Shown here piece after piece: positions 1-64,000 of a stretch of 64,000 nt of DNA (positions are counted from its first letter, which is position 1; each line of letters starts with the position of its first letter). Origin of the DNA: Tribonema minus (taxonomy: Eukaryota; Sar; Xanthophyceae; Tribonematales; Tribonemataceae). Where the stretch lies: contig JAFCMP010000132.1 in the NCBI GenBank assembly GCA_017506865.1, positions 62,001 to 126,000 on the forward strand. Reading direction: 5' to 3'. The notes beneath the pieces are model-generated. The model did no database searches. It saw only the letters and a list, made by a program, of their open reading frames with translations, and had not been told where the DNA came from. A program made the translations under genes and the position numbers.

Positions 1-1217
1 GCCGGGGGGCCACAGGTGCCACAGGTACCTGAGCAGTGTATGAGAGGAGAGTTTGTGAGGGTGTGTGGGGGGGCAGGAGTCGCTATGGGTGTGCGTGTGG
101 GGGGGGGGGGTGCAGTCGGGCGTCATGCCGTTGAACTTGCACACAAACGGCAGCTCACCAGCGAAGCTGGGCAAACCTTGCAAGCCCTGAGTTGCGTGAA
201 TGAACAATGCTTTTCCAACAGCAAGTTTAGCGCATAATCACCTTCAAAGTTGTCGCCATCGCCCACGCCAGTCATGATGGGCTGCATGAGGCCAGCGCCA
301 GCGACACTGGTCAGACAAGTTTTGGCTACTCAATCGCAAGCGCTGAGCACTTGGCTGTGTCCAAGTGACAGCTTGAACAAGTTCTGGCTACTCAGTCGCG
401 AGCTCCTAGCATGTGGCTGTGTGCAAGGGACAGTCGCAAGTGTTGTTCCAGTATCTGCGCGTCAATGCCGTCACCTCTGTTGGCTTTGCTCGAAGTCGTG
501 ACCGGCACCTCTGTTCAAGCCGCAAGTTCAACACTTGCACAGTGGTCACTACGCATTGTTCGTTCGCTCATAGATCCTGTTGAGTGTCGAAATCAGGAAC
601 AGATTCCACTTCCAGAACAAGCTGCCGTATGCACAGGCTATCATGAACTTATGCTTGCCATACTGGAAGCGATGTTCTGACAAATGTTTACCTATAGCAT
701 GATGGACTCCTGTAGCAAGCCTGCCTCCAGCGCGCAGCTGAACTCGTCGCTCCCGTGTACACAATTGCCACCAGGTAACAAAGCAGCAGCGCCAGCAGTC
801 CACGATACCATATACTCCTGTACGCCGGTTTGTCGAAGCCTTGCTTCATGGCGCTGGAAGCTTGAGAAGTGGATCTCAAGAACTTCAGCCTTTGGATTTA
901 AGTGTCCGTCAGTTTTCGAACACTCGAGCTGCGAGCGTTAATTCACGCAGTGCCATTCCAGCTCTGCCCAGTCGTGTGCAACAGCGCCCAGAAAAACAAA
1001 AAAAACAAATCAAACTGCAACTTCCAGAGAGACTTGCCAAATTTTTCCTTCAGCCGCAGTCAACCTTGCGCGGACAGACCGTGTGCCGCTCCACACCAGG
1101 CTTAGCAACGGCCTTGATTCGTCCTTTCTCCCCTGGCAGCAGACACCGACAAGTGTTCGCGTCTGTGCATTGCATAGCACCACCGCAAGCTTTGCTGCAC
1201 GAAACTTTTGCCAGAGC
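1..1217. other. left-edge region upstream of EFTUD2
   Basis: No recognisable gene or RNA. Short open frames are present on both strands but none resembles a known protein or joins into a credible splice chain. The part next to 1218 should contain the promoter and 5' leader of the EFTUD2 gene, but no TATA-like element stands out. A G-run lies near 108-117. Confidence 0.5.
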
Positions 1218-4200
1218 ATGGACGACTCGCTGTACGATGAGTTTGGCAATTACATTGGACCGGAGCTACCGGACAGCGAGGCGGAGGGCAGCAGCGAAGA
1301 GGAGAGCGAGGAGGAGGAGGATGTTGAGCAAGAAGACCAGGTAATTGCAAAAAAACTTTACTTGGATCCAGCTGCGTTGAGTTTTGGGGCTTGAAAGTGC
1401 GCCGACAGTGCAGACCATCAGGGACCATGTTCGCCAGCAGTCATGGCTGTGCTGTGTTGATGAGGCGATGGCGGATGACGACGTGCAATTCGATGCCGCA
1501 GTGCACTGTAGCATCAGCAATCATGATTAGCGGCAGATCGTAATTGAGAGGAAGGACGATAGCACCACAGCATGTTGCAGCATCAGCATTCGAAAATTCA
1601 GTCGATACCCAGCCTGTTTTCATGGACAAGCACAGAGTCAAACCATCATGGTGACGTGTGCAGATAGTAGCAAGCCCAGGTAGCCCTCAAAGCCAAGCAC
1701 GGATCAGGGTTGCAATGGCATGCCCTACACATGCCGATGAGATCATGCAGGAAGCTCCACATGCTTTCAGGCAGCTGGTGCTCTGCCGCATACCGCAACT
1801 TAGGCATCGGTCACTGCTATTAAGATGATGTATTGACGATTATAAGACAACAGCGGGCCCACTTTGCATATTTGGCGGATGATGCCATATCACGAAATCT
1901 GCCCAATGCACGCCTTCCAACCTGGTCCTTGTGCTCTGTCCATCAGATGACACCATCATTTGCAGAGATCAACTGTGCATCACGGCAGCACAAGCGCGCG
2001 CTTGGCTACGTGATGTCACAGCCATCACTACATGATGCACCACTGGGGTAGTCAGCTGCAGCTGAGCGGTCGGCGCGCTGCGCGTAGTGCTCATGGGAGG
2101 CGGTGCTTGCAGGAGGCCGCCAGCACCTGATTGCTTGGCGGTCTCGCCCAGCAGCACACGCAAGCTATCGCTAATCGCCTTTCACCTGACAGTCTCAGAC
2201 ATCCTAAGTCGCTCTCGATCCGTGTCGGCGCTCAAGCGCAGGCTGATCACAGCGCTCAGCCGTGATTCTCACTCGCGCTGCGCTGCCTCCATGTACCACC
2301 TGTGTCATTCACCGATAATGCAGCGGGGAGCGTGGGGGGCGCCCTCAGGGGGGGGAGAGGGGGGCGCGCTGGTGAGCCGGGGGGAAGGGGGCGGCATTGC
2401 CCCCCCGGAGGCGACGGACTCCGACGCCATCGTTCTGCACGAGGACAAGAAGTACTATCCGGACGCGGCGGAGGTGTTCCCGGGGGCGGAGACGGTCACG
2501 CTAGATGAGGATGCACAGGGTATCGACGAGCCGCTCATCGCGCCCGTGCGCACCAAGACGTTCAGCAAGCTGGAGGAGACGCTGCCGGAGACGAGGTATG
2601 TAGGTATTGGCATGCACTTGACCGGCACGTCGCGTGAACGATGCGTTCGCGTCTGGTGCGTGTCTGGTTGTGCATGCGCGTTGCTGACACGCGCTCAAGC
2701 ATGAGCGACGGGGCCGTCCTGCGGCTGCACGCGCAGCTGTGGTGCTAGTGACTTATCGTCCAGTGCGCGGAGCTTCTGGATACACACATGAAGCGGTTCT
2801 GCGCTGCTGATGCAGCGCTTGCGGCGGATTGCAGAGGCATCACGTCCTTCCTTGAAGGACATCCTATCAAAGTAGGCTTTGCAGGTGACAGGTGACGCCA
2901 TTGTGTACCCCATCGGCTTCGTTGCCGACAGAGACAATGGCTGGCTGATGTACACCTTCCTACGTACTTGCTGAGCACGCGCAATCTCTTGGGTCAACAT
3001 AGGGCCTTTCTCTCCATTACTTGTCTAGAAACGCCCACCTTTGCGGCCCTTGAAGGAGCCGGCGGGCAGTTGCCGTTGAGGCGATTGATGACTTAGCCCG
3101 TATCATGGCGTTAGTGTAGTACCTCTCTCCCTATCTGGGGGGGGGGGGGGGGTAATGGGTAGCACATGGGCTAGGACCAGCATTGGAGTTGGCGGCGAAT
3201 AACTGTTGTTCTGCTCTCGTGTTGCTGAGTTTCGTGTGTCTACTGCTGCGATGAGCAAGGCGTGTTGCAGTCCTGTGGCGTAGCTCTCACATACGTGTTT
3301 GCAACCCACAGACCAGATGAGTACATATGCGTACATACATACACAACACCTACATAACCCATCACTTTCATACTTCAGTACACATGTGTAATGCGTGCAC
3401 ATACCTACATACCTTCTGCATACAGTATGAATACATACCCATACCTACATGAACATGCGCTATGACAGAGAACAATCTGGCGAAGCGTTTGCATCGGCAG
3501 ACATGTCGGCCTCCTTTATGCTGAAGTGTTGCAGATCCGCTTTTTTGTCCATGAACACATTGACGTTGGCCAGTAGTGCTGCCGTTGCTGAACAATGAGG
3601 AGTAACGCCTGCACGCGATCATGCAATGACAGCCAGCGCTGACGGCATTGCCGGCGGCATTGCCGGTCTAGCGTGTCCACATGGTCACTTTGTGCATCGC
3701 CAGCGTCACGATCATCAGGTGGCTGCGCGACGCGGACTGCACCCCGCTCACCCCCCAATCCCCTCGCAAAAGGGGGGGGGGGGGGGGGGGGGATGCACCA
3801 TTTCAAAGTTGAAGTTCATATCACTGTTCTTGCTCTTTCCCGTGCGGTCGTCGGGGCCCCGTCAGGTACAGCCTCGAGTTCCTGCCGTCGCTCATGACGC
3901 CGGCGCTCACCATCTCACAGCCGCTCCTTTGAACTTCACATCACTGCACTTCAACTTCATTGCCCCCGCCTCTTCAGGTACAGCCTCAAATTCCTGCCGT
4001 CGCTCATGGAGACGCCGGCGCTCACCATCTCACAGTCGTCGCTCTTTTGAACTTCACATCACTGCACTTCAACTTCATTGCCCCCGCCTCTTCAGGTACA
4101 GCCTTCAGTTCCTGGTGGCGCTCGTGGAGACGCCGGCACTCACACTCATTCCTGAATCGCTTACCCAAATCTTCTCTCACCAAACTTCAACTTCGCTTTC

Positions 4201-7200
4201 CAAACTTCAACTTCATTGTGCCCCCCCCCCCCCCTCCCCCCCCTTCCCCCCCCCCCCTTCAGGTACAGCCTCGAGTTTCTGGCGGCGCTCATGGAGACAC
4301 CCGCGCTGATCACACTCATGCCTGAGTCGCTTGCCCAAACTTCTGTCTTGCAAACCTTTGAAACTTAAGCTTTATTATTGCCCCCCCCCCCCGCAGGTAC
4401 AGCCTGGAGTTCCTGGCGGCGCTCATGGAGACGCCTGCACTCACACAGCTCACTTGGACTTTATATCACCACATTTCAACTTCATTCCCCCCTCCACACA
4501 CACACCCTTCAGGTACAGCCTGGAGTTCCTGGCGGCGCTCATGGAGACGCCCGCGTTGCTTGCTCGAACTTCTGCTGTCGTACCAAAGTTCAACTCTATT
4601 GCCCGCCGCCCCCCCCCCCCTTCCCCCTTCTTCCCCCCCTCAGGTACAGCCTCGAGTTCCTGGCGGCGCTCATGGAGACGCCCGCGCTCATCCGCAACGT
4701 CGCGCTCGCGGGCCACCTCCACCACGGCAAGACGCTGCTCGCGGACGCGCTGCTCGCGGCAACGCGCGCCGCGCCGCGCGACGCCGCGCGCGAGCCGCGC
4801 CTCACCGACACGCGCCACGACGAGCAGGCGCGCGGCCTCAGCATCAAGTCGACGCCCGTGTCGCTCGTGCTGCCGAGCGGCGCGAGCGGCAAGTCGTACC
4901 TGGTGAACGTCGTCGACACGCCGGGGCACGTCAACTTCGAGGCGGAGGCGGCGGCGGCGCTCGCGGCATGCGACGGCGTCGTCCTCGTGGTGGACGCCGT
5001 GGAGGGCGTCATGATGCAGACGGAGAGGCTCGCGCGCATCGCGCTCGCGGGCGGGCTGTCCGTGTGCCTCGTCATCAACAAGGTGAGCGGAGCGCTGCAA
5101 CTGTGCGGATAACTGAAGCTGAAGCGTGCCGGTTAAGCGCTTGTGCGTATGCGGTTGAAGTTGAAAGACATGATGCAGACGGAGCGCGCCTCGCGCGCAT
5201 CGCGCTCGCGGGGGGCTTGTCCGTGTGCCTCGTCATCAACAAGGTGCGTCACAATGTCAACTTCAAGTGCATTGATGCTGCCGACTGCGCTCTCCAAGTC
5301 CAAGTGTATACGTTCTGAAGTTGTGCCAATTCCGCCAATCGCACTCACCGGCGGCTTGTCCGTGTGCGTCGTCAACAACAAGGTGCGCGGAGCGTTGCAG
5401 TGTCAACTTCAAGTGCACATGTGTGCATGCACTTGAAGCTGAAGGAAGGTGCGCGGCTTGCTGAAGTAGAAGCCTGCCAGTTGCGCGCGTCGCGGTCGCT
5501 GGCGGGCTTCCCCTTCTGCTTCAAGACCAACAAGGTGCCTGGGCGGGGGGGGCGTTGCAAGTTCGCCTTCGTGTTGTTGACGTGCGCACTGCGCTCGCGA
5601 GCAGCCTCTCTACGCGCGTGTCATGATCGACATTGTGCAGGAATTCTGCACGTGGACTGATGTTTGTGCACGGTCTCATCAGCGACTACTTTGTCTGATG
5701 AAGCTGAGTTCGCGCTTCGCGCCTGCGGGCGGCCTCTCCGGTGGAGTCTCCGTGCGCCTGGCGTTGAGGTGCGGTCCTGCATCCTCAACTTCAAGTTCAT
5801 TTCATTGATTGTATTGAAGTGGAAAGAAATGCACGCTGTGCACATGGCGGCGTACTGCGCTGCGCCGGCGGCGCATCGTGGCCCACACAACGGCGCACGC
5901 AGCTGTGACAGCAGCTGATCACACAGCAAACCTCAAACTTGCTTGAGTGCTTGCAAGGCCCGCGCCGTTTCGAACGAGATTGAGGAGGTGACGCTGTGCA
6001 GCAGTGACAGTGTGCGCCTGGCTCATTACAAGAGCCTCCACAAGAAGCCAGGAACTAGCATGGGGCATCGCCTGCCAGCATGGGAGGTGCTTGTTGCAAA
6101 ACTGCAGTGCCGTCTTCGCACCATTTTTAACACGCGATATGCGTGCTTGCTGTTCTGTGCGCGCTGCTCTGCTCATCAGGTTGATAGGCTCATCCTGGAG
6201 TTGAAGCTACCGCCGCGCGACGCGTACTTCAAGTTGCAGCACACCCTGGAGGAGGTGAGTTGAAGTTGTGGTGCTCAGCATGCACTGTTTTCTATTGCAG
6301 CATGCCGATGGTCAGTGAGACAGTCACGGAACCTGCATTGCGCGTATGCTGCGTCATGCAGACATGCGAATCAGTAAGCTTTTGGTACCGCTCACAGTTT
6401 CGCTGTGCAACCTCGCGTGCTAATGCCAGCAAAGGCTTCTTCTGCCTTGCTTCACGGTTGTCAAACGTAGGGTCAGGGTTAGGGTAAACATTAAGGCTTC
6501 TTCTGCGTTGCTTCACAATTGTCAAACGTAGGGTCAGGGTTAAGGTATACTGTATCGGCCTAGGGTTAGGCTTGTCACTTTACTGCCCAAGGGTTTCATT
6601 GTTCACCTTAGCGCGCGAGGGTCCCGTTCTTGCTGATGCGAAAGGCTGACCAACGAGCATGAAACCGGTCGCAGGCTTGTAGTATGCATCTGTTGTCAGT
6701 ACGATGTGTAATGGAAGTTGCAACAGGATACCTTGGAGCACGCTCTGAATTACACAGTCACTGCATATTGCGCCCGCGTCGCAAGTCAAAGCGCTGCTGG
6801 CGCACTGCAGGGCGGGCGTCGCAAGCGCGCCGCCGCGTCCCGACACACACATACTTTACAATTATGTACACACTTTGTTTGAACCATATCACCATGAAGC
6901 ACTGCCGTTCATCAACTATTGATATCTTCACAAACACATATCCGCCGCGCACTGCGCGCGCGTCGCAGGTCAACGCGCTGCTGGGCGGGCGTCGCAGGCA
7001 ATGTGTGTTGCACATACGCGGTGTGTCAATCTCTCGGTAAACATACATGTGTATCAAGACACGCGCAAGACTGTGCCGCCACTCCGTGCGTGCGCACCGC
7101 GCTGTCGGCGGGCGCGGCAGCCGCACCCCGACACACTTATACTTTGCAAATATATAGACACTGTGACGAACAAACCACCATAGAACCGATGATGTGTTCA

Positions 7201-10200
7201 CCCATACCCGTTGCACTCCGCGCGCGCACACGGCGCAGGTCAACGCGCTGCTCGCGCGCTGCTGGGCGGGCGTCGCGGGCGCGCCGCCGCGCCTCGACCC
7301 CGCGCGCGGCAACGTCTGCTTCGCGTCGGCGCTGCACGGCTGGTGCTTCAGCGTCGGCTCGTTCGCGGCGGCGTACTGCAACTACCACGCGGGCAGCGGC
7401 GTAGACGCGCGCGACCTCACGAAGCGCCTCTGGGGTGATGTCTGGATGGACCCCTGGACGCGGCAGTTCCGCAAGGCACAGCCGCCACCGGGGCCCGCCG
7501 GCGAGGAGGCGGAGCGCTCTTTCGTGCAGTTCATCCTGGAGCCGCTGTACAAGATCTACTCGCAGGTGACCGATGTGTTTTTGAAGTACTTGGAGTAGAC
7601 GTGACTTTGTCTTGGAGTAGACTTTGTCGTTGATGGGTGGAGACTGTGGACGCGGCAGTTCTGCAAGGCGCAGCCGCCGCCGGGGCCCGCCGGCGAGGAG
7701 GCGGACCGCTCGTTCGTGCAGTTCATCCTGGAGCCGCTGTACAAGATCTACTCGCAGGTGAGTGACCGAGCGGTTTTGAATTACCTGAAGTAAACACTGT
7801 AGTGAATGGGTGGAGACCGTGAATGCGGCAATTTAAGGGCGCAGCCGCCGCCGGGGCCCGCCGGCGAGGAGGCGGAGCGCTCACTCGCCCAGTTCATTTT
7901 GGAGCCGCTGTACAAGATCTACTCGTAGGTGGCCGATGGGTTCAGTGCTGAGGTAGTTGGAGTATAACTTGAAGAGGTGACCGAGGGGTTGAGGGGCTGA
8001 ACAACTGCGTTGTTGAAGTACTTGAATTATAACTTGAAGTATTGAGGGAGCATAGGGAGCGGACAGAGGGTCAGCGCACCACTGACGAGCTGCGTCATCA
8101 ATTCTATTTTAGTGGTTGGGTGGAAATGAATGCGGCAGTTCCGCAAGGCGCAGCCGCCGCCGGGGCCCGCCGGCGAGGAGGCGGAGCGCTCTTTCGTGCA
8201 GTTCATCCTGGAGCCGCTGTACAAGATCTACTCGCAGATGACTGAGGGGTGGGACAGGTTGAGTAGTGCTTTGAACGCAGGCGACCGGTGGGTTAACCAA
8301 GCTGCGTTTTCGAGGTGCTTGAAGTGTAACATCAAGTACGGCATGAGCGTACGGGAGAGGTCAGAGGGTCCGTGCGCCATCGACGAGCAGCGCCATCAAA
8401 TTTATTGTAGCGATTAGGTGGAAACCATGAACGCGGCAGTTCCGCAAAGCGCAGCCGCCCGCTGGTGACCAGGCGGAGCGCTCGTTCATGCACTTCATTC
8501 TGGAGCCGCTGTACGAAATTCACTCGCAGGTGACTGAGCTGAAGCGGGGCCCAGCTGCTATGCATGTATGTTGTTTGTATCTGTGGATTGACGCGAAGGA
8601 GACGGTGGGCTCAGCGCTGTGTCAGCGCCGCTGCTGCCGCCGCGTGCCGCATCATGATGCCCCGCCATTCCCTGCTGCTGCAGCTGCTGCTGCCGCCGCC
8701 GAAATTCCAGCCTATGGCTAGCTGCCCACACCCCCCTGCTGCTGCTGCTGCCGCCGCGGGAAAACGCCCCTTCGCTGCTGCTGCTGCTGCTGCTCCTGCT
8801 ACTGCTGCTGCTGCTGCAGCTGCTGCCGTTGCTGAGAAACGCATCCCTCTGGCCGGCTGCCCAAACATCCCCGCTGCCGCTGCTGCTGCTGCCGCCGCCG
8901 CCGAAAACACATCCCTCTCGCTGGCTGCTCAACCACCCCCGCGACTGCCACTGCTGCTGCTGCCGCCGCCGCTGCTGCCTCCGGTGCTGCCGCTGCCGCT
9001 GCTGCCGGAGCGCAGGTGCTCGGCGAGGAGCCCGACGAACTCCAAGCAACGCTCAGCGAGCTGGGCGTGCGCCTCAAGCCCAAGCAGCTCAGCCTGAACC
9101 CCAAGCCGCTGCTGCGGCTCGTCCTGGGGCAGTTCCTGGGTTCAACGGGCGGCTTCGTGGACATGGTGGCCAAGTTTGTGCCGTCGCCGGTCGCCGCCGC
9201 CGCCGAGAAGGTATGTATCATACAGCGTCACTGTCTGACTCGTGGCCAATGACTGCAGCAGCGGCGACCATGATTATTGGTGGAAGGCACTTGCGGCTGG
9301 CAAACCACTCCTTGTTACCTAGAGCTCCACGATCTTCTGATTCGTTCCTATGTACGCTTTCGCCAAGGGGCACGTCTAGCGTTGCTTCACCCCCGTGACG
9401 CATACATAGCCACATGCACACAGTGGTGGGCGCTGCCTGGCCTTAATGGCGAGGAACGCTGCCGAGATGTGGTGGCCTCGCCTCTCCGGTGAACCACGAC
9501 GAATGCATGCGACGGCACGTTCGCCGCCGCCGCCACCATGAAGGTACGCCTGCTTTGCGGTGTTTGTAGTAGCATCGCCTCGGGTGAAGGATGACGAATT
9601 CGGGGCGATCGGCGCGGTGCAGCTGCGCTGGCTGGCGCAAGTCACTCACTCGCTGGCGCAAGTCACTCACGGCAGCGAGCTGATGACCAGAGCGCACCAA
9701 TCAGAGGAATGAGGCGGCGCTGGTGCAGGCTTCTGGTAGTGCACGGCGCTGCGGTGGTGGTCTGCCCACTGGTGGAGGGAAGTTTCTCAGGGCCTCTGAA
9801 ACGTGCACCCCTTGTTCTTTTCCATTGCAAGATGTAGCACTTGCCTTCAGTCGACAAGAGTGTCAAGGCCATGGTGTGACGGTGTGCTTAGGGTCACATC
9901 TGGCCGCCAGCAGCACGCTCTACATGCATGTAGACATGTACGAGCTGTGTGCGCGGGTCTCAGATAGCCAGTTGCCAAACGTGCCGACGCAGAATCACAT
10001 CTAAAAGCCCCCCCCCCCCCTGCCCCCCCATTTCTTCCCTTGCGGCGCAGGTGGCGCGCATCTACACGGGCGCGCCCGACAGCAGCGAGTTTCAGGCCAT
10101 GGCGCGCTGCGACGCGCTGGGGCCGCTCATGATCAACGTCGTCAAGCTCTACTCCATGCCGGACGGGCAGTCGTTCGTGGCGTGGGGCAGGTGACGCTCC

Positions 10201-13200
10201 GCGCGCACGCTGAGCGCTGCTGCATGTTGAACTTCAACTTGAGTCACCGCATGCGCGCGAGGTATTTCGGCCATCATGGCCGCAGGCGTAGCGTTGTGCT
10301 TGGAAATTGTTGAGCGCTGACATATTGTTGAAGTTGAAGTGGTAGTTTGTGGCGCGCGGCGCGCAGAGATGCGGTGCGCGTCGCTGAGCACCGCTGCCAT
10401 GTTTTCGAGGTGGAGTGTCACACCTTCGCACCGCCTTCTGAGAGTGCTGCCTTGCGCTTGGGCCTTTGACTGTGTGTGTGCATGTGGACGTGATTTTGAT
10501 GCCAACGAATACGGATTAGGGTTAGGGGATAGTTGAGGTCGGGGTGACAAAAACGCGTCCACGGTGAGCGCGGCGCTGCATCTGCAGCCGTCAATTTTCA
10601 CCTCTGCAGCGCTTTGAGATCCTCATGGTGACAATGCCCATGCATGCTGTGTCGATCTGCCCTCGCGTGCGTCTGCTATTAAGTTAAAACATTCTCATGA
10701 ACTGGCGCACAGTGCAGGCCTCTGTACCCTCCCCCCCCCCCGCCCCGGCCCAGCAGTTATTGCCTGCTAAGGAAATGGCCTCGCTGTCAAGTCCATGGGC
10801 AGAGTGTGGCCCACTCCTATCAGCAGCTTGCAGCCGCTGCGCGAACTTCAATTCGCTGCACACCAGCCCTGTCGACCATGCCTCGCAGCCAGCTAACACT
10901 GCCGGGCGGCTGCTGCCTGTTCTCCGCGTGCGTTCGGCAGAATATACTCCGGGACCGTGCGGACGGGGCAGAAGGTCCGCGTTCTCGGCGAGACATATAG
11001 GTGAGCGCTGCTGCAGCCGCGCGTTGCAGTTCACCTGCCCGTAGGGGTATGTGTCATACTTTTCGAGTGTATGTATCTCAGTCTCCAGGGTGCTGTTGGT
11101 GACCAGCAGGAGGGCGTACAGGTGAGCGCTGCTGCAGCGGCGCGCTTGGCCCTGTTTGCCCGTATGGCATGTAAGTAGTATGGTACTGGACCTGCCTCGG
11201 TCTCAAAGGTGGGGGCAAGCAGCATGGTGTTGCACCTGCCTCGGTCCTGGGATTAACGGCGAGCGCGATCAGCGAGGTTCTTAACTCGCTGCCGCACGCA
11301 CCCCGCTTCAGCGTGGCATACGCTCTGTGGCAGCGCTCAGCGGCGCACGTCAATGCTAAACAGCAGGCTGCGGCACGCCTTCGCTTTTGTGCGCACGTCA
11401 CGACGTCGCTGGGCTTGAAGTTTGCGCGACCGCCGGTGCGCCCAGTGCACGATGCAGCGTTTCTTCCCAGAGAGTCGCTCGAGCCACAGCTGTTGCGATT
11501 GTTGGCAGCAGGGGTTCACTTCCCCATGCGCGTCGCGTTCGCGACAGGATGACAGTCAGCAACCGAAGGAGCTCATGGCGCCAGGCGCCGTCGACATTCG
11601 TGGGTGCTCAGGAGCTCTGAGCTGCTGAGAAATGGACGACCGACGCGGCATAGGGCTAGGACCAGGGTTAAGGCTTGGGTTAGGGCTAGGGCCCCAACGC
11701 GGCCACCAAACGATCGCTTACACAATTGTTCTGCTCTGTTGTTTCTTGCTGATGAAGCTGCAACTGCACCGACCACCCTGCGTCAGAACTTTGCACGCGT
11801 GTTATTTGCCCTGTCTCTCGCACGCATCGCCTCCGCCGCCCAGCCCGGAGGATGCCGCCCAGCCCGGAGGATCAAGAAGACTACAGTAGGCGGTCAGCGC
11901 AGCGTTAGGGTTAGTATTACGTGAGGCTAGGACCCATGTTAGGGTTGAAGTGTCAGTGCTCGACCGCAGTGCCACAGCACGCGCTGACCGTGCTGCGCTT
12001 TCATCCTAGCTCGCTCACGCGTGCCGTCCGCCCCTCGCCATGCGCAATGTCAATTGCTACCCCTAGCCTGGAGGACGACGAAGACTCAGCGGTGCGGGAG
12101 GTCACCGCGGTCAGCGTCCCCCATCCTGGCTCGCTCACGCACGCCATCCGCTTTTCTGATTGTTTTCTGTCGTCATGCGCATCCGTCTTCGCTGCCCAGC
12201 CTGGAGGACGACGAAGACTCGGCGGCGAGCGCATGCACAGAGCTCAGCCCCAGCGCCACAGTCCTGTGGAATGTAGAAACCCCGCCATACATGCGTGCTG
12301 ACTGAACTGCGCTCCCATCCTAGCTCGCTCACGCGTGCCGTCCGCCCTTGCCGTGCGCAATGTCATTGCCACCCCAGCCTGGAGGACGACGAAGACTCTG
12401 CGGTGAGGGAGGTCACCGCGGTCAGCGTACCCGGCGGGCGGCACCGCCTCGATGTCACGCTCGCCAAGGCCGGCAACTGGGTGCTGCTGGAGGGCGTCGA
12501 CGCCAACATCACGCGCACCGCCACGATTACCGACGCGGAGGTGAGTTTTGTACTTCTTTTGAAGATACACACAGCCCTGGACTTGAAGCAATTTTTACGT
12601 GTTGGGATGGGACACCGGGTATTGGATGGCACCTTGAATCTGATTGTCGACGCCCACATCACGCGCACCGCCACCATTACTTGCGCGGAGGTGAGTTTCA
12701 TATTATCTTTATGAAGACAGCCCCGGCACACTTCACTGATAAGTTATGGGAGAAGTTTTGTGGCGACATTGGCGTGATTCAGTTTGTGGTACGACGCGCG
12801 CTGACGCAGTGGTGATGAGAGTGCAGCGCCAATGTGACGTGCCGCTCGGAGCGCTGCTGCTTGCTGGAGGGCGTCGACGCCAACATGACGCGCACGGCCA
12901 GGATTACTGACGCGGAGGTAAGTCTTGTACTTTCATGAGGACACACTCGGCCCTGGACTTGCAGTAATCCTCACGTGTTGGGATGTGCCATCAGGTGTTT
13001 GATGACACCACGAATCTGATGACACCCGGTATGTGAAACGTTGGCTTCAACATCACGCGCACCGCCACCATCACGCGAAAAGGTAAGCTTCATACTTCTA
13101 TGAAGACCACAGCCCCTGGCAAACTTCACTGATGCAGTATTGCGAATAAACTTCGCAGCGACGCCAGCGTGGTGCAGGTTGTGGCACGGCGCGCAGTGGC

Positions 13201-16200
13201 AGTGGCGATGAGAGTGCAGCTTCGTTTTTCAGCCCCTATGACCTATTCGCGTAATAGCGGCAGTGGTCGGCGACGTACATGCGCGCAACTGCAGCGCTGG
13301 CCAACACATCTTCATGCTCCTTCAAGCATGTGTTGAGCGCAGCTCCTGATGAGTGCTCCTATGGCACCTCTGCACGGCGCACACGATGTAGTCGTCGTGT
13401 GCCAGCCGCCGCCGCTGCTCGACAGAGTGTATGGGTAGGATGGGCGCCGTCTTGCGAACCATAATAATTGCGTCTCCCAGCGCCGTCCGCTGCGGCACTT
13501 CGCGCTCCGATCTGCAACTGGCCCTCAATGTTGAAACAAGGCCTATCTGGGCAAGCAGAACTCTGCTGTGCAGGCAGCACTGCACTGCACACCACCAGAT
13601 CCATGCAAGAGCGATCCATTGTGCAGGCGCAGTCAAGGCAGGTGAAGCCTCCACTTGTCACCGCTCAGCAAGCCCTAAGCATAGGGCACACGCGTTGCTA
13701 CCACAAATCCGTAAACTGCCGCAATCACGTGACCGCCGCACTCAATACCTACGTACTCTCGCACACGCGCAGGGCGCCGACGACGTGGCCATTTTCCGGC
13801 CGCTGCTGGTGGGCAACGTGAGCGTTATGAAGCTGGCGGTGGAGCCGCTGCGCCCCGCGGAGCTGCCCAAGATGGTGGAGGGGCTGCGGCGCGTCAGCAA
13901 GACGTACCCCATGGCCGCCACCAAGGCAAGCCTGTTTTGACTGAGATGTCAGTGGTGTTCTGTGCTATATGCTCATGTGGCGTACGTGACGGCACTGGGG
14001 CAGGGCGGTGGTACGATGGCGCAGGTGCTGCTTGAAGTATCGGCAAACTGGGGCAGAACGTGGGGGTTGGGTGGTTCCGGGCGGTATCACAATGTGCCTG
14101 GCCAGGCCGGCTGTGGGTGGGCTGCGGCACGTCAGTAAGACATACCCCATGGCCGTCACCAGGGCAAGCTCGTGTTTCATGGGACGTCGACGATGGAAAC
14201 GAACCGAAAGATCATGAGCTCTAGGTGACAAGTGTGGTTAGCCGTCTATGTGATATTTTGTGCTATTCTTTGAGTATGATGCGGGCGCGGGGGGCGCTGC
14301 GACGCGTCAGGCAGCTGTACCCCGTGGCCGCCACCAAGGCAAGCCTGTTTTTCATGGGATGTTGCTACTACTTGTGCTGTGCTTTTCAAGTGTACTGCGG
14401 TCACGCGGGGGGGCTGTGGCGCGCCAGCTAGAGGTACCCCATGGCCAGTTCAAAGGCAAGTATTTCATTGGATGTCTATGCTCTTGTGCTATATGCTCTT
14501 GAAGGTACTGGCACACTCGGCAGAACGGGGTGGTTCAATGACACAGCGAACTTGAAGTACCAATAACAGCATACTGAAGTAACGGCGCACCGGGCACAGC
14601 GTGTGGGAAACAAAAAAGGACTGCAGGCAGAGCGTGCGGCTTTGATTGGTACTCTCATGTTTGGTGCATGACCTACCTCCCATTCGTGCAGACGTCATTG
14701 AGACCGGTTCCCATACTGTATAGCCTTTCACTAAGTAGGGCAGGTAGACAAGAGCGGCGAGCGCACATACAACCTGGCAGGACTCATCAACAAGAGTACT
14801 GACGCAGCGCTTGCTCACGCCTCTGGCAGGGCTCGGCAACAACAGTACCCTCAAGTACCCTTGCGCTGACACCTCCCCCCCCCCCCCCCCTTCCCCCCAC
14901 GCATCCGTACCGACAGGTGGAGGAGAGCGGCGAGCACGTTATCTACGGCACGGGCGAGCTCATGCTGGAGTGCGCCATGCACGACCTGCGCGAGATGTAC
15001 GCGGAGATCGAGGTCAAGGTCAGTCGCGCATAGAGCAGTATACATGTGTGCACGCGATGCGTGGACGAGTGGCTCGTCATGTCCTGCGCCCGTCGCATCT
15101 CCACGCACGCGCAACGTTCATCATTTGACCGCGCCCGCTGCGCGCGCGCGCGTCGCCCAAGGTGGCCGACCTGAGCTGCACGATCCGTGAGCCGTGTTGA
15201 ACTTGAACGGTGAGGCGATCATGACACCGCGCTCCTGCATTTTCCACTCGCCCGCGCGCCGCTCCAGGTGGCGGACCCGAGCTGCACATTCCGCGAGACG
15301 GTCGTCGACACAAGCAGACTCGTGCTCCACGTCATGCTCCACTTCAATGTTGAAGCTTGTAGTGTTACCGCACCCGCTGCACTGTTCACATGCGCGCGCG
15401 CGCCGCCCAGGTGGCGGATCCGAGCTGCACGTTCCGTGAGACGGTGATCAACAGGGGCAGAGTGCCTGTGCTCACTTCCAATGTTGAAGTTCATTCTGCT
15501 AACGCGCCTGCTGCATCTCTGCGCGCGCCCCAGGTGGCGGACCCGAGCTGCACGTTCCGCGAGACAGTGGTCGACACGAGCAGCCTCAAGTGCTTCAGCG
15601 AGACGCCCAACAAGAAGAACAAGCTCACTATGATCGCCGAGCCGCTGGACGAGGGGCTCGCGCAGGACATTGAGATCGGCGCCGTGTCGATTGACTGGGT
15701 GAGCGCTGCCGTCTTGCTGTTGTGACCCACTGTCGTAGAGAGTCGGAGTCGAGTAGATGAGGCAGAGTCGCTTGACGAGGGGCTCGCGCAGGACATTGAG
15801 ATTGGCGCCGTGTCCATCGACTGGATGAGCGCTGCCGTTTGAGTAGGGCCAGAGACGAGTAGGTGAGGCAGAGTCGCTGGACGAGGGGCTCACGCAGGAC
15901 ATTGAGATCGGCGCCGTGTCCATCGATCGGGTGAGCGCTGTCGTGTGCTGTCATGACTCGTTGTTGTAGAGTCTGAGTCGAGTATGCGTGGCAGCGAGGG
16001 CCTTGCGCATGACCTGGAGTGCGGCGACAGTGTCCATCGATGGGGCGTTCCTCCGCTAGCACCACCTCCCTGCTGCTGTAACCTGCCCCACGCAGAGTTG
16101 GAGTCCAAGGAGGTGAGGTAGCGGTGATTTGTCGGCTCCTAGGACCGATTGCGCCATGATCGCCGAGTCGTCAATCAGGGTGCCACGTACCGTATTCACC

Positions 16201-19200
16201 CGTGGATAGCCCCCCCCACCTTGAATAGCTTGGGGGGGGGCTATTTGGCTGAATAGCCCCCCCAAGATAACGATTATTTGATGCACACTGGCTTGCATGC
16301 AATAGCCCGGGGGGGGCGTTGAATAGCGCGGGGGGGGGTATTAATAAGAGAATTCTCGTCACGAATGAACAATTGTGGCAGCTACTAATGAGCAAAACAC
16401 ATGCATATGGTTGCGTTTGCAAACAGTGACACCATCTATGCCATCTGTGTTCGTCGGCTTGAGTTTTGCACGCAGCAGCGCGTGTCTACATAGCTTTACA
16501 AGAGCTCGGCCTTTTGGCGAAAGTCGTCAGTGCCCAAAAAAGTGATCCCAGGAGCTGTCGCTAGCGTAGCCGTGCTTGCGCTGACTGCCTGCAGAAGTAG
16601 CTTGCCAATGTTGCTGCTCGTGGACTGCGGCTTGGCCCCCCCACGCTATTTTTGCGGGTGCTCCGGCGAAAATGCCAGCAAATGACGCGGGGGGGTCGTT
16701 GAATAGCCCCCCCTGCGGTCATTACCGCATGCTCCCGGAAGCTAGGAACGTTATCGCGGGGGGGGGGGCTATCCACGGGTGAATACGGTACGTAGGTCAC
16801 GAAGTCAGAGCCATGCATAAGAGCGTTGTCACTGCTCTCATGAACCGGCTTCACCGTGATTGCCGGCGCGCTGTGCAAATGCGCGCTCGTGTCCCACCCC
16901 CGTTGACGGCGCAGCAGTTGAGTGCGCACGCACAGCGCACGCGCGCTCTATTCCAGCGGCGCTCGCCTCCGCGGCGCAGGACTGCTGGACGCTGCGCGAC
17001 TTCTCTCAGAGCATCTGTCGCCCGTGCGCGCTTGCCATCGCCCCGCTAGCGGCGCAGCGCCAGCGCTCATGAGCGCATGTGCCGCAAGCGCGCAGTTGCC
17101 TCGCTCCACCGGTGGCCTAGTGCAGGTGCATCATGAGGGCATCTGCCGCGAGTGATTGCACGCGTACGTGGTGCATTACTGCGTGAGTATTCTTGTCCAT
17201 CAAGGACCGCGCCCATCTCGCACATGCCCGTGCGTGTTTTTCGTCCTTGTCGTTCGCCTCTCTCTGCGCAGGACCGCAAGACGCTGGGCGACTTCTTCCA
17301 GAGCAAGTACAACTGGGACCTGCTCGCGTCGCGCAGCGTGTGGGCCTTCGGGCCGGACGCCATGGGCCCCAACGTGCTGGTCGACGACACGCTCCCCAGG
17401 TGACCAGACTTGCTGAGCGCTGCCATTATCCTACCTGTGTTGTAGGTCGGTCATTGTGAACGGATTCACGGTGACCCGGCGACGAGCTGCCCCCCTGGAG
17501 GTGACTGGAGTTGTTGGGCGCTGCCGGTCCTTTCAATGCTGTTGCTCTTATTGTTGATGTCACTGCCTCCGACGTGCTGGTCGACGCTGCAATCCCCTGA
17601 GGAGTGCCTACCTGCACCAACTTGGAGGATCTCACACAGAGGCTCACTTACTTTCAGCATGATTATTCTTGGTGTTGTGGGCAGTTATGTGCACCCGCAC
17701 AAGAATTTGTTGAGCCACAGAGTATTGGTCGACGACGCGAGGTGTCCAGGTGACCGGAGAGCTGTTGAGTGCTGCCAGTCTTTCCAATGCTATTGCTGAG
17801 TCGCGCATTACGCGTTGGGCCGTCGTATATCAACGTGCTGGTCGACATTGCGCTCGAACTCGAGCACCGCATAAAATCCCTACATTTCGCCTAGACAGCA
17901 GACATCATCGCTGAACTAGGGTCAAAGTGCATCGAGGGCTAGGCTTCGAAAATGAGGACCGGAATATGTACGACACCAACACACCCCTGATTGTGGTGAG
18001 CGCGACGGACACCCAGGAAGTGCATTGGCTAGTTGCAACAGTGCGTTGTCGAGGGCTAGTTGATAACATGAACGACAGCACTCTGATTGTGGATGGCAGT
18101 GCAGGACCTTGGTGGCTTTGCTTACATTGCGAGAAACACACTTATTATCAGCGATCTGTTCAGTGCTGTTGCGTAGACTGGCGCGCCATGCGTTAGAGCC
18201 GTTGTATTCAACGCGGTCGTCGACGTTGCGCTCGAGGTCGAGCACCACACTAGCACCAGACATCATCGCTGAACTAGGGTCAAAGTGCATTGTCGAGGGC
18301 CAGGGTTCGAATACGACACCAACACACCTCTGATGGTGGTGGAAGTGTGGATGGCCATAGTGCAGGATCTTGGTGGCTTAGCTTAGATTGCCAGAAACGT
18401 GCTCGTCATTGACTGACAACATGGCCGAGCGGTCTAAGGCGCACGATTCAGGTTCGTGTCTTTATTGGCGTGGGTTCGAATCCCACTGTTGTCATACGAT
18501 TTTTCCTTTTTCTGCTCAAACATTCATCTTTTTTTCCAAACAACACCTGTTGCGGTACCATTTTCTTCCTTGTTTTTACTGAAGGAGGGGCTTCATGCTT
18601 CCACAAAGTGCATGTTGTCCCGTGCCGACACACGCTGTTCGTCAGTCTACTGTACTTTATTTTCTTCCGCTTGAGGGGCGGAAACCCTATGCAAAAAGGA
18701 AAACATGCAACTCGTATGTACACCATGAGCTGTATCAAGGGTGTATCACATGCACTATCTACACAATCAAAGGGTCACTGACCGCCAAGCCAACTACAGA
18801 TGGGCTTCCGTGAGGAGTTCATCCCCCTCAGCAACCCCCACTACTGCCGCTACGAGTTGGCGCCGCTAAACCAGGCCCGCGCACGCCGGTCTTCCGCGTC
18901 TCTCAGCTGCGTCGCCCGCGCCGCCTGTGCACCGTTGCTGGTGCACTTCTCCTCGCAGCGACTCGGCCTGCCGCCGCCGCCGGTGTCGCCGGGTGCCGCT
19001 ACGATATTTGGGCACCGTACAGACCAACCGCCCTTGTACGCAGAGAGCCATCTCAAGCCAAGGTTGCCAATGCTGACGCTCCGCGTGCGTGTCTGTGTGT
19101 CTTTACCTTGGTGGCAGCGAGGTCGACCGCGCGTCGCTGGCGAGCATCAAGAGCAGCGTCATACAGGGCTTCCAGTGGGGCTGCAGGGAGGGCCCGCTGT

Positions 19201-22200
19201 GCGACGAGCCGCTGCGCAACACCAAGTTCAAGATCCTCGACGCGGTAAGCGCCGCCTTGAAGTTTGTCATGACACTGTTGAAGTCGATGAACATGGATAG
19301 CCACACGTCAGAGCAGCGTGCAAAGAAGTGCATCCTGAAGACGATTGACAGGCACGGCCACAGGGCAGAGCAGCGCGCGAATACTTGCATCGTTTTGGTG
19401 CTCTTTCGTGTCCACGCGGGCGTTGCTGCATCGCTCTGCATTTGTGTCAGCATTTACACAGCAACGCCCCCCCGCCCCTGAGCTTTACGCAAAGAGATTT
19501 CGCAGAACCGCGCTCTTGATGCATGGCATGGGCGCGCTGTGAGCGATACGGCATCCATTTCGGACTTCATCGGCATGCCTTCTACACTCATGTCTTCCGT
19601 GCGAGTGTCGATTCCTGGGTACGGCATGGGGTCTGTGCCAGCACTTCACATTTTGCGCCAATGATCAACCCCACGCATCACACTGCACAGTAGGTAAGTC
19701 CACGCGTGCCTGCCGTGAGCACGTGGGGCGGCAAATCGCAGGGTTAGGGTTAGGGTCAGGGTGAGGGTTACACCAGCGGCGGCGCCAGGCGCTCTTCACA
19801 CCGCCGCCGCCGTGCGACAATGGAACTGTGTGCCTGATTGACTGCACACACCCCGCCTGTCTACAACACTCCCCTGTCACAGCGCTCCTCACCGCAGCGC
19901 TCTTGATACCCGCTGCGTGCCCTCCTTGCCATTACACAGGTGGTGGCGTCGGAGGCGATCCACCGCGGCGGCGGGCAGATCATACCGACATCGCGCCGCG
20001 TCGCGTACAGCGCATTCCTGCTAGCGTCGCCGCGCCTCATGGAGCCCGTGTATGCGGTGGAGATACAGGCGCCCGCGGACGTCGTGGGCGCGCTGTACCC
20101 CGTGCTGCAGAGGTATGCATGTATGGGTGTACACTGTAGCATGCATTTGTTATACTATGGCACTCTAGTATGTATGTATCTGGCGTCGCCGCGCCTCATG
20201 GGGCCCGTGTACGCGGTGGAGATACAGGCGCCCGCGGACGTCGTGGGGGCGCTGCACCCTGTCCTGCAGAGGTACAGATACCATTAATCTGGGCTTTTTC
20301 GCGCCCTGAGTGAGAAAATAAATAAAAGTACATAATGTACAGTCATAGCACCGTATCTGTAGCATTGTAGTAAGTATTTCAAGTGTTCGTGTGGCGTCGC
20401 CGCGCCTCATGGAGCCCGTGTACGCGGTGGAGATACAGGCGCCCACGGACGTCGTGGGCGCGCTGTACCCGGTGCTGCAGAGGTATGCATGTATGGGTGT
20501 ACTTCTGTAGTGGCACCGTAGTGTGCATCTGCAGCATTGTGGTACGTGCTTCAAGTGTATTTCTGGCGTTGCCTCGCCTCATGGAGCCTGTGTATGCGGT
20601 GGAGATACAGGCGCCGGCGGACGTTGTTGCGGCGCCGTACCCTCTGCTGCAGAGGTACGTGTGCATGTCTGTAGCGCTGTAGCATGTCCATTTCTATGCT
20701 ACAGAAGTAGAACTCTGGTATGTACTTATCTGGCGTCGCCGCGCCTCATGGAGCGTGTGCAGTGGAGATACAGGCGCCTGCGGACGTCGTGGGCGCGCTG
20801 TACCCCGTGCTGCAGAGGTACGCCTGCATGTATGTAGCATGCAGTAGCAGCCGACCCTCACGCCGCGCTGCTGCGAAGGCTCGCGTGCACGTATACAGCG
20901 CTCTGCTTCATGCTGCAGAGGTGTTGACGAGTACTCAGGCCGTAGCTTGCCAAAACCCGGATGGTCGCTTTGCTTGTGAGTCGGGACTGACTCTCTGCGT
21001 GCGCTGGTTTACCCACCCCCAGCGCAGTTCATCAGATCACGCGCAAAGCATTGACTTGTCAACCGGACTCAACAAGTCATGGGAACACGCAGTGCACCTC
21101 TTTCAAAGAACGCAGGTGAACAGCAGCGGGGCAAGACAGCGGGGTAGGAAGATGTCAACAGCATTCGTTGCGAGTACCGCAATCACACCACCTTGTCTTG
21201 TTAACATTATGACTGCTGCTGCGTCGTTGCGCGCGCAGGCAGCGCGGCCTTGTCGTCCAGGACAGCCCTGCGCAGGGCACACCGCCGTCGCACGACCACC
21301 GCTCGTTCTCAAATCCCCGCACAACGCTCTGCTTGTACGCGGAACTAACCCTTTGTGTGCGCTGCCCGCTGCCGCCGCCGCCGCCGCCGTCCTTGCGTGC
21401 GCAGGCAGCCCTAGCGTGGGTGCGCTGCGTGAGAGTTCGCAGGCCACCCTTCCCCTTCCGCTGTCACCTTTGCACAGCCCGGACGGTTGCTCTGCTATAG
21501 GTGGAACTAATGCTCTGCGTGCGCTGCTGTCGCCGCTGTCGTTGCGTGCGCAGGCGGCGCGGCCACGTCGTCCAGGACAGCCCCAAGCCGGGCGCGCCGT
21601 TCTACACGGTGCGCGCGTACATCCCCGTCATCGACAGCTTCGGCTTCGAGACGGACCTGCGCAGCTACACGCAGGGGCAGGCCTTCTGCACGCAGGTCTT
21701 TGACCACTGGAGCATTGTCCCGGGGGACCCCCTCGACAGGTCAGTCTTCCTTTCTCTCTCTTTCGTGCGCACTTGGGCCAGGCAGGGGGGGCAGTGTAGG
21801 GGGTGGGTATCAGGAGGGCCTGTTGCGTGGTGTTGAGGGGGTGCGGAGCCCTGTAACTGGAATTGCACGCGCAGGTTGTGTGGGGGGGTGCTTCTGGCGG
21901 CGCACCGCCGCCGCAGCCGTCCACCGCGTGTGCTGTGGCGCAGTGAGCATTTTATTGTCGCGTAACCGCCATCACAATCCCTGCACACGTACGCGGGGTC
22001 TTGTCCTCATGTCCTTCTGCGCAGACAGAGCCCATGCTTCATTGAAGGGTCGATGCAGCAAACGGTCATGTACTTGGCGGCTATCACTGTACGTCTTCAA
22101 CGAACCGCTGGCCGCCACCCCCGTCTCGCGTGTGCCGCCGCCGATACGTCACGCTGCACGCGCTCGCTAGCGCTGTCGGGCCGCATGCGTGGTTCCTCAT

Positions 22201-22969
22201 AATGTCTGGTTCCACTTCTTTTATTGTTATTTTCCAGGCCAACAACTGGCAACCGTCACAACCTGCCTTCATGTGTACAACGGCGTCGCCGGCCCTTCCT
22301 CACCGCGCTGTGCGCTGCACCCGCAAGATCAGGGTGTGCACCTGCGTTTTCACCAAACGATTAGTCATCGATAATCGCAACCATTATGTAGTGGCCAAAC
22401 TGCACTCAAAGTTCTGCTCTCGTCGCAGGAACATTGTGCTGCACCCGCTGGAGCCGTCGCCGCTGCAGCACCTCGCGCGCGACTCAACGAATCTCCAGCA
22501 ATAATCAATCTTGGATAAATCGCTACCTGTTCTAGCGGCCACAGATGCTAATCTGATGCTCTTGCGCGCGCCGCGCAGGAACATTCAGCTGCACCCGCCG
22601 AAGCCGTCGCCGCCGCAGCACCTCGCGCGCGACTCAACGAGCTTTCACCACATGATCAGTCCTCAGCTATCACAACCTCTTACCGGCCAAAACGCTCTAA
22701 GTTCTCACACCATCAGTCATCAACAATCATAACGTGTCTAGCGGCCACAACGTACTGACTTGATGCGTTTGCGCGCGCGCCGCAGGAACATTGTGCTGCA
22801 CCCGCTGGAGCCGTCGCCGCCGCAGCACCTCGCGCGCGACTTCATGGTCAAGACGCGGCGCCGCAAGGGCCTCAGCGAGGACGTCAGCATCAACAAGTTC
22901 TTCGACGACCCGATGCTGCTCGAGATTGCGGCGGCGCAGGAGGCGGAGCTGCGCGCGATGCAGTACTAG
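1218..22969 (+). CDS. EFTUD2: U5 snRNP GTPase Snu114/EFTUD2 (17 exons)
   Basis: EF-G/EF-2-like GTPase of the U5 snRNP that controls Brr2-driven U4/U6 unwinding and spliceosome disassembly in the nucleus. Exons read: 1218-1340, 2324-2595, 4644-5082, 6180-6254, 7239-7565, 9016-9210, 10051-10190, 10941-11000, 12378-12540, 13773-13925, 14917-15018, 15534-15698, 17272-17399, 19118-19244, 19940-20112, 21554-21739, 22786-22969. They total 3012 nt, giving 1003 residues against about 970 in animals. The acidic N-terminus begins [17 protein letters not shown], the Snu114 signature. The conserved LHEDKKYY block follows in exon 2, then the G domain (exons 3-5), EF-2-like domains II-V (exons 7-16) and the C-terminal [20 protein letters not shown] block. 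Every phase agrees across the chain and no exon of the family seems missing. Intron 10 starts with GC. Many introns contain decayed copies of neighbouring exon edges. All exon calls are by eye, without transcripts. Confidence 0.96.
3866..4556 (+). repeat. exon-3 acceptor echo array (six copies)
   Basis: Six copies of the intron end plus the first ~45 nt of EFTUD2 exon 3 start at 3866, 3978, 4096, 4263, 4397 and 4511; the real exon starts at 4644. Spacing is 112-167 nt. Each copy keeps an AG acceptor followed by GTACAGCC and, in the exon frame, encodes versions of [14 protein letters not shown]. Copies closest to the real exon are most similar to it. The spacers share ACTTCAACTTCA motifs and C-runs. 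None has a credible donor at the equivalent of the exon end, so these look like exon edges rather than complete exons. Confidence 0.93.
4644..6254 (+). other. EFTUD2: EFTUD2 G-domain core (exons 3 and 4)
   Basis: Exon 3 (4644-5082, residues 132-278) carries G1 GHLHHGKT at 155-162, a switch I-like SIKSTPV stretch near 198-204 and G3 DTPGH at 223-227. The G4 NKVD motif (277-280) is split by intron 3: exon 3 ends in ...VINK and exon 4 (6180-6254) starts with [12 protein letters not shown]. All guanine-binding residues expected for an active Snu114 are present. Exon 3 is preceded by six extra copies of its first ~45 nt and followed by three extra copies of its last ~45-75 nt. Confidence 0.93.
5170..5534 (+). 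repeat. exon-3 donor echo array (three copies)
   Basis: Copies of the last 45-75 nt of EFTUD2 exon 3 end at 5243, 5382 and 5534, each directly followed by a GT donor (gtgcgt, gtgcgc, gtgcct). Their exon-frame ends read VINK, VNNK and KTNK against VINK in the real exon, so decay increases with distance. A still weaker copy may lie near 5720-5765. Confidence 0.88.
6777..7130 (+). repeat. exon-5 acceptor echoes
   Basis: Decayed copies of the start of EFTUD2 exon 5 ([18 protein letters not shown] region) lie at about 6777-6845, 6958-7000 and 7085-7130. The middle one retains a CAG acceptor followed by GTCAACGCGCTGCTGGGC. The first and third are each followed by a similar spacer beginning ACAC..ATACTTT, so the repeat unit is longer (about 150-300 bp) than the exon part. 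Confidence 0.8.
7646..8529 (+). repeat. exon-5 donor echo array (four copies)
   Basis: Four copies of the last ~100-110 nt of EFTUD2 exon 5 ([18 protein letters not shown]... to YKIYSQ) end at 7757, 7928, 8237 and 8529; the real exon ends at 7565. Copy 1 keeps a GT donor. Copy 2 has an in-frame TAG where the real exon has CAG. Copy 3 is nearly perfect but its donor is AT instead of GT. Copy 4 keeps GT but has missense changes and a small deletion. None has an acceptor at its left side. Confidence 0.93.
8636..9010 (+). repeat. GCT/GCC microsatellite block before exon 6
   Basis: About 375 bp of mixed GCT/GCC/CTG triplets arranged in loose ~90-bp higher-order units. Each unit includes a recurrent segment of the type gaaaacgcatccctct..ggctgc. 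It ends right at the exon 6 acceptor (AG at 9014-9015) and may serve as an unusually long pyrimidine-rich tract. Long Ala, Leu or Ser frames read through it are compositional artefacts. Confidence 0.85.
9215..9352 (+). repeat. dispersed ~135-bp repeat, copy A (EFTUD2 intron 6)
   Basis: Roughly 85% similar by eye to 60318-60447, which lies in an intron of the taxilin gene in the same orientation. Shared landmarks are GACTCGTGGCCAAT, CTGCAGCAGCGG, GGAAGGCACTTGCGGCT, CCACTCCTTGT and GATTCGTT. The repeat begins almost at the intron 6 donor (9211). It has no long open frame and no obvious terminal repeats. It could be a SINE-, MITE- or introner-like element; its type is unknown. Confidence 0.8.
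11648..11695 (+). repeat. telomere-like tract
   Basis: Degenerate TTAGGG-type repeats (ATAGGGCTAGGACCAGGGTT...GGGTTAGGGCTAGGG) inside EFTUD2 intron 8. Another short tract is at 11908-11945. Confidence 0.7.
11838..12235 (+). repeat. exon-9 acceptor echoes
   Basis: Copies of the start of EFTUD2 exon 9 (AG followed by CCTGGAGGACGACGAAGACTC) start at 12067 and 12200, with weaker ones near 11838-11875. The 12067 copy extends through the equivalent of [11 protein letters not shown] and then diverges. The real exon starts at 12378. Spacers share a 'ctcgctcacgc.tgccgtccgc' theme. Confidence 0.88.
12640..13082 (+). repeat. exon-9 donor echoes
   Basis: Three copies of the end of EFTUD2 exon 9 ([16 protein letters not shown]) end at 12690, 12917 and 13082, each directly followed by a GT donor (gtgagt, gtaagt, gtaagc). 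The real exon ends at 12540. The third is the most eroded. Confidence 0.88.
13926..13927 (+). other. EFTUD2: GC donor of EFTUD2 intron 10
   Basis: Exon 10 ends ...GCCACCAAG and the intron starts gcaagcct, a GC-AG intron with an otherwise strong U1-pairing donor. No in-phase GT donor is available that would keep the ATK/VEESGEH junction conserved in Snu114. Confidence 0.85.
14104..14456 (+). repeat. exon-10 donor echoes that keep the GC donor
   Basis: Three decayed copies of the end of EFTUD2 exon 10 ([15 protein letters not shown]) lie at about 14104-14161, 14290-14338 and 14405-14456. Each is followed by gcaag, matching the unusual GC donor of the real exon, and by a similar 'ttcatggg' intron segment. 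The middle copy preserves GCCACCAAG|gcaagcctg exactly. Confidence 0.88.
15162..15458 (+). repeat. exon-12 acceptor echoes
   Basis: Three copies of the start of EFTUD2 exon 12 ([16 protein letters not shown]) start at 15162, 15268 and 15411, each after an AG. The real exon starts at 15534. Spacing is 106, 143 and 123 nt. Shared spacers contain CGCGCGC runs and 'aatgttgaagtt'. Confidence 0.9.
15762..16042 (+). repeat. exon-12 donor echoes
   Basis: Three copies of the end of EFTUD2 exon 12 ([20 protein letters not shown]) end near 15824, 15930 and 16042. The first has lost the donor (AT for GT), the second keeps gtgagcgctg, and the third is strongly eroded. Confidence 0.88.
16190..16788. mobile_element. 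599-bp TIR element flanked by TA (MITE-like)
   Basis: The left end starts CCGTATTCACCCGTGGATAG followed by a C-run, and the right end is its exact reverse complement (G-run, then CTATCCACGGGTGAATACGG). The terminal inverted repeat is about 28 bp. Both ends abut TA (16188-16189 and 16789-16790), as expected for a Tc1/mariner-type TA target duplication. The interior has no transposase-length frame but repeats the motif TTGAATAGC followed or preceded by 7-10 C or G several times (near 16231, 16251, 16319 and 16697). It lies in EFTUD2 intron 12. Confidence 0.85.
16975..18245 (+). repeat. exon-13 acceptor and donor echoes
   Basis: Upstream of the real exon 13 (17272-17399), a copy of its start (GCAG, then GACTGCTGGACGCTGCGCGAC) lies at about 16975-17020. 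Downstream, eroded copies of its end (NVLVDDTLP, landmark GTGCTGGTCGACGACAC) lie near 17565-17602, 17720-17750, 17825-17860 and 18205-18240. The last two sit inside a larger imperfect duplication of about 370 bp (about 17815-18190 and 18185-18410), shown by the shared 'gacatcatcgctgaactagg' segments. Confidence 0.75.
18415..18493 (+). tRNA. tRNA-Leu (anticodon CAG)
   Basis: A complete cloverleaf: a perfect 7-bp acceptor stem (GACAACA with TGTTGTC), the D-arm motif TGGCCGAGCGGTCTAAGGC, an anticodon stem CACGA/TCGTG enclosing TTCAGGT with anticodon CAG, an 11-nt variable region, and a T-arm GTGGG-TTCGAAT-CCCAC. The A- and B-box promoter elements are intact. The variable arm is a little short for a class II Leu tRNA. 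The gene lies inside EFTUD2 intron 13 on the same strand, just after the duplicated ~370-bp segment. Confidence 0.93.
18500..18504 (+). terminator. RNA polymerase III T-run terminator
   Basis: A five-T run seven bases past the tRNA-Leu 3' end, followed by another T-run near 18507-18511. This is the usual Pol III stop. Confidence 0.7.
19739..19770 (+). repeat. telomere-like tract
   Basis: AGGGTTAGGGTTAGGG followed by TCAGGGTGAGGGTTA, in EFTUD2 intron 14. Similar tracts lie in intron 4 at 6470-6486 and 6530-6570. Confidence 0.8.
20184..20817 (+). repeat. exon-15 donor echo array (four copies)
   Basis: Four copies of the last ~85-90 nt of EFTUD2 exon 15 ([29 protein letters not shown]) end at 20271, 20482, 20654 and 20817, each with GCAGAG followed by a GTA donor. 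The real exon ends at 20112. Copies are nearly identical to the exon; the last has a small deletion in the EPVYAVE region. Downstream spacers share 'gtatgcatgtatgtgta..ctgtagca'. Spacing is 159-211 nt. Confidence 0.94.
21239..21440 (+). repeat. exon-16 acceptor echoes
   Basis: Copies of the start of EFTUD2 exon 16 ([14 protein letters not shown]) follow AG at 21238 and, much eroded, at 21404. The first keeps GGCAGCGCGGCC and GTCGTCCAGGACAGCCC. The real exon starts at 21554. The preceding intron segment 'gcgtcgttgcgcgcgcag' is also repeated. Confidence 0.75.
22429..22640 (+). repeat. exon-17 acceptor echoes
   Basis: Two copies of the start of the last EFTUD2 exon ([18 protein letters not shown]) start at 22429 and 22579, each after CGCAG. 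Both diverge at the same point: the real exon continues GACTTCATGGTC and both echoes read GACTCAACGA. This suggests that one echo was copied from the other. Confidence 0.9.
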
Positions 22970-23965
22970 GGCTACGGTTAGCGCTGCGCGTGGCATCAGG
23001 GGGGTTAGGGGGGTGTCAGCCGATGCGCGGGGGTATGAGGCCCGTGCTTAATAAACACATGCACACACACACATGAACACACACCGACACACACACATGA
23101 TCATGTGCGTACTCAACGTCTGCGTATGCATGAACGCATCCTGGCGTGCTGCGTCGTGGCCTTGTGCTACTGCTGGCGACACATGCCGGCGATCGAAGTA
23201 CAGAGCACTGTGCGCAACGCCACGTGGGATGAGCGCCAATTCCTGTAGCAAAGAGGCCACAAGGCCACCCACGGCGCCGGCGGTCGGTCGCGACACGCAT
23301 GCCCGTTGCGCACATTGGAGAAAGAACTACCAGTTGCTTTGACGCACTCACGCAGGGACGGGTCAGCTGCGCCATGATGTGTGGTCGGGCGTGTTGAACG
23401 GCGCTGCATGTGCGGGCGCTGCGGGCAGAGCGTGCCGAATCGCTTCTGGCGCATTAGTGGTGTTTGTGCGGACAAATCTGTTCCAGCGTGCGCTCGCTGG
23501 CGGCCTGTGTCAGTGCTCCGGAGGGGCGATGTCGAGCGCTGCTGCAGGTGATGCATCTCCGTGTTGCAGCGCTCAGCTGGTACCTGAGCGCTGCCTTATG
23601 GCCCATACCGTATGAACGCGGGGGGGCGTGGGGGGGGGGGGGTGATGCCGACGGGCACGAGCGAGGGGCCTGACCTTAGATTAAATCTCGCACGCACCTC
23701 ATGTATGTTGTACTTTCTATATGTCGATTGTAGCGATCTGTGTTCTGGGTGTTGCTGCCTGTGTTCGACAACTGGCCATGAGGTTGCTTTATGCCACACG
23801 AACCTCGATCAAAAACGTGGCTTCATGGTGCACAATGCAGGCCACTACATTACAGCTTACAGTACAAGTATGCTTAAGCTGGATCGCATACATGCCATCT
23901 GAACTTCTTAAAGTAATTCACAGCCCTCGGTACTCCACGAGCATTGAATTTGTCATGCGAAGTGG
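22970..23965. other. intergenic region after EFTUD2
   Basis: Contains a short CA/CATG-rich stretch (23057-23125) and a G-run (23618-23643). The G-run follows a 'taccgtatgaacgcgggggggcg' segment that recalls the ends of the 16190 TIR element. No recognisable gene. Confidence 0.5.
23050..23055 (+). promoter_or_regulatory. possible poly(A) signal of EFTUD2
   Basis: AATAAA about 80 nt after the EFTUD2 stop codon at 22967-22969. Position and sequence fit a canonical signal, but the usage of this organism is unknown and an AT-rich CA-repeat follows. Confidence 0.35.
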
Positions 23966-23969
23966 TCGA

Positions 23970-26057
23970 CACTTGTGACTTGCAGGTATATACTTAGTAA
24001 AGGTCACAACAAATGATCATTGCATGAATGTAATGTCCAAGGCAATCAGCCTTGCGGGGCAGAGCAAGAAAGGAGCGGCCCTCTTTCAGCAAAAGAAGGG
24101 TGCAGCACACCTAGAACCACACCTGAGATGGAACTGCACGTACACACTACAGGGGAGCGCCAAGAGCTCACCGACAACCCCAGCAACAACAAAACACCAC
24201 AGACAGATGCAGGCGACAGTTCTGCTCATTGTGCTGTTCATTGGCACCTCAAATCTAGCGACACATTTCATGTGATCAAGTCCGTTCGACTTGGCGGCAA
24301 ACCGTGCATGGGGGGCCCGGAGGGGGGGGGGGGGGGGCGGCCGACCGGTGGTGTCGGCACTGGCAGGGTTGGGAGCTCTGTTGGCTGGAAGCTGGCCTCT
24401 CAGGTGGAACTGAACTCATAAAGAGCAGCAGACATCGTGCAAGGATCAGCCCCTCGATGTACAGCTTAGGGGCGGCAACGGCGACGACGATGGCCATACG
24501 GACCAGACCGCGGGTGATCTCTCTTGACGTGAGCCTCCTCCCCGTGTTCCGTATGACCGGGCGGCATACGAGCGTGGCGTCTCTGTCGAAGTTAAAGGGG
24601 CAGCATTGGGGTGGCCATTGCCTATCACGTGTACCCCAGCGCACGGGCCAGGCGATGCAGAGGTGCCGGAGGAAGCTCGGAAAACCGGTGCAGCACGAAG
24701 GGACAAGCCTCTCGCATTTGCTCTGTTTGGCTCTTGCGAACCGGCTGAAAACGATCCACCAGGGGATGACGTTCGCGCACAGCCAGAACCGCAGGATGCG
24801 CACGAAAGAGTTGAGCTGGGGCGGCATCCCGCACTTGATGCCGTCCGCGTGCGCGCAGAGCACTGCCCCCGACGCCCAGCCGGTGATCCAGAGGATGGAT
24901 CCGAGGATCAGGTGCAGCACCACCGTAACGAACTGCCATATGAGCGCCAATCTTGCGGAATCTGCACAGGTGCACAGCCGGCAGACGCAGCAGCATACCG
25001 TTGGTGAGGTCACGGCATTGTGAAATCAACATGCTTCCTGAGCAAAGCAGTCAGTATCGCATGTGAGATTGGCACTAACATTGTTGTCAACGCTTGTCAG
25101 ACGTGCAAGCCGTCTGGTATTGCGCCAACGCAAGAAACAACGATCACGGCACAATGCTGCTACTGCGGCAGCTTGCTGACACACGCCGCGACCGTGCACA
25201 TCAACCCAGCAACGCGGTGATATGCGAAGCCATCACATGCCCCCTTCAGAGGTGTACCTCTAACCCACTCATGGTTTGGCAAGGCTTGCCATGGTTTTCG
25301 GTTTGCCAGCATTGACAGAACTCACACAAAAGGCGCTCTGTCTGATTTGTCGGCACCGACTCCAGCAGACGGCTGATTGCTGCGACATCCGCCGCTGGTG
25401 TATGAGCCCCTAGTGTAGGGAAACACTTGGGGGTGAGGGACTTCGCCTCTGAGGCAGACAGTCCCCTCAGGTTCTTCAGGATAACAGTCGTGCCCGTTCT
25501 GCCGTGCCACGGGATCACTGGCCAGTCTTCAGCTAGTCCAGCTTCGGCGATGGCTGCGGCCCAGTGTACGCTCCATGCTGCAGCAAGGAGCATGTCAAAT
25601 GTGTCGGTGTTAGTTCGGCTCGCATCAATCAAGGCTGCCCCAGCCGCCATAGCGGAGCTACGCCGTTGAAAAGAGCCCGGGCTGAAAATGCAGTCTGACG
25701 CTCATTGCGATATCTGCTGCGTTTCCTCGTAGTGGCGCTGTTACACGTACAGTGTGAGTAAGTTAACTCACGATACATTTTATTCGACTCGTCATGCTCA
25801 CCGAACCAACATACATCTGGCGTCTGGAGGCACCCAATCTCCGTACATTCTGCTCATTGAACGGTTTGCAAGCACGTTTGACCTTTACGACGTATAGTAT
25901 ACATGCATCGGTCGATCTGATCTTCGCTTACCAGCCGGCAGTTGCTCTAGCTGCTGCTCCACGTCGTCCTCTTTCTGCTGCTGCTGCTCTGCTGCTCATG
26001 CGGCTGCTGCTGATGCCGTTGCGCAGTGGCAGCGCAATCGCGGGCCGGGCTGCTCAT
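23970..26057 (-). pseudogene. Cys-rich multi-pass membrane protein, tandem copy 1
   Basis: Unrecognised family. Minus-strand blocks, in transcript order: a Gln-rich exon 1 from ATG 26057 to a GTAAG donor at 25931-25927; exon 2 (25650-25246, MLLAAAWSVHWAAAIAEAGL..TGTTVILKNLRGLSASEAK); exon 3 (25013 to about 24400) with hydrophobic stretches LALIWQFVTVVLHLILGSIL and MAIVVAVAAPKLYIEGLI around Cys-rich CCCVCRLC; and a further exon (24271-24086) with VACICLWCFVVAGVVGELLA. Compared with copy 2, most differences in exon 3 are synonymous in this frame (ATA CGG/AGG, CGC/CGG, GTC/GTG, ATC/ATT), so the strand is right and the family has been under selection. In exon 1 a missing base after CAGCAG throws the frame into a stop (SSSSRKRTTWSSS). 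That is either true decay or a base error. Confidence 0.55.
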
Positions 26058-26564
26058 GCTGTCGCTGTCACGTGTGTGTTGTGGTGTGGTGTGGTGTGTG
26101 TGCTGTGTGGGCACGTTTATTCTGGTCTCGGGGGGATGGAACCACCACCTCGAGAATGAATAAAATTCTTACCCCCAAAACCAGGTCAGATATATACACA
26201 TGTACCCTGATTTTTGGCTGTGTAACCTCAATAGCAGCTTCAAATCTTAAAAAGCAGGCACAGAGCACTGTACATGTTGGCTCGAAATGCCTGAGGTTGG
26301 CCGCATATTGCGATGTCCGGTTGGGACTATGCACACAAGGATACCACATTTGGCGGGTTAGGCAGCACAAGCGGCCTGCATGCTTGGCTGTGCGAGTTGC
26401 ATCTGACGGCGCGTGCGCATCATGATGCAGTGCATTGCCATTCGTCTGCGCAAGCTGTGTGTTGTTAGTTTATACCGCCCAACAGAGGGCAGGCCCTTTT
26501 TCGTGGGCGTTGCTTGCTCGGGATGTGTACTCCGTCTGCAGCAGGCCCCACTGTAGAGTTGTCA

Positions 26565-29179
26565 ACATATGTGACTTACAGGTACACCACAAAATACAAT
26601 TTATCTTACACTTCTTGTGTGCATTTCTAACTCATGGATGTTACTGCCATGACGATAGGCCTCATAGGTTGTTGAGTAACAAATGCTCTCAAATCGCATG
26701 CAGGGGCAGAGCAACAGGTGCACTGAGATGGCGGCTGTCCTCATGCCGCAACCCAGGGGCGCAGCGCACCTAGATTCACACCTGAGATGGAGTGGCACAT
26801 ACGCACTACAGCAGAGAGCCAAGCGCTCCCAGACGGCCCCAGCAATGATGGCACACCATAAACTGATGCAGGCGACAGTTCTGCTAATTGTGCTGTTCAT
26901 TGGTACATACCTCAAATACAGCGACACACTTCATGTGATCAAGTCACGCGTTTGACTTGGTGGCAGACCGAACCGCGCATGGGGGATTGGGGGGGGCAGG
27001 GGGGGGGGGGGGCGATCAACAGTCGGTGTTGGCGCTAGTAGGATCGGGAGCTCTGTTCGTTGTCAGTTGACGTCTGAGGTTTGGAAGTGTACAAACCACG
27101 GTCGTGCACTGACCCTACCTGTGCAGCACAAATCTCATAAATCTCACAACGGCTTGCCCCTTGATGTACAGCTCGGGGAAGGCAACGGCGACAACAATGG
27201 CCATACGCACCAGACCCCGGGTGATCTCTTCTAGTGTGAGCCGCCTCCCCGTGTTCCTTATGACCGGGCGGCATGCAAATATGACTTGTGGGTCGAAGGC
27301 AAAGGGACAGCATCGGGGTTCCTGTGGCATTCTCATGGGATCACAACGCACGGGCCAGCCGATGCAGAGCTGCCGGAAGAAGCTCGAATAGGGCAAGCAC
27401 GGACAGTACACCCTCCGGCATCTGGTCTGCGGCTCTTGCTATCAGGCCCCAAGCAATCCAGAGGGGTATGACAAACCCGTACTGCCAGAAACGCAGGTTT
27501 TGCACGAATGCGTTGAGCTGGGGTGGCATCCCGCACTTGGCGCCGTCTCCGTTCGCGCAGAGCGCTGCCCCCGACGCCCAGCCGGTGATCCGGTTGATAA
27601 GTCCGAGGATCAGGTAGAACACCACCGCAACGAACTGGAATGCGAGCGCCAGTCCTGCAAAGCCTGCAGCAGCGCACAGCGGGCAGATGCAGCAGCGTAC
27701 TGTTGGCAAGGTGGCGGCTTTTGTGAAACTGAGGAACTTTCTTTAGAGTCGTGCGACTCTGTCAGTGACACCTCCACTGTACCACCATCCAGTGCAGTGG
27801 CGAGAATGCGGGCAGAAACGGTGGTGCAAAATGATGCCAAAACGCGCGTTACATGCAGGCAACAAAGCCGACAGGGGGAGCAGCAGGCACGACGCGCGCC
27901 AACATTTTTTGGTGTGGCAAAGCATGTGCTACCAGAAGTAGTCCCAGCAACCTCAACACTCAGGCCACTAGAGGTGTGCTTGCTAAAGGTTACCTGCTGT
28001 GTCACACATGCGAATCGCCTAGGCCCTGGCCATGGACCATGGTTAGCGGCGGACGGCAACAACAGGTCTGCAAGTCTATAGTGACAAGAGAAAGAGCACC
28101 TTTGCAGCCACATCACCGCTTGCCATCTTCTTAGTGCAAGCTGTGATAGTGCCGTGCTTACATGTACTGCAGTATACTGGTGGACTGTTAAGGTCGCCAT
28201 GGTGGATATTGGGGAAGGCCGCAAGGGACGCCGGGTGACCTGAGCAGTCGCAAAGTCTACTCTTATGCAGCAGCCTTGTCAGCAGTGCGCCCTAAGAGCT
28301 TGCATACCGGTGCTGCAGCACAGCACAGCATCCGGGCTTCGCGCGTGTACACGGTACTGGCATCTCAAATCCACTCGTGCTATGGCAGGGCTTGCCATGT
28401 TTTGCAATTTGCAAGTGCTTGACAAAAACTCACTCAGTATGATTTCTGCTTCTTCTCTTGAAGTGTTGGCACCGATTCCAGCAGACGGCTGATTGCTGCA
28501 GCATCCGCCGCTGGTGTACACGCCGCTAGCGTAGGGAAAAAATTGGGCTTGAGAAAGTGCGCCTCAGAGGCAGAAAGTTCCCTCAGGTTCTTCAGGATGA
28601 CGGTCGTGCCCACTGGGAAATGCCTGGGGAGCACTGGTAAATCTTCAGGTAGTCCAGCTTTGGCGATGCTTGCGGCCCAGCGTGCGCTCCATGCTGCAGC
28701 AAGGAGCATGTAAATGTGTCGGTGGTGGTTGGCTCGCATCAATCAGGGCGTGCGCCAGCGGCATATGGCGGAATTACGCCCTTGAGAAGAGCCCGGGCTG
28801 AAACTAGGCAAATTTACAGGTGTGACGCCCATTGCAATGCACATTGTGCTTCCTCGCAGTGACGCTGTTGCACACACGGTATATAAGGTACCCCACGATA
28901 TTTTATGCAATTCATCATGTTAACCGAACTAACATCACAATTGCGTCCGAGGCACACCCAGTCTCCGCAGCTCCTGCTCATTGGAGGGTTTGCGAGCAAG
29001 TTTGATCTTGCAATGTATAGTATACATGTGCGCTCGATGTTCGCGTGCTTACCAGCCGGCAGTGGCTCTTGCTGCTGCTCCACGTCGTCCTCTTTCTGCT
29101 GCTGCTGCTCCTGCTGCTCACGCGGCTGCTGCTGATGCCGTTGCGGAGTGGCAGCGCAATCGCGGGCCGGGCTGCTCAT
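26565..29179 (-). pseudogene. Cys-rich multi-pass membrane protein, tandem copy 2
   Basis: Paralogue of the neighbouring copy, head to tail (exon 1 donors are 3121 bp apart). Exon 1 reads MSSPARDCAATPQRHQQQPR... from 29179 to the GTAAG donor at 29052 and is intact here. Exon 2 (about 28760-28434) has lost one base in ACATTTACATG (copy 1: ACATTTGACATG), so LIDAS and MLLAAAW are in different frames. Exon 3 (27709 to about 27115) has another shift near 27400, between ...QMPEGV and the block that resumes with SFFRQLCIGWPVR. The last block (about 26927-26601) carries VACISLWCAIIAGAVWERLA. It is predicted to be a membrane protein of unknown function. Both copies carry small indels, so sequencing errors cannot be excluded. 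Confidence 0.55.
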
Positions 29180-31336
29180 GCTGCCGCGAGTGCCAGAAAT
29201 AACCAAAGTAGTGTCACTTTATTCTGGTGTATGGGCGCGGATCCCCCCGGGGGGGGGGGGGGATTGCAATCGTTTCAAGGTATGTTCCTGTCAGCGAAAT
29301 TGTTTTGGGCTGCATACGTGTGTAAATCTAAGACCTCAGTAGCAGCATCAATTTATGCAGGCACAGTGCGCTGTAAATGTTGGCTTGAAACGCCTAATGT
29401 TGGCCGCACATTGCAAATGTCCATCTGTGGACTCTGCACCAACAGGACCGCCAACACAAGCAACTAGTTGTTGCATGCACCCGCATTTGCACACCAACCG
29501 GCGGACTTTACGCTGCACACCTCATGGGTGCAACCGAGTTGCTGTGCTCGATCACAGATCTTGACAACTCTAGGTATATTAGTGATATAAGACAGCGCTA
29601 GCCAAGTGTGTCAGAGTAAAAGCCACAGTAATTGTTTCGTCGAACCCCCGCAAGCTTGTTTGCATACCAGTGACCCTGCTTTGACCAGTGATGGCATCCA
29701 TGTGTGCAATGCAGCAGTGCTGCGCGCTGCCCACCAAGCTGTCTAACTGCAAAACATGCATTGGCAGACTTCATACAAAAAACACTTGCGATGTCGCTCA
29801 GGAGTGGTCGTCCATCCGCATTGAGACACTTTGAAGTCGTCACAAGATGCATGTTAATTCAAGCCTTGTTTGTGCCCCGGATAAGAATAGACAGTAAGTT
29901 AGCATGACAGCATTGATCTTACACCGTGGAAACGCAGAATGTACAATCATTCTCCCTAGTTGTTAACAGTCTGCTCCATGATGGCGGTTGCCATCATATC
30001 CTGATGTGCAACATAGTCTGCACATTGACTGCTCTGTCACCAGATGGGGACGCCATTGATGTCAGTTCATCTGGTGTGTGCAGACACCCAGCCCCAACAG
30101 AAATGCCTTTGAATGCTGACCATGGTGTCACGGGCTGCTCCAAGATGGCGGTTCGTGTCGTGCGGGAAACAGATGCTGACACTCTTTGTGGTGCGCAAGG
30201 GAAATGCCACTCACCGTTAGAGATAATCATTTGCGCCCGCAGATTCCTGCGCCTTTTGGTGCAACCACAGTCATCACAGCACAAACAGGGGCTGACAGCC
30301 AACAGCTGTGCATGGCTTCAGGTGCAGCCCAAGCCAGTTGTCATGGCCAGTGGTGAGCGTGCCAGCCCTGGAACAGTCGCGTGCGCTCATGTGCCAGGTG
30401 TAAATCAAAACAGGTAGTGCACGTGGTACCTTGAAAGCCAAATACATCGTTGCCGCCGAGTTTATGCACGGATCCCCGCTGCGCACACGTCCTGGGACCG
30501 GACACGCAGTACACGCAGTCCAGACACCTTGCTCCACCGCAGTAATGTTTTGGCGACGGTGTGTTGCCCTGGACCAGTATGCACCACGGTTGGCCGGCAT
30601 GTACCATTGTTGGCGAGCGAAGGAGCACAAGTGGCCTGCCTACTTCGCCTCGTTCGAGTTGTTTCTGACGGCGCTTGCGCATTGTCATCCGTGCTGGGCG
30701 TTGCTTTGCTGGGATGTACTGCAGCAGGGCAGTCTTGAGATCACAAGTATCTTCATGCTCCCCCTCTCACGCCTGCAGATGACTTAAGAGGCACCCATAG
30801 CTGTTCTGCCTCTGACTGCGAGCCTGGCAACAACGCAACACACCTCACACACTCGACGTTTCAAAATCCGAAACGAATCAATTCAACTCTGTACTTTTTT
30901 TTCTGGCGGGCCAGTGTGTGAATTTGTTGCCGCTGATGCAGCCGTCATTGGAAGCACGCTAGTGCTCCCATCTTTCCCGGAACAGTGGATTTACGAGGTA
31001 CTCTGCACCTGCCCAGCGTGCTACGCCTACTGTGCTCTGGCTGCCAACACTAGGCAGGTAAGAAGACCTCGGCTGCGAGCCAACGCAGAGTGTCTGAGGC
31101 AACCTGTCAGGGGCTCACAACGTCTCGTCGCTGGCAACCGCTTGGTCATCTTGCGATGCATGCACTCCATGGCTCGCCAGCATCAGAGCATCATTTGTCC
31201 ACCTTACCCACACCACCTTTGCTTTTCTTCTCGGAAGCCCAACTTGCGCAAGAGTTCAACTGTTCCTGCACCTCCTTGCTCCTGTGATTCAGCGATCGGA
31301 GCGCAACGTGGGCGCACAGAAGAGGCGGGCAGCACG
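29180..31336. other. region between membrane paralogues and CRAL-TRIO gene
   Basis: Two segments are related to the region upstream of copy 1: 29378-29450 resembles 26275-26330, and 30600-30740 resembles 26335-26540. About 1.1 kb separates them here but almost nothing there. Short Cys-rich minus-strand frames (30302-29994 with CLCCDDCGC; 30688-30341 with RCLDCVYC) are open but unrecognised. A G-run lies at 29249-29262. The last few hundred bases should hold the promoter of the CRAL-TRIO gene. Confidence 0.5.
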
Positions 31337-34300
31337 ATGCCGCCAACGCTGCTGTTCCACCCCATGGCGCCTGCCAGGCCTGGGAGGCTGGGCTCCCTGA
31401 CCAAGAAGGAGCAAGCTGCGCTGAGTGCTTGCAAGCATGCTGTGAAGAAAAAGCCGCTGAACCTGTGGCTGGTGGGCGGGCCGGGGGAGCAGGAGGATCT
31501 GTGCGTGCTGAGATACCTGAGGGCCTCAAATTTTGATGAGAAAAAGGTGAGCAAAGGGATCCTTGTCACGCACTTCTGTGTCTGAAGGACAGAACTTCAA
31601 CATTGGGGTCAGGTCAATGCCAGGTCGTGTGAGGACAAGCAGGCGAGCACGGGGCTGAAGACGGCGTTTTACGCAGGCGATTGCTCTGCAGAAAGCTTGC
31701 ACGGCGGCAGTGTTAGGCGCTGCCATTGCTGCCCAATACCGTAGCGAAAAGTGACAGATTCCATGATCATCATACAGCGACCAGGGCATGAAACTGTACG
31801 AAACGGGTTTGAGATATCTTCAACTCATTCACTCTTACAGTACTGGCAGTCACACTCAGATCAGGTGGGGTCAGGGATGAATCGCTAGCGCACGCAATGG
31901 TGAATGGGCCTGATACATTGTCGTAAGCCGTGCAACCCACGGCGCGCTCTGCCTGCAGCCCAGCCTAGCGCTATAGCACGCAGCTGCACAGCGGTAGTCG
32001 GACTTTTTTGAGTCGCTGCACGTGCGTCAACATTGCTGAGCACGTTGTCAGCGCTCAGCAAACCAGCGTCTTTGTACCTCCGTCATTACGGCAGCACCTT
32101 GCGTTCGCCAGTGCGTGCCGCATGGTCGAAAGCATCGGCTCAACCGTCCGCATCCGAGCCAGCGCGCTGAATGTGGGCGCGTTACCACCAGTGACGTTGC
32201 GCGGGCAGTGGCGTCCTCTGCTTGTGCGCAGGGTTTGGGGTAGTGGGTAAGGGCTAAGGTCCAGGGTTCGTGCCTGCGGCCGCAACCTGTGCCGCCGCTG
32301 GAGCCTGGAAAGTTTACACGTCCGCATGCTTTCTCAGCAGTTTGCAGCTGAATCCAACGCGGACCCAACATGAGCTACATTTCGTGGGTGATGCTTACAT
32401 ACTAGCGAGCCGCAGCCGCTGAGTGGCTTGTGGGGTGGGTGCTTCCTCTGCCTAACCCTGATCCCGATGCTTTCCCTGACTTCCTTCTCGTGTGACGCTG
32501 ACCCTTGCGTCTCCGAGCCTGAAAAACTTATTCAACGGCAGTTTTGCGGGAGCGGTAACACAACAGCGTCACGCCGCTCTCACACTCTGCATAGTTCCAC
32601 AGCTGTCAATTCAATTCATGAAAACGCACCTTACTCCCTGCACTGCTGAGGCTGCACGCACGGCAGGCCCCCTGCCAGCACCCTTTCCGCAATCCTCAGC
32701 ATCCCAAATAGCAGCCGCACTCCTGTTCTACATACACCTGCCTTCATTCGTATTGCGCCTCTACTGCCCTCGCCGCTGCCGCTGCCCTGTGCTCCGACAC
32801 CCACCGCCACCGTTCCCGTGCTCCGCCGCGGCGGCCGTTACGGCAGGCCCTGGCGGCGCTGTCCGCGAGCGCGGAGTGGTGCGCGGCGGTTTCGCTCCGG
32901 CAGTTACGCGAGCAGCAGGACGACGCGCACGCGGCGCTGGGGTGGGGGCCGACGGACCCGCTGCCCCCCCCCTGCCACCAGATGTGCGGCACTGACAGGT
33001 ACATACATACCTACGCACCCAAGTACACAATTTACACTTGAGGCAGGATCGGGCAAGTTGTGAAGTCTTGAGGTCCGTGGCCCAGGGCGCACCGCCTAGG
33101 GCTTGGATTACGGTCAGGATCAGGGTTAGGGTCAGGGTTAGGGCCAGGGTCGGGGTTCAGGTTAGGGGTGGGGTCGGGGTGAAGGCGTGCGGGCAGCATG
33201 CGCGTGACCAGAGGGGTGCCGGGCTCGGCGGCACAGCTGTTTGGGGTTGCATGTGATGTGGGCTTCTATGGGTAGGGTTAGAGTTTGGTGCTTCTGGCTA
33301 CAAGCTTGTAATCACACCTTAGCAAGCGATGCGCGCGTCAGCATGGCTTGATATGCACGCGCCAGCGCACTTTTCCTCTGAGTTTGTGTTTCCTGGTCGC
33401 TGGGCCCTGCTTGACCCCTATTCAAGGCTCTTAACAGTCATGAAAACGAATTGCTGGGTCACATTGCTGGCGCGTGGGAAAGTTTCAAGGCAGACTGGAA
33501 ACGGAGGTCCAGCCGGTAAAACTGGTAGAATCATTGCCGTTGATGGTCACCGTGGTTGTCACTGCTCAGCAAAGTCCTAGTTTGCCTTGTCTGACTTCTT
33601 TCTTTTCCTCTGACTTGTCCCTTTCCTCGTTGCTTGGCACCAGAATTGGGCGGCCAATCGTGGTGGTGCAGCTGGCGCGGCTGTGCTCGGGCGCTGTCAC
33701 GGATGCGGCAGCGCTCAAGTCGCGCCAGGCGCTGCTGCGCTGGTTTGTCTGGATCATGGAGCGGATCCTGCAGCAGGTGCGCGAGCAACGACTCTCTGGC
33801 TCTCCCCCCCGAGTGGCCTCATGTCCATCTCTCGTGCATTGAAGCGAGTACTGCTGCTTTTCTTGAGGTCACCCCTCTTCGGCACTGCTCTACGCGGGCC
33901 GCCGGTCCGAGTGCAATCGCAGGATTAGGGTTAGGATTGGGGTCAGGATTAGGGTTAGGGCTAACGCCAGCCCTAACCTAACTCGCTTGGCAGCATCGCT
34001 CGGCTCGTCCGGCGCGTCACGCGTCCGCCGCAAAGTAACTGACCCGGCTGCATGACGTCCCAGACACCAGCACGATGTGAAGACGCGTTGCCGTCCGCTG
34101 CAGTCAGGCGCGCGAGCATCGTTGCCGTGACAGCACGAGTCGACCTCTTCAGTGCGCTGAGCTCTCACTGTCGCTCGGCACCTGGTCCGTGCGTGGGCAT
34201 GTGCAGCGCAGCTCAGCGTCATTTGGAAGGCGCCGCGGCGACCGCGCTTCGCGCGCGTGCAGTCCCGCACTCCCCTCCCCTCGCTGCGCACGGCAGCGTG

Positions 34301-37300
34301 GGAGAGGGGAGCGCTGCCACCGCAGACGGGCGTGCGAGCAGTGCTGTGAATGCAGCGTGACGCCGCCTATGCACTGTTCAGCGGCGCTGCACGCTCAGCG
34401 CGGAGCCATTATTTGCAGATTCTCAGCAACATTCAACTTCAATATAAACTTCAACATTCATATACTCCGTCGTGACCCCCCCCCTCCCACACACACACGC
34501 CCTTCACGACCATACCCCCCCCCCGCCCCCCCTCACCGGCGCAGCTCGCGGACATCAAGCTGCGCAGCGGCTACATTGTAGAGGAGATCGTCGTCATCGC
34601 GGACGCACGTGCGTGCGGCGGCAGCAGCAGCAGCAGCGGCGGCAGCGGCGACGCTCCCTTCCTGTCGCACTGCGGCGACGCGGCGCTGGCGCTGCTGAGC
34701 GACGCCACGGAGCTCGCGCGGCGCCACTACCCGGAGCGGCTCGGCCTGCTGGCGGTGCTCGGCGGCGGCGGCGGTGCCGGCAGCAGCGGCGGCGCTGCGC
34801 AGGCGCGCGCGCTCGTGCGCGCGCTGGGCATGGAGGTGAGATGCGCAGGGCGTTTTTGGGCAAGGGGGTGTGCTGGAAGCGTGGACACGTGACGCGCTGT
34901 AGGGCGGCGGAGCCTCGTGATGGCTACGGCAGCGCGTGGCGGCGGCGGAGCGCGTTTGGGCACTGGTGTAGCTTGACTGCCTGCTACACACGGCCTCTGA
35001 CGCCCTCACTGCGTGCGCGTCAGGTCAGTCGCAGCTGACGCTGAGAGCCTGGCTCGTCTGCTCTGCATACATGCAGGACGCGCTCGCTGCGCAGCGCGTC
35101 GTGCTCCTGCCCGACGGCAGCGGCGGCGGCGGCGCGTGGCGCGAGGCGCTGCACGCCATCGCGGACCCCTCGCAACTGCCGGCCGACTACGGTGGGGCCC
35201 TCCCCGCGCTCCTCCCTCTAGACCCCCCCGCCGCCGACTCCTCCGGTGGCAGCAGCGGCAGCAGCGCGCCCGCCGCCGCCAATGGTGCAGATGCCGCCGC
35301 CGCCACTGACGGCATCGGCACTGACGCAAAGGGCTCAGCGGCGGCGGCAGCGGCGCCGGTCATCAGGGTGCCAGCGGCGGCGGCGGCGGCGGCGTGCGCG
35401 GTGCTGCTGTGGGCCATGTGGTGGAGGCCGCACGTGGCGCGCGCCGCCGTGGCGCTCGCGCTCGCGCACTGCCTGCGGCTGGCGCTGCTGCCGGCGGCGG
35501 CGGCGGCGCGCGCTGCCAAGGGGGGTGGGGCGGCACAGGTGAGCGCTGCTGAGGCTCCGCTGCGGTGTGCCCTCGAGCGCGGTGAGCGCTGTATGCAGCA
35601 GCAGTGGCAGCGCGGTGCACAAGAAGTGCAGCTGCGCTGCACAGCTAACGGCGGCAGCTGGTGCGCTCGCTCGCCGCTCGCTTTCTGCAGTCGGGAACGC
35701 GCACACGTCCATGGGCGCAGACAAAGCGTATTCGACGTGCACGCTGCCGCACCCAGAAGTTTGACCTTTTGTGCTTGGAGCCTCATCTATCGCACGCATA
35801 CTGAGCATGCCACACCCAAGTTCAGCAGCAGCAGCAGCAGTGGTGGCGGCAGCGCCAGTGCAGACAGGACGCGCAGAGTCCTGAGGTGCTGGCTGATGCT
35901 GAGTGCTGCTGAACACAGGGGGCAGAGCGACAGCACGGCCGCGGCGTTCCGGCAAATGTGCACGCGTTCAGCGCATACGCACACGGGCTCGCAGCGTTTA
36001 CATGCCCTCCCCCCCCCATAAGCATTGCTCAGCATCTTCCCCTCATGTCGTCCCCTTGGCGACCTCTGTCCTGCGTGCGTGCCATCCTGCAGGGCGCATC
36101 GAGAACGGAAGCGGGGGACGGCAGCAGCGCTCCGGCGGCCTTCGGCGGCAGCCTGGCGGGAGCGCAGGTGCGGGTGATGGAGGTGCGCTCATGCGCCGGC
36201 GGCAGCGGCGGCAGTGGCAGCGGTGGCGGCGGCGGCAACCGCAGCTTCGACGCGTTTTGCTTTGCCGTCAGTGCGGCCGAAGGTGCGCGTGATGTGGAAG
36301 GTTGAAGATTGCACAGTACGGTGTTGCTTGAAGTTGGCATCGGCAACGAATCTTGACAGGGTCTGGGCCATGGAGGCTTCGTTGTTGACAGCATTTTGTG
36401 GTGCCCTGGTAGTCGTTGAGGGTTGCTGAAGCGGGGAATTCTACGCAAAACCAGTGGCTCCTGTGCTAGTGCACGTGCGTTTCGATCCGCAGATGTTTGC
36501 GACAGAATAGTTCAGCGCTGGCACAGGCCGTAGGCTCAATTTGCCTGTTACAAACCAGCGTGAAAACGCACGCGTGAGTGGCGGTAAGACACGTATCGAG
36601 CACAAGCTGAAGTACTTGTTGAAGACCTCGGATGTACTGTCCCTCCCGTTGCTCAGCGAGACTTGTATGTTTGAGCCACCCTTCTTGCCGTGTTGCCCGC
36701 CAACGCATGGCCAAGTTCCTCACCGGCACCGCCTGTCACTCACAGGAACGGCGAACGGCAGCGGCAACGCTGCCGCCCGCGCGCAGTGGCAGGTGTGGCG
36801 GCGCGCAGCGGAGGTGGTGGCGCTGCGCGATGAGGTGGCCAGCGGAGCGCTGCCGCCTGACAGGACGTGGGACCTGCCGCCTTCGCAGGTGCGCAGGCAT
36901 ATGGCGCGCGCGGTTGACCCTGGCGAGCGCCGGGCGCTTGTCAGTGCACGATGTCGTGTGTCTGACTGACGTGTTTGCGGGATCGCCTCTTTCTTCTGAA
37001 GGTGCCGCGCGACAGGACCTGGGGCCTGCCGCCCTCACAAGTGCGCAGGCACATGGCGCGCGCACTTGACACTAGGCGCTTGTCAAAGTACAGTGTTGTG
37101 AACTTCAAAATATTTGACTGACATGCTTGCAGGATCGCCTGTTGTTTCTGGAGGTGATGTGCGCTCTGCTGAATCCACAACACCTATTTTCGAACCTACT
37201 CCTAATAAGATTGGTGCGCTGCCGCCTGACAGGGCGTGGGACGTGCCGCCTTCGCAGGTGCGGAGGCAGATGGCGTGCGCAGTTGACCCTGGCAAGCGCC

Positions 37301-40300
37301 GGGCGCTTGTCGGTGTACGACGTCTCAAGGCCTTGAGCTCACGAAACAGCCATCGCTACGTCCTGGGGCCATGATGTGACAATGAGCGCTGACACGCGCT
37401 CAGTGCCCGAAGCGCATGCCACCAGCCCTAACCCTAACCCTGAAGCTGCCGCCCTCAATGCTGACATCAACCACGACCCCGTCCGCTTGCCCCCCGTGCG
37501 CAGCCCAACAGCGCGCTCGCGCGCGCGTTCGAAGCGTTCGGCGCCGACGCGCTGGCCGACCGCAGCCTTGCAGACTGCGCTGCCGTGCGCGCCTTCCTGG
37601 GGGCGGCGATTTCGTCCGCCGCCGCCGCCGCCGCCGCTGCTGCTGCAGCGGACGCAGGGGAGCGCGCGGCAGGCAAGCACGACGGCGGCGGCGGCGGGGG
37701 CGGTGCTGCGGAAAGGTACGCTGTGAGAAGTGCGTTTGGCGTGTGGTCTTCTGCTGTTGTGTTGGGGCGCGTCATTGACGCCCGCGCGATGTGCTCTCTC
37801 GCCGTATCAATGTGAAGCGCACGCGCCATCTGACCTTCCGTGCCGCTGGCCGCGCTGTCCGCATGTTGTTGAGCGCCATCACATTCTGCAGCGATGCGCG
37901 TACAGCAGCGCTGCGTGCGTGCCTCAGTTGCGCTTCGCTGCTGCCCCCCGTCGCAGTCACAGTGCACTGCCGACTATCTCAGGCGATCTCTCTCGCATCC
38001 TCCGCTCCCACATGTGATTGCGCCGCGATTCATAGAGAGGTGACGCGCCGCCGCACGGGTGTGCGCAGTGCGCGCCCTTCGCACTGGCACACTGCCGCCC
38101 AACTCCCCCACCCCTCACCGCCTGTTGCACATCGTGGTTCAGGCTCCTGTCGCTTGTCATGGTGCTCTCGGCTGATACTCCCCGCTTACGCCCCCGCCCT
38201 CTCCCTGCTTTGCAAACCATGGCTCAGACCCCTGTCACTGATGATGGTGCCCCCCCCTCCCCCCCTTCGCGCCCTTCTTCCCCCTTGCGCACAGGCCCGT
38301 CCCCCTAACATCCCCCTCCACGCCCAGCCAGCACGCGTACTCGCTCAGCGCGTCGTCGGGCACTGGTGCGCCGTGGGGGACAGAGGGGGACTCACCTGCA
38401 GCAGCGCTCAACACGCCCCCGCCGGGCGGCTCGCTGCCCTTCCTGAGGCCGGAGCTGCAGGTGCGCACGCGAGTCGCGGGTCGAGGTCGTGAGTAGCAAG
38501 TCGGGGTTGTGAGTCGTAGCGCTCGTGAGTTCGTGGCAGTCGGCAGCTGCTGCATGCAGCGTGGACCGCAGCAGCGCAGAGTGTGGGCAGTATTGACTGC
38601 CTGCACAGGGCTAAAACTCATCCCAAACGCGCATGCTGGCAGTGTCAGTCCCAATAATCGGCAACGAGAGCAGGTCTGCAAGTCACAAGTCAGAGTCTCG
38701 GAGCTGCAAGCGTTGTGGTGGAAGCAAATCTCCGTCATATCCTGCACGCATTTGGATGCGACAGTAGGACTTTGCCGCGCGTCATCATCTTTGGGGGACA
38801 TTATTCCCAGAGTCAGACTCGAACAGTCGTGGGCGTGGAAAGTTGCAGCTGTGCCAAATCCAAAGGATCCCATCATCACAATTCCTGTGTGACTGGACCC
38901 TCCATATAGGACCAGGGTTAGGGCTAGGCTAGAGTTAGGGTTAGGGTTAGAGTTGGTCATACATGAATCCTACTTCTATCTGACTGGACGCTCCACATAT
39001 CGGGTTGTATCAATGTGGAGCTGACGCATGGAGCTGCCTCCGCAAATCTGCAGCAGCGCGCTTGCTCATCCCAGGAGTCGGCGCGCCCCGTGCGCTCACG
39101 TGCAAGTCGCCGGGGGCAGAGACTGCGACTCTTAATGCTCGAGTCTGCATCTGCCTTGTGCGGCATCACTGCCCCGCAACGGCAGCAGCGTCACTGTCTG
39201 TAATGTCAGATGCGACATGTCGCTGGCATCAGCACACGTGCTTAGCTAGCATGTGCCGCCTTGCGAGCCGAGCATTCTTATTTACAAAACATGTTGGCTC
39301 TACATCGAACTCCCCCCCCGGTTTCCCCCCCCATCGGTCCCCCCCCCCCCCGTTCCCCCTCCCCCCCCCCCCCCCCGTTCCCCCCCCCCAGGACCTGGTG
39401 ATGGACCGCTGCGACAGCGCTCACACCCTCAAGGTGCCCTCTGCAAAGGAGGAGAACACGTGGCTGGCCAAGAACAGGGGAAAGGGGGGCGCTCCGCCCC
39501 CGCCGCCAGCGCTGCCGACCCCCCCTGTGTCTCCACCGCCTCCATCTGCGCTGCAGGTGGGTGCCGGTTGAAGTTGAAGTTGTTGCATCAATGCTGACGT
39601 TGTTTTGTCTCTGCGACCTGAAAGGAAGTTGCGAGTGGGCGACAGGTTTCAGAGGTAGCGCAGCCACCGCTCCAATTTACGGGCAGTGTGACTTGAATGC
39701 AGTACTCGTTGTCGGTGCTCGCAGTTGAGGAGCATGGTGAAGTGCGCGTCCAAGCATCGGCCGACTCCTGCGACCGGTAAAAGAGCCCACAAACGTTGCC
39801 GACTGCGCCTAGGTGTCATTTACTTCTATTCAGGAATGAGGCCACATCCCGTCTGCCCTCCTATGGCACGCTGCTGCCCTCCTATGGCAGTCTCTCATTC
39901 TCTCTGGTGTGCTACAGAGGCAGTGCCGGAGTTGGAAGCCGCTGCGGGTCCCCTCCGTGAAGTGGGAAACGCTTGTCCCTCTCTCTCTGTTACGGAGCGG
40001 TCATCTGCTGCTGTGTGAATGCTCATGCGCTCAGTGGTAGAACGGGCCCCGAGCGCTTCGCAACACCCCTCGCGAGGCGGCCATAGGACTGTCGGCGTCA
40101 GAATTAATCTCTGTTGTGCGCTTCAGTTTGCAAATATGCCTCACAAAGCCTAGACCTGCTACTGCTTATGTACGCTTCAATCTTGACGATTGCAAATACA
40201 TACCACCTGGCCCAAAGCTGAGCACGCGGCGGCCTGCAAACACAAAAAGTGGCGCTTGTAACAGCCTGGCATGGCCTCTCAGGTACGTGTGATGACAACG

Positions 40301-43300
40301 CTCCGCACCTTGACGACAGCTGGCAATGCGCGTGGCCAACGCGTACGTCTAGCGTCGCAGCGCTGCTGTGCTTGCCGACAACAGTCTGGCGCTTGGCTCG
40401 TGGAGCTCACTTCAACTCTTGTTACCCCCGGCTTCATTTCGACACTCGCCGACGAACGCTTGTACAGATTTCAGGCGCACCAGCTGCGCGATAAGCCCGT
40501 CCGTCGCCAGCGGTCAGGCGCATCGTAAGCGCCAGCTCTCACCCGCAACGCCTGACCCCAACCCTAACCCTACCCCTAGCCCCAGACAGTCCCATCTCCG
40601 AGCGCTGCTGCCGCCACCCGAAGGCAAAGCACAAGGTGTAAGTTATGTAACGCATCAACGCACGGCATGTCGCCTGAGGGCCATCGCGATGTTCAGCAAT
40701 GTGGCACAGGCTTTCTGCGGGGTGCCGCTACAGAAAAAATGTATCTATATTTCTAATGTATTCTCCCCCCCCCCCCATCACCACTTCCGCATCTGCATTC
40801 GCAACTCCACCAAGAACCCCCCCTCTTCCCCCCCCCCTCCCCGCCCCCTGCAGCCTACCCCCGAGGGCGACGCCGCGCTCGGCGCGTCCGTGCACAGCAT
40901 GTCGTCGCTGGGGCCCGCCGGCAGCAGCAACGCTCAGCAACAGGGCCCGTCGCAGCGCTCCGCGGCGTCATCGCCCACCAAGGGTGGCAAGCGCGCAGCG
41001 CTCAAGCGCCTCATGCACGGCGCCAAGCGGCGCGCGTCGACGCTGCGGCCGGGGCGCAGCCCGGACAGGAAGGGGGGGGCGCAGGGGGGGGGCGGGGGGG
41101 CGGCGGGGGGGGCGGGGGGCGACGCCGCGGGGCACTCGCTGTGCGTGCTGCTGCACGCGGACGTGTTCGAGGTGCCGGAGGACAACGACCTGCACAGGTG
41201 AGGGGGGAGGGGGGAGGGGAGGGTATGTTGGTAGAGGCACGGGGCATGTGCAGCTGTTCACATGAGTGGACCACTGGTGGATCCGATTCAGGGTCTGGTG
41301 GCAGTTTGCTCTGTTTGCCAAGTATTGGCTCGACTGAATGAGCCGGGAGTATCAGCAGCATTACAGCGGTGTGCGTCCGGCATTGTGCGCGCACCATGAG
41401 TAGCAAATACAGCGCAAAGGTAGTGAACAACAACGGAGCACGGGTTTTGACGAAGCTGACGTACCTATCAAGCGCCACGCGGAACCTACACGAAAGTAAT
41501 GAAGGCATGTCATGCACAGCGTAAGAGCATGTGCATATGCGCGCAAGAGGACCTGCACGCACGCGACGCGAGCTGCGCCGTCACACCAGTCAGGCCTTGC
41601 CGAGTGGCACTCCTTGAAGTTCATCAGGCGCTTCAAGTGTGACGTAACACATACCTGCGCGCGATCAAGCACCATCAGCGCCACGGCAGCGTGAGCGCTG
41701 GCGCGCGCCTCGGACTTGAACTTTGGCGCCCTTTCAAGTTCAAGCTCCACAAATGCAGGGCCGACAGCAGCTGAGCGGTGACACGCGCCGCTGCTGCCCC
41801 CCCGCGTGTGCAGGCTGGATCACATTGCGTCGGAGCCGCGCAGCAGGGCGCAGGCGCGCGTGAAGCAGCTCGCCGCCGCCAAGTCCGACGACCCGCAGTT
41901 CCTCTTCATCCTCAACCTCCAGGTGCGACCAAACGGCGTTGCCCTGCGCCACAGTGACACACGCAGTATGCTTATGACATTTATAGTGAATCTGGCTCTA
42001 TACGTCCAAGTACAATGTATGATGGCCGAATTCACCTGAAAGCTGAAGCGACTTGAGGTGAAGCCCGCACACAAGTGACCCAGAGGAAGGGTTGTACACA
42101 TGGGGGAGCGTTCTGTCAAGACCGCAGGAGTTTTGTGTGCTCTCATCCCGTTGAATGAGGCGATGTTCATGCGCTGCGCATGCGCATGCGGTACTACGCT
42201 GACTGGCTGTGCACTGGATGTACGCTTTGCATGGCTGTGTTGCCTCCCGTCTTCAACTGTCGGGCGATGAACTTCGAGTGTTGACCTTGACAGAGTCTAC
42301 GGCAGGCTTGACGCCATCTGTCGCGCACTCAAGCGCAACAATTTGGATTGCGAATTGCTTTAGTTGCTTGATGCGAGTGCTCTGCTGCACGCCTCGGCGG
42401 CAGCGTCAGCACGACAGCTACTCAAAGGGGGCAAGTCTCAGCGTAATCGTCGCATGCTGCGAAGTCGCTCCCTCGCTTCGTGAGTGCGAACCACGTTGCG
42501 CTTGACAGCTTCGGCAAGTGCTACGCGCAGCGCGAGCTTGACGCCTGCGCGGGACTTGATGAGATGCACCAATGCTGAGCGCTGCCACTGTCACTATGGA
42601 CCATGTGCGCCCATCGTCGTCAACCCATACAGCACAACAGAAGCCGTGCCTACTACTGTGCCTAAATAAGCATTGTCTTTCTTCTACTACCGCAGCAGCG
42701 CGCCCGCGAGAAGTCACCCGCTCGCCACACTCGAAGTACATTGTTGGCACGTCACAGGCGCCCCGCCGTCGTGAAACCCTCTCTTCACATTTGAAGTACA
42801 GTTGTGGCATGCCAACTGGCCAACTGAATACACCTACAGCACATGTATACGCGGCAGCACTCAGGAATGGATGCACCGTGCTGGCTGTCACATGCGCCCC
42901 GCCCACATTTTAGTAACCCGTTCTTCGCACTTGAACTACACTTGTGGCACGTTGCAGGTGCCCAAGGTACCCGGCGCGAGGGGCGCCCTCAGCGTCGTCC
43001 TGTACTGGGGCCTGCCCCTGGAGGTCATGCGGGTGGCGACGGCAGCGGGGGGCGGCGCATGGGACCCCGAGTACGAGCAGCTGCTCACGCCGCTGCACAG
43101 GGAGCTGCTGCAGCGCTACGTGGACCTGCCGTGTGCCCACGTGAGTCAGTGAGTAAGCGAGTCAGTGAGTACGAGCAGCTGCTCGCGCCGCTGCACAGGG
43201 AGCTGCTGCAGCGCTACGTGGACCTGCCGTGTGCACACGCGAGTCAGTGAGTAAGTGAGTGAGTGAGTCAGTGAGTACGAGCAGCTGCACTACGTGGACC

Positions 43301-46300
43301 TGCCGTGTGCACACGTGAGTCAGTGAGTGAGTGGGTGAATCACTCAGCGAGTATAAGAGCAGCTGCCACGCTGATGCACAGGGAGCTGCTGCAGCGCTAC
43401 GTGGACCTGCCGTGTCCACACATGAGTCAGGGAGTGAGTGAGTGAGTCAGCGAGTACGAGCAGGTGCAAAAACGTGGTACCGCGCAGGACTTGCGGCTTG
43501 AGGTGCAAAGGCGGCACGAGACAGCTGGCGCGCACACGCGTAGTGCGGCAGGTAGACCCTGAAGTTGAAGTCGCATGCCGCGCTGGCGGCGTAAGTGCCG
43601 TTTGCCGTGCGCCATGACCGGGGGGCAACTGCGCCGCCGCGCGTGCAACCCTTTTTTGTGACCGACACATCCGCTATCCTGATGTCGTCAACCGCTCCCG
43701 CGCCATTTTTGCTCAGCAAGGGCACATGCACACGTGCTCGCAAGACCGCTCTCCGCGTCCGCTAAGCTGTCCGTGCTGCCTGGGATCTGCGGCGCTGCAC
43801 CCTGGCTCTCAACATCGACCTCAGCCCTGAGACTCGGCGCTCTTGCCGGCAGCCTTCGATGACTCCGCTATCGCCGTCAACCGAGCAGAGCCAGCTTGAC
43901 ATAATCGTGCTATATATATTGGTGCTCATATTGGCCGTTCAGTAGCGACATTGCTGACGCCAAGTACCATCAAATGATTCAAGTACCCACTTGAACTACC
44001 ACCCATCACAATATCTGTACGATGTTCTGATTCGTCTCCATGTATGCGCGCAGATCGGCGGCGACGAGGCCGACAGCGGCATGCTCCCCGACAAGGACTT
44101 CCGCAACAGCAGCCTGCGACTCAGCGCCGCCGCGGTGCCGGCGCAGCAGCAGGCGGCGGCGGCGGCGGCGCCTGCAGCAGCGCTGCCCGCCGCGCTGCGG
44201 CGCGCCCTCGACGACGCGCAGAGCGCGCACGTCGCTAAGAAGCTCACCGTGCGGTACTTCAGGGGGCCGCAGGTGAGCGCCCAGAATCGGAGCGCGTGTG
44301 GCGCTTGGGCCTGGTGTGTTGCTGGGCAGAGAGGGGCAGGGGGCGGCGGGGGGGGGGGGGGGGGGGTTGCCGCGTGGTGAAGTACGTGCGTCCACAGGGC
44401 GACACGCACGCCGTGACGCTGCATCAGCGTTCTCGGCTTGTGGAACAGCCGTACACTTTAGGTTCTGCACCATGTGGAACTCACATGGCAGCTGCATCCT
44501 GCGCCTGGGATTTGGTCATGTTGGTAGAAAGTGCTGCGAGGGCGGGGGGGGGTGGGGGGGGGGGGGCGCGAGGCTCATGCGTCCTCAGCGGCGGCACGCG
44601 CGCCATGATATAACGCGTCGTCGTGCCCAAGCTTGTGGGTACGCCCTACACTCAAGTCGAAGGCCCTGCAGTTAGCGTTCACACGGTACATGCATGCGGT
44701 GGCGCGGCTCGGGCCACGCACTGCACCGCACACGTGCAGGGCTCGGCAGCGCGCACTCTTCACGGCTCCCTTCTTGCTTGTCCGCCCCATCGTCAACATG
44801 TTACGTGCGGCGCGACAAATAGTGCACATCTGGAAGCGCAGCCCAGGTCCTCTGCACTCTTGTCTCTTGCACGCTCTGCACCATCATCAAAAGGGCGGTC
44901 TGCTGCCCGCACGACCAGCCCCGGGTGCTGCGTGCTCGTACGTGGTCGAGTCATCGCTCATGCCGCCGCGACTCACCGCACCCCTCGTTCGCATAATGTT
45001 GTCCGCCTGTCGCAGTACATGGAGACGGATCTGGACATTGCATCCGCTGGCACCGCATCGGTGAGCGTGACACGCGTGCGCAGCGCTTAGCATCTACTTG
45101 CTTGCAAGCATTCTGAGAGATGGCGCTGCGACTGTCTCTGAGGGCGAGTGCCGTGAGCAACCCAGTACCTGACAATAAATTGCGCATGAGACCTATGGCG
45201 GGGTGAAGCCTGTTCTGAACACTATTGTCGGGTGATGAAAGCAGGTATGCGGTGCGGATGCTCAGCTGTTGTCAGAGTTGTGAGCAATCAGGCATCAAGT
45301 TGCAGCGAGTTAGCGCGGGGCAGTGAGCTCAGGACATGGCATGGTGCTGGTCGTGCCGCCAGAAAGGCGTCGTCGCGCAGCTGAGATAATGTCGCAGCGG
45401 CACGACATGCTCAACCTCCGTCACTTGCTGCATTTGCCGACTGTGCCATGCTGCAAAGTGCCCTTGACTGCGCCATGCGCAACGGCGCTCACTGGCGGGC
45501 CGCCGCGCTGCCCTGCTGAGCCCTGATGCTCTGCATTCCGTAACAGCAGCAACATCTGTCGATTTCCATATTGCCTGCGGTTGCCTCTCTGAGATCTCAA
45601 GGATCTCCCTTCTGCAACCGCCTCTTTCTCGCACTCCTAGCACTCTTGCTGCCCGCGCCGCCGCGCACCACCGCAATGACACACCACCCCCCACCCGCAC
45701 CCCCCCAAACTTGCGCTGCTTGGGCCGCCGCCGCCGCCGCGTCACTTTGCCCCCATTCCGCAGAGTACCCTGCCTTCACCCCCCCCCCCCCCGCCCCTCT
45801 CCCTCACCCACGCCCGCCGCCGCCACTTCACCGCCGCGCCGCGCCCGTCTCTGCCGCTGCAGACAGTGGCAGCGCTCTGCGCGCAGTCCGCGGTGACGCT
45901 CGACGTCGGCGTCCACCTGGAGGGCGCGGGGCGCCTGCTGGGCTGCGCGCGCCTGGGCGCTACGCTGCTGCAGCGCGCCGAGCTGCTGCCGCTGCCGGCG
46001 TCGGCGCCGCCGCCGTCGCCGATCGCGCCGTCCGGCGGCGGCTCCGGCCACCGCAGGTGGGTGGGTGTTTGAAGGCGCGGTCGGTCGCGCGCGCTCTCGC
46101 CGCAGTAGGTTTAGGTTTAGGGTTAGGGTTAGGGCCGCCAGATTCGCCGCCAGCTCCGTTCCTGACTGCACATGCCCGCTGCGCCGCCTCGTCTCGCCGC
46201 CAGGGTCGTCGCCAGCACGACCGACGCGCTCGCGGGCGTCTTCACTGACTCCGCCGACGCTCCACGAGCACCGCCTGCTTGAGCTGTGTCACACCAGCGC

Positions 46301-49300
46301 TCTCCTATTATCGGCGGCAGCACAAAGAGTATGCAGCGACCATGCCCTGCTCCATTCCTGACTGCAAACGCTCCCTCCTGTCGTCTCGCCTCGCTGCCAG
46401 GTTCGTCGCCAGCACGACCGACGCGCTCGCGGGCGTCTTCACCGACTCCGGCGCCGCACCCGTGTACCACCTGCGCGGACTGCGCTACGCGAGCGACCGC
46501 CGCAAGGAGGCGGCGTCGCCCGCCGTTGGGCGCCTGCTCGCCGTGGACCTGTTCCGCGTGGAGGGGCCCTTGGGGAGGGTGAGCGCGCGTTGCCGTCGCA
46601 TGCCTGCTGCGTCATGGCGTCGCAAATGCACGGAGAGCGCGTGCTCGCAAGTTGGGATGCAAGAGACCGCGTGAGTCATTGGAGGCCGTGGCGCCTGCCT
46701 TGTGGCGGCCGCTCGCTGTGGACTTGTTCCGCTTGGAGGGCCCCCTGGGGAGGGTGTGCGCGCGCAGCTGCAGCGTAGACAAGAAGCCTGTAGGGGAAAC
46801 TGCGCGCTTGCAAGCTTGGCGAAAAACACGCAGTACACTTTGTTCTTGGTTCGAACGTTCCAGTGCCTGCCTTGGGGGGCAGATGCGCGTTCGCCGAATG
46901 ATGCGCGCTTACGCGGTGATCAGGCAAACAATGCAGGTCCACTGAAAAAAGCTGTGGTGCTTTTCAAGGGGCGGCTGCTTGCTGTGCATCTGCTCCGGGT
47001 GGAAGCCCCCTGCCCCGAGAGGGTGAGCGCAGCGCCGCCGCACAGAGGAGCACGCACGCTCGCAACTCCTAAGAAGATGTAAAGAAACACCTTGCTGCGA
47101 TCACAGACGCAGCGTTGGCGTTTGACATCGCGGCGATCGGGCCCCCTTCCATGTGGAGTGCCCCCCTTCAGCAGGGCGAGGGAAGCCGGCCCTCTGCGTG
47201 CGCTCTGAGGCGCGACAAGTTATGATACGCGCCACGTCAGGCGGCGCTGTGTGCCGCGGGGTGCCTGCCGGCCGTATTCTCCGTCGGAGGATTAGAGGAC
47301 ATGAGAATTGCATATTGCATACTTGCAAAAAACAGTAAAGGAGCGCGTGCTGCCGTGCGCGCGTACCCGTCGCGACGCTTTTTGCACAGCGACAGCAGCG
47401 CTCTGAGACGTGTCTAGCAGCGCTCGGCGAAGGCGCTGCTGCGCGCAACTAACGTGCACCCCATCTATATTAACCCCTTTGTTCACTCGATGACACACAT
47501 GGTGATTGCTGAAGAGCATCTGATTCCACATCAATGCGGGGCCCTGTTTTATATTCAGGTGGACAACATTGCTCGGTAGGGGCGCTGCTGCGCGCGACTG
47601 ACGCGCACCCCATCTATGTTTGATCCCTCTATTCACTCAATGACACACGTGGCGATTTGTTGCATAGCATCTGATGCACATCAACGCGGTTCGGTGGTCA
47701 GGTGGACAACATTGCGCGGCAGGGGCGCTGCTGCGAGAGGCTGGCGGCGCTCGCCCCCACGCTGCCGCCCGACCACATCCTGTTCATGGTCAACATCCAG
47801 GTGCGCATACATAGAGCATGCTTCAATATAGTGTATAGGGTTGCAAAAAAGCGTATTTCCCCACACACATACGCCGTATTTAAATACGCCGTATTTCCAG
47901 TACGTATTTGACGTATTTGACGTATTTGGGCATATTCTGGCACACGCAATGTAGCATATCACACAACCTGGCCATCAAGTTCAAATTGAGGTTCTTCACA
48001 CACAGCGGGGCGCGCGTTACTAATGCCTCCTCTACTGGTCGGCACTCAGGGTCAAAAGCAGGGTTAGGATGAGGGTCGGGGTCAGTGGTAAGAGCTCGAG
48101 CAGCCACGACGACGAGTTACGATACGTTGCACAATCGTGAGGTGGCGATGGCAGACACCTCTGATGATGGCGGTAGCGGTGCTGGCGAGGCTGCTGCACG
48201 TGCAACATTCCTGTCAAGCGAGCATTGCTGCCTGTGCGGCCATCCATCGGCTGTGTGTGACCATCCATCGAGTATCGAAGAAGTTATGTAGATGCGCGTG
48301 CACAGAATAAACGACCATCGGTTGAAGTTCGGCTTAATTGAAATTGCGAAGGAAGAGAAGGGCGTGCCGACCTGTGCAGCAAGGGGGCGGAGGCGACGTT
48401 GCCCACACTGCCTTGTCAAGCACCCCGTAATCATTTGTAAAGGGGTACAGGCGTGAGAGGTAACGAGTAACGCTCGAAAGCATCGGAAAAGCCAACTCCT
48501 GATGCTGCTGTCGCGCGTGCTGCCAGCGCCAGCAAAGTAGTGCCCGTAGCAGGTCAGCGGCAACACCGTATTTGCGGCGTATTTGCTGACACAGATACGT
48601 ATTTAAATACGTATATACGCCCCCGCACTTAAGTACGCATACGGAGTTTTGCAACCCTAATAGTGTACTTCAAGTACTCAAATTTTTGTATGCTTTGAAC
48701 TGTCCGTGTGTGGCCCACAGCAGCATGGCAGGCGCTGTTGCCTGCTCAGAGGCTGCGGCACAGGCACTCAACCAGGACTGAGATGCGCACTGATTTGCAA
48801 GAGCATACGTGTGTGACCATGACGATCGCATCACTGCGATATGGGTGGTACTGGCCGCCGCTGGTACTACGCATGACCAGCATACGTGGTGCACTTGTGC
48901 CTCAACGCAAGGTGAATCGCTGCGGATCTTGTCCCCGGCATCTACAAGTGCATTGGAGCTCACTGTCGCACTTCAACTGCCTTTGCCTGCGGCAACGGCA
49001 GCGCGCTGCACACCGTACTGGTGACCGCAGCCCCTGTACGGCAGCACCCTGGGGAAACAAGCGCCAGCAGCACACTTCGATCCCGGCAAATGCCGTTGGT
49101 GACTTCGAACTCAAGCCCTTCATCATAGATGCCATTTTGAAACTGAACCCCCATCCCCCCCCCCCCCCTCCCCGCAGATGCCGGGCACCCCACCTATCAG
49201 CCTGGTGGCCTACTGGTCGGTGCCAGTAGGCCCCCCCGCCTCTGGCGCCCCCGACCCTGATGGCGCAAGGCGCAAGTTTGCACACCTACTTGCGCGCTTC

Positions 49301-52300
49301 GTAGAGCTGCCGCCGCTACCAGAGGAGGGCGATGAGGACGAGTGGGGGGGGCTGGCGGAGGGGGGGCGCCTGCCCCCGCACGACTTCCGCAACCAGCGCT
49401 TCAAGCTGCTGCCGAGCATCCTGGAGGGTGAGCGCGGGGGGTGGGTATGTGGGCGGGGGCAGGGGGGGGGGGGGGGGGGGCGTCATGCCTTCATTTGTGA
49501 ATCCAGCGTGAAGTACCACGCATGCTGCGCGCTTCGTAGCATGCGCATGATGTCTGAAGGTTTTGATGCTTTTAGCACACGAAGATCTGTTATTTTACAA
49601 GGTGATCAAGATATATCTGTAACTTTGACGCTTGTGCCGTAAGACTATGCTGCTCGTTCATTGAGCTAACACAAAGGTGAATGAACCACAAATACTTATG
49701 CTGGGCTCTCTTCCTCTGGTGCGGCAGGTCCGTGGCTGGTGAAGAAGACGGTGGGGAATACGCCCACGTTGATTGGCCACAAGGTGAGCAACTGCAGCTA
49801 CTGACATGGAGGCACCCCAACGCACACAAATGTAACTGCAGCTGTACAAGAGCAGCTACATAATTCACAAATTCAGAGACACAATGGACAGATTCTGGGG
49901 AAGCATGCATGTGTAGACACTAGGTATATGTGTGGTACATCGGTGCTCTATGAATGAAGTCTGGTGTGTAGATGGGCTTGAAATGCGTGGATGTATGTGC
50001 AGGCACTCTTTTTCGAATGATGAACGCACGCACCTGGCTTCCTGCTCACTTGTGATCAGAGGACGCGCAGAAAGAAAGAAAGCGGACGCGCTCGCACAGC
50101 AGCACTCTTTATCACTTGGTCTGCGGCTCACTCGTGATCAGAGCACGAGCAGCCAGAAAGAAAGCGGATGCGCTTGCACAGCTGCAAACGTCATGGCGGC
50201 TGTCGACGACTGGATCGCGTCCATGCGGCAGGCCTGCGCGCGCCAGCCGAGCGTCACTCGTCAAGTTAACTTCGTCATGACGTATATATATATTCATTGA
50301 TTGCCAATGTGAAGTTGGCCTCTACTTGAACTACCGGTATATACATTCATTGAGGATTGCCAATGCACCAGCCATACCAGTGCGGTAAAACCTGCATCGC
50401 ACCGAGTCCGCAACTTCACCTCGCCAGCAGCGCTCGAACTCAGTGCTCGCCGCCCGCGCAGGTGACGTGCCGCTACTTTGGGGGCAACACAGGGGGCACC
50501 CAGTACTTTGAAGTCGACATCGACATCGGCTCCAGCCAGGTAGCCTTCAAGACGGCATCGATGGCGGCGGGCTTCGCCAAGGGCCTCACCGTGGACATGG
50601 GCTTCTGCCTGCAGGTATGCATGTATGCGGCGTGCGGTGCACGTGTACTGTACACGTTTACTGTACACGTGTACCGCGTATGTACACGTATGCGGCGTGC
50701 AGTACCCATGTGCATATGTACGTACCCTCAGAGACACTCAACTACCGTTGACAGTTAATCCGTCTACCTGGCGCGCGGGAGGCATTCGTTGCGTAGAGCT
50801 CGCACACTGCTGCGCAGCGCTCCTCACATCACGCAGCGGCACAGCCTAAACGCCAGTCTGACATCGTTGTCGCGCTTTCCCCGCCGCCCCCGTGCAGGGC
50901 GAGGACGAATCCGAGCTCCCCGAGCTACTCATTGGCTGCCTGTGCATATCGCACCTGGACATGTCGCTGGCGGCGCCGCTCGCGCGCCCCGCCGGCAGCA
51001 GCGCCGCCGCCGCTGCCGCCGCCGTCGGCGCGGACGCGCTGCGCGTGCACCGCCAGTCTGCGCCGCGGCTGTCACAGGTGGGAATCATGACGTTATCATG
51101 CCGCGCGCATGAACTGCTGATTGCTGCGGGCTCGCGGTGCACGATCGCACTTAGTCCTGCGGCCCAACACACTTTGTGCGTTTGGCCAGTGATGATTGCG
51201 CCACTGCCGGTCACGCCCCCCCCTCCCCTCCCCATCCTCAACTTCACCTGCCTCTCACTTCAACTTCCGCTCGCCCCGAAGCGCGCGGTGCCGCCGCCGC
51301 AGCAGCAGCAGCTGACGCAGGCCCACCTCGATGACTGGCACGCGCCCACCAAGATGCCGCCCAATACAATCACCATCCCGCCCGCCGCCGCCGCTGCTGC
51401 GGCGGGCAGTGGCGGCGGTGGCGCCAGCAATGGCACTGTAACCGTCCTGGAGAGCGATGCGCTGCGTGGAACATTCAGCGACCTGCGTGCGAACCATGGA
51501 TTCAAGGTATGAGGCGCTGTCAAGAGTATAAGGTAGAATTTGAATACTGCCGCTCGTGGTCCGGCAGCCTTGTAGATGCGAATGTATGCCCTCGCAGTCA
51601 GTGCCTCAGCTCACGCTGTTGGCGCTGCAACCGAATCGCTTTGTGCTGACCGACACCTGTGCGGTGATGTGTGCATTGCAGCATTAGCAGGCGCTGGTTC
51701 ATGCGGATGACCCACTCTAGCAGCCCCGCCGCATACCATGTGAATCCATGTAATCGCCGGCGCTACATGCATACTGGTCATGGCGCCGCTCCCCTTGTTC
51801 GCTGGTTGCTGAGCGCGCTGACGCGCCTGCAGCTGCGCAGGCTCACACGCATGGAAAAGCCCAAAGCCAAACGTTCCTCAAAATTCTAAACCACCCCCAA
51901 CTCCAAACCTCAGTCCTGACCGCACACCGTCACCTTTGTACACCTCGCGCAGCTGCGGGGGCTCACGTACATGGACGACCAGATCAAGCAGCCGGCGGGG
52001 GAGCCGGTGGGGCGGCTGCTCATGTGCGACCTCTTCCGCCTTCCGGATGACTGCGGGCGCCTGGACAACATCGCGTCCGCAGGGATGTGCAAGAAAAACA
52101 TTGCGCGGGTGAGCTGCCGCGACTGCTGCCGCAACCGATGCGGTCCGTGTGGCGCTGCTTGTAGTTTTTCGCTGTGGCTGGGTGGGGGCGCGCCGTCGGG
52201 GTTGTCAGGCAGCGATCAACAAACGTCAGTTGAAGTTGAAGCAAGCTGCTGTGCACACAGGCGCGGCGAGAGTGCATGCTCATAGGCTGCGTACCATACA

Positions 52301-54067
52301 CCCGTGCTCCTTCGCCTGTACTGATCCCGTGCACCTCGTGCGCGAGCACGAGTGCATCGCACTACACCTGTTCGACAACAATACCAGACTCACCTCCCCC
52401 CCCCCCCCCCCTTCCCCTCCCCCGTTGTTCCCGCCTGTGACCCACAGATCTCGCGCCCCGGTGAGGCCCTCTTTGTGCTGAGCTACCAGGTCCCCGGCTC
52501 CCCCGCGCTCAGCCTCGTGTGCGTGTGGGGCGTCCCCCTCGCGTCCGGCGACGCCAAGTTCGACGCGCTCTTCGCCAAGTTCCGCGACCTGCCGTCGGCG
52601 GCGGCGGCGGGCGAGGGTGACGAGGGGGAGGGGGAGGGGCGCGTGCCGGGCGACGACTTCCGCACGCAGCGCTTCAAGCTGCTGCCGTCCATCAAGGACG
52701 GCCCGTGGATCGTGCGCAAGGTGTGTGGGTACATGGGCGCCCCCGACCTTTGGCTGGGGGACATAGTCGGTTTGTGCGTGTGTACACGTATGTCATGTGT
52801 GCGGATTGCGGGCAGGCGCAAGTGCATCGGAGTCGCGAGCAAGGCGAGGGGCGGGCGGGTGCGGTGGAGGAGGGGAGGGGGACTGTTGAAGTTGTGGCAC
52901 ACGGTGCATGCTGCCAGCTCTCGCAGCCCGTGAGCATTGCCTTCCCGGCTTCACGGCACTGTGCCAGTGTGGCACGGTGTATGCTGCTGCTGAATTCCCT
53001 CACGCGCTGCCCACACGCAAGTAGACATGCCAGCATCGCCGCACACTCATTCTCAATGCGCCAACTTCAACTTCAACTGCAACCGCGCAGGTTGTCGGCA
53101 GCGGCGCCACGCTCCTCGCGCAGAAGCTGACGTGCCGCCACTTCCAGGGCACCACGGCGGCGGGCATGCCGTACAGTGAGCTCGACATCGACATCGGCTC
53201 GTCCACCGTCGCGTACAACACCGTGTCGCTGGCGATCGGGCACGCCAAGGCGCTCGTCGTGGACATGGTGAGTCTTGGCTCGAGTCATCGAGTCAGAGTC
53301 TGAGACTCTGACCGAGGTCGTGCCCTGCGCCAGCGGGATGGCCCACGCATGGTTGATGATGCAAAGTGAGGCGCTGCTTATTGCTGTGCGTCCCAGCAGC
53401 TGCTGTGCGCCTTGCTGCATCGCTGGCCGATATGCATGACGCGCTTTTGACAGATACAAGGGTGACAGTTGTGCGTTGCTGCGTCGCTGGCCGGCACGCA
53501 CGAGAGCTTCATTCACAGACACGGGAGTGGCAGATGTGCGGCTGCGGGAGGGGGGGAGCGGCGGGGGCTGGTGCTGCCAGGACAGCAGTCTGTGATCGTC
53601 GCTGAGTGCGCAACGTTGCTGGCACCTGCCACGGTGCCGCGTGCTGCCGTGTCGTCGATAGACGCGCACGCCGCTGCCCTGTAGAAGCGGGTCGCCCCAG
53701 CCTTGAAGTGCGGCGCACATCCTGGATGCAACGTCAGTGCTCAGCGACGATGCCTGATCATGCTTATAGAGCTGCAGTGCTTCACCGCTCACTTTGGCGG
53801 CCGCAGCGCTGGCACCGCGATGGCCTGACGTTTTGCCGCTGCCGCTAGCTAAGCTGCTGCACCACAAGCATGCATTATATGTATACATGCCCCCCGCAGT
53901 CACGCCGTGACCTTCCTGTTACCCTCCGTACCCCCCCCCCCCCACCCCCCGCTACCCAGGGCATATGCATCCAGGGGGACAATGAGAGCGAGCTGCCGGA
54001 GCGGCTCATAGGCACCGTCAGGCTCACCAACCTGGACATGAGCAGCTGCGAGCCGCTGTTCGGCTGA
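31337..54067 (+). CDS. CRAL-TRIO / PX-like / triple EDR2_C lipid-binding protein (27 exons)
   Basis: Exons read: 31337-31546, 32847-32998, 33644-33776, 34545-34835, 35077-35538, 36093-36282, 36746-36888, 37504-37715, 38295-38460, 39392-39556, 40854-41197, 41814-41922, 42958-43140, 44054-44272, 45016-45060, 45863-46056, 46401-46578, 47702-47800, 49178-49427, 49728-49783, 50462-50614, 50898-51077, 51282-51506, 51953-52108, 52448-52720, 53091-53267, 53960-54067. They sum to 5073 nt, giving 1690 residues, and every phase agrees. Order of parts: CRAL-TRIO (about 40-310), hydrophobic hairpin (about 350-405), PX-like (about 430-590), Pro/Ser linker, then EDR2_C modules at about 770-1060, 1074-1370 and 1450-1690. 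All parts are lipid or phosphoinositide binders in known families, so a membrane-contact or lipid-transfer role is inferred. The start codon is the first ATG that leaves a normal CRAL-TRIO N-terminus. Exon 23 could instead begin at 51303. The gene could be two or more genes if the linkers hide ends. Confidence 0.85.
33108..33180 (+). repeat. telomere-like tract
   Basis: About 70 bp of degenerate (TTAGGG)n with GTCAGGG, GCCAGGG and TCGGGG variants in intron 2 of the CRAL-TRIO gene. Confidence 0.8.
33921..33981. repeat. telomere-like tract with inverted half
   Basis: AGGATTAGGGTTAGG... runs into CTAACGCCAGCCCTAACCTAAC, so G-strand and C-strand repeats meet head to head and could fold back. It lies in intron 3 of the CRAL-TRIO gene. 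Confidence 0.75.
36093..37715 (+). other. PX-like segment (exons 6-8)
   Basis: Residues about 417-597. VRVMEVRSC...FDAFCFAVSAAE resembles the first strands of a PX domain. WQVWRRAAEVVALRDEV matches the R-R-x-x-E-x-x-x-L helix start, and LPPDRTWDLPPSQ gives a Pro-rich loop. Exon 8 (NSALARAFEAFGADALADRSLADCAAVRAFLG) supplies the closing helices. The classical PI3P-binding aromatic is not evident, so lipid specificity is unknown. A run of Ala and Gly follows. Confidence 0.55.
37000..37258 (+). repeat. donor echoes of gene-2 exon 7
   Basis: Two copies of the end of exon 7 (GALPPDRTWDLPPSQ, then gtgcgcaggca) end at about 37040 and 37258; the real exon ends at 36888. The first has lost its GT donor (ACAAG|tgcgc) and the second keeps gtgcgg. 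The downstream intron segment 'atggcg.gcgc..ttgaccctgg' is repeated too. Confidence 0.85.
38911..38956 (+). repeat. telomere-like tract
   Basis: AGGGTTAGGGCTAGG...GAGTTAGGGTTAGGGTTAG in intron 9 of the CRAL-TRIO gene. C-strand versions occur at 37423-37441 and 40545-40582. Confidence 0.8.
40854..46056 (+). other. EDR2_C (DUF1336) module A, divergent
   Basis: Exons 11-16. Recognisable blocks: CVLLHADVFEV, the DPQFLFILNLQVPKVPGARG block, ALSVVLYWGLP, ELLQRYVDLP, DKDFRNSSLRL, KKLTVRYFRGPQ, a 45-nt exon encoding YMETDLDIASAGTAS, and VTLDVGVHLEGAGRLLGCARL. Compared with modules B and C it lacks the RFKLLPSI and GPW[IL]V blocks (replaced by an Ala/Gln-rich insert) and has a weak Y-x-E-x-D-I-D-I-G-S-S strand. 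Ligand binding may be lost. Confidence 0.72.
43141..43440 (+). repeat. exon-13 donor echoes and GAGT microsatellite
   Basis: The end of gene-2 exon 13 (EYEQLL.PLHRELLQRYVDLPCAH) is repeated near 43170-43240, 43275-43310 and 43363-43420, separated by (TGAGTGAGTCAG)-type repeats derived from the donor gtgagtcagtgagt. The second copy keeps GTGAGT; the other two read CGAGT and ATGAGT. Confidence 0.88.
46106..46136 (+). repeat. telomere-like tract
   Basis: AGGTTTAGGTTTAGGG, then TTAGGGTTAGGG, in intron 16 of the CRAL-TRIO gene. It mixes TTTAGG and TTAGGG units. Confidence 0.8.
46200..47022 (+). repeat. echoes around gene-2 exon 17
   Basis: An acceptor-side copy of exon 17's start (RVVASTTDALAGVFTDS) lies at about 46200-46260. 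Donor-side copies of its end (RLLAVDLFRVEGPLGR) end near 46753 and 47022, followed by gtgtgc and gtgagc. The real exon is 46401-46578. Confidence 0.85.
46401..51077 (+). other. EDR2_C (DUF1336) module B
   Basis: Exons 17-22 with all family blocks in order: VYHLRGLRYASDRRKEAA, VGRLLAVDLFRVEG, DHILFMVNIQMPG, PPISLVAYWSVP, DFRNQRFKLLPSILEGPW, LVKKTVGNTPTLIGHK, VTCRYFGGN, QYFEVDIDIGSSQVAF, LTVDMGFCLQG and ELPELLIGCLCISHLDMS. A complete domain of normal length, followed by an Ala-rich linker (exon 23) leading to module C. Confidence 0.9.
47560..47600 (+). repeat. acceptor echo of gene-2 exon 18
   Basis: TTCAG, then GTGGACAACATTGCTCGGTAGG, matches the start of exon 18 at 47702 (GTGGACAACATTGCGCGGCAGG) but with an in-frame TAG. 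The surrounding segment ('ctatgtttgatccct..ttcactc.atgacacac' and 'catctgat.c.catcaa.gcg') is also duplicated, giving a unit of about 140 bp. Confidence 0.8.
51953..54067 (+). other. EDR2_C (DUF1336) module C and gene end
   Basis: Exons 24-27: LRGLTYMDDQIKQP, VGRLLMCDLFRL, LFVLSYQVPGSPALSLV, DDFRTQRFKLLPSIKDGPW, IVRKVVGSGATLLAQK, LTCRHFQGTT, YSELDIDIGSSTVAYNT, ALVVDMGICIQG, then ESELPERLIGTVRLTNLDMS and a stop at 54065-54067. Complete, and the closest of the three to plant EDR2 C-terminal domains by eye. A single acceptor-side echo of exon 24 lies just upstream at about 51833-51880 (CTGCGCAG, then GCTCACACGCATGGA). Confidence 0.9.
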
Positions 54068-55135
54068 CGCGCGTGTGCATACAGACCTATCAGTTAGGCG
54101 GCGGGAGTCACAGGGGCAATACGCTGCACGCAACGCCCTGTGTTAGACCGCTACCGCGGCGCCATTCGGCGTCGCAGCGAGCAGCGACAGGGGGCTACAG
54201 GAGTGCGGGCGCTGTCATTGTTCCCCCCTTTAGGCTCTACCGTTACCCTTTGTGTGTGTTTTGCGAAGAGCCCTCGCTTGAGTCCGCGAAGAGGGGATGC
54301 ACGGCTGCAAACTTCAAGTCTGCAAGAGGCAGGCGACGTGCCGTGCCGTGCACGCTCGTTGCTATCCTAGGCACTCACGGCAGCAGCACTGCTGCGAGTC
54401 AGGTAGCACAGGGGTATGTAGGATAGCTTCCCTTTTCCCATTTCAGTTTCTGCCAGCCTGGAGGTGTGTGACAGTCAGCGTGACTGCGTGTGCGTTGTGG
54501 CTCCTGCAGAGCGGAAAGTGGTGCCGCCTGTCTAGTATACAGTCTCGTATGTCAGTCGCCAATGTCAACTAAATGTCTGCATTCGGTCCGCGCGTTTGCT
54601 CTACTGAACTGATGCGGTGCCTGCCATTGGTGATGCGCGCTGCATACGTTGATGACCTACAATGCTCAACAGAAGCCATTTTAAATGCAGTAGTTTGTCT
54701 GAAATGCAGATTAATCAATTGTGTGAGTCACGCTCAAAGCGATTCAATGCCTTCTTTGTCCACGCTGCATTGAACTTTGAAGTGCACCTAGATGCACGTG
54801 TAGATTCACTGAATCAGCGTTGTACTTGCTCACATGGTCAGCATCTTCGTCATCATACATACATGACACACATCTTTGAGGCGGTCAGACCCTTCCACCC
54901 CAGCGAGGGGGCAGACCCTAGGGCCTCCAGGGGGGTCAGGCGACCTCCGACAAATGTGCAATTGAAGCATTAATGAATATTCATCTTGAGGGCGGCACAC
55001 CCCCCTTCCCACCCCGCGAGGGGGCAGACCCCAGCAAGCTCTGACAAAGCAATTGAAGCATTTGGCGCTGGGTCAGACAGAGTGTGCAGCAGGCCGCCGT
55101 CTTGCATTGCAGTTCACGATCCTTCAGCATTCTTA
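54068..55135. other. intergenic region between gene 2 and taxilin
   Basis: No recognised gene. Contains an imperfect duplication of 'ccc.gcgagggggcagaccc' (about 54893-54922 and 55010-55033), each near 'ttgaagcatt'. It should hold the 3' end of gene 2 and the taxilin promoter, but no clear signals are seen. Confidence 0.5.
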
Positions 55136-58100
55136 ATGGGCAGGAAGCGAGCTAAGGCAGGCGCTCTGCCCGCGGATCCAGATGCGCCAGGCAGCACCCC
55201 CAAGGCAGCCGAGCCAGCAGCGCCTGCGTCTGTGAAGCCGAAGCCGCGGGCTGTACGGCCAAGGCAGCCAAGCCTGCCCAAGGTCGAGAGCGTGTTGCAG
55301 GATGCGGAGGTCAGGGCGGCTTCGGAGAGAGCCAATGCTGCGCTGGACACGACCATGGGAGCCACGCGGTCCCAGCTTGTGAAGCTCAGGGCGAAGCAGG
55401 AAGCAGCGGTGACGCAGCTGGAGGCTACGTGCAGGGCGCTGGCTGTGGATCTGACAATTTGGAGAAGCGAAGTGGTAAGAACAGAAGCTGACTGCGCCTG
55501 CTACTGCTGCAGGAAGTGCAGGCCATGGTGATTTGGATCCTGTGTTGCCGCCCATTTGTTGTCTATGATATGACACCACGGCTGGATCCTGCTGCTGTGC
55601 TGCTGAAGGTACTCAGCTCAATGCAAGGCGCGTTCATGGCTACCATGTACGGGCTATTGCAGCTGCGTATGTGGTGCGTTACCAGCTGCACCTCGCGGCT
55701 CCGGTTCAATGGATCTTTCAATTTGCGGTGTCAGCAGTGTGACTTCAAAGATTTTGCCAGTTGCCAGATTATGCTTGCATTTCGTAATTCCCCTCACGCT
55801 GGCCATGCACGCAACAGCTTTGTGGCAACAGCTTTGTGAATATGTTGTGGTGGAGCCCATCTTGCGTGGCAGGTCCTAGCGCTGAACATTGCTTGGATTT
55901 GCGATGAAGCACCTTGATACTGAAGCAAGCGGTGTGTGACACATCAAAACACCAGATGTTGCAGCGCTCCAAGCGCACCAGCTGGGTGCCACCTTCGGAT
56001 GCTGCACAATCCACTGTGGCACCCCAAGACCACTTGACAACACCAGACAAGGCCGGCTTGGGTGTGCAGCAAAACTGACCAGTGCTCAAGTTAGCGCATG
56101 ATGCCTGCAAGTGCCAACAATGCATGCAATGACATGCTGTCGGCGCTCACTAGGTTGCCTGCAGGCAGCGCAGCAATGGGCACACTGACCCATGCTGAAG
56201 CAGCCCTTACATGCTAGCCTTCAGCTTGCATGCTCAGTGCCTGCTTTGCTTCAACGTTTGGGCTGTGCCCTGGCTTTGCAGCGCTCCTGCTCTCGATCTT
56301 CCTTCACATTTTCCCGTTGCATTTCGCAATTGCTTCTGAGGCCTCGTCCGTTGGCATGGACCCTGGCCTTCAGGTCACGCCCGGCATGATGTTCTCATCG
56401 TCGTTCGTTCCTCGCCGCGCCTGAACTGCGTAGCGCAGAAAGACGATGTGCCGCTGCGACACCGTCAAGGCGCTGCGCACGCGCACTGATGGACTGGTTT
56501 GCACAATCATCTCATGCAATGCTTCGAGCTGCATGACATTGCGGGTTGAGCCCTCGGGCCAACTTCCTGCACACTTCAACTTCAAGGCAGCTTGCCCGCG
56601 GCCTACGCAGTGCGTTGATCACGCACTGCCGGTCCGCCCCACTGCGCCTGACGTGCGCACGTTCGAGCACTGTCGTGTCGTCGGCCATCGCGTCGCGTGC
56701 GCAGGCGCGGAGCACCGCTGCACAACAGCAACTTCAACTTGCAGGGAGAGCTTCGCCTCCGCACGCACTAATCGCTCACGCCTCAGATACATCTCTATGC
56801 GCCTCCCTGCTTCAACTGACTGAGCGTTGGTGTCACGCCGCCGCTTCTGCGCGCAGGCGCAGAGCGCGTCCAGAAAGACCAAGCTGGAGGAGCTGTGCCG
56901 CCTGCTACAGGTGCGTAGAAGGAACAGACTCTATCATCGCATGCGTAGGCGGAAGAGACACGATCATCGCATGCGACACAAACAAACCATCACCCTTTTG
57001 ACTGCTGAGCGCAGCCAATTGTTTGCGGGCGACACACGCCTATCCGTTTTTCCGGCGACAGGCGCCGCGTGCGTACCCAGCCCGCTCCTGACAGTATATG
57101 AGTGCTGGCAGCTGTTAAAGTTGTGGACGTGAATGCAGCATGCACTCCAGCGCATTTATTCGCTGGTGTTCTTTCATGTCCAGGCTGCGGCCGTGACTGC
57201 ACACATCGCATCTATGAGCCACACACTAACCCTAACGTACATTTCCCGTCGCACTCTCGCGGCACCAGACGCAGACGCGGGCGGCGATAGCGGAGACAGC
57301 GGCGGCGGCGGTCTCGGACTCGGAGCGCTGCGACAAGCTCAGAGATGTGAGTTTGAGCACTGCGCAGCGCTGCCTGTGTAGAACTCTGACATGGCGCAGG
57401 CGTCACACGTAAGAGCCGCCCAGCCGCCGCATTGGCGCGTTTGTGCAGCATGTCGCAGTGAGGGGTGTTTCGACTGCGGGCTGTCCAAGGCCCGACGACA
57501 CGAGCTCAGAGCGCTGCCAATGTCATTGAGCGGCGCGCTGGTAATGTCAGATGGCGCCATTGGGTACCATGTAGATGGAGGGCAGGGTGTGAAGGTGTAT
57601 GCATGTATGTGTTCGGTTGTGCAGCGACTCCGTCCCTTGTTGACTACAGGAATCCTCTTCAATATGCGGTTCTAGAGCTGACCGGATGTTCAGTTCACAA
57701 TGCTGCACAGAAGCGTGTGTGCGCATGAGCAATTCAAGTTGAAGTTGAAGCTGCCATCAACTTCACTCATACGCCGTGCCTTGCTGCGTTGAAGCACACA
57801 CGCTGAGAATGAACGGTGTGGCGCGCAACACTACAACTTGGCGGCAGACGCTCACGCAATGCGCACGTGTGCTATTCTGTGCAGGACTTTGAAACCGCGG
57901 TGAACGACGTCAAGAAGCGCCTGGAGGTGCAGAACAAGCAGTGCGAGCTGCAGGTAATGTTTCTGCGATGCGCAGGGCTAGGGTTGGGGTAAGAGCTGGC
58001 ATGCATTTAAGCTTCAGATCAGCATTGCAGGCCCCAACACACGCAGCACAGTTGGTCTACTGCGGTGGAGGCACTTTGCGGACCGCTGACCCAGTACTGG

Positions 58101-61100
58101 CTGCTTTGCTAGCACACGCCACGCGAATTGTGGCAAAGCACGTCACGCCACGAGAGCAACATGGCGGCGTCTGATGCAAAATGGGACTGGGGCTCACGGT
58201 TGAGGCTAGGGCTGCAGATGCTTTATGGAGCTCCTGAGGGCCACGCTCAGGGGCAGGGTCTGGGCCAGAGGTGCAGTCTGACGCTCCATGCCGACTCGTA
58301 TGCTTCCTCTCACATGGGCGCCGCGTTCCATAATGTTAGCGTCTTCGTGATACATATGCCTGCCATGATGTCAGTGTCTTCGCGACGTTTGTGCGGCGCT
58401 GCGCCCAAGCGCGCAAGCAGGATCCGACGCTTTTGCACTCCGCGCCCGATGGCGCCGCCTCCTCCCTCCCGCAGGGCGCGGAGAACTCGTCGCTCGCGGA
58501 GAAGCTGGCGGCGTACGCGACGCAGTGGGAGCTGCGCGAGAAGCACCGCGCGGCGGAGGCGCGCAGCTGGCAGTTGGAGGTGCAGCTGGCGGAGGCGAAG
58601 CTGGCGCAGGCGCAGCAGGTGAGGCTTTGCCGTTCGTTGAAGTTCAAACAGGGCGCACGGGGGGGAGGGGGGCGGGGGGGGGCACACGGGGGCAGCACGG
58701 GCGGGCTGAGACTTGGGTACAGAGACGATGCTGGCGTGGGCGCAGCAGGTGGTGCCCGTGTGTTGAAGTTTAAATTGGTGTGTGTGTTTGTGTGTGTGGG
58801 GGGGGGGGGGGGGGGGGCGGGTGGGCTTAAGCTCGGTGACAGAGGCGGTGCTGGCGTGGGCGCGGTAGGCGAGGCCAGGGCGGGCCAAGTGGGCACGCAG
58901 TGCGGGTTGAGGGCAGGCAGGCATGTTTGCACGTTGGGGCCGTTGTGGCAGTGCTCAGTTGTAGCACAGTTGAAGTAACGGGACAGGCGAAGCTGTAGGG
59001 AAATTGGCCTGTGTCTTGTCATGCGCTCACAGCGCGGGCCGACCTTAGGTGTTGCACGCGTAGGCAAGACTGGCGCAGGCGAAGCATCAGTGGAGATTGT
59101 GGGCGCGCGCTGTGCGGTGCTGTGTGAGGGCAGGGCAGGCATGTTCCAGACGCGCGTTGAGCCTGCGCAGGCAGTGCTCAGCTGTGCGGCTCACAGAGGC
59201 GACGCGAGCGCGGGCAGCGCGTGGGTCAGGCTCACGATTGGTGACATGTGCTCAGGCTGGGGGTCTGCCCCTGGCCACAGCCCTGACAGATACAGTCTAT
59301 AAAACCACAAGTAGATGTACTTCAAGAACTTGCCGTAGTAGAGCAAAAAAGTGTCTATATTCTTCAACTTGATTTGCTGTCAACCAATGCAACCAATACA
59401 AGCTAGGATGAATATTGCTGACATAATTGAGGAGGCAAGGTCGGCGCCGCCGGCGCCGCCGCACAGGCAAGTGCAGGTTTGCTCGGGAAGTAGCTCAGAG
59501 CCGCAGTAAGAGGGACGGTGGGGCAGGTGTAGTGCTACACCATGCCACACTGCACACAGCATGTACGCCAGCTGATGTACCCGCAGCAGGGGCCTCCAGC
59601 ACCGCGCGCATACGCTGCAAAGCATGGTTTCATCACCCACCAGTCTACTCCCCAACACAGCTTCAAGTTTTGTCATGTGCTCGACACCTGTCGACGTGGC
59701 TGCTCAGCGAAGTGCGAGCTTTAATGGCGGTTTTGGCAGGATTGGTGGCGGTGCGAGCAGAGCAAAGCAACAGCGCACATGCGCGTTGCAGCACCCACAC
59801 CGCTCGAGTGGAAGTTGTTTTGGGTCAGTTCGCCTCAGCATGCGGACACGCCATCATGCATGGTTTACGCCAGTCACCAGTGCCGCTGATTCAAGCACCG
59901 CTTTTCCCCTGGTATAGTCACATGCCTGCATTAATGCAAATCATTACCTTGTACATATTTTTACACATGTACTCATATCAAGTGCGCGTTTGCAGGTGCT
60001 GGCGCACGAGCAGCAGCGGCGCGCCAACCTGCAGGAGCAGCTGGACGCACGCAAGGCGAAGGCCGCGTCGCTGCTCGACCAGGCAAGTGACTCAGATTTA
60101 GGTCTTGAGAATGTAGGACTCCTGAGCGTCCAAGGGCTTGACAGGTGCTCAGATCTAGAGTATTGAGCATGTAGGACTCTCGAACTTTAGAGGGCTTGAC
60201 GCGTGCTCCAAGCTGTACATGCTGTGAGATGCTTCAGCAATTTCCTCTTGACGTCGGCGCGTGTGAGGCTTCGAGCAGCCAGCTGCGTGGCTTGCATAGG
60301 TGACTTGCTACATACTTTGTATGATGGCACTGTTTGACTCGTGGCCAATAACTGCAGCAGCGGTGAGCACGGTTATTGGCGGAAGGCACTTGCGGCTAAC
60401 CACTCCTTGTCACTTAGAGCTCTACGATCTTTTGATTCGTTTCCGTGAGTTCATGGGATGATGTACGTCGTCTGAGCATCCAGGCAGCCCCCCCTTCCAT
60501 GTCAGGTACATGCATCCTTTTGTGACCATAGTTTACGCACGTCTCATAAGCGTATCGCGCCCTGCAATCTTGCATCTCTGCAGATGCACATGTACCGCGA
60601 CAAGGTGCAGGGCTACGAGGAGACGGTGAGCAGCAACGCTCAGCTGTGGCCGGAGCTGGAGCGGCGCTGCCAGGAGCTGCGCGCATTGGCGACGTCCGTG
60701 CAGGTGAACACGCTAGTAGCGTACCACTTTGAAGGTTTGAAGTTTGTCGGACGTGCACACTGCGCAGGACGGGTGTCGCACAGCATCGAGCATTATGGCA
60801 GGTGGGTACACAGCAACGCTCAGTTGTGGCCGGAGCTGGAGCGGCGCTGCCAGGAGCTGCGCGCGTTGGCGACGTCCGTGCAGGTAAATGACGCGCCGCA
60901 GCGCAGTACATTTGAGCTGCTGGGGACGCTGGCGACGAGCCTAACGCAGGTCCGCTCTCACTGCGCGACGCAAGGCGCATGTGCACGCTCCACAGCGCTC
61001 GGCGGCTGTTGCCTGCCCGCCTCGCACTTCAGTAAGTGTACGCAGCTCATCAACGCCATAGCCATTTATGACCGCCAATTCGCCTCTCACCGCGCGCTCG

Positions 61101-62532
61101 CGGTCGCCTCCGCAGGCGGACAGCACGCAGCCAGCTCACCAACACCATGGCTAAATTCAGACTCTCAAGCACCTTCTCACCAATTTCCCCATTTTCAAAC
61201 GCTGCAGGCGGACAGCACGCAGCGGCAGCGCGCGTTGGCGTCGCGCGACGTCGCCCTCCTCGAGGCGTCCAAGCTGCTGGCCACATATGCTCTTGCTCAC
61301 TTCACCAAGTGTACACACCTCACCCCCTGATGACCCCTAATCCGCCTCTCACCGCGCGCTCGTGGTCGCCTCGGCAGGCGGACAGCACGCAGCGGCAGCG
61401 CGCGTCGGCGTCGCGCGACGTCGCGCTCCTCGAGGCATCCGAGCTGCTGGCCAGCAAGCGCGCGACCCTCGCCGAGGCACGCCGCCTCACGGACAAGCTC
61501 GCGGAGCTCGCGCGCAGGCTGCAGGTGCAGCGCGACGCGCAGCGCAAACTTCAACAGCAGACGCTCCTCGCCGCCGCCGCTTCAGCTGGCGGCGGTGAGC
61601 CGCCTGCGTCGCCGCTTCATGCGGAAGTATGGGCGGCAACGGCGACGGCGCCGGTGGCGGCAGCAGCGGCCGGCGCTGAGGCAGCAGAGCCTGGTGCAGA
61701 TGCGGCATCGCCATCATCGATTGCGGCACCGGTGGCAATACATGCTGTGAAGGCAGTGGCGACAGCATCACCAGCAGTCGTAGCCCCAGCAGTACCGTCG
61801 ACGCCAGCCGTGGCACTGCCTCCATCGGCACGGGCAGCGCCAGCGGCGGCTGCAGCTGCGGCGGCAGCGCCGCCGATAGCGGCGCAGGCGGCAGCGGTGC
61901 CAGAGGCGGCAGCGCCCGCGCCGGCATTGCGTGCTGCCGCGGCGCCTGCGGCGGCCGCGTCTGGTGCTGCCAAGCACGCGCCGTCAAAGAAGGCAGCGGC
62001 GGCGGCGAAGCGCGCCGCAGCAAAATCGCAGCCTAAGGCGGCCGCCGCCGCTGCCGCCAAGCTGGCGGCTGCCGCTGCAGCGGTGACGGCGCCGGCAGCG
62101 GCAATGGCTCCTGTTGCCGCCCCGCCTTCGCCAAGCGCCGTGATGGCAGCAGCGGCGGCGACCGCGCCGCCGTCGCCGCCGCCGCTGTCGTGCCCTTTGA
62201 CGCCGCCACATTGCAGCTCGAGCGCTGCGCTCCCCGGCGGCGCTGCTGCCGCCAGCGGCTCGCCGCCGGCAGCGGCGCCGCTGCTGTCGCCGCAGCTCAG
62301 CGACGACGCGCCTTCGCTCACATGCGGCAAATCGGGCAACGGCGCGTCCATCGAAGTGGCGTTTCCGCCATGTGATGGGGACCCGCTGGATGGAGATGGC
62401 GCAGGGGCGAACAGCTCAGGGGATGATGGCGGCGGGTGGGAGAACAGGGAGCAGCACAGCAGTGAAATTGCTGCGGATGCGGCAGCGGCGGCGCTGGCGG
62501 AGAGCATGGCAAGCCTGGTGCTCATGTGTTAA
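55136..62532 (+). CDS. taxilin-family coiled-coil protein (8 exons)
   Basis: Taxilins bind syntaxins and act in vesicle trafficking in animals. Exons read: 55136-55474, 56857-56910, 57269-57346, 57885-57953, 58475-58618, 59996-60082, 60584-60703, 61378-62532; total 2046 nt, 681 residues, all phase 0. Family blocks: KLEELCRLLQ (start of the taxilin domain), DFETAVNDVKKRLEVQN, NSSLAEKLAAYATQWELREKH, QLEVQLAEAKLAQAQQ, HEQQRRANLQEQL, YRDKVQGYEETVSSNAQLW and LAELARRLQVQRDAQRKLQQQ. Residues 1-80 are basic and Pro-rich. Residues about 375-660 are Ala-rich low complexity, not part of known taxilins. Intron 6 starts with GC. Several introns carry exon-edge copies. A small extra exon in the 55475-56856 intron cannot be excluded. 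Confidence 0.87.
60083..60084 (+). other. GC donor of taxilin intron 6
   Basis: Exon 6 ends ...CTGCTCGACCAG and the intron starts gcaagtga. This is the second GC-AG intron in the window, with an otherwise consensus donor. Confidence 0.8.
60318..60447 (+). repeat. dispersed ~135-bp repeat, copy B (taxilin intron 6)
   Basis: Partner of 9215-9352: same orientation, shared landmarks GACTCGTGGCCAATAACTGCAG, GTTATTGGCGGAAGGCACTT and CACTCCTTGTCACTTAGAGC. A small deletion removes GGCA relative to copy A. It contains a short CCAAT..ATTGG inverted pair. Confidence 0.8.
60805..60883 (+). repeat. donor echo of taxilin exon 7
   Basis: A near-perfect copy of the last ~78 nt of exon 7 (SSNAQLWPELERRCQELRALATSVQ) ending at 60883 with a gtaaat donor; the real exon ends at 60703. 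A weaker third copy of the end (GTLATSLTQ) lies around 60920-60950. Confidence 0.92.
61110..61290 (+). repeat. acceptor echoes of taxilin exon 8
   Basis: Two copies of the start of exon 8 (ADSTQRQRA.ASRDVALLEAS.LLA) follow AG upstream of the real exon (61378). A short one lies at about 61118-61135 and a long one at about 61207-61283. The long copy is good enough to be a usable alternative acceptor; reading on from it stays open into the real exon 8. Confidence 0.9.
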
Positions 62533-63359
62533 TCGCCGCTGATGCTGCTAGCGTCGCCACTGCGACAGCAGTGGCAGCAGCGGCAGCGGCAGCAGCGGCA
62601 GCAGCGGCGGCTGCAGCGCTGGCGGGCGCGGAAGAGTCAAGCCTGAAGGCCAGCAGCAGTCAACGCAGTGTGTGCTCGTCAAGAGCACACCAGTAGGCAC
62701 CGCAGTCGAACGTCGTCCATGTAGCTGCAGGAGTGCAAGCACGTCAGACGCAAAGCTGCGGCACAGCCGTGCGCACGATGGCTCCGCGGTCCGGCATTTG
62801 CCTACGCAGGCTAGCTGAACCCCACAGGCTGCCCACTTACAACGTACGCCGCGCTCTGCGGAGCTGTCACAAGATGTGGGCCCTGAATGGTTTTCAGCTT
62901 CGAAACATACCAAGCCTGTACACAGGGGTACACTACTGTAGTAGCACACCTGCCTGCCAGGGCCCTATGGGCGCTACAAAGGATGCATTTGCCAATCAGG
63001 GCCTGTCAGGCACCGCCAACGTGCACTGACCGATCACCGCATCACATCTCCGGCACCCTGCGCTGAGCGCGGCGTGACACAATGACAGCAATATGAAGCA
63101 AATGCTCAACACACAACTTGCGTCAGCGCGCTGCTGCGCAGTGTGCGGCTTTCTTGCTGTGTGCTACGACTTCAATGCCACCATTTGTGGACTGCAATTC
63201 AGTGCACGTTGCGACGCCAAGTGCGAAAGCCACGAGAGAACTCCGGATGCGTATGTTCGCCCATTTGCCTCGCTACATGCACAAGCACGTGCCACGGCCG
63301 CGAGTATATCGCCTACATTGCAGGATTCCTGCTTGCGACACAGGGCACGATTCATGTAA
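62533..63359. other. region after taxilin
   Basis: Begins with a GCAGCGGCA microsatellite (62570-62625). No gene recognised. At 63290-63356 a plus frame reads EYIAYIAGFLLATQGTIHV, which ends just where the right-edge open frame begins in another phase, so it may be part of the same broken or spliced gene. Confidence 0.45.
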
Positions 63360-64000
63360 GTTGAACTTGAGGAACGAACGTGGCGAGTCACCAGGTCAAA
63401 GTTTGAAGCCCAAGCCCATCATCGCCACGCATTCCTCTCCCTCTGCACACAGCAACTTCTGCCGGGCAACACTAAGCCCTTCTTGCAAATGATCCGGCGC
63501 CACCAGATCGAAAAGCAGGCGTGGAAGAGCCGCCTGTCCGGTTCGCGTAGGCGCCGTGTCAAGCACACCGAGACGGTGTCAGACTCCATCAATCTCCAGC
63601 AGCGTTCTCTGGCCACCGAGACCGCTGCTGTGGGACTAGCTGAGCGCGATGGCGATGTCTCCATGCACCCTGCTCAAACCGACGAGGGGGGCGAAGACAG
63701 TAGCGAGGAAGAGCACACGAGGGACGGATACGATTCGGAAGCTGCCACTAGCCACGATGGGGATAGTATCTATGACCCTGAGAGCGACAGTAACAGCAGC
63801 ACAGAGCCCCAGGCTGCTACCATTGAGAACATCTGCGGCAGCAACGCCGACGGCGTGGCGGACAACCTCTGGGGCGAGACAACCGGCAAGCTTCTCGACA
63901 CCATCAGAACCTCCACTCCCCACGTGCAGCGCGCACTCATGAAAGCCGGCTGCGCTCAGCAGATCGTGAGAGAGTACTCCCGCCACAACGACCTCGTGCA
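63360..64000 (+). CDS. unrecognised protein, partial at right edge
   Basis: An open frame from just after a TAA (63357-63359) to the window end, 213 codons. It starts with a charged helical stretch (ELEERTWRVTRSKFEAQ, then LLPGNTKPFLQMIRRHQIEK), followed by a basic SRRRRVK cluster and a long acidic Ser/Glu/Asp-rich part (EDSSEEEHTRDGYDSEAA), then a less biased C-terminal part (LLDTIRTSTPHVQRALMKAG). The composition is not that of a GC-rich shadow frame, so it is probably real. The true start is unknown: either an intron acceptor (AG at 63451-63452 is in phase) or an upstream frame. It could belong to a mobile element. Confidence 0.5.

What the first reader, a model, noticed from the sequence alone, without database searches (positions are those of the whole stretch)
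1218..62532. Splice-junction echoes: arrays of exon edges with their splice sites in introns of all three genes
At most EFTUD2 exons, and at several exons of the CRAL-TRIO/EDR2_C and taxilin genes, the flanking intron holds 1-6 extra copies of the exon edge plus its splice site. Acceptor-side copies carry only the start of the exon and lie upstream. Donor-side copies carry only the end and lie downstream. Unit lengths are about 105-310 bp. Copies near the exon are usually the most intact, so new units seem to be born at the junction and decay outward. Tandem-duplication models of intron gain predict exon-like sequence at intron ends, but I know of no described genome where junction-centred arrays are this general. 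They could reflect replication slippage at junctions, a repair or gene-conversion process, or selected decoy splice sites.
Basis: seen in the sequence. Interest (0 to 1): 0.88.

Follow-up and report, generated by a model that had tools for sequence, protein, structure and literature searches.

The report
Exon-edge duplicates piling up in introns
In this alga, stretches of roughly 100-300 letters that straddle the border between a gene's coding piece and the neighbouring intron have been duplicated side by side again and again, leaving decaying copies of exon edges in introns; the effect is real and widespread, but the copies look like by-products that splicing tolerates rather than working parts.

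Summary
Confirmed. With EFTUD2 exons 5-17 fixed by a transcript-derived protein (700 of 700 residues), 35 intronic copies of exon edges lie at 13 of 32 junctions; all 35 cross the junction. Over 20 sampled genes, 54 of 222 junctions carry 93 copies, 90 crossing. Controls: expected side 52 of 220, inverted 0 of 220, wrong side 3 of 182, other genes' introns 0 of 222, exon interiors 0 of 84. The side rule follows from geometry: of two tandem copies, only the one still joined to the rest of the exon is spliced. Copies decay at all codon positions, frames break, and splice dinucleotides are kept no better than the rest, so selected decoys are not supported. Junction-spanning families are 61 of 76 strong families, against 26-28% under uniform tandem duplication (51, 78); a real bias towards units that include exon sequence is likely, but ascertainment is not excluded. 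The cause is open; I favour recombination anchored on exon homology. Isolated boundary-crossing duplications are known; nine literature searches listed no genome-wide account.

The parts
1218..22966 (+). EFTUD2 (Snu114, U5-116K) gene, 17 exons: 1218-1340, about 2411-2595, 4644-5082, 6180-6254, 7239-7565, 9016-9210, 10051-10190, 10941-11000, 12378-12540, 13773-13925, 14917-15018, 15534-15698, 17272-17399, 19118-19244, 19940-20112, 21554-21739, 22786-22966
   Evidence: P0001 exact over 700 aa for exons 5-17; P0002-P0004 for exons 1-4
3856..4692 (+). acceptor-side array of exon 3 (starts 4644): 6 upstream copies of the first 43-64 nt plus AG
5010..5537 (+). donor-side array of exon 3 (ends 5082): copies at 5169 and 5338, weaker at 5483
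6769..7298 (+). acceptor-side copies of exon 5 (starts 7239) at 6770 and 6945
7452..8538 (+). donor-side array of exon 5 (ends 7565): 4 copies at 7647, 7807, 8132, 8425
11980..12432 (+). acceptor-side copies of exon 9 (starts 12378) at 12041 and 12195
12485..13220 (+). donor-side copies of exon 9 (ends 12540) at 12646, 12862, 13048
13875..14510 (+). donor-side copies of exon 10 (GC donor, ends 13925) at 14113, 14290, 14407
15148..15597 (+). acceptor-side copies of exon 12 (starts 15534) at 15148, 15254, 15396
15636..16040 (+). donor-side copies of exon 12 (ends 15698) at 15762, 15868
16960..17305 (+). acceptor-side copy of exon 13 (starts 17272) at 16960
20021..20849 (+). donor-side array of exon 15 (ends 20112): 4 copies at 20180, 20394, 20563, 20730
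21223..21599 (+). acceptor-side copy of exon 16 (starts 21554) at 21223
22421..22841 (+). acceptor-side copies of exon 17 (starts 22786) at 22421, 22554
36844..37324 (+). CRAL-TRIO/EDR2_C region: donor-side copies of predicted exon 36746-36888 at 37003, 37213
   Evidence: predicted exon
43069..43468 (+). CRAL-TRIO/EDR2_C region: donor-side copies of predicted exon 42958-43140 at 43167, 43279, 43348
   Evidence: predicted exon
46150..46764 (+). CRAL-TRIO/EDR2_C region: acceptor copy at 46185 and donor copy at 46681 of predicted exon 46401-46578
   Evidence: predicted exon
47432..47746 (+). CRAL-TRIO/EDR2_C region: acceptor copy at 47555 of predicted exon 47702-47800
   Evidence: predicted exon
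60631..61453 (+). taxilin-like gene: three strong pairs (60631/60811, 61068/61330, 61204/61374); which member is the exon is unproven
6432..6550 (+). contrast: intron-only tandem pair, 61-bp unit, 91%

Best explanation
Segments of about 100-300 bp that straddle an exon-intron border are duplicated in tandem, and some become arrays. The copy still joined to the rest of the exon keeps being spliced; every other copy becomes intron and decays without visible selection. This makes donor-side copies lie downstream with the exon's end, and acceptor-side copies upstream with its start. Duplications inside an exon alter the protein and are lost. Shown here: homologous units in one orientation, mostly shared breakpoints within arrays, spread over the genes sampled, decay at all codon positions, no use of copies in the transcript that covers EFTUD2 exons 5-17, and an excess of border-spanning families over a uniform model. 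Inferred: that the excess arises because unequal recombination or break repair is anchored on exon homology, introns being too different between copies and between strains, so that new units tend to include an exon edge and the exon edge stays more alike than the intron part.
For: 35 of 35 EFTUD2 copies and 90 of 93 copies in 20 genes (stricter score) include the junction. Expected side 52/220, wrong side 3/182, inverted 0/220, other genes 0/222, non-flanking introns 1/210, exon interiors 0/84. Within a family the exon-part length agrees to 3 nt in 31 of 65 copy pairs against 11% of pairs from different families. Copy-only changes fall on codon positions 1/2/3 as 67/55/96, real-exon-only changes as 4/1/22. 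Junction families are 13 of 20, 39 of 57 and 16 of 26 families in EFTUD2, 18 further gene models and PRPF8; at E<1e-8 13, 36 and 12 against 3, 9 and 3 intron-only and 0, 2 and 2 others; simulated uniform duplication gives 26-28%. Whole-unit pairs: 13 junction against 3 intron-only at 75% identity or more, 7 against 2 at 80% or more. TRF arrays in 21 gene models: 15 junction-linked, 6 intron-only, 1 exonic; the 15 have periods of 98 or more, the 6 of 89 or less (split seen afterwards). Intron parts of units are more diverged than exon parts although introns and third positions diverge alike in an eIF2-gamma pair (3.7% and 3.9%). P0001's leader matches the window's intron only in part (54.5% over 33 residues, 7 of them exon) where its exons are identical.
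Against: The youngest intact duplications do not clearly favour junctions: at 85% identity or more over the whole unit 3 junction and 2 intron-only, at 90% or more 0 and 2 (PRPF8 adds none). No mosaic tracts (68 copies tested, 1 with p<0.05), so conversion from the real exon is not shown. Exon-part and intron-part divergence do not correlate (rho +0.06): same-age models with the dispersion seen give about -0.4, with broader ages -0.6 to -0.7, and only models in which all copies are nearly equally old come near 0. Simple tandem duplication with uniform decay does not explain this. The third-position difference (16% against 6% at positions 1 and 2) exceeds the roughly 1.8-fold of a neutral model. 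Gene models outside EFTUD2 are predictions, and the sample is centred on conserved translation and splicing genes. No diverged second haplotype of the exon-15 region was found in the assembly and another repeated region is 100% identical, so exchange between homologues is untested.
Confidence: 0.6

Rival explanations
1. Uniform tandem duplication plus ascertainment only. Duplications arise anywhere; those in introns fade beyond recognition, and only those including a conserved exon edge stay visible. No junction bias exists.
For: If intron parts already differ at birth (for example copies taken from a diverged homologue), simulated junction families rise to 33-48% at 20% difference, 58-92% at 30% and 100% at 40%. 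Intron parts of observed units are strongly diverged. The window's intron differs strongly from that behind P0001. The youngest pairs show no junction excess.
Against: With introns decaying at the rate of the copies the model gives 21-28%, not the 71% (68 of 96) or 80% (61 of 76) seen when other classes are set aside. In the eIF2-gamma pair introns diverge no faster than third positions. TRF arrays, which need the intron part to be alike, are 15 junction-linked and 6 intron-only.
Confidence: 0.22
2. Junction-directed mutation. Something tied to splicing or to the exon-intron border itself (R-loops, nucleosome edges, stalled forks, transcription-coupled breaks) causes breaks or template switches there.
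For: Roughly 0.27 strict junction families per junction (61 over 222) against 0.02 intron-only families per 100-nt intron tile (15 over 710). Short exon parts, median 55.5 nt.
Against: Raw tile counts are less extreme: 52 of 220 junction windows against 81 of 710 intron tiles, which include tiles inside junction arrays.
Confidence: 0.12
3. Selected decoys or spare splice sites: copies are kept to modulate splicing.
For: 65 of 77 copies keep AG, GT or GC; exon parts are more alike than intron parts.
Against: Splice dinucleotide positions differ in 14 of 154 cells (9%), not less than the 170 of 2967 (5.7%) at non-degenerate exon sites. Copy-only changes hit all codon positions; 30 of 37 indels in exon parts break the frame. 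The transcript covering exons 5-17 uses none of the copies.
Confidence: 0.05
4. Assembly artefact or misread genes.
For: Tandem arrays are a classic assembly hazard; some contig ends are duplicated at 100%; most exon models are predicted.
Against: Copies differ from each other by 6-21% by codon position and occur on many contigs; misassembly would give near-identical units. P0001 confirms EFTUD2 exons 5-17.
Confidence: 0.01

Closest known systems
[quoted passage not shown] abstract and outline seen)
   Same: A tandem duplication spans an intron-exon border, and part of a former exon becomes intronic.
   Different: One case that creates a new intron. Here existing introns grow, copies number up to 6 per junction and about a quarter of the sampled junctions are affected.
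Novel Drosophila introns by tandem duplication of coding sequence with a proto-splice site (PMC2891723; abstract and outline seen)
   Same: Regional tandem duplication leaves exon-like sequence in introns.
   Different: There exonic sequence is duplicated and intronised at a new position; here nearly all copies include an existing splice site and the exon keeps its border.
Tandem exon duplication and mutually exclusive exons (recalled)
   Same: Local tandem copies of exonic sequence within a gene.
   Different: Copies here hold one exon edge and one splice site and are decaying; one possible whole-exon pair was seen in passing (L015).
Introner elements (recalled)
   Same: Repeated sequence with splice sites in introns of algae.
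   Different: Introners are one family spread over many genes; here each array resembles its own exon (0 of 222 hits in other genes' introns).
Minisatellites
   Same: Head-to-tail units that expand.
   Different: Intron-only arrays with 56-89 bp units also occur; the 15 junction-linked arrays have units of 98 bp or more.

Membership tests
Tandem (head-to-tail) duplication array | same orientation, adjacent units with homologous unit ends | tested here: met
   75 direct against 4 inverted pairs within 3 kb; mostly shared exon-side breakpoints; 15 junction-linked TRF arrays; but intron parts are often badly eroded
Intron gain by tandem duplication | a new intron at a new position | tested here: inconclusive
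   EFTUD2 exons 5-17 join without extra introns, 700 of 700 aa; intron positions of relatives were not compared
Intron gain by tandem duplication | duplication crosses an exon-intron border | tested here: met
   90 of 93 copies
Introner elements | related copies in introns of many unrelated genes | tested here: not met
   0 of 222 length-matched introns of other genes
Mutually exclusive or duplicated whole exons | both splice sites and an intact frame in each copy | tested here: not met
   copies carry one exon edge; 30 of 37 indel events in exon parts are not multiples of three; exception to be checked: L015
Selected decoy splice sites | splice dinucleotides conserved beyond neutral sequence | tested here: not met
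   14 of 154 cells changed against 170 of 2967 at non-degenerate exon sites
Concerted evolution by gene conversion | mosaic tracts identical to the donor | tested here: not met
   longest identical run as expected by shuffling in 68 copies; whole-edge replacement is not excluded
Selected decoy splice sites | effect on splicing in vivo | not testable with these tools
   no RNA reads

The most novel reading that the evidence does not exclude
A genome-wide process in this alga preferentially duplicates exon-intron borders and keeps the exon edges of the copies alike while the intron parts drift: a self-feeding engine of intron growth, in which the selected exon acts as a permanent homology anchor for recombination.
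Probability: 0.25. Interest if true: 0.82.

Novelty: new variant of a known kind. Interest (0 to 1): 0.6.

Why it matters
Boundary-crossing tandem duplications are known as isolated events in intron-gain studies. A genome in which about a quarter of sampled junctions show them makes the process countable: birth rate, decay, effect on intron length and on splicing errors. It also offers a natural assay: each copy is an unselected relic of a constrained exon edge. For annotation it warns that exon finders pick up false exons in such introns, as mine did.

Tried and rejected
Exon finding at low intron penalty called dozens of copies as exons, so a strict penalty was used; even there some copies are called exons (EFTUD2: 7659-7757 and others). 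Different-haplotype source of copies: proposed in note 3, tested by looking for diverged allelic contigs. None was found for the exon-15 region; the repeated C24/C166/C364 gene is 100% identical, i.e. assembly redundancy. The eIF2-gamma pair shows introns and third positions diverging alike, so a modest haplotype difference at third positions would not explain the intron divergence; P0001's leader keeps the idea alive. Independent copying of exon edges into introns: disfavoured, because breakpoints are mostly shared within families and only 20 of 90 intron parts fall within the shuffle range. Coding constraint on copies: disfavoured by indels and by polarised changes, though third positions remain in excess. 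Hypermutable introns: not supported; two EF1A genes with unalignable introns are ambiguous because they may be old. Protein searches for the taxilin and EDR2_C genes gave no hit.

Rows dropped before counts: predicted exons of 20 nt or less; first three predicted exons of L027 (wrong-strand gene; dropped from then on) and of L024 (small repeated exons; counted, dropped from then on); first predicted exon of L017 and L026 (from then on); a 30-nt and a 13-nt predicted exon of PRPF8. L025 was not modelled; L020 and L022 gave one and no exon. Score thresholds differ: 50, 64, and 56. An earlier count gave a wrong split of the intact splice sites (15/16 and 17/19); the listing gives 16 of 17 AG and 16 of 18 GT or GC.

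Literature: nine searches of the open-access library (lists capped at 10-25 papers, two empty) listed no paper that by title or start of abstract describes junction-centred arrays genome-wide. Two papers were opened as outline with abstract; the rest only as listings. Most subscription papers are not held.
Full report
The window lies in G000, a genome of 158.18 Mb in 554 contigs. The best EFTUD2 hits are a EukProt transcript protein, then Chrysoparadoxa australica and Ectocarpus, so it is probably a photosynthetic stramenopile (inference); the species was not identified. Coding third positions are strongly G/C (825 of 871 codons counted in EFTUD2).

Observation. A splice-aware alignment of transcript-derived protein P0001 fixes EFTUD2 exons 5-17 with 700 of 700 identical residues; orthologues P0002-P0004 place exons 1-4. 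Local direct repeats are abundant (75 pairs within 3 kb against 4 inverted). Searching each intron with its own exon edges gives 35 copies at 13 of 32 junctions. All 35 include the junction. The splice dinucleotide is kept in 32 of 35 (AG in 16 of 17; GT or GC in 16 of 18), and exon parts differ from the real exon by 51/710, 39/706 and 107/717 at codon positions 1, 2 and 3.

Generality. I fetched 20 stretches of 10 kb round translation-GTPase hits and a 30-kb stretch holding PRPF8, chosen before it was inspected. Gene models came from a small exon finder trained on EFTUD2, retrained on its own models for PRPF8 and the rest of the window; translated models read as TypA, EF2, EF1A, eIF5B, PRPF8 and others (my reading of the translations). 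With EFTUD2 this gave 20 genes and 222 junctions; 54 junctions carry 93 copies and 90 cross the junction (45 of 180, 81 copies, 3 not crossing; 9 of 42, 12 copies, 12 crossing). The sample is not random: it is centred on conserved translation and splicing genes. The control table, per query of up to 100 nt: own intron on the expected side 52/220; own intron inverted 0/220; flanking intron on the wrong side 3/182; non-flanking intron of the same gene 1/210; length-matched intron of another gene 0/222; exon interior 0/84; intron-interior tile against the rest of its intron 81/710. The last figure includes tiles that lie inside junction arrays.

Junction bias. Clustering local repeats into families: EFTUD2 13 junction, 6 intron-only, 1 other (counted by hand from the listing); 18 further gene models 39, 14, 4; PRPF8 16, 8, 2. 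At E below 1e-8 the junction and intron-only counts are 13/3, 36/9, 12/3, together 61 of 76, with 4 others set aside. Simulated uniform tandem duplication on 19 of the same gene structures, with exon-disrupting events removed, decay and the same detection, gives 26-28%, or 21-23% with more indels. The binomial test, run on a slightly lower count of 60 of 75, gives 1e-21. Whole-unit pairs in 19 genes: 13 junction against 3 intron-only at 75% identity or more, 7/2 at 80%, 3/2 at 85%, 0/2 at 90%. Whole-unit arrays by TRF in 21 models: 15 junction-linked, 6 intron-only, 1 exonic. If copies' intron parts were already 20, 30 or 40% diverged at birth, uniform duplication would give 33-48, 58-92 or 100% junction families, so ascertainment cannot be excluded.

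The side rule. For a tandem duplication of a unit that straddles an acceptor, only the downstream copy is joined to the rest of the exon; for a donor, only the upstream copy. Splicing that preserves the protein must use that one. So acceptor copies lie upstream with the exon start, donor copies downstream with the exon end. This is logic, not a mechanism.

Are copies functional? In 29 families with two or more copies, changes found only in the real exon fall 4/1/22 on codon positions 1/2/3, changes found in a single copy 67/55/96. Non-degenerate sites differ by 5-6.5%, fourfold sites by 17.8%. Exon parts hold 37 indel events in 4565 sites, 30 of them not multiples of three. Splice dinucleotides are intact in 65 of 77 copies that could be scored, and their positions changed in 14 of 154 cells, not less than exon sites. 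P0001, which covers exons 5-17, uses no copy. These look like decaying relics.

What does not fit simple tandem duplication. The intron part of a unit is mostly homologous but far more eroded than its exon part: exon side 83-90% matched up to 50 nt from the junction, intron side 63-78% against 49-66% for shuffled sequence up to 70 nt. Intron similarity of 0.155 corresponds to about 0.15-0.2 changes per site and lineage, against 0.059 at codon positions 1 and 2 of the exon part. The two do not correlate (rho +0.06); same-age models with the observed dispersion give about -0.4 and broader ages -0.6 to -0.7, while a model with nearly equal ages gives about -0.2 to 0 but too little dispersion (1.0-1.2 against 1.67). 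In an eIF2-gamma pair introns and third positions diverge alike (28/751 and 12/305), so introns are not generally hypermutable. P0001's leader, which continues upstream of exon 5 in phase, matches the window only at 54.5% over 33 residues, 7 of them exon, although its 700 exon residues are identical: introns of that strain or relative have diverged strongly. Taken together the exon edge seems kept alike or refreshed relative to its intron part. Exon-anchored unequal exchange or conversion would do this; no mosaic tracts were found, and the third-position excess is against recent conversion from the present exon.

Shared exon-side breakpoints (31 of 65 within-family pairs agree to 3 nt, against 11% between families; 50 of 65 to 8 nt, against 26%) suggest that most arrays grew from one founder duplication. 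Nearer copies tend to be less diverged (42 of 62 pairs).

Verdict. Real, widespread in the genes sampled and junction-centred; explained in its geometry by tandem duplication plus splicing; not decoys as far as tested. A true junction or exon bias is likely but not proven, and its mechanism is open.

Noticed in passing
window 20276-20333: The intron part of the first exon-15 copy is a dispersed repeat of about 58 bp with 41 other matches listed in the genome (40 of 75 candidates scored); the fetched places L036-L039 share longer repeats. Probably a small mobile element inserted in the array.
   Followed up: partly
C446 (L017 and L018): Two eIF2-gamma genes in inverted orientation on neighbouring stretches, 94.9% alike over 1792 bp with an intron.
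   Followed up: yes
C357 (L001/L028) and C17 (L002): Two EF1A genes: third positions 17% different, positions 1 and 2 0.5%, introns unalignable.
   Followed up: partly
C24, C166, C364: The same region occurs three times at 100% identity: probably redundant contig ends in the assembly.
   Followed up: partly
L015, reverse strand 5353-5410 and 5578-5635: A predicted 58-nt exon and a downstream copy differ at 8 third positions and at none of the others, and the repeat covers both splice sites: possibly two functional alternative exons.
   Followed up: no
L024, reverse strand 652-2780: eIF5B-like gene: a 42-nt exon-like piece in a repeat with a 130-bp period over 2 kb.
   Followed up: no
window 24080-27728 and 25258-29187: Two interleaved direct duplications of 0.8-1.0 kb, 74% and 79% alike, 2.7 and 3.1 kb apart, outside the exons modelled.
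   Followed up: no
window 33108-33167, 33921-33959, 38917-38954: Degenerate telomere-like TTAGGG-type runs.
   Followed up: no
window 7122-7238: P0001's first 39 residues continue upstream of exon 5 and match the window's intron only in part: probably a retained intron from another strain or close relative.
   Followed up: partly
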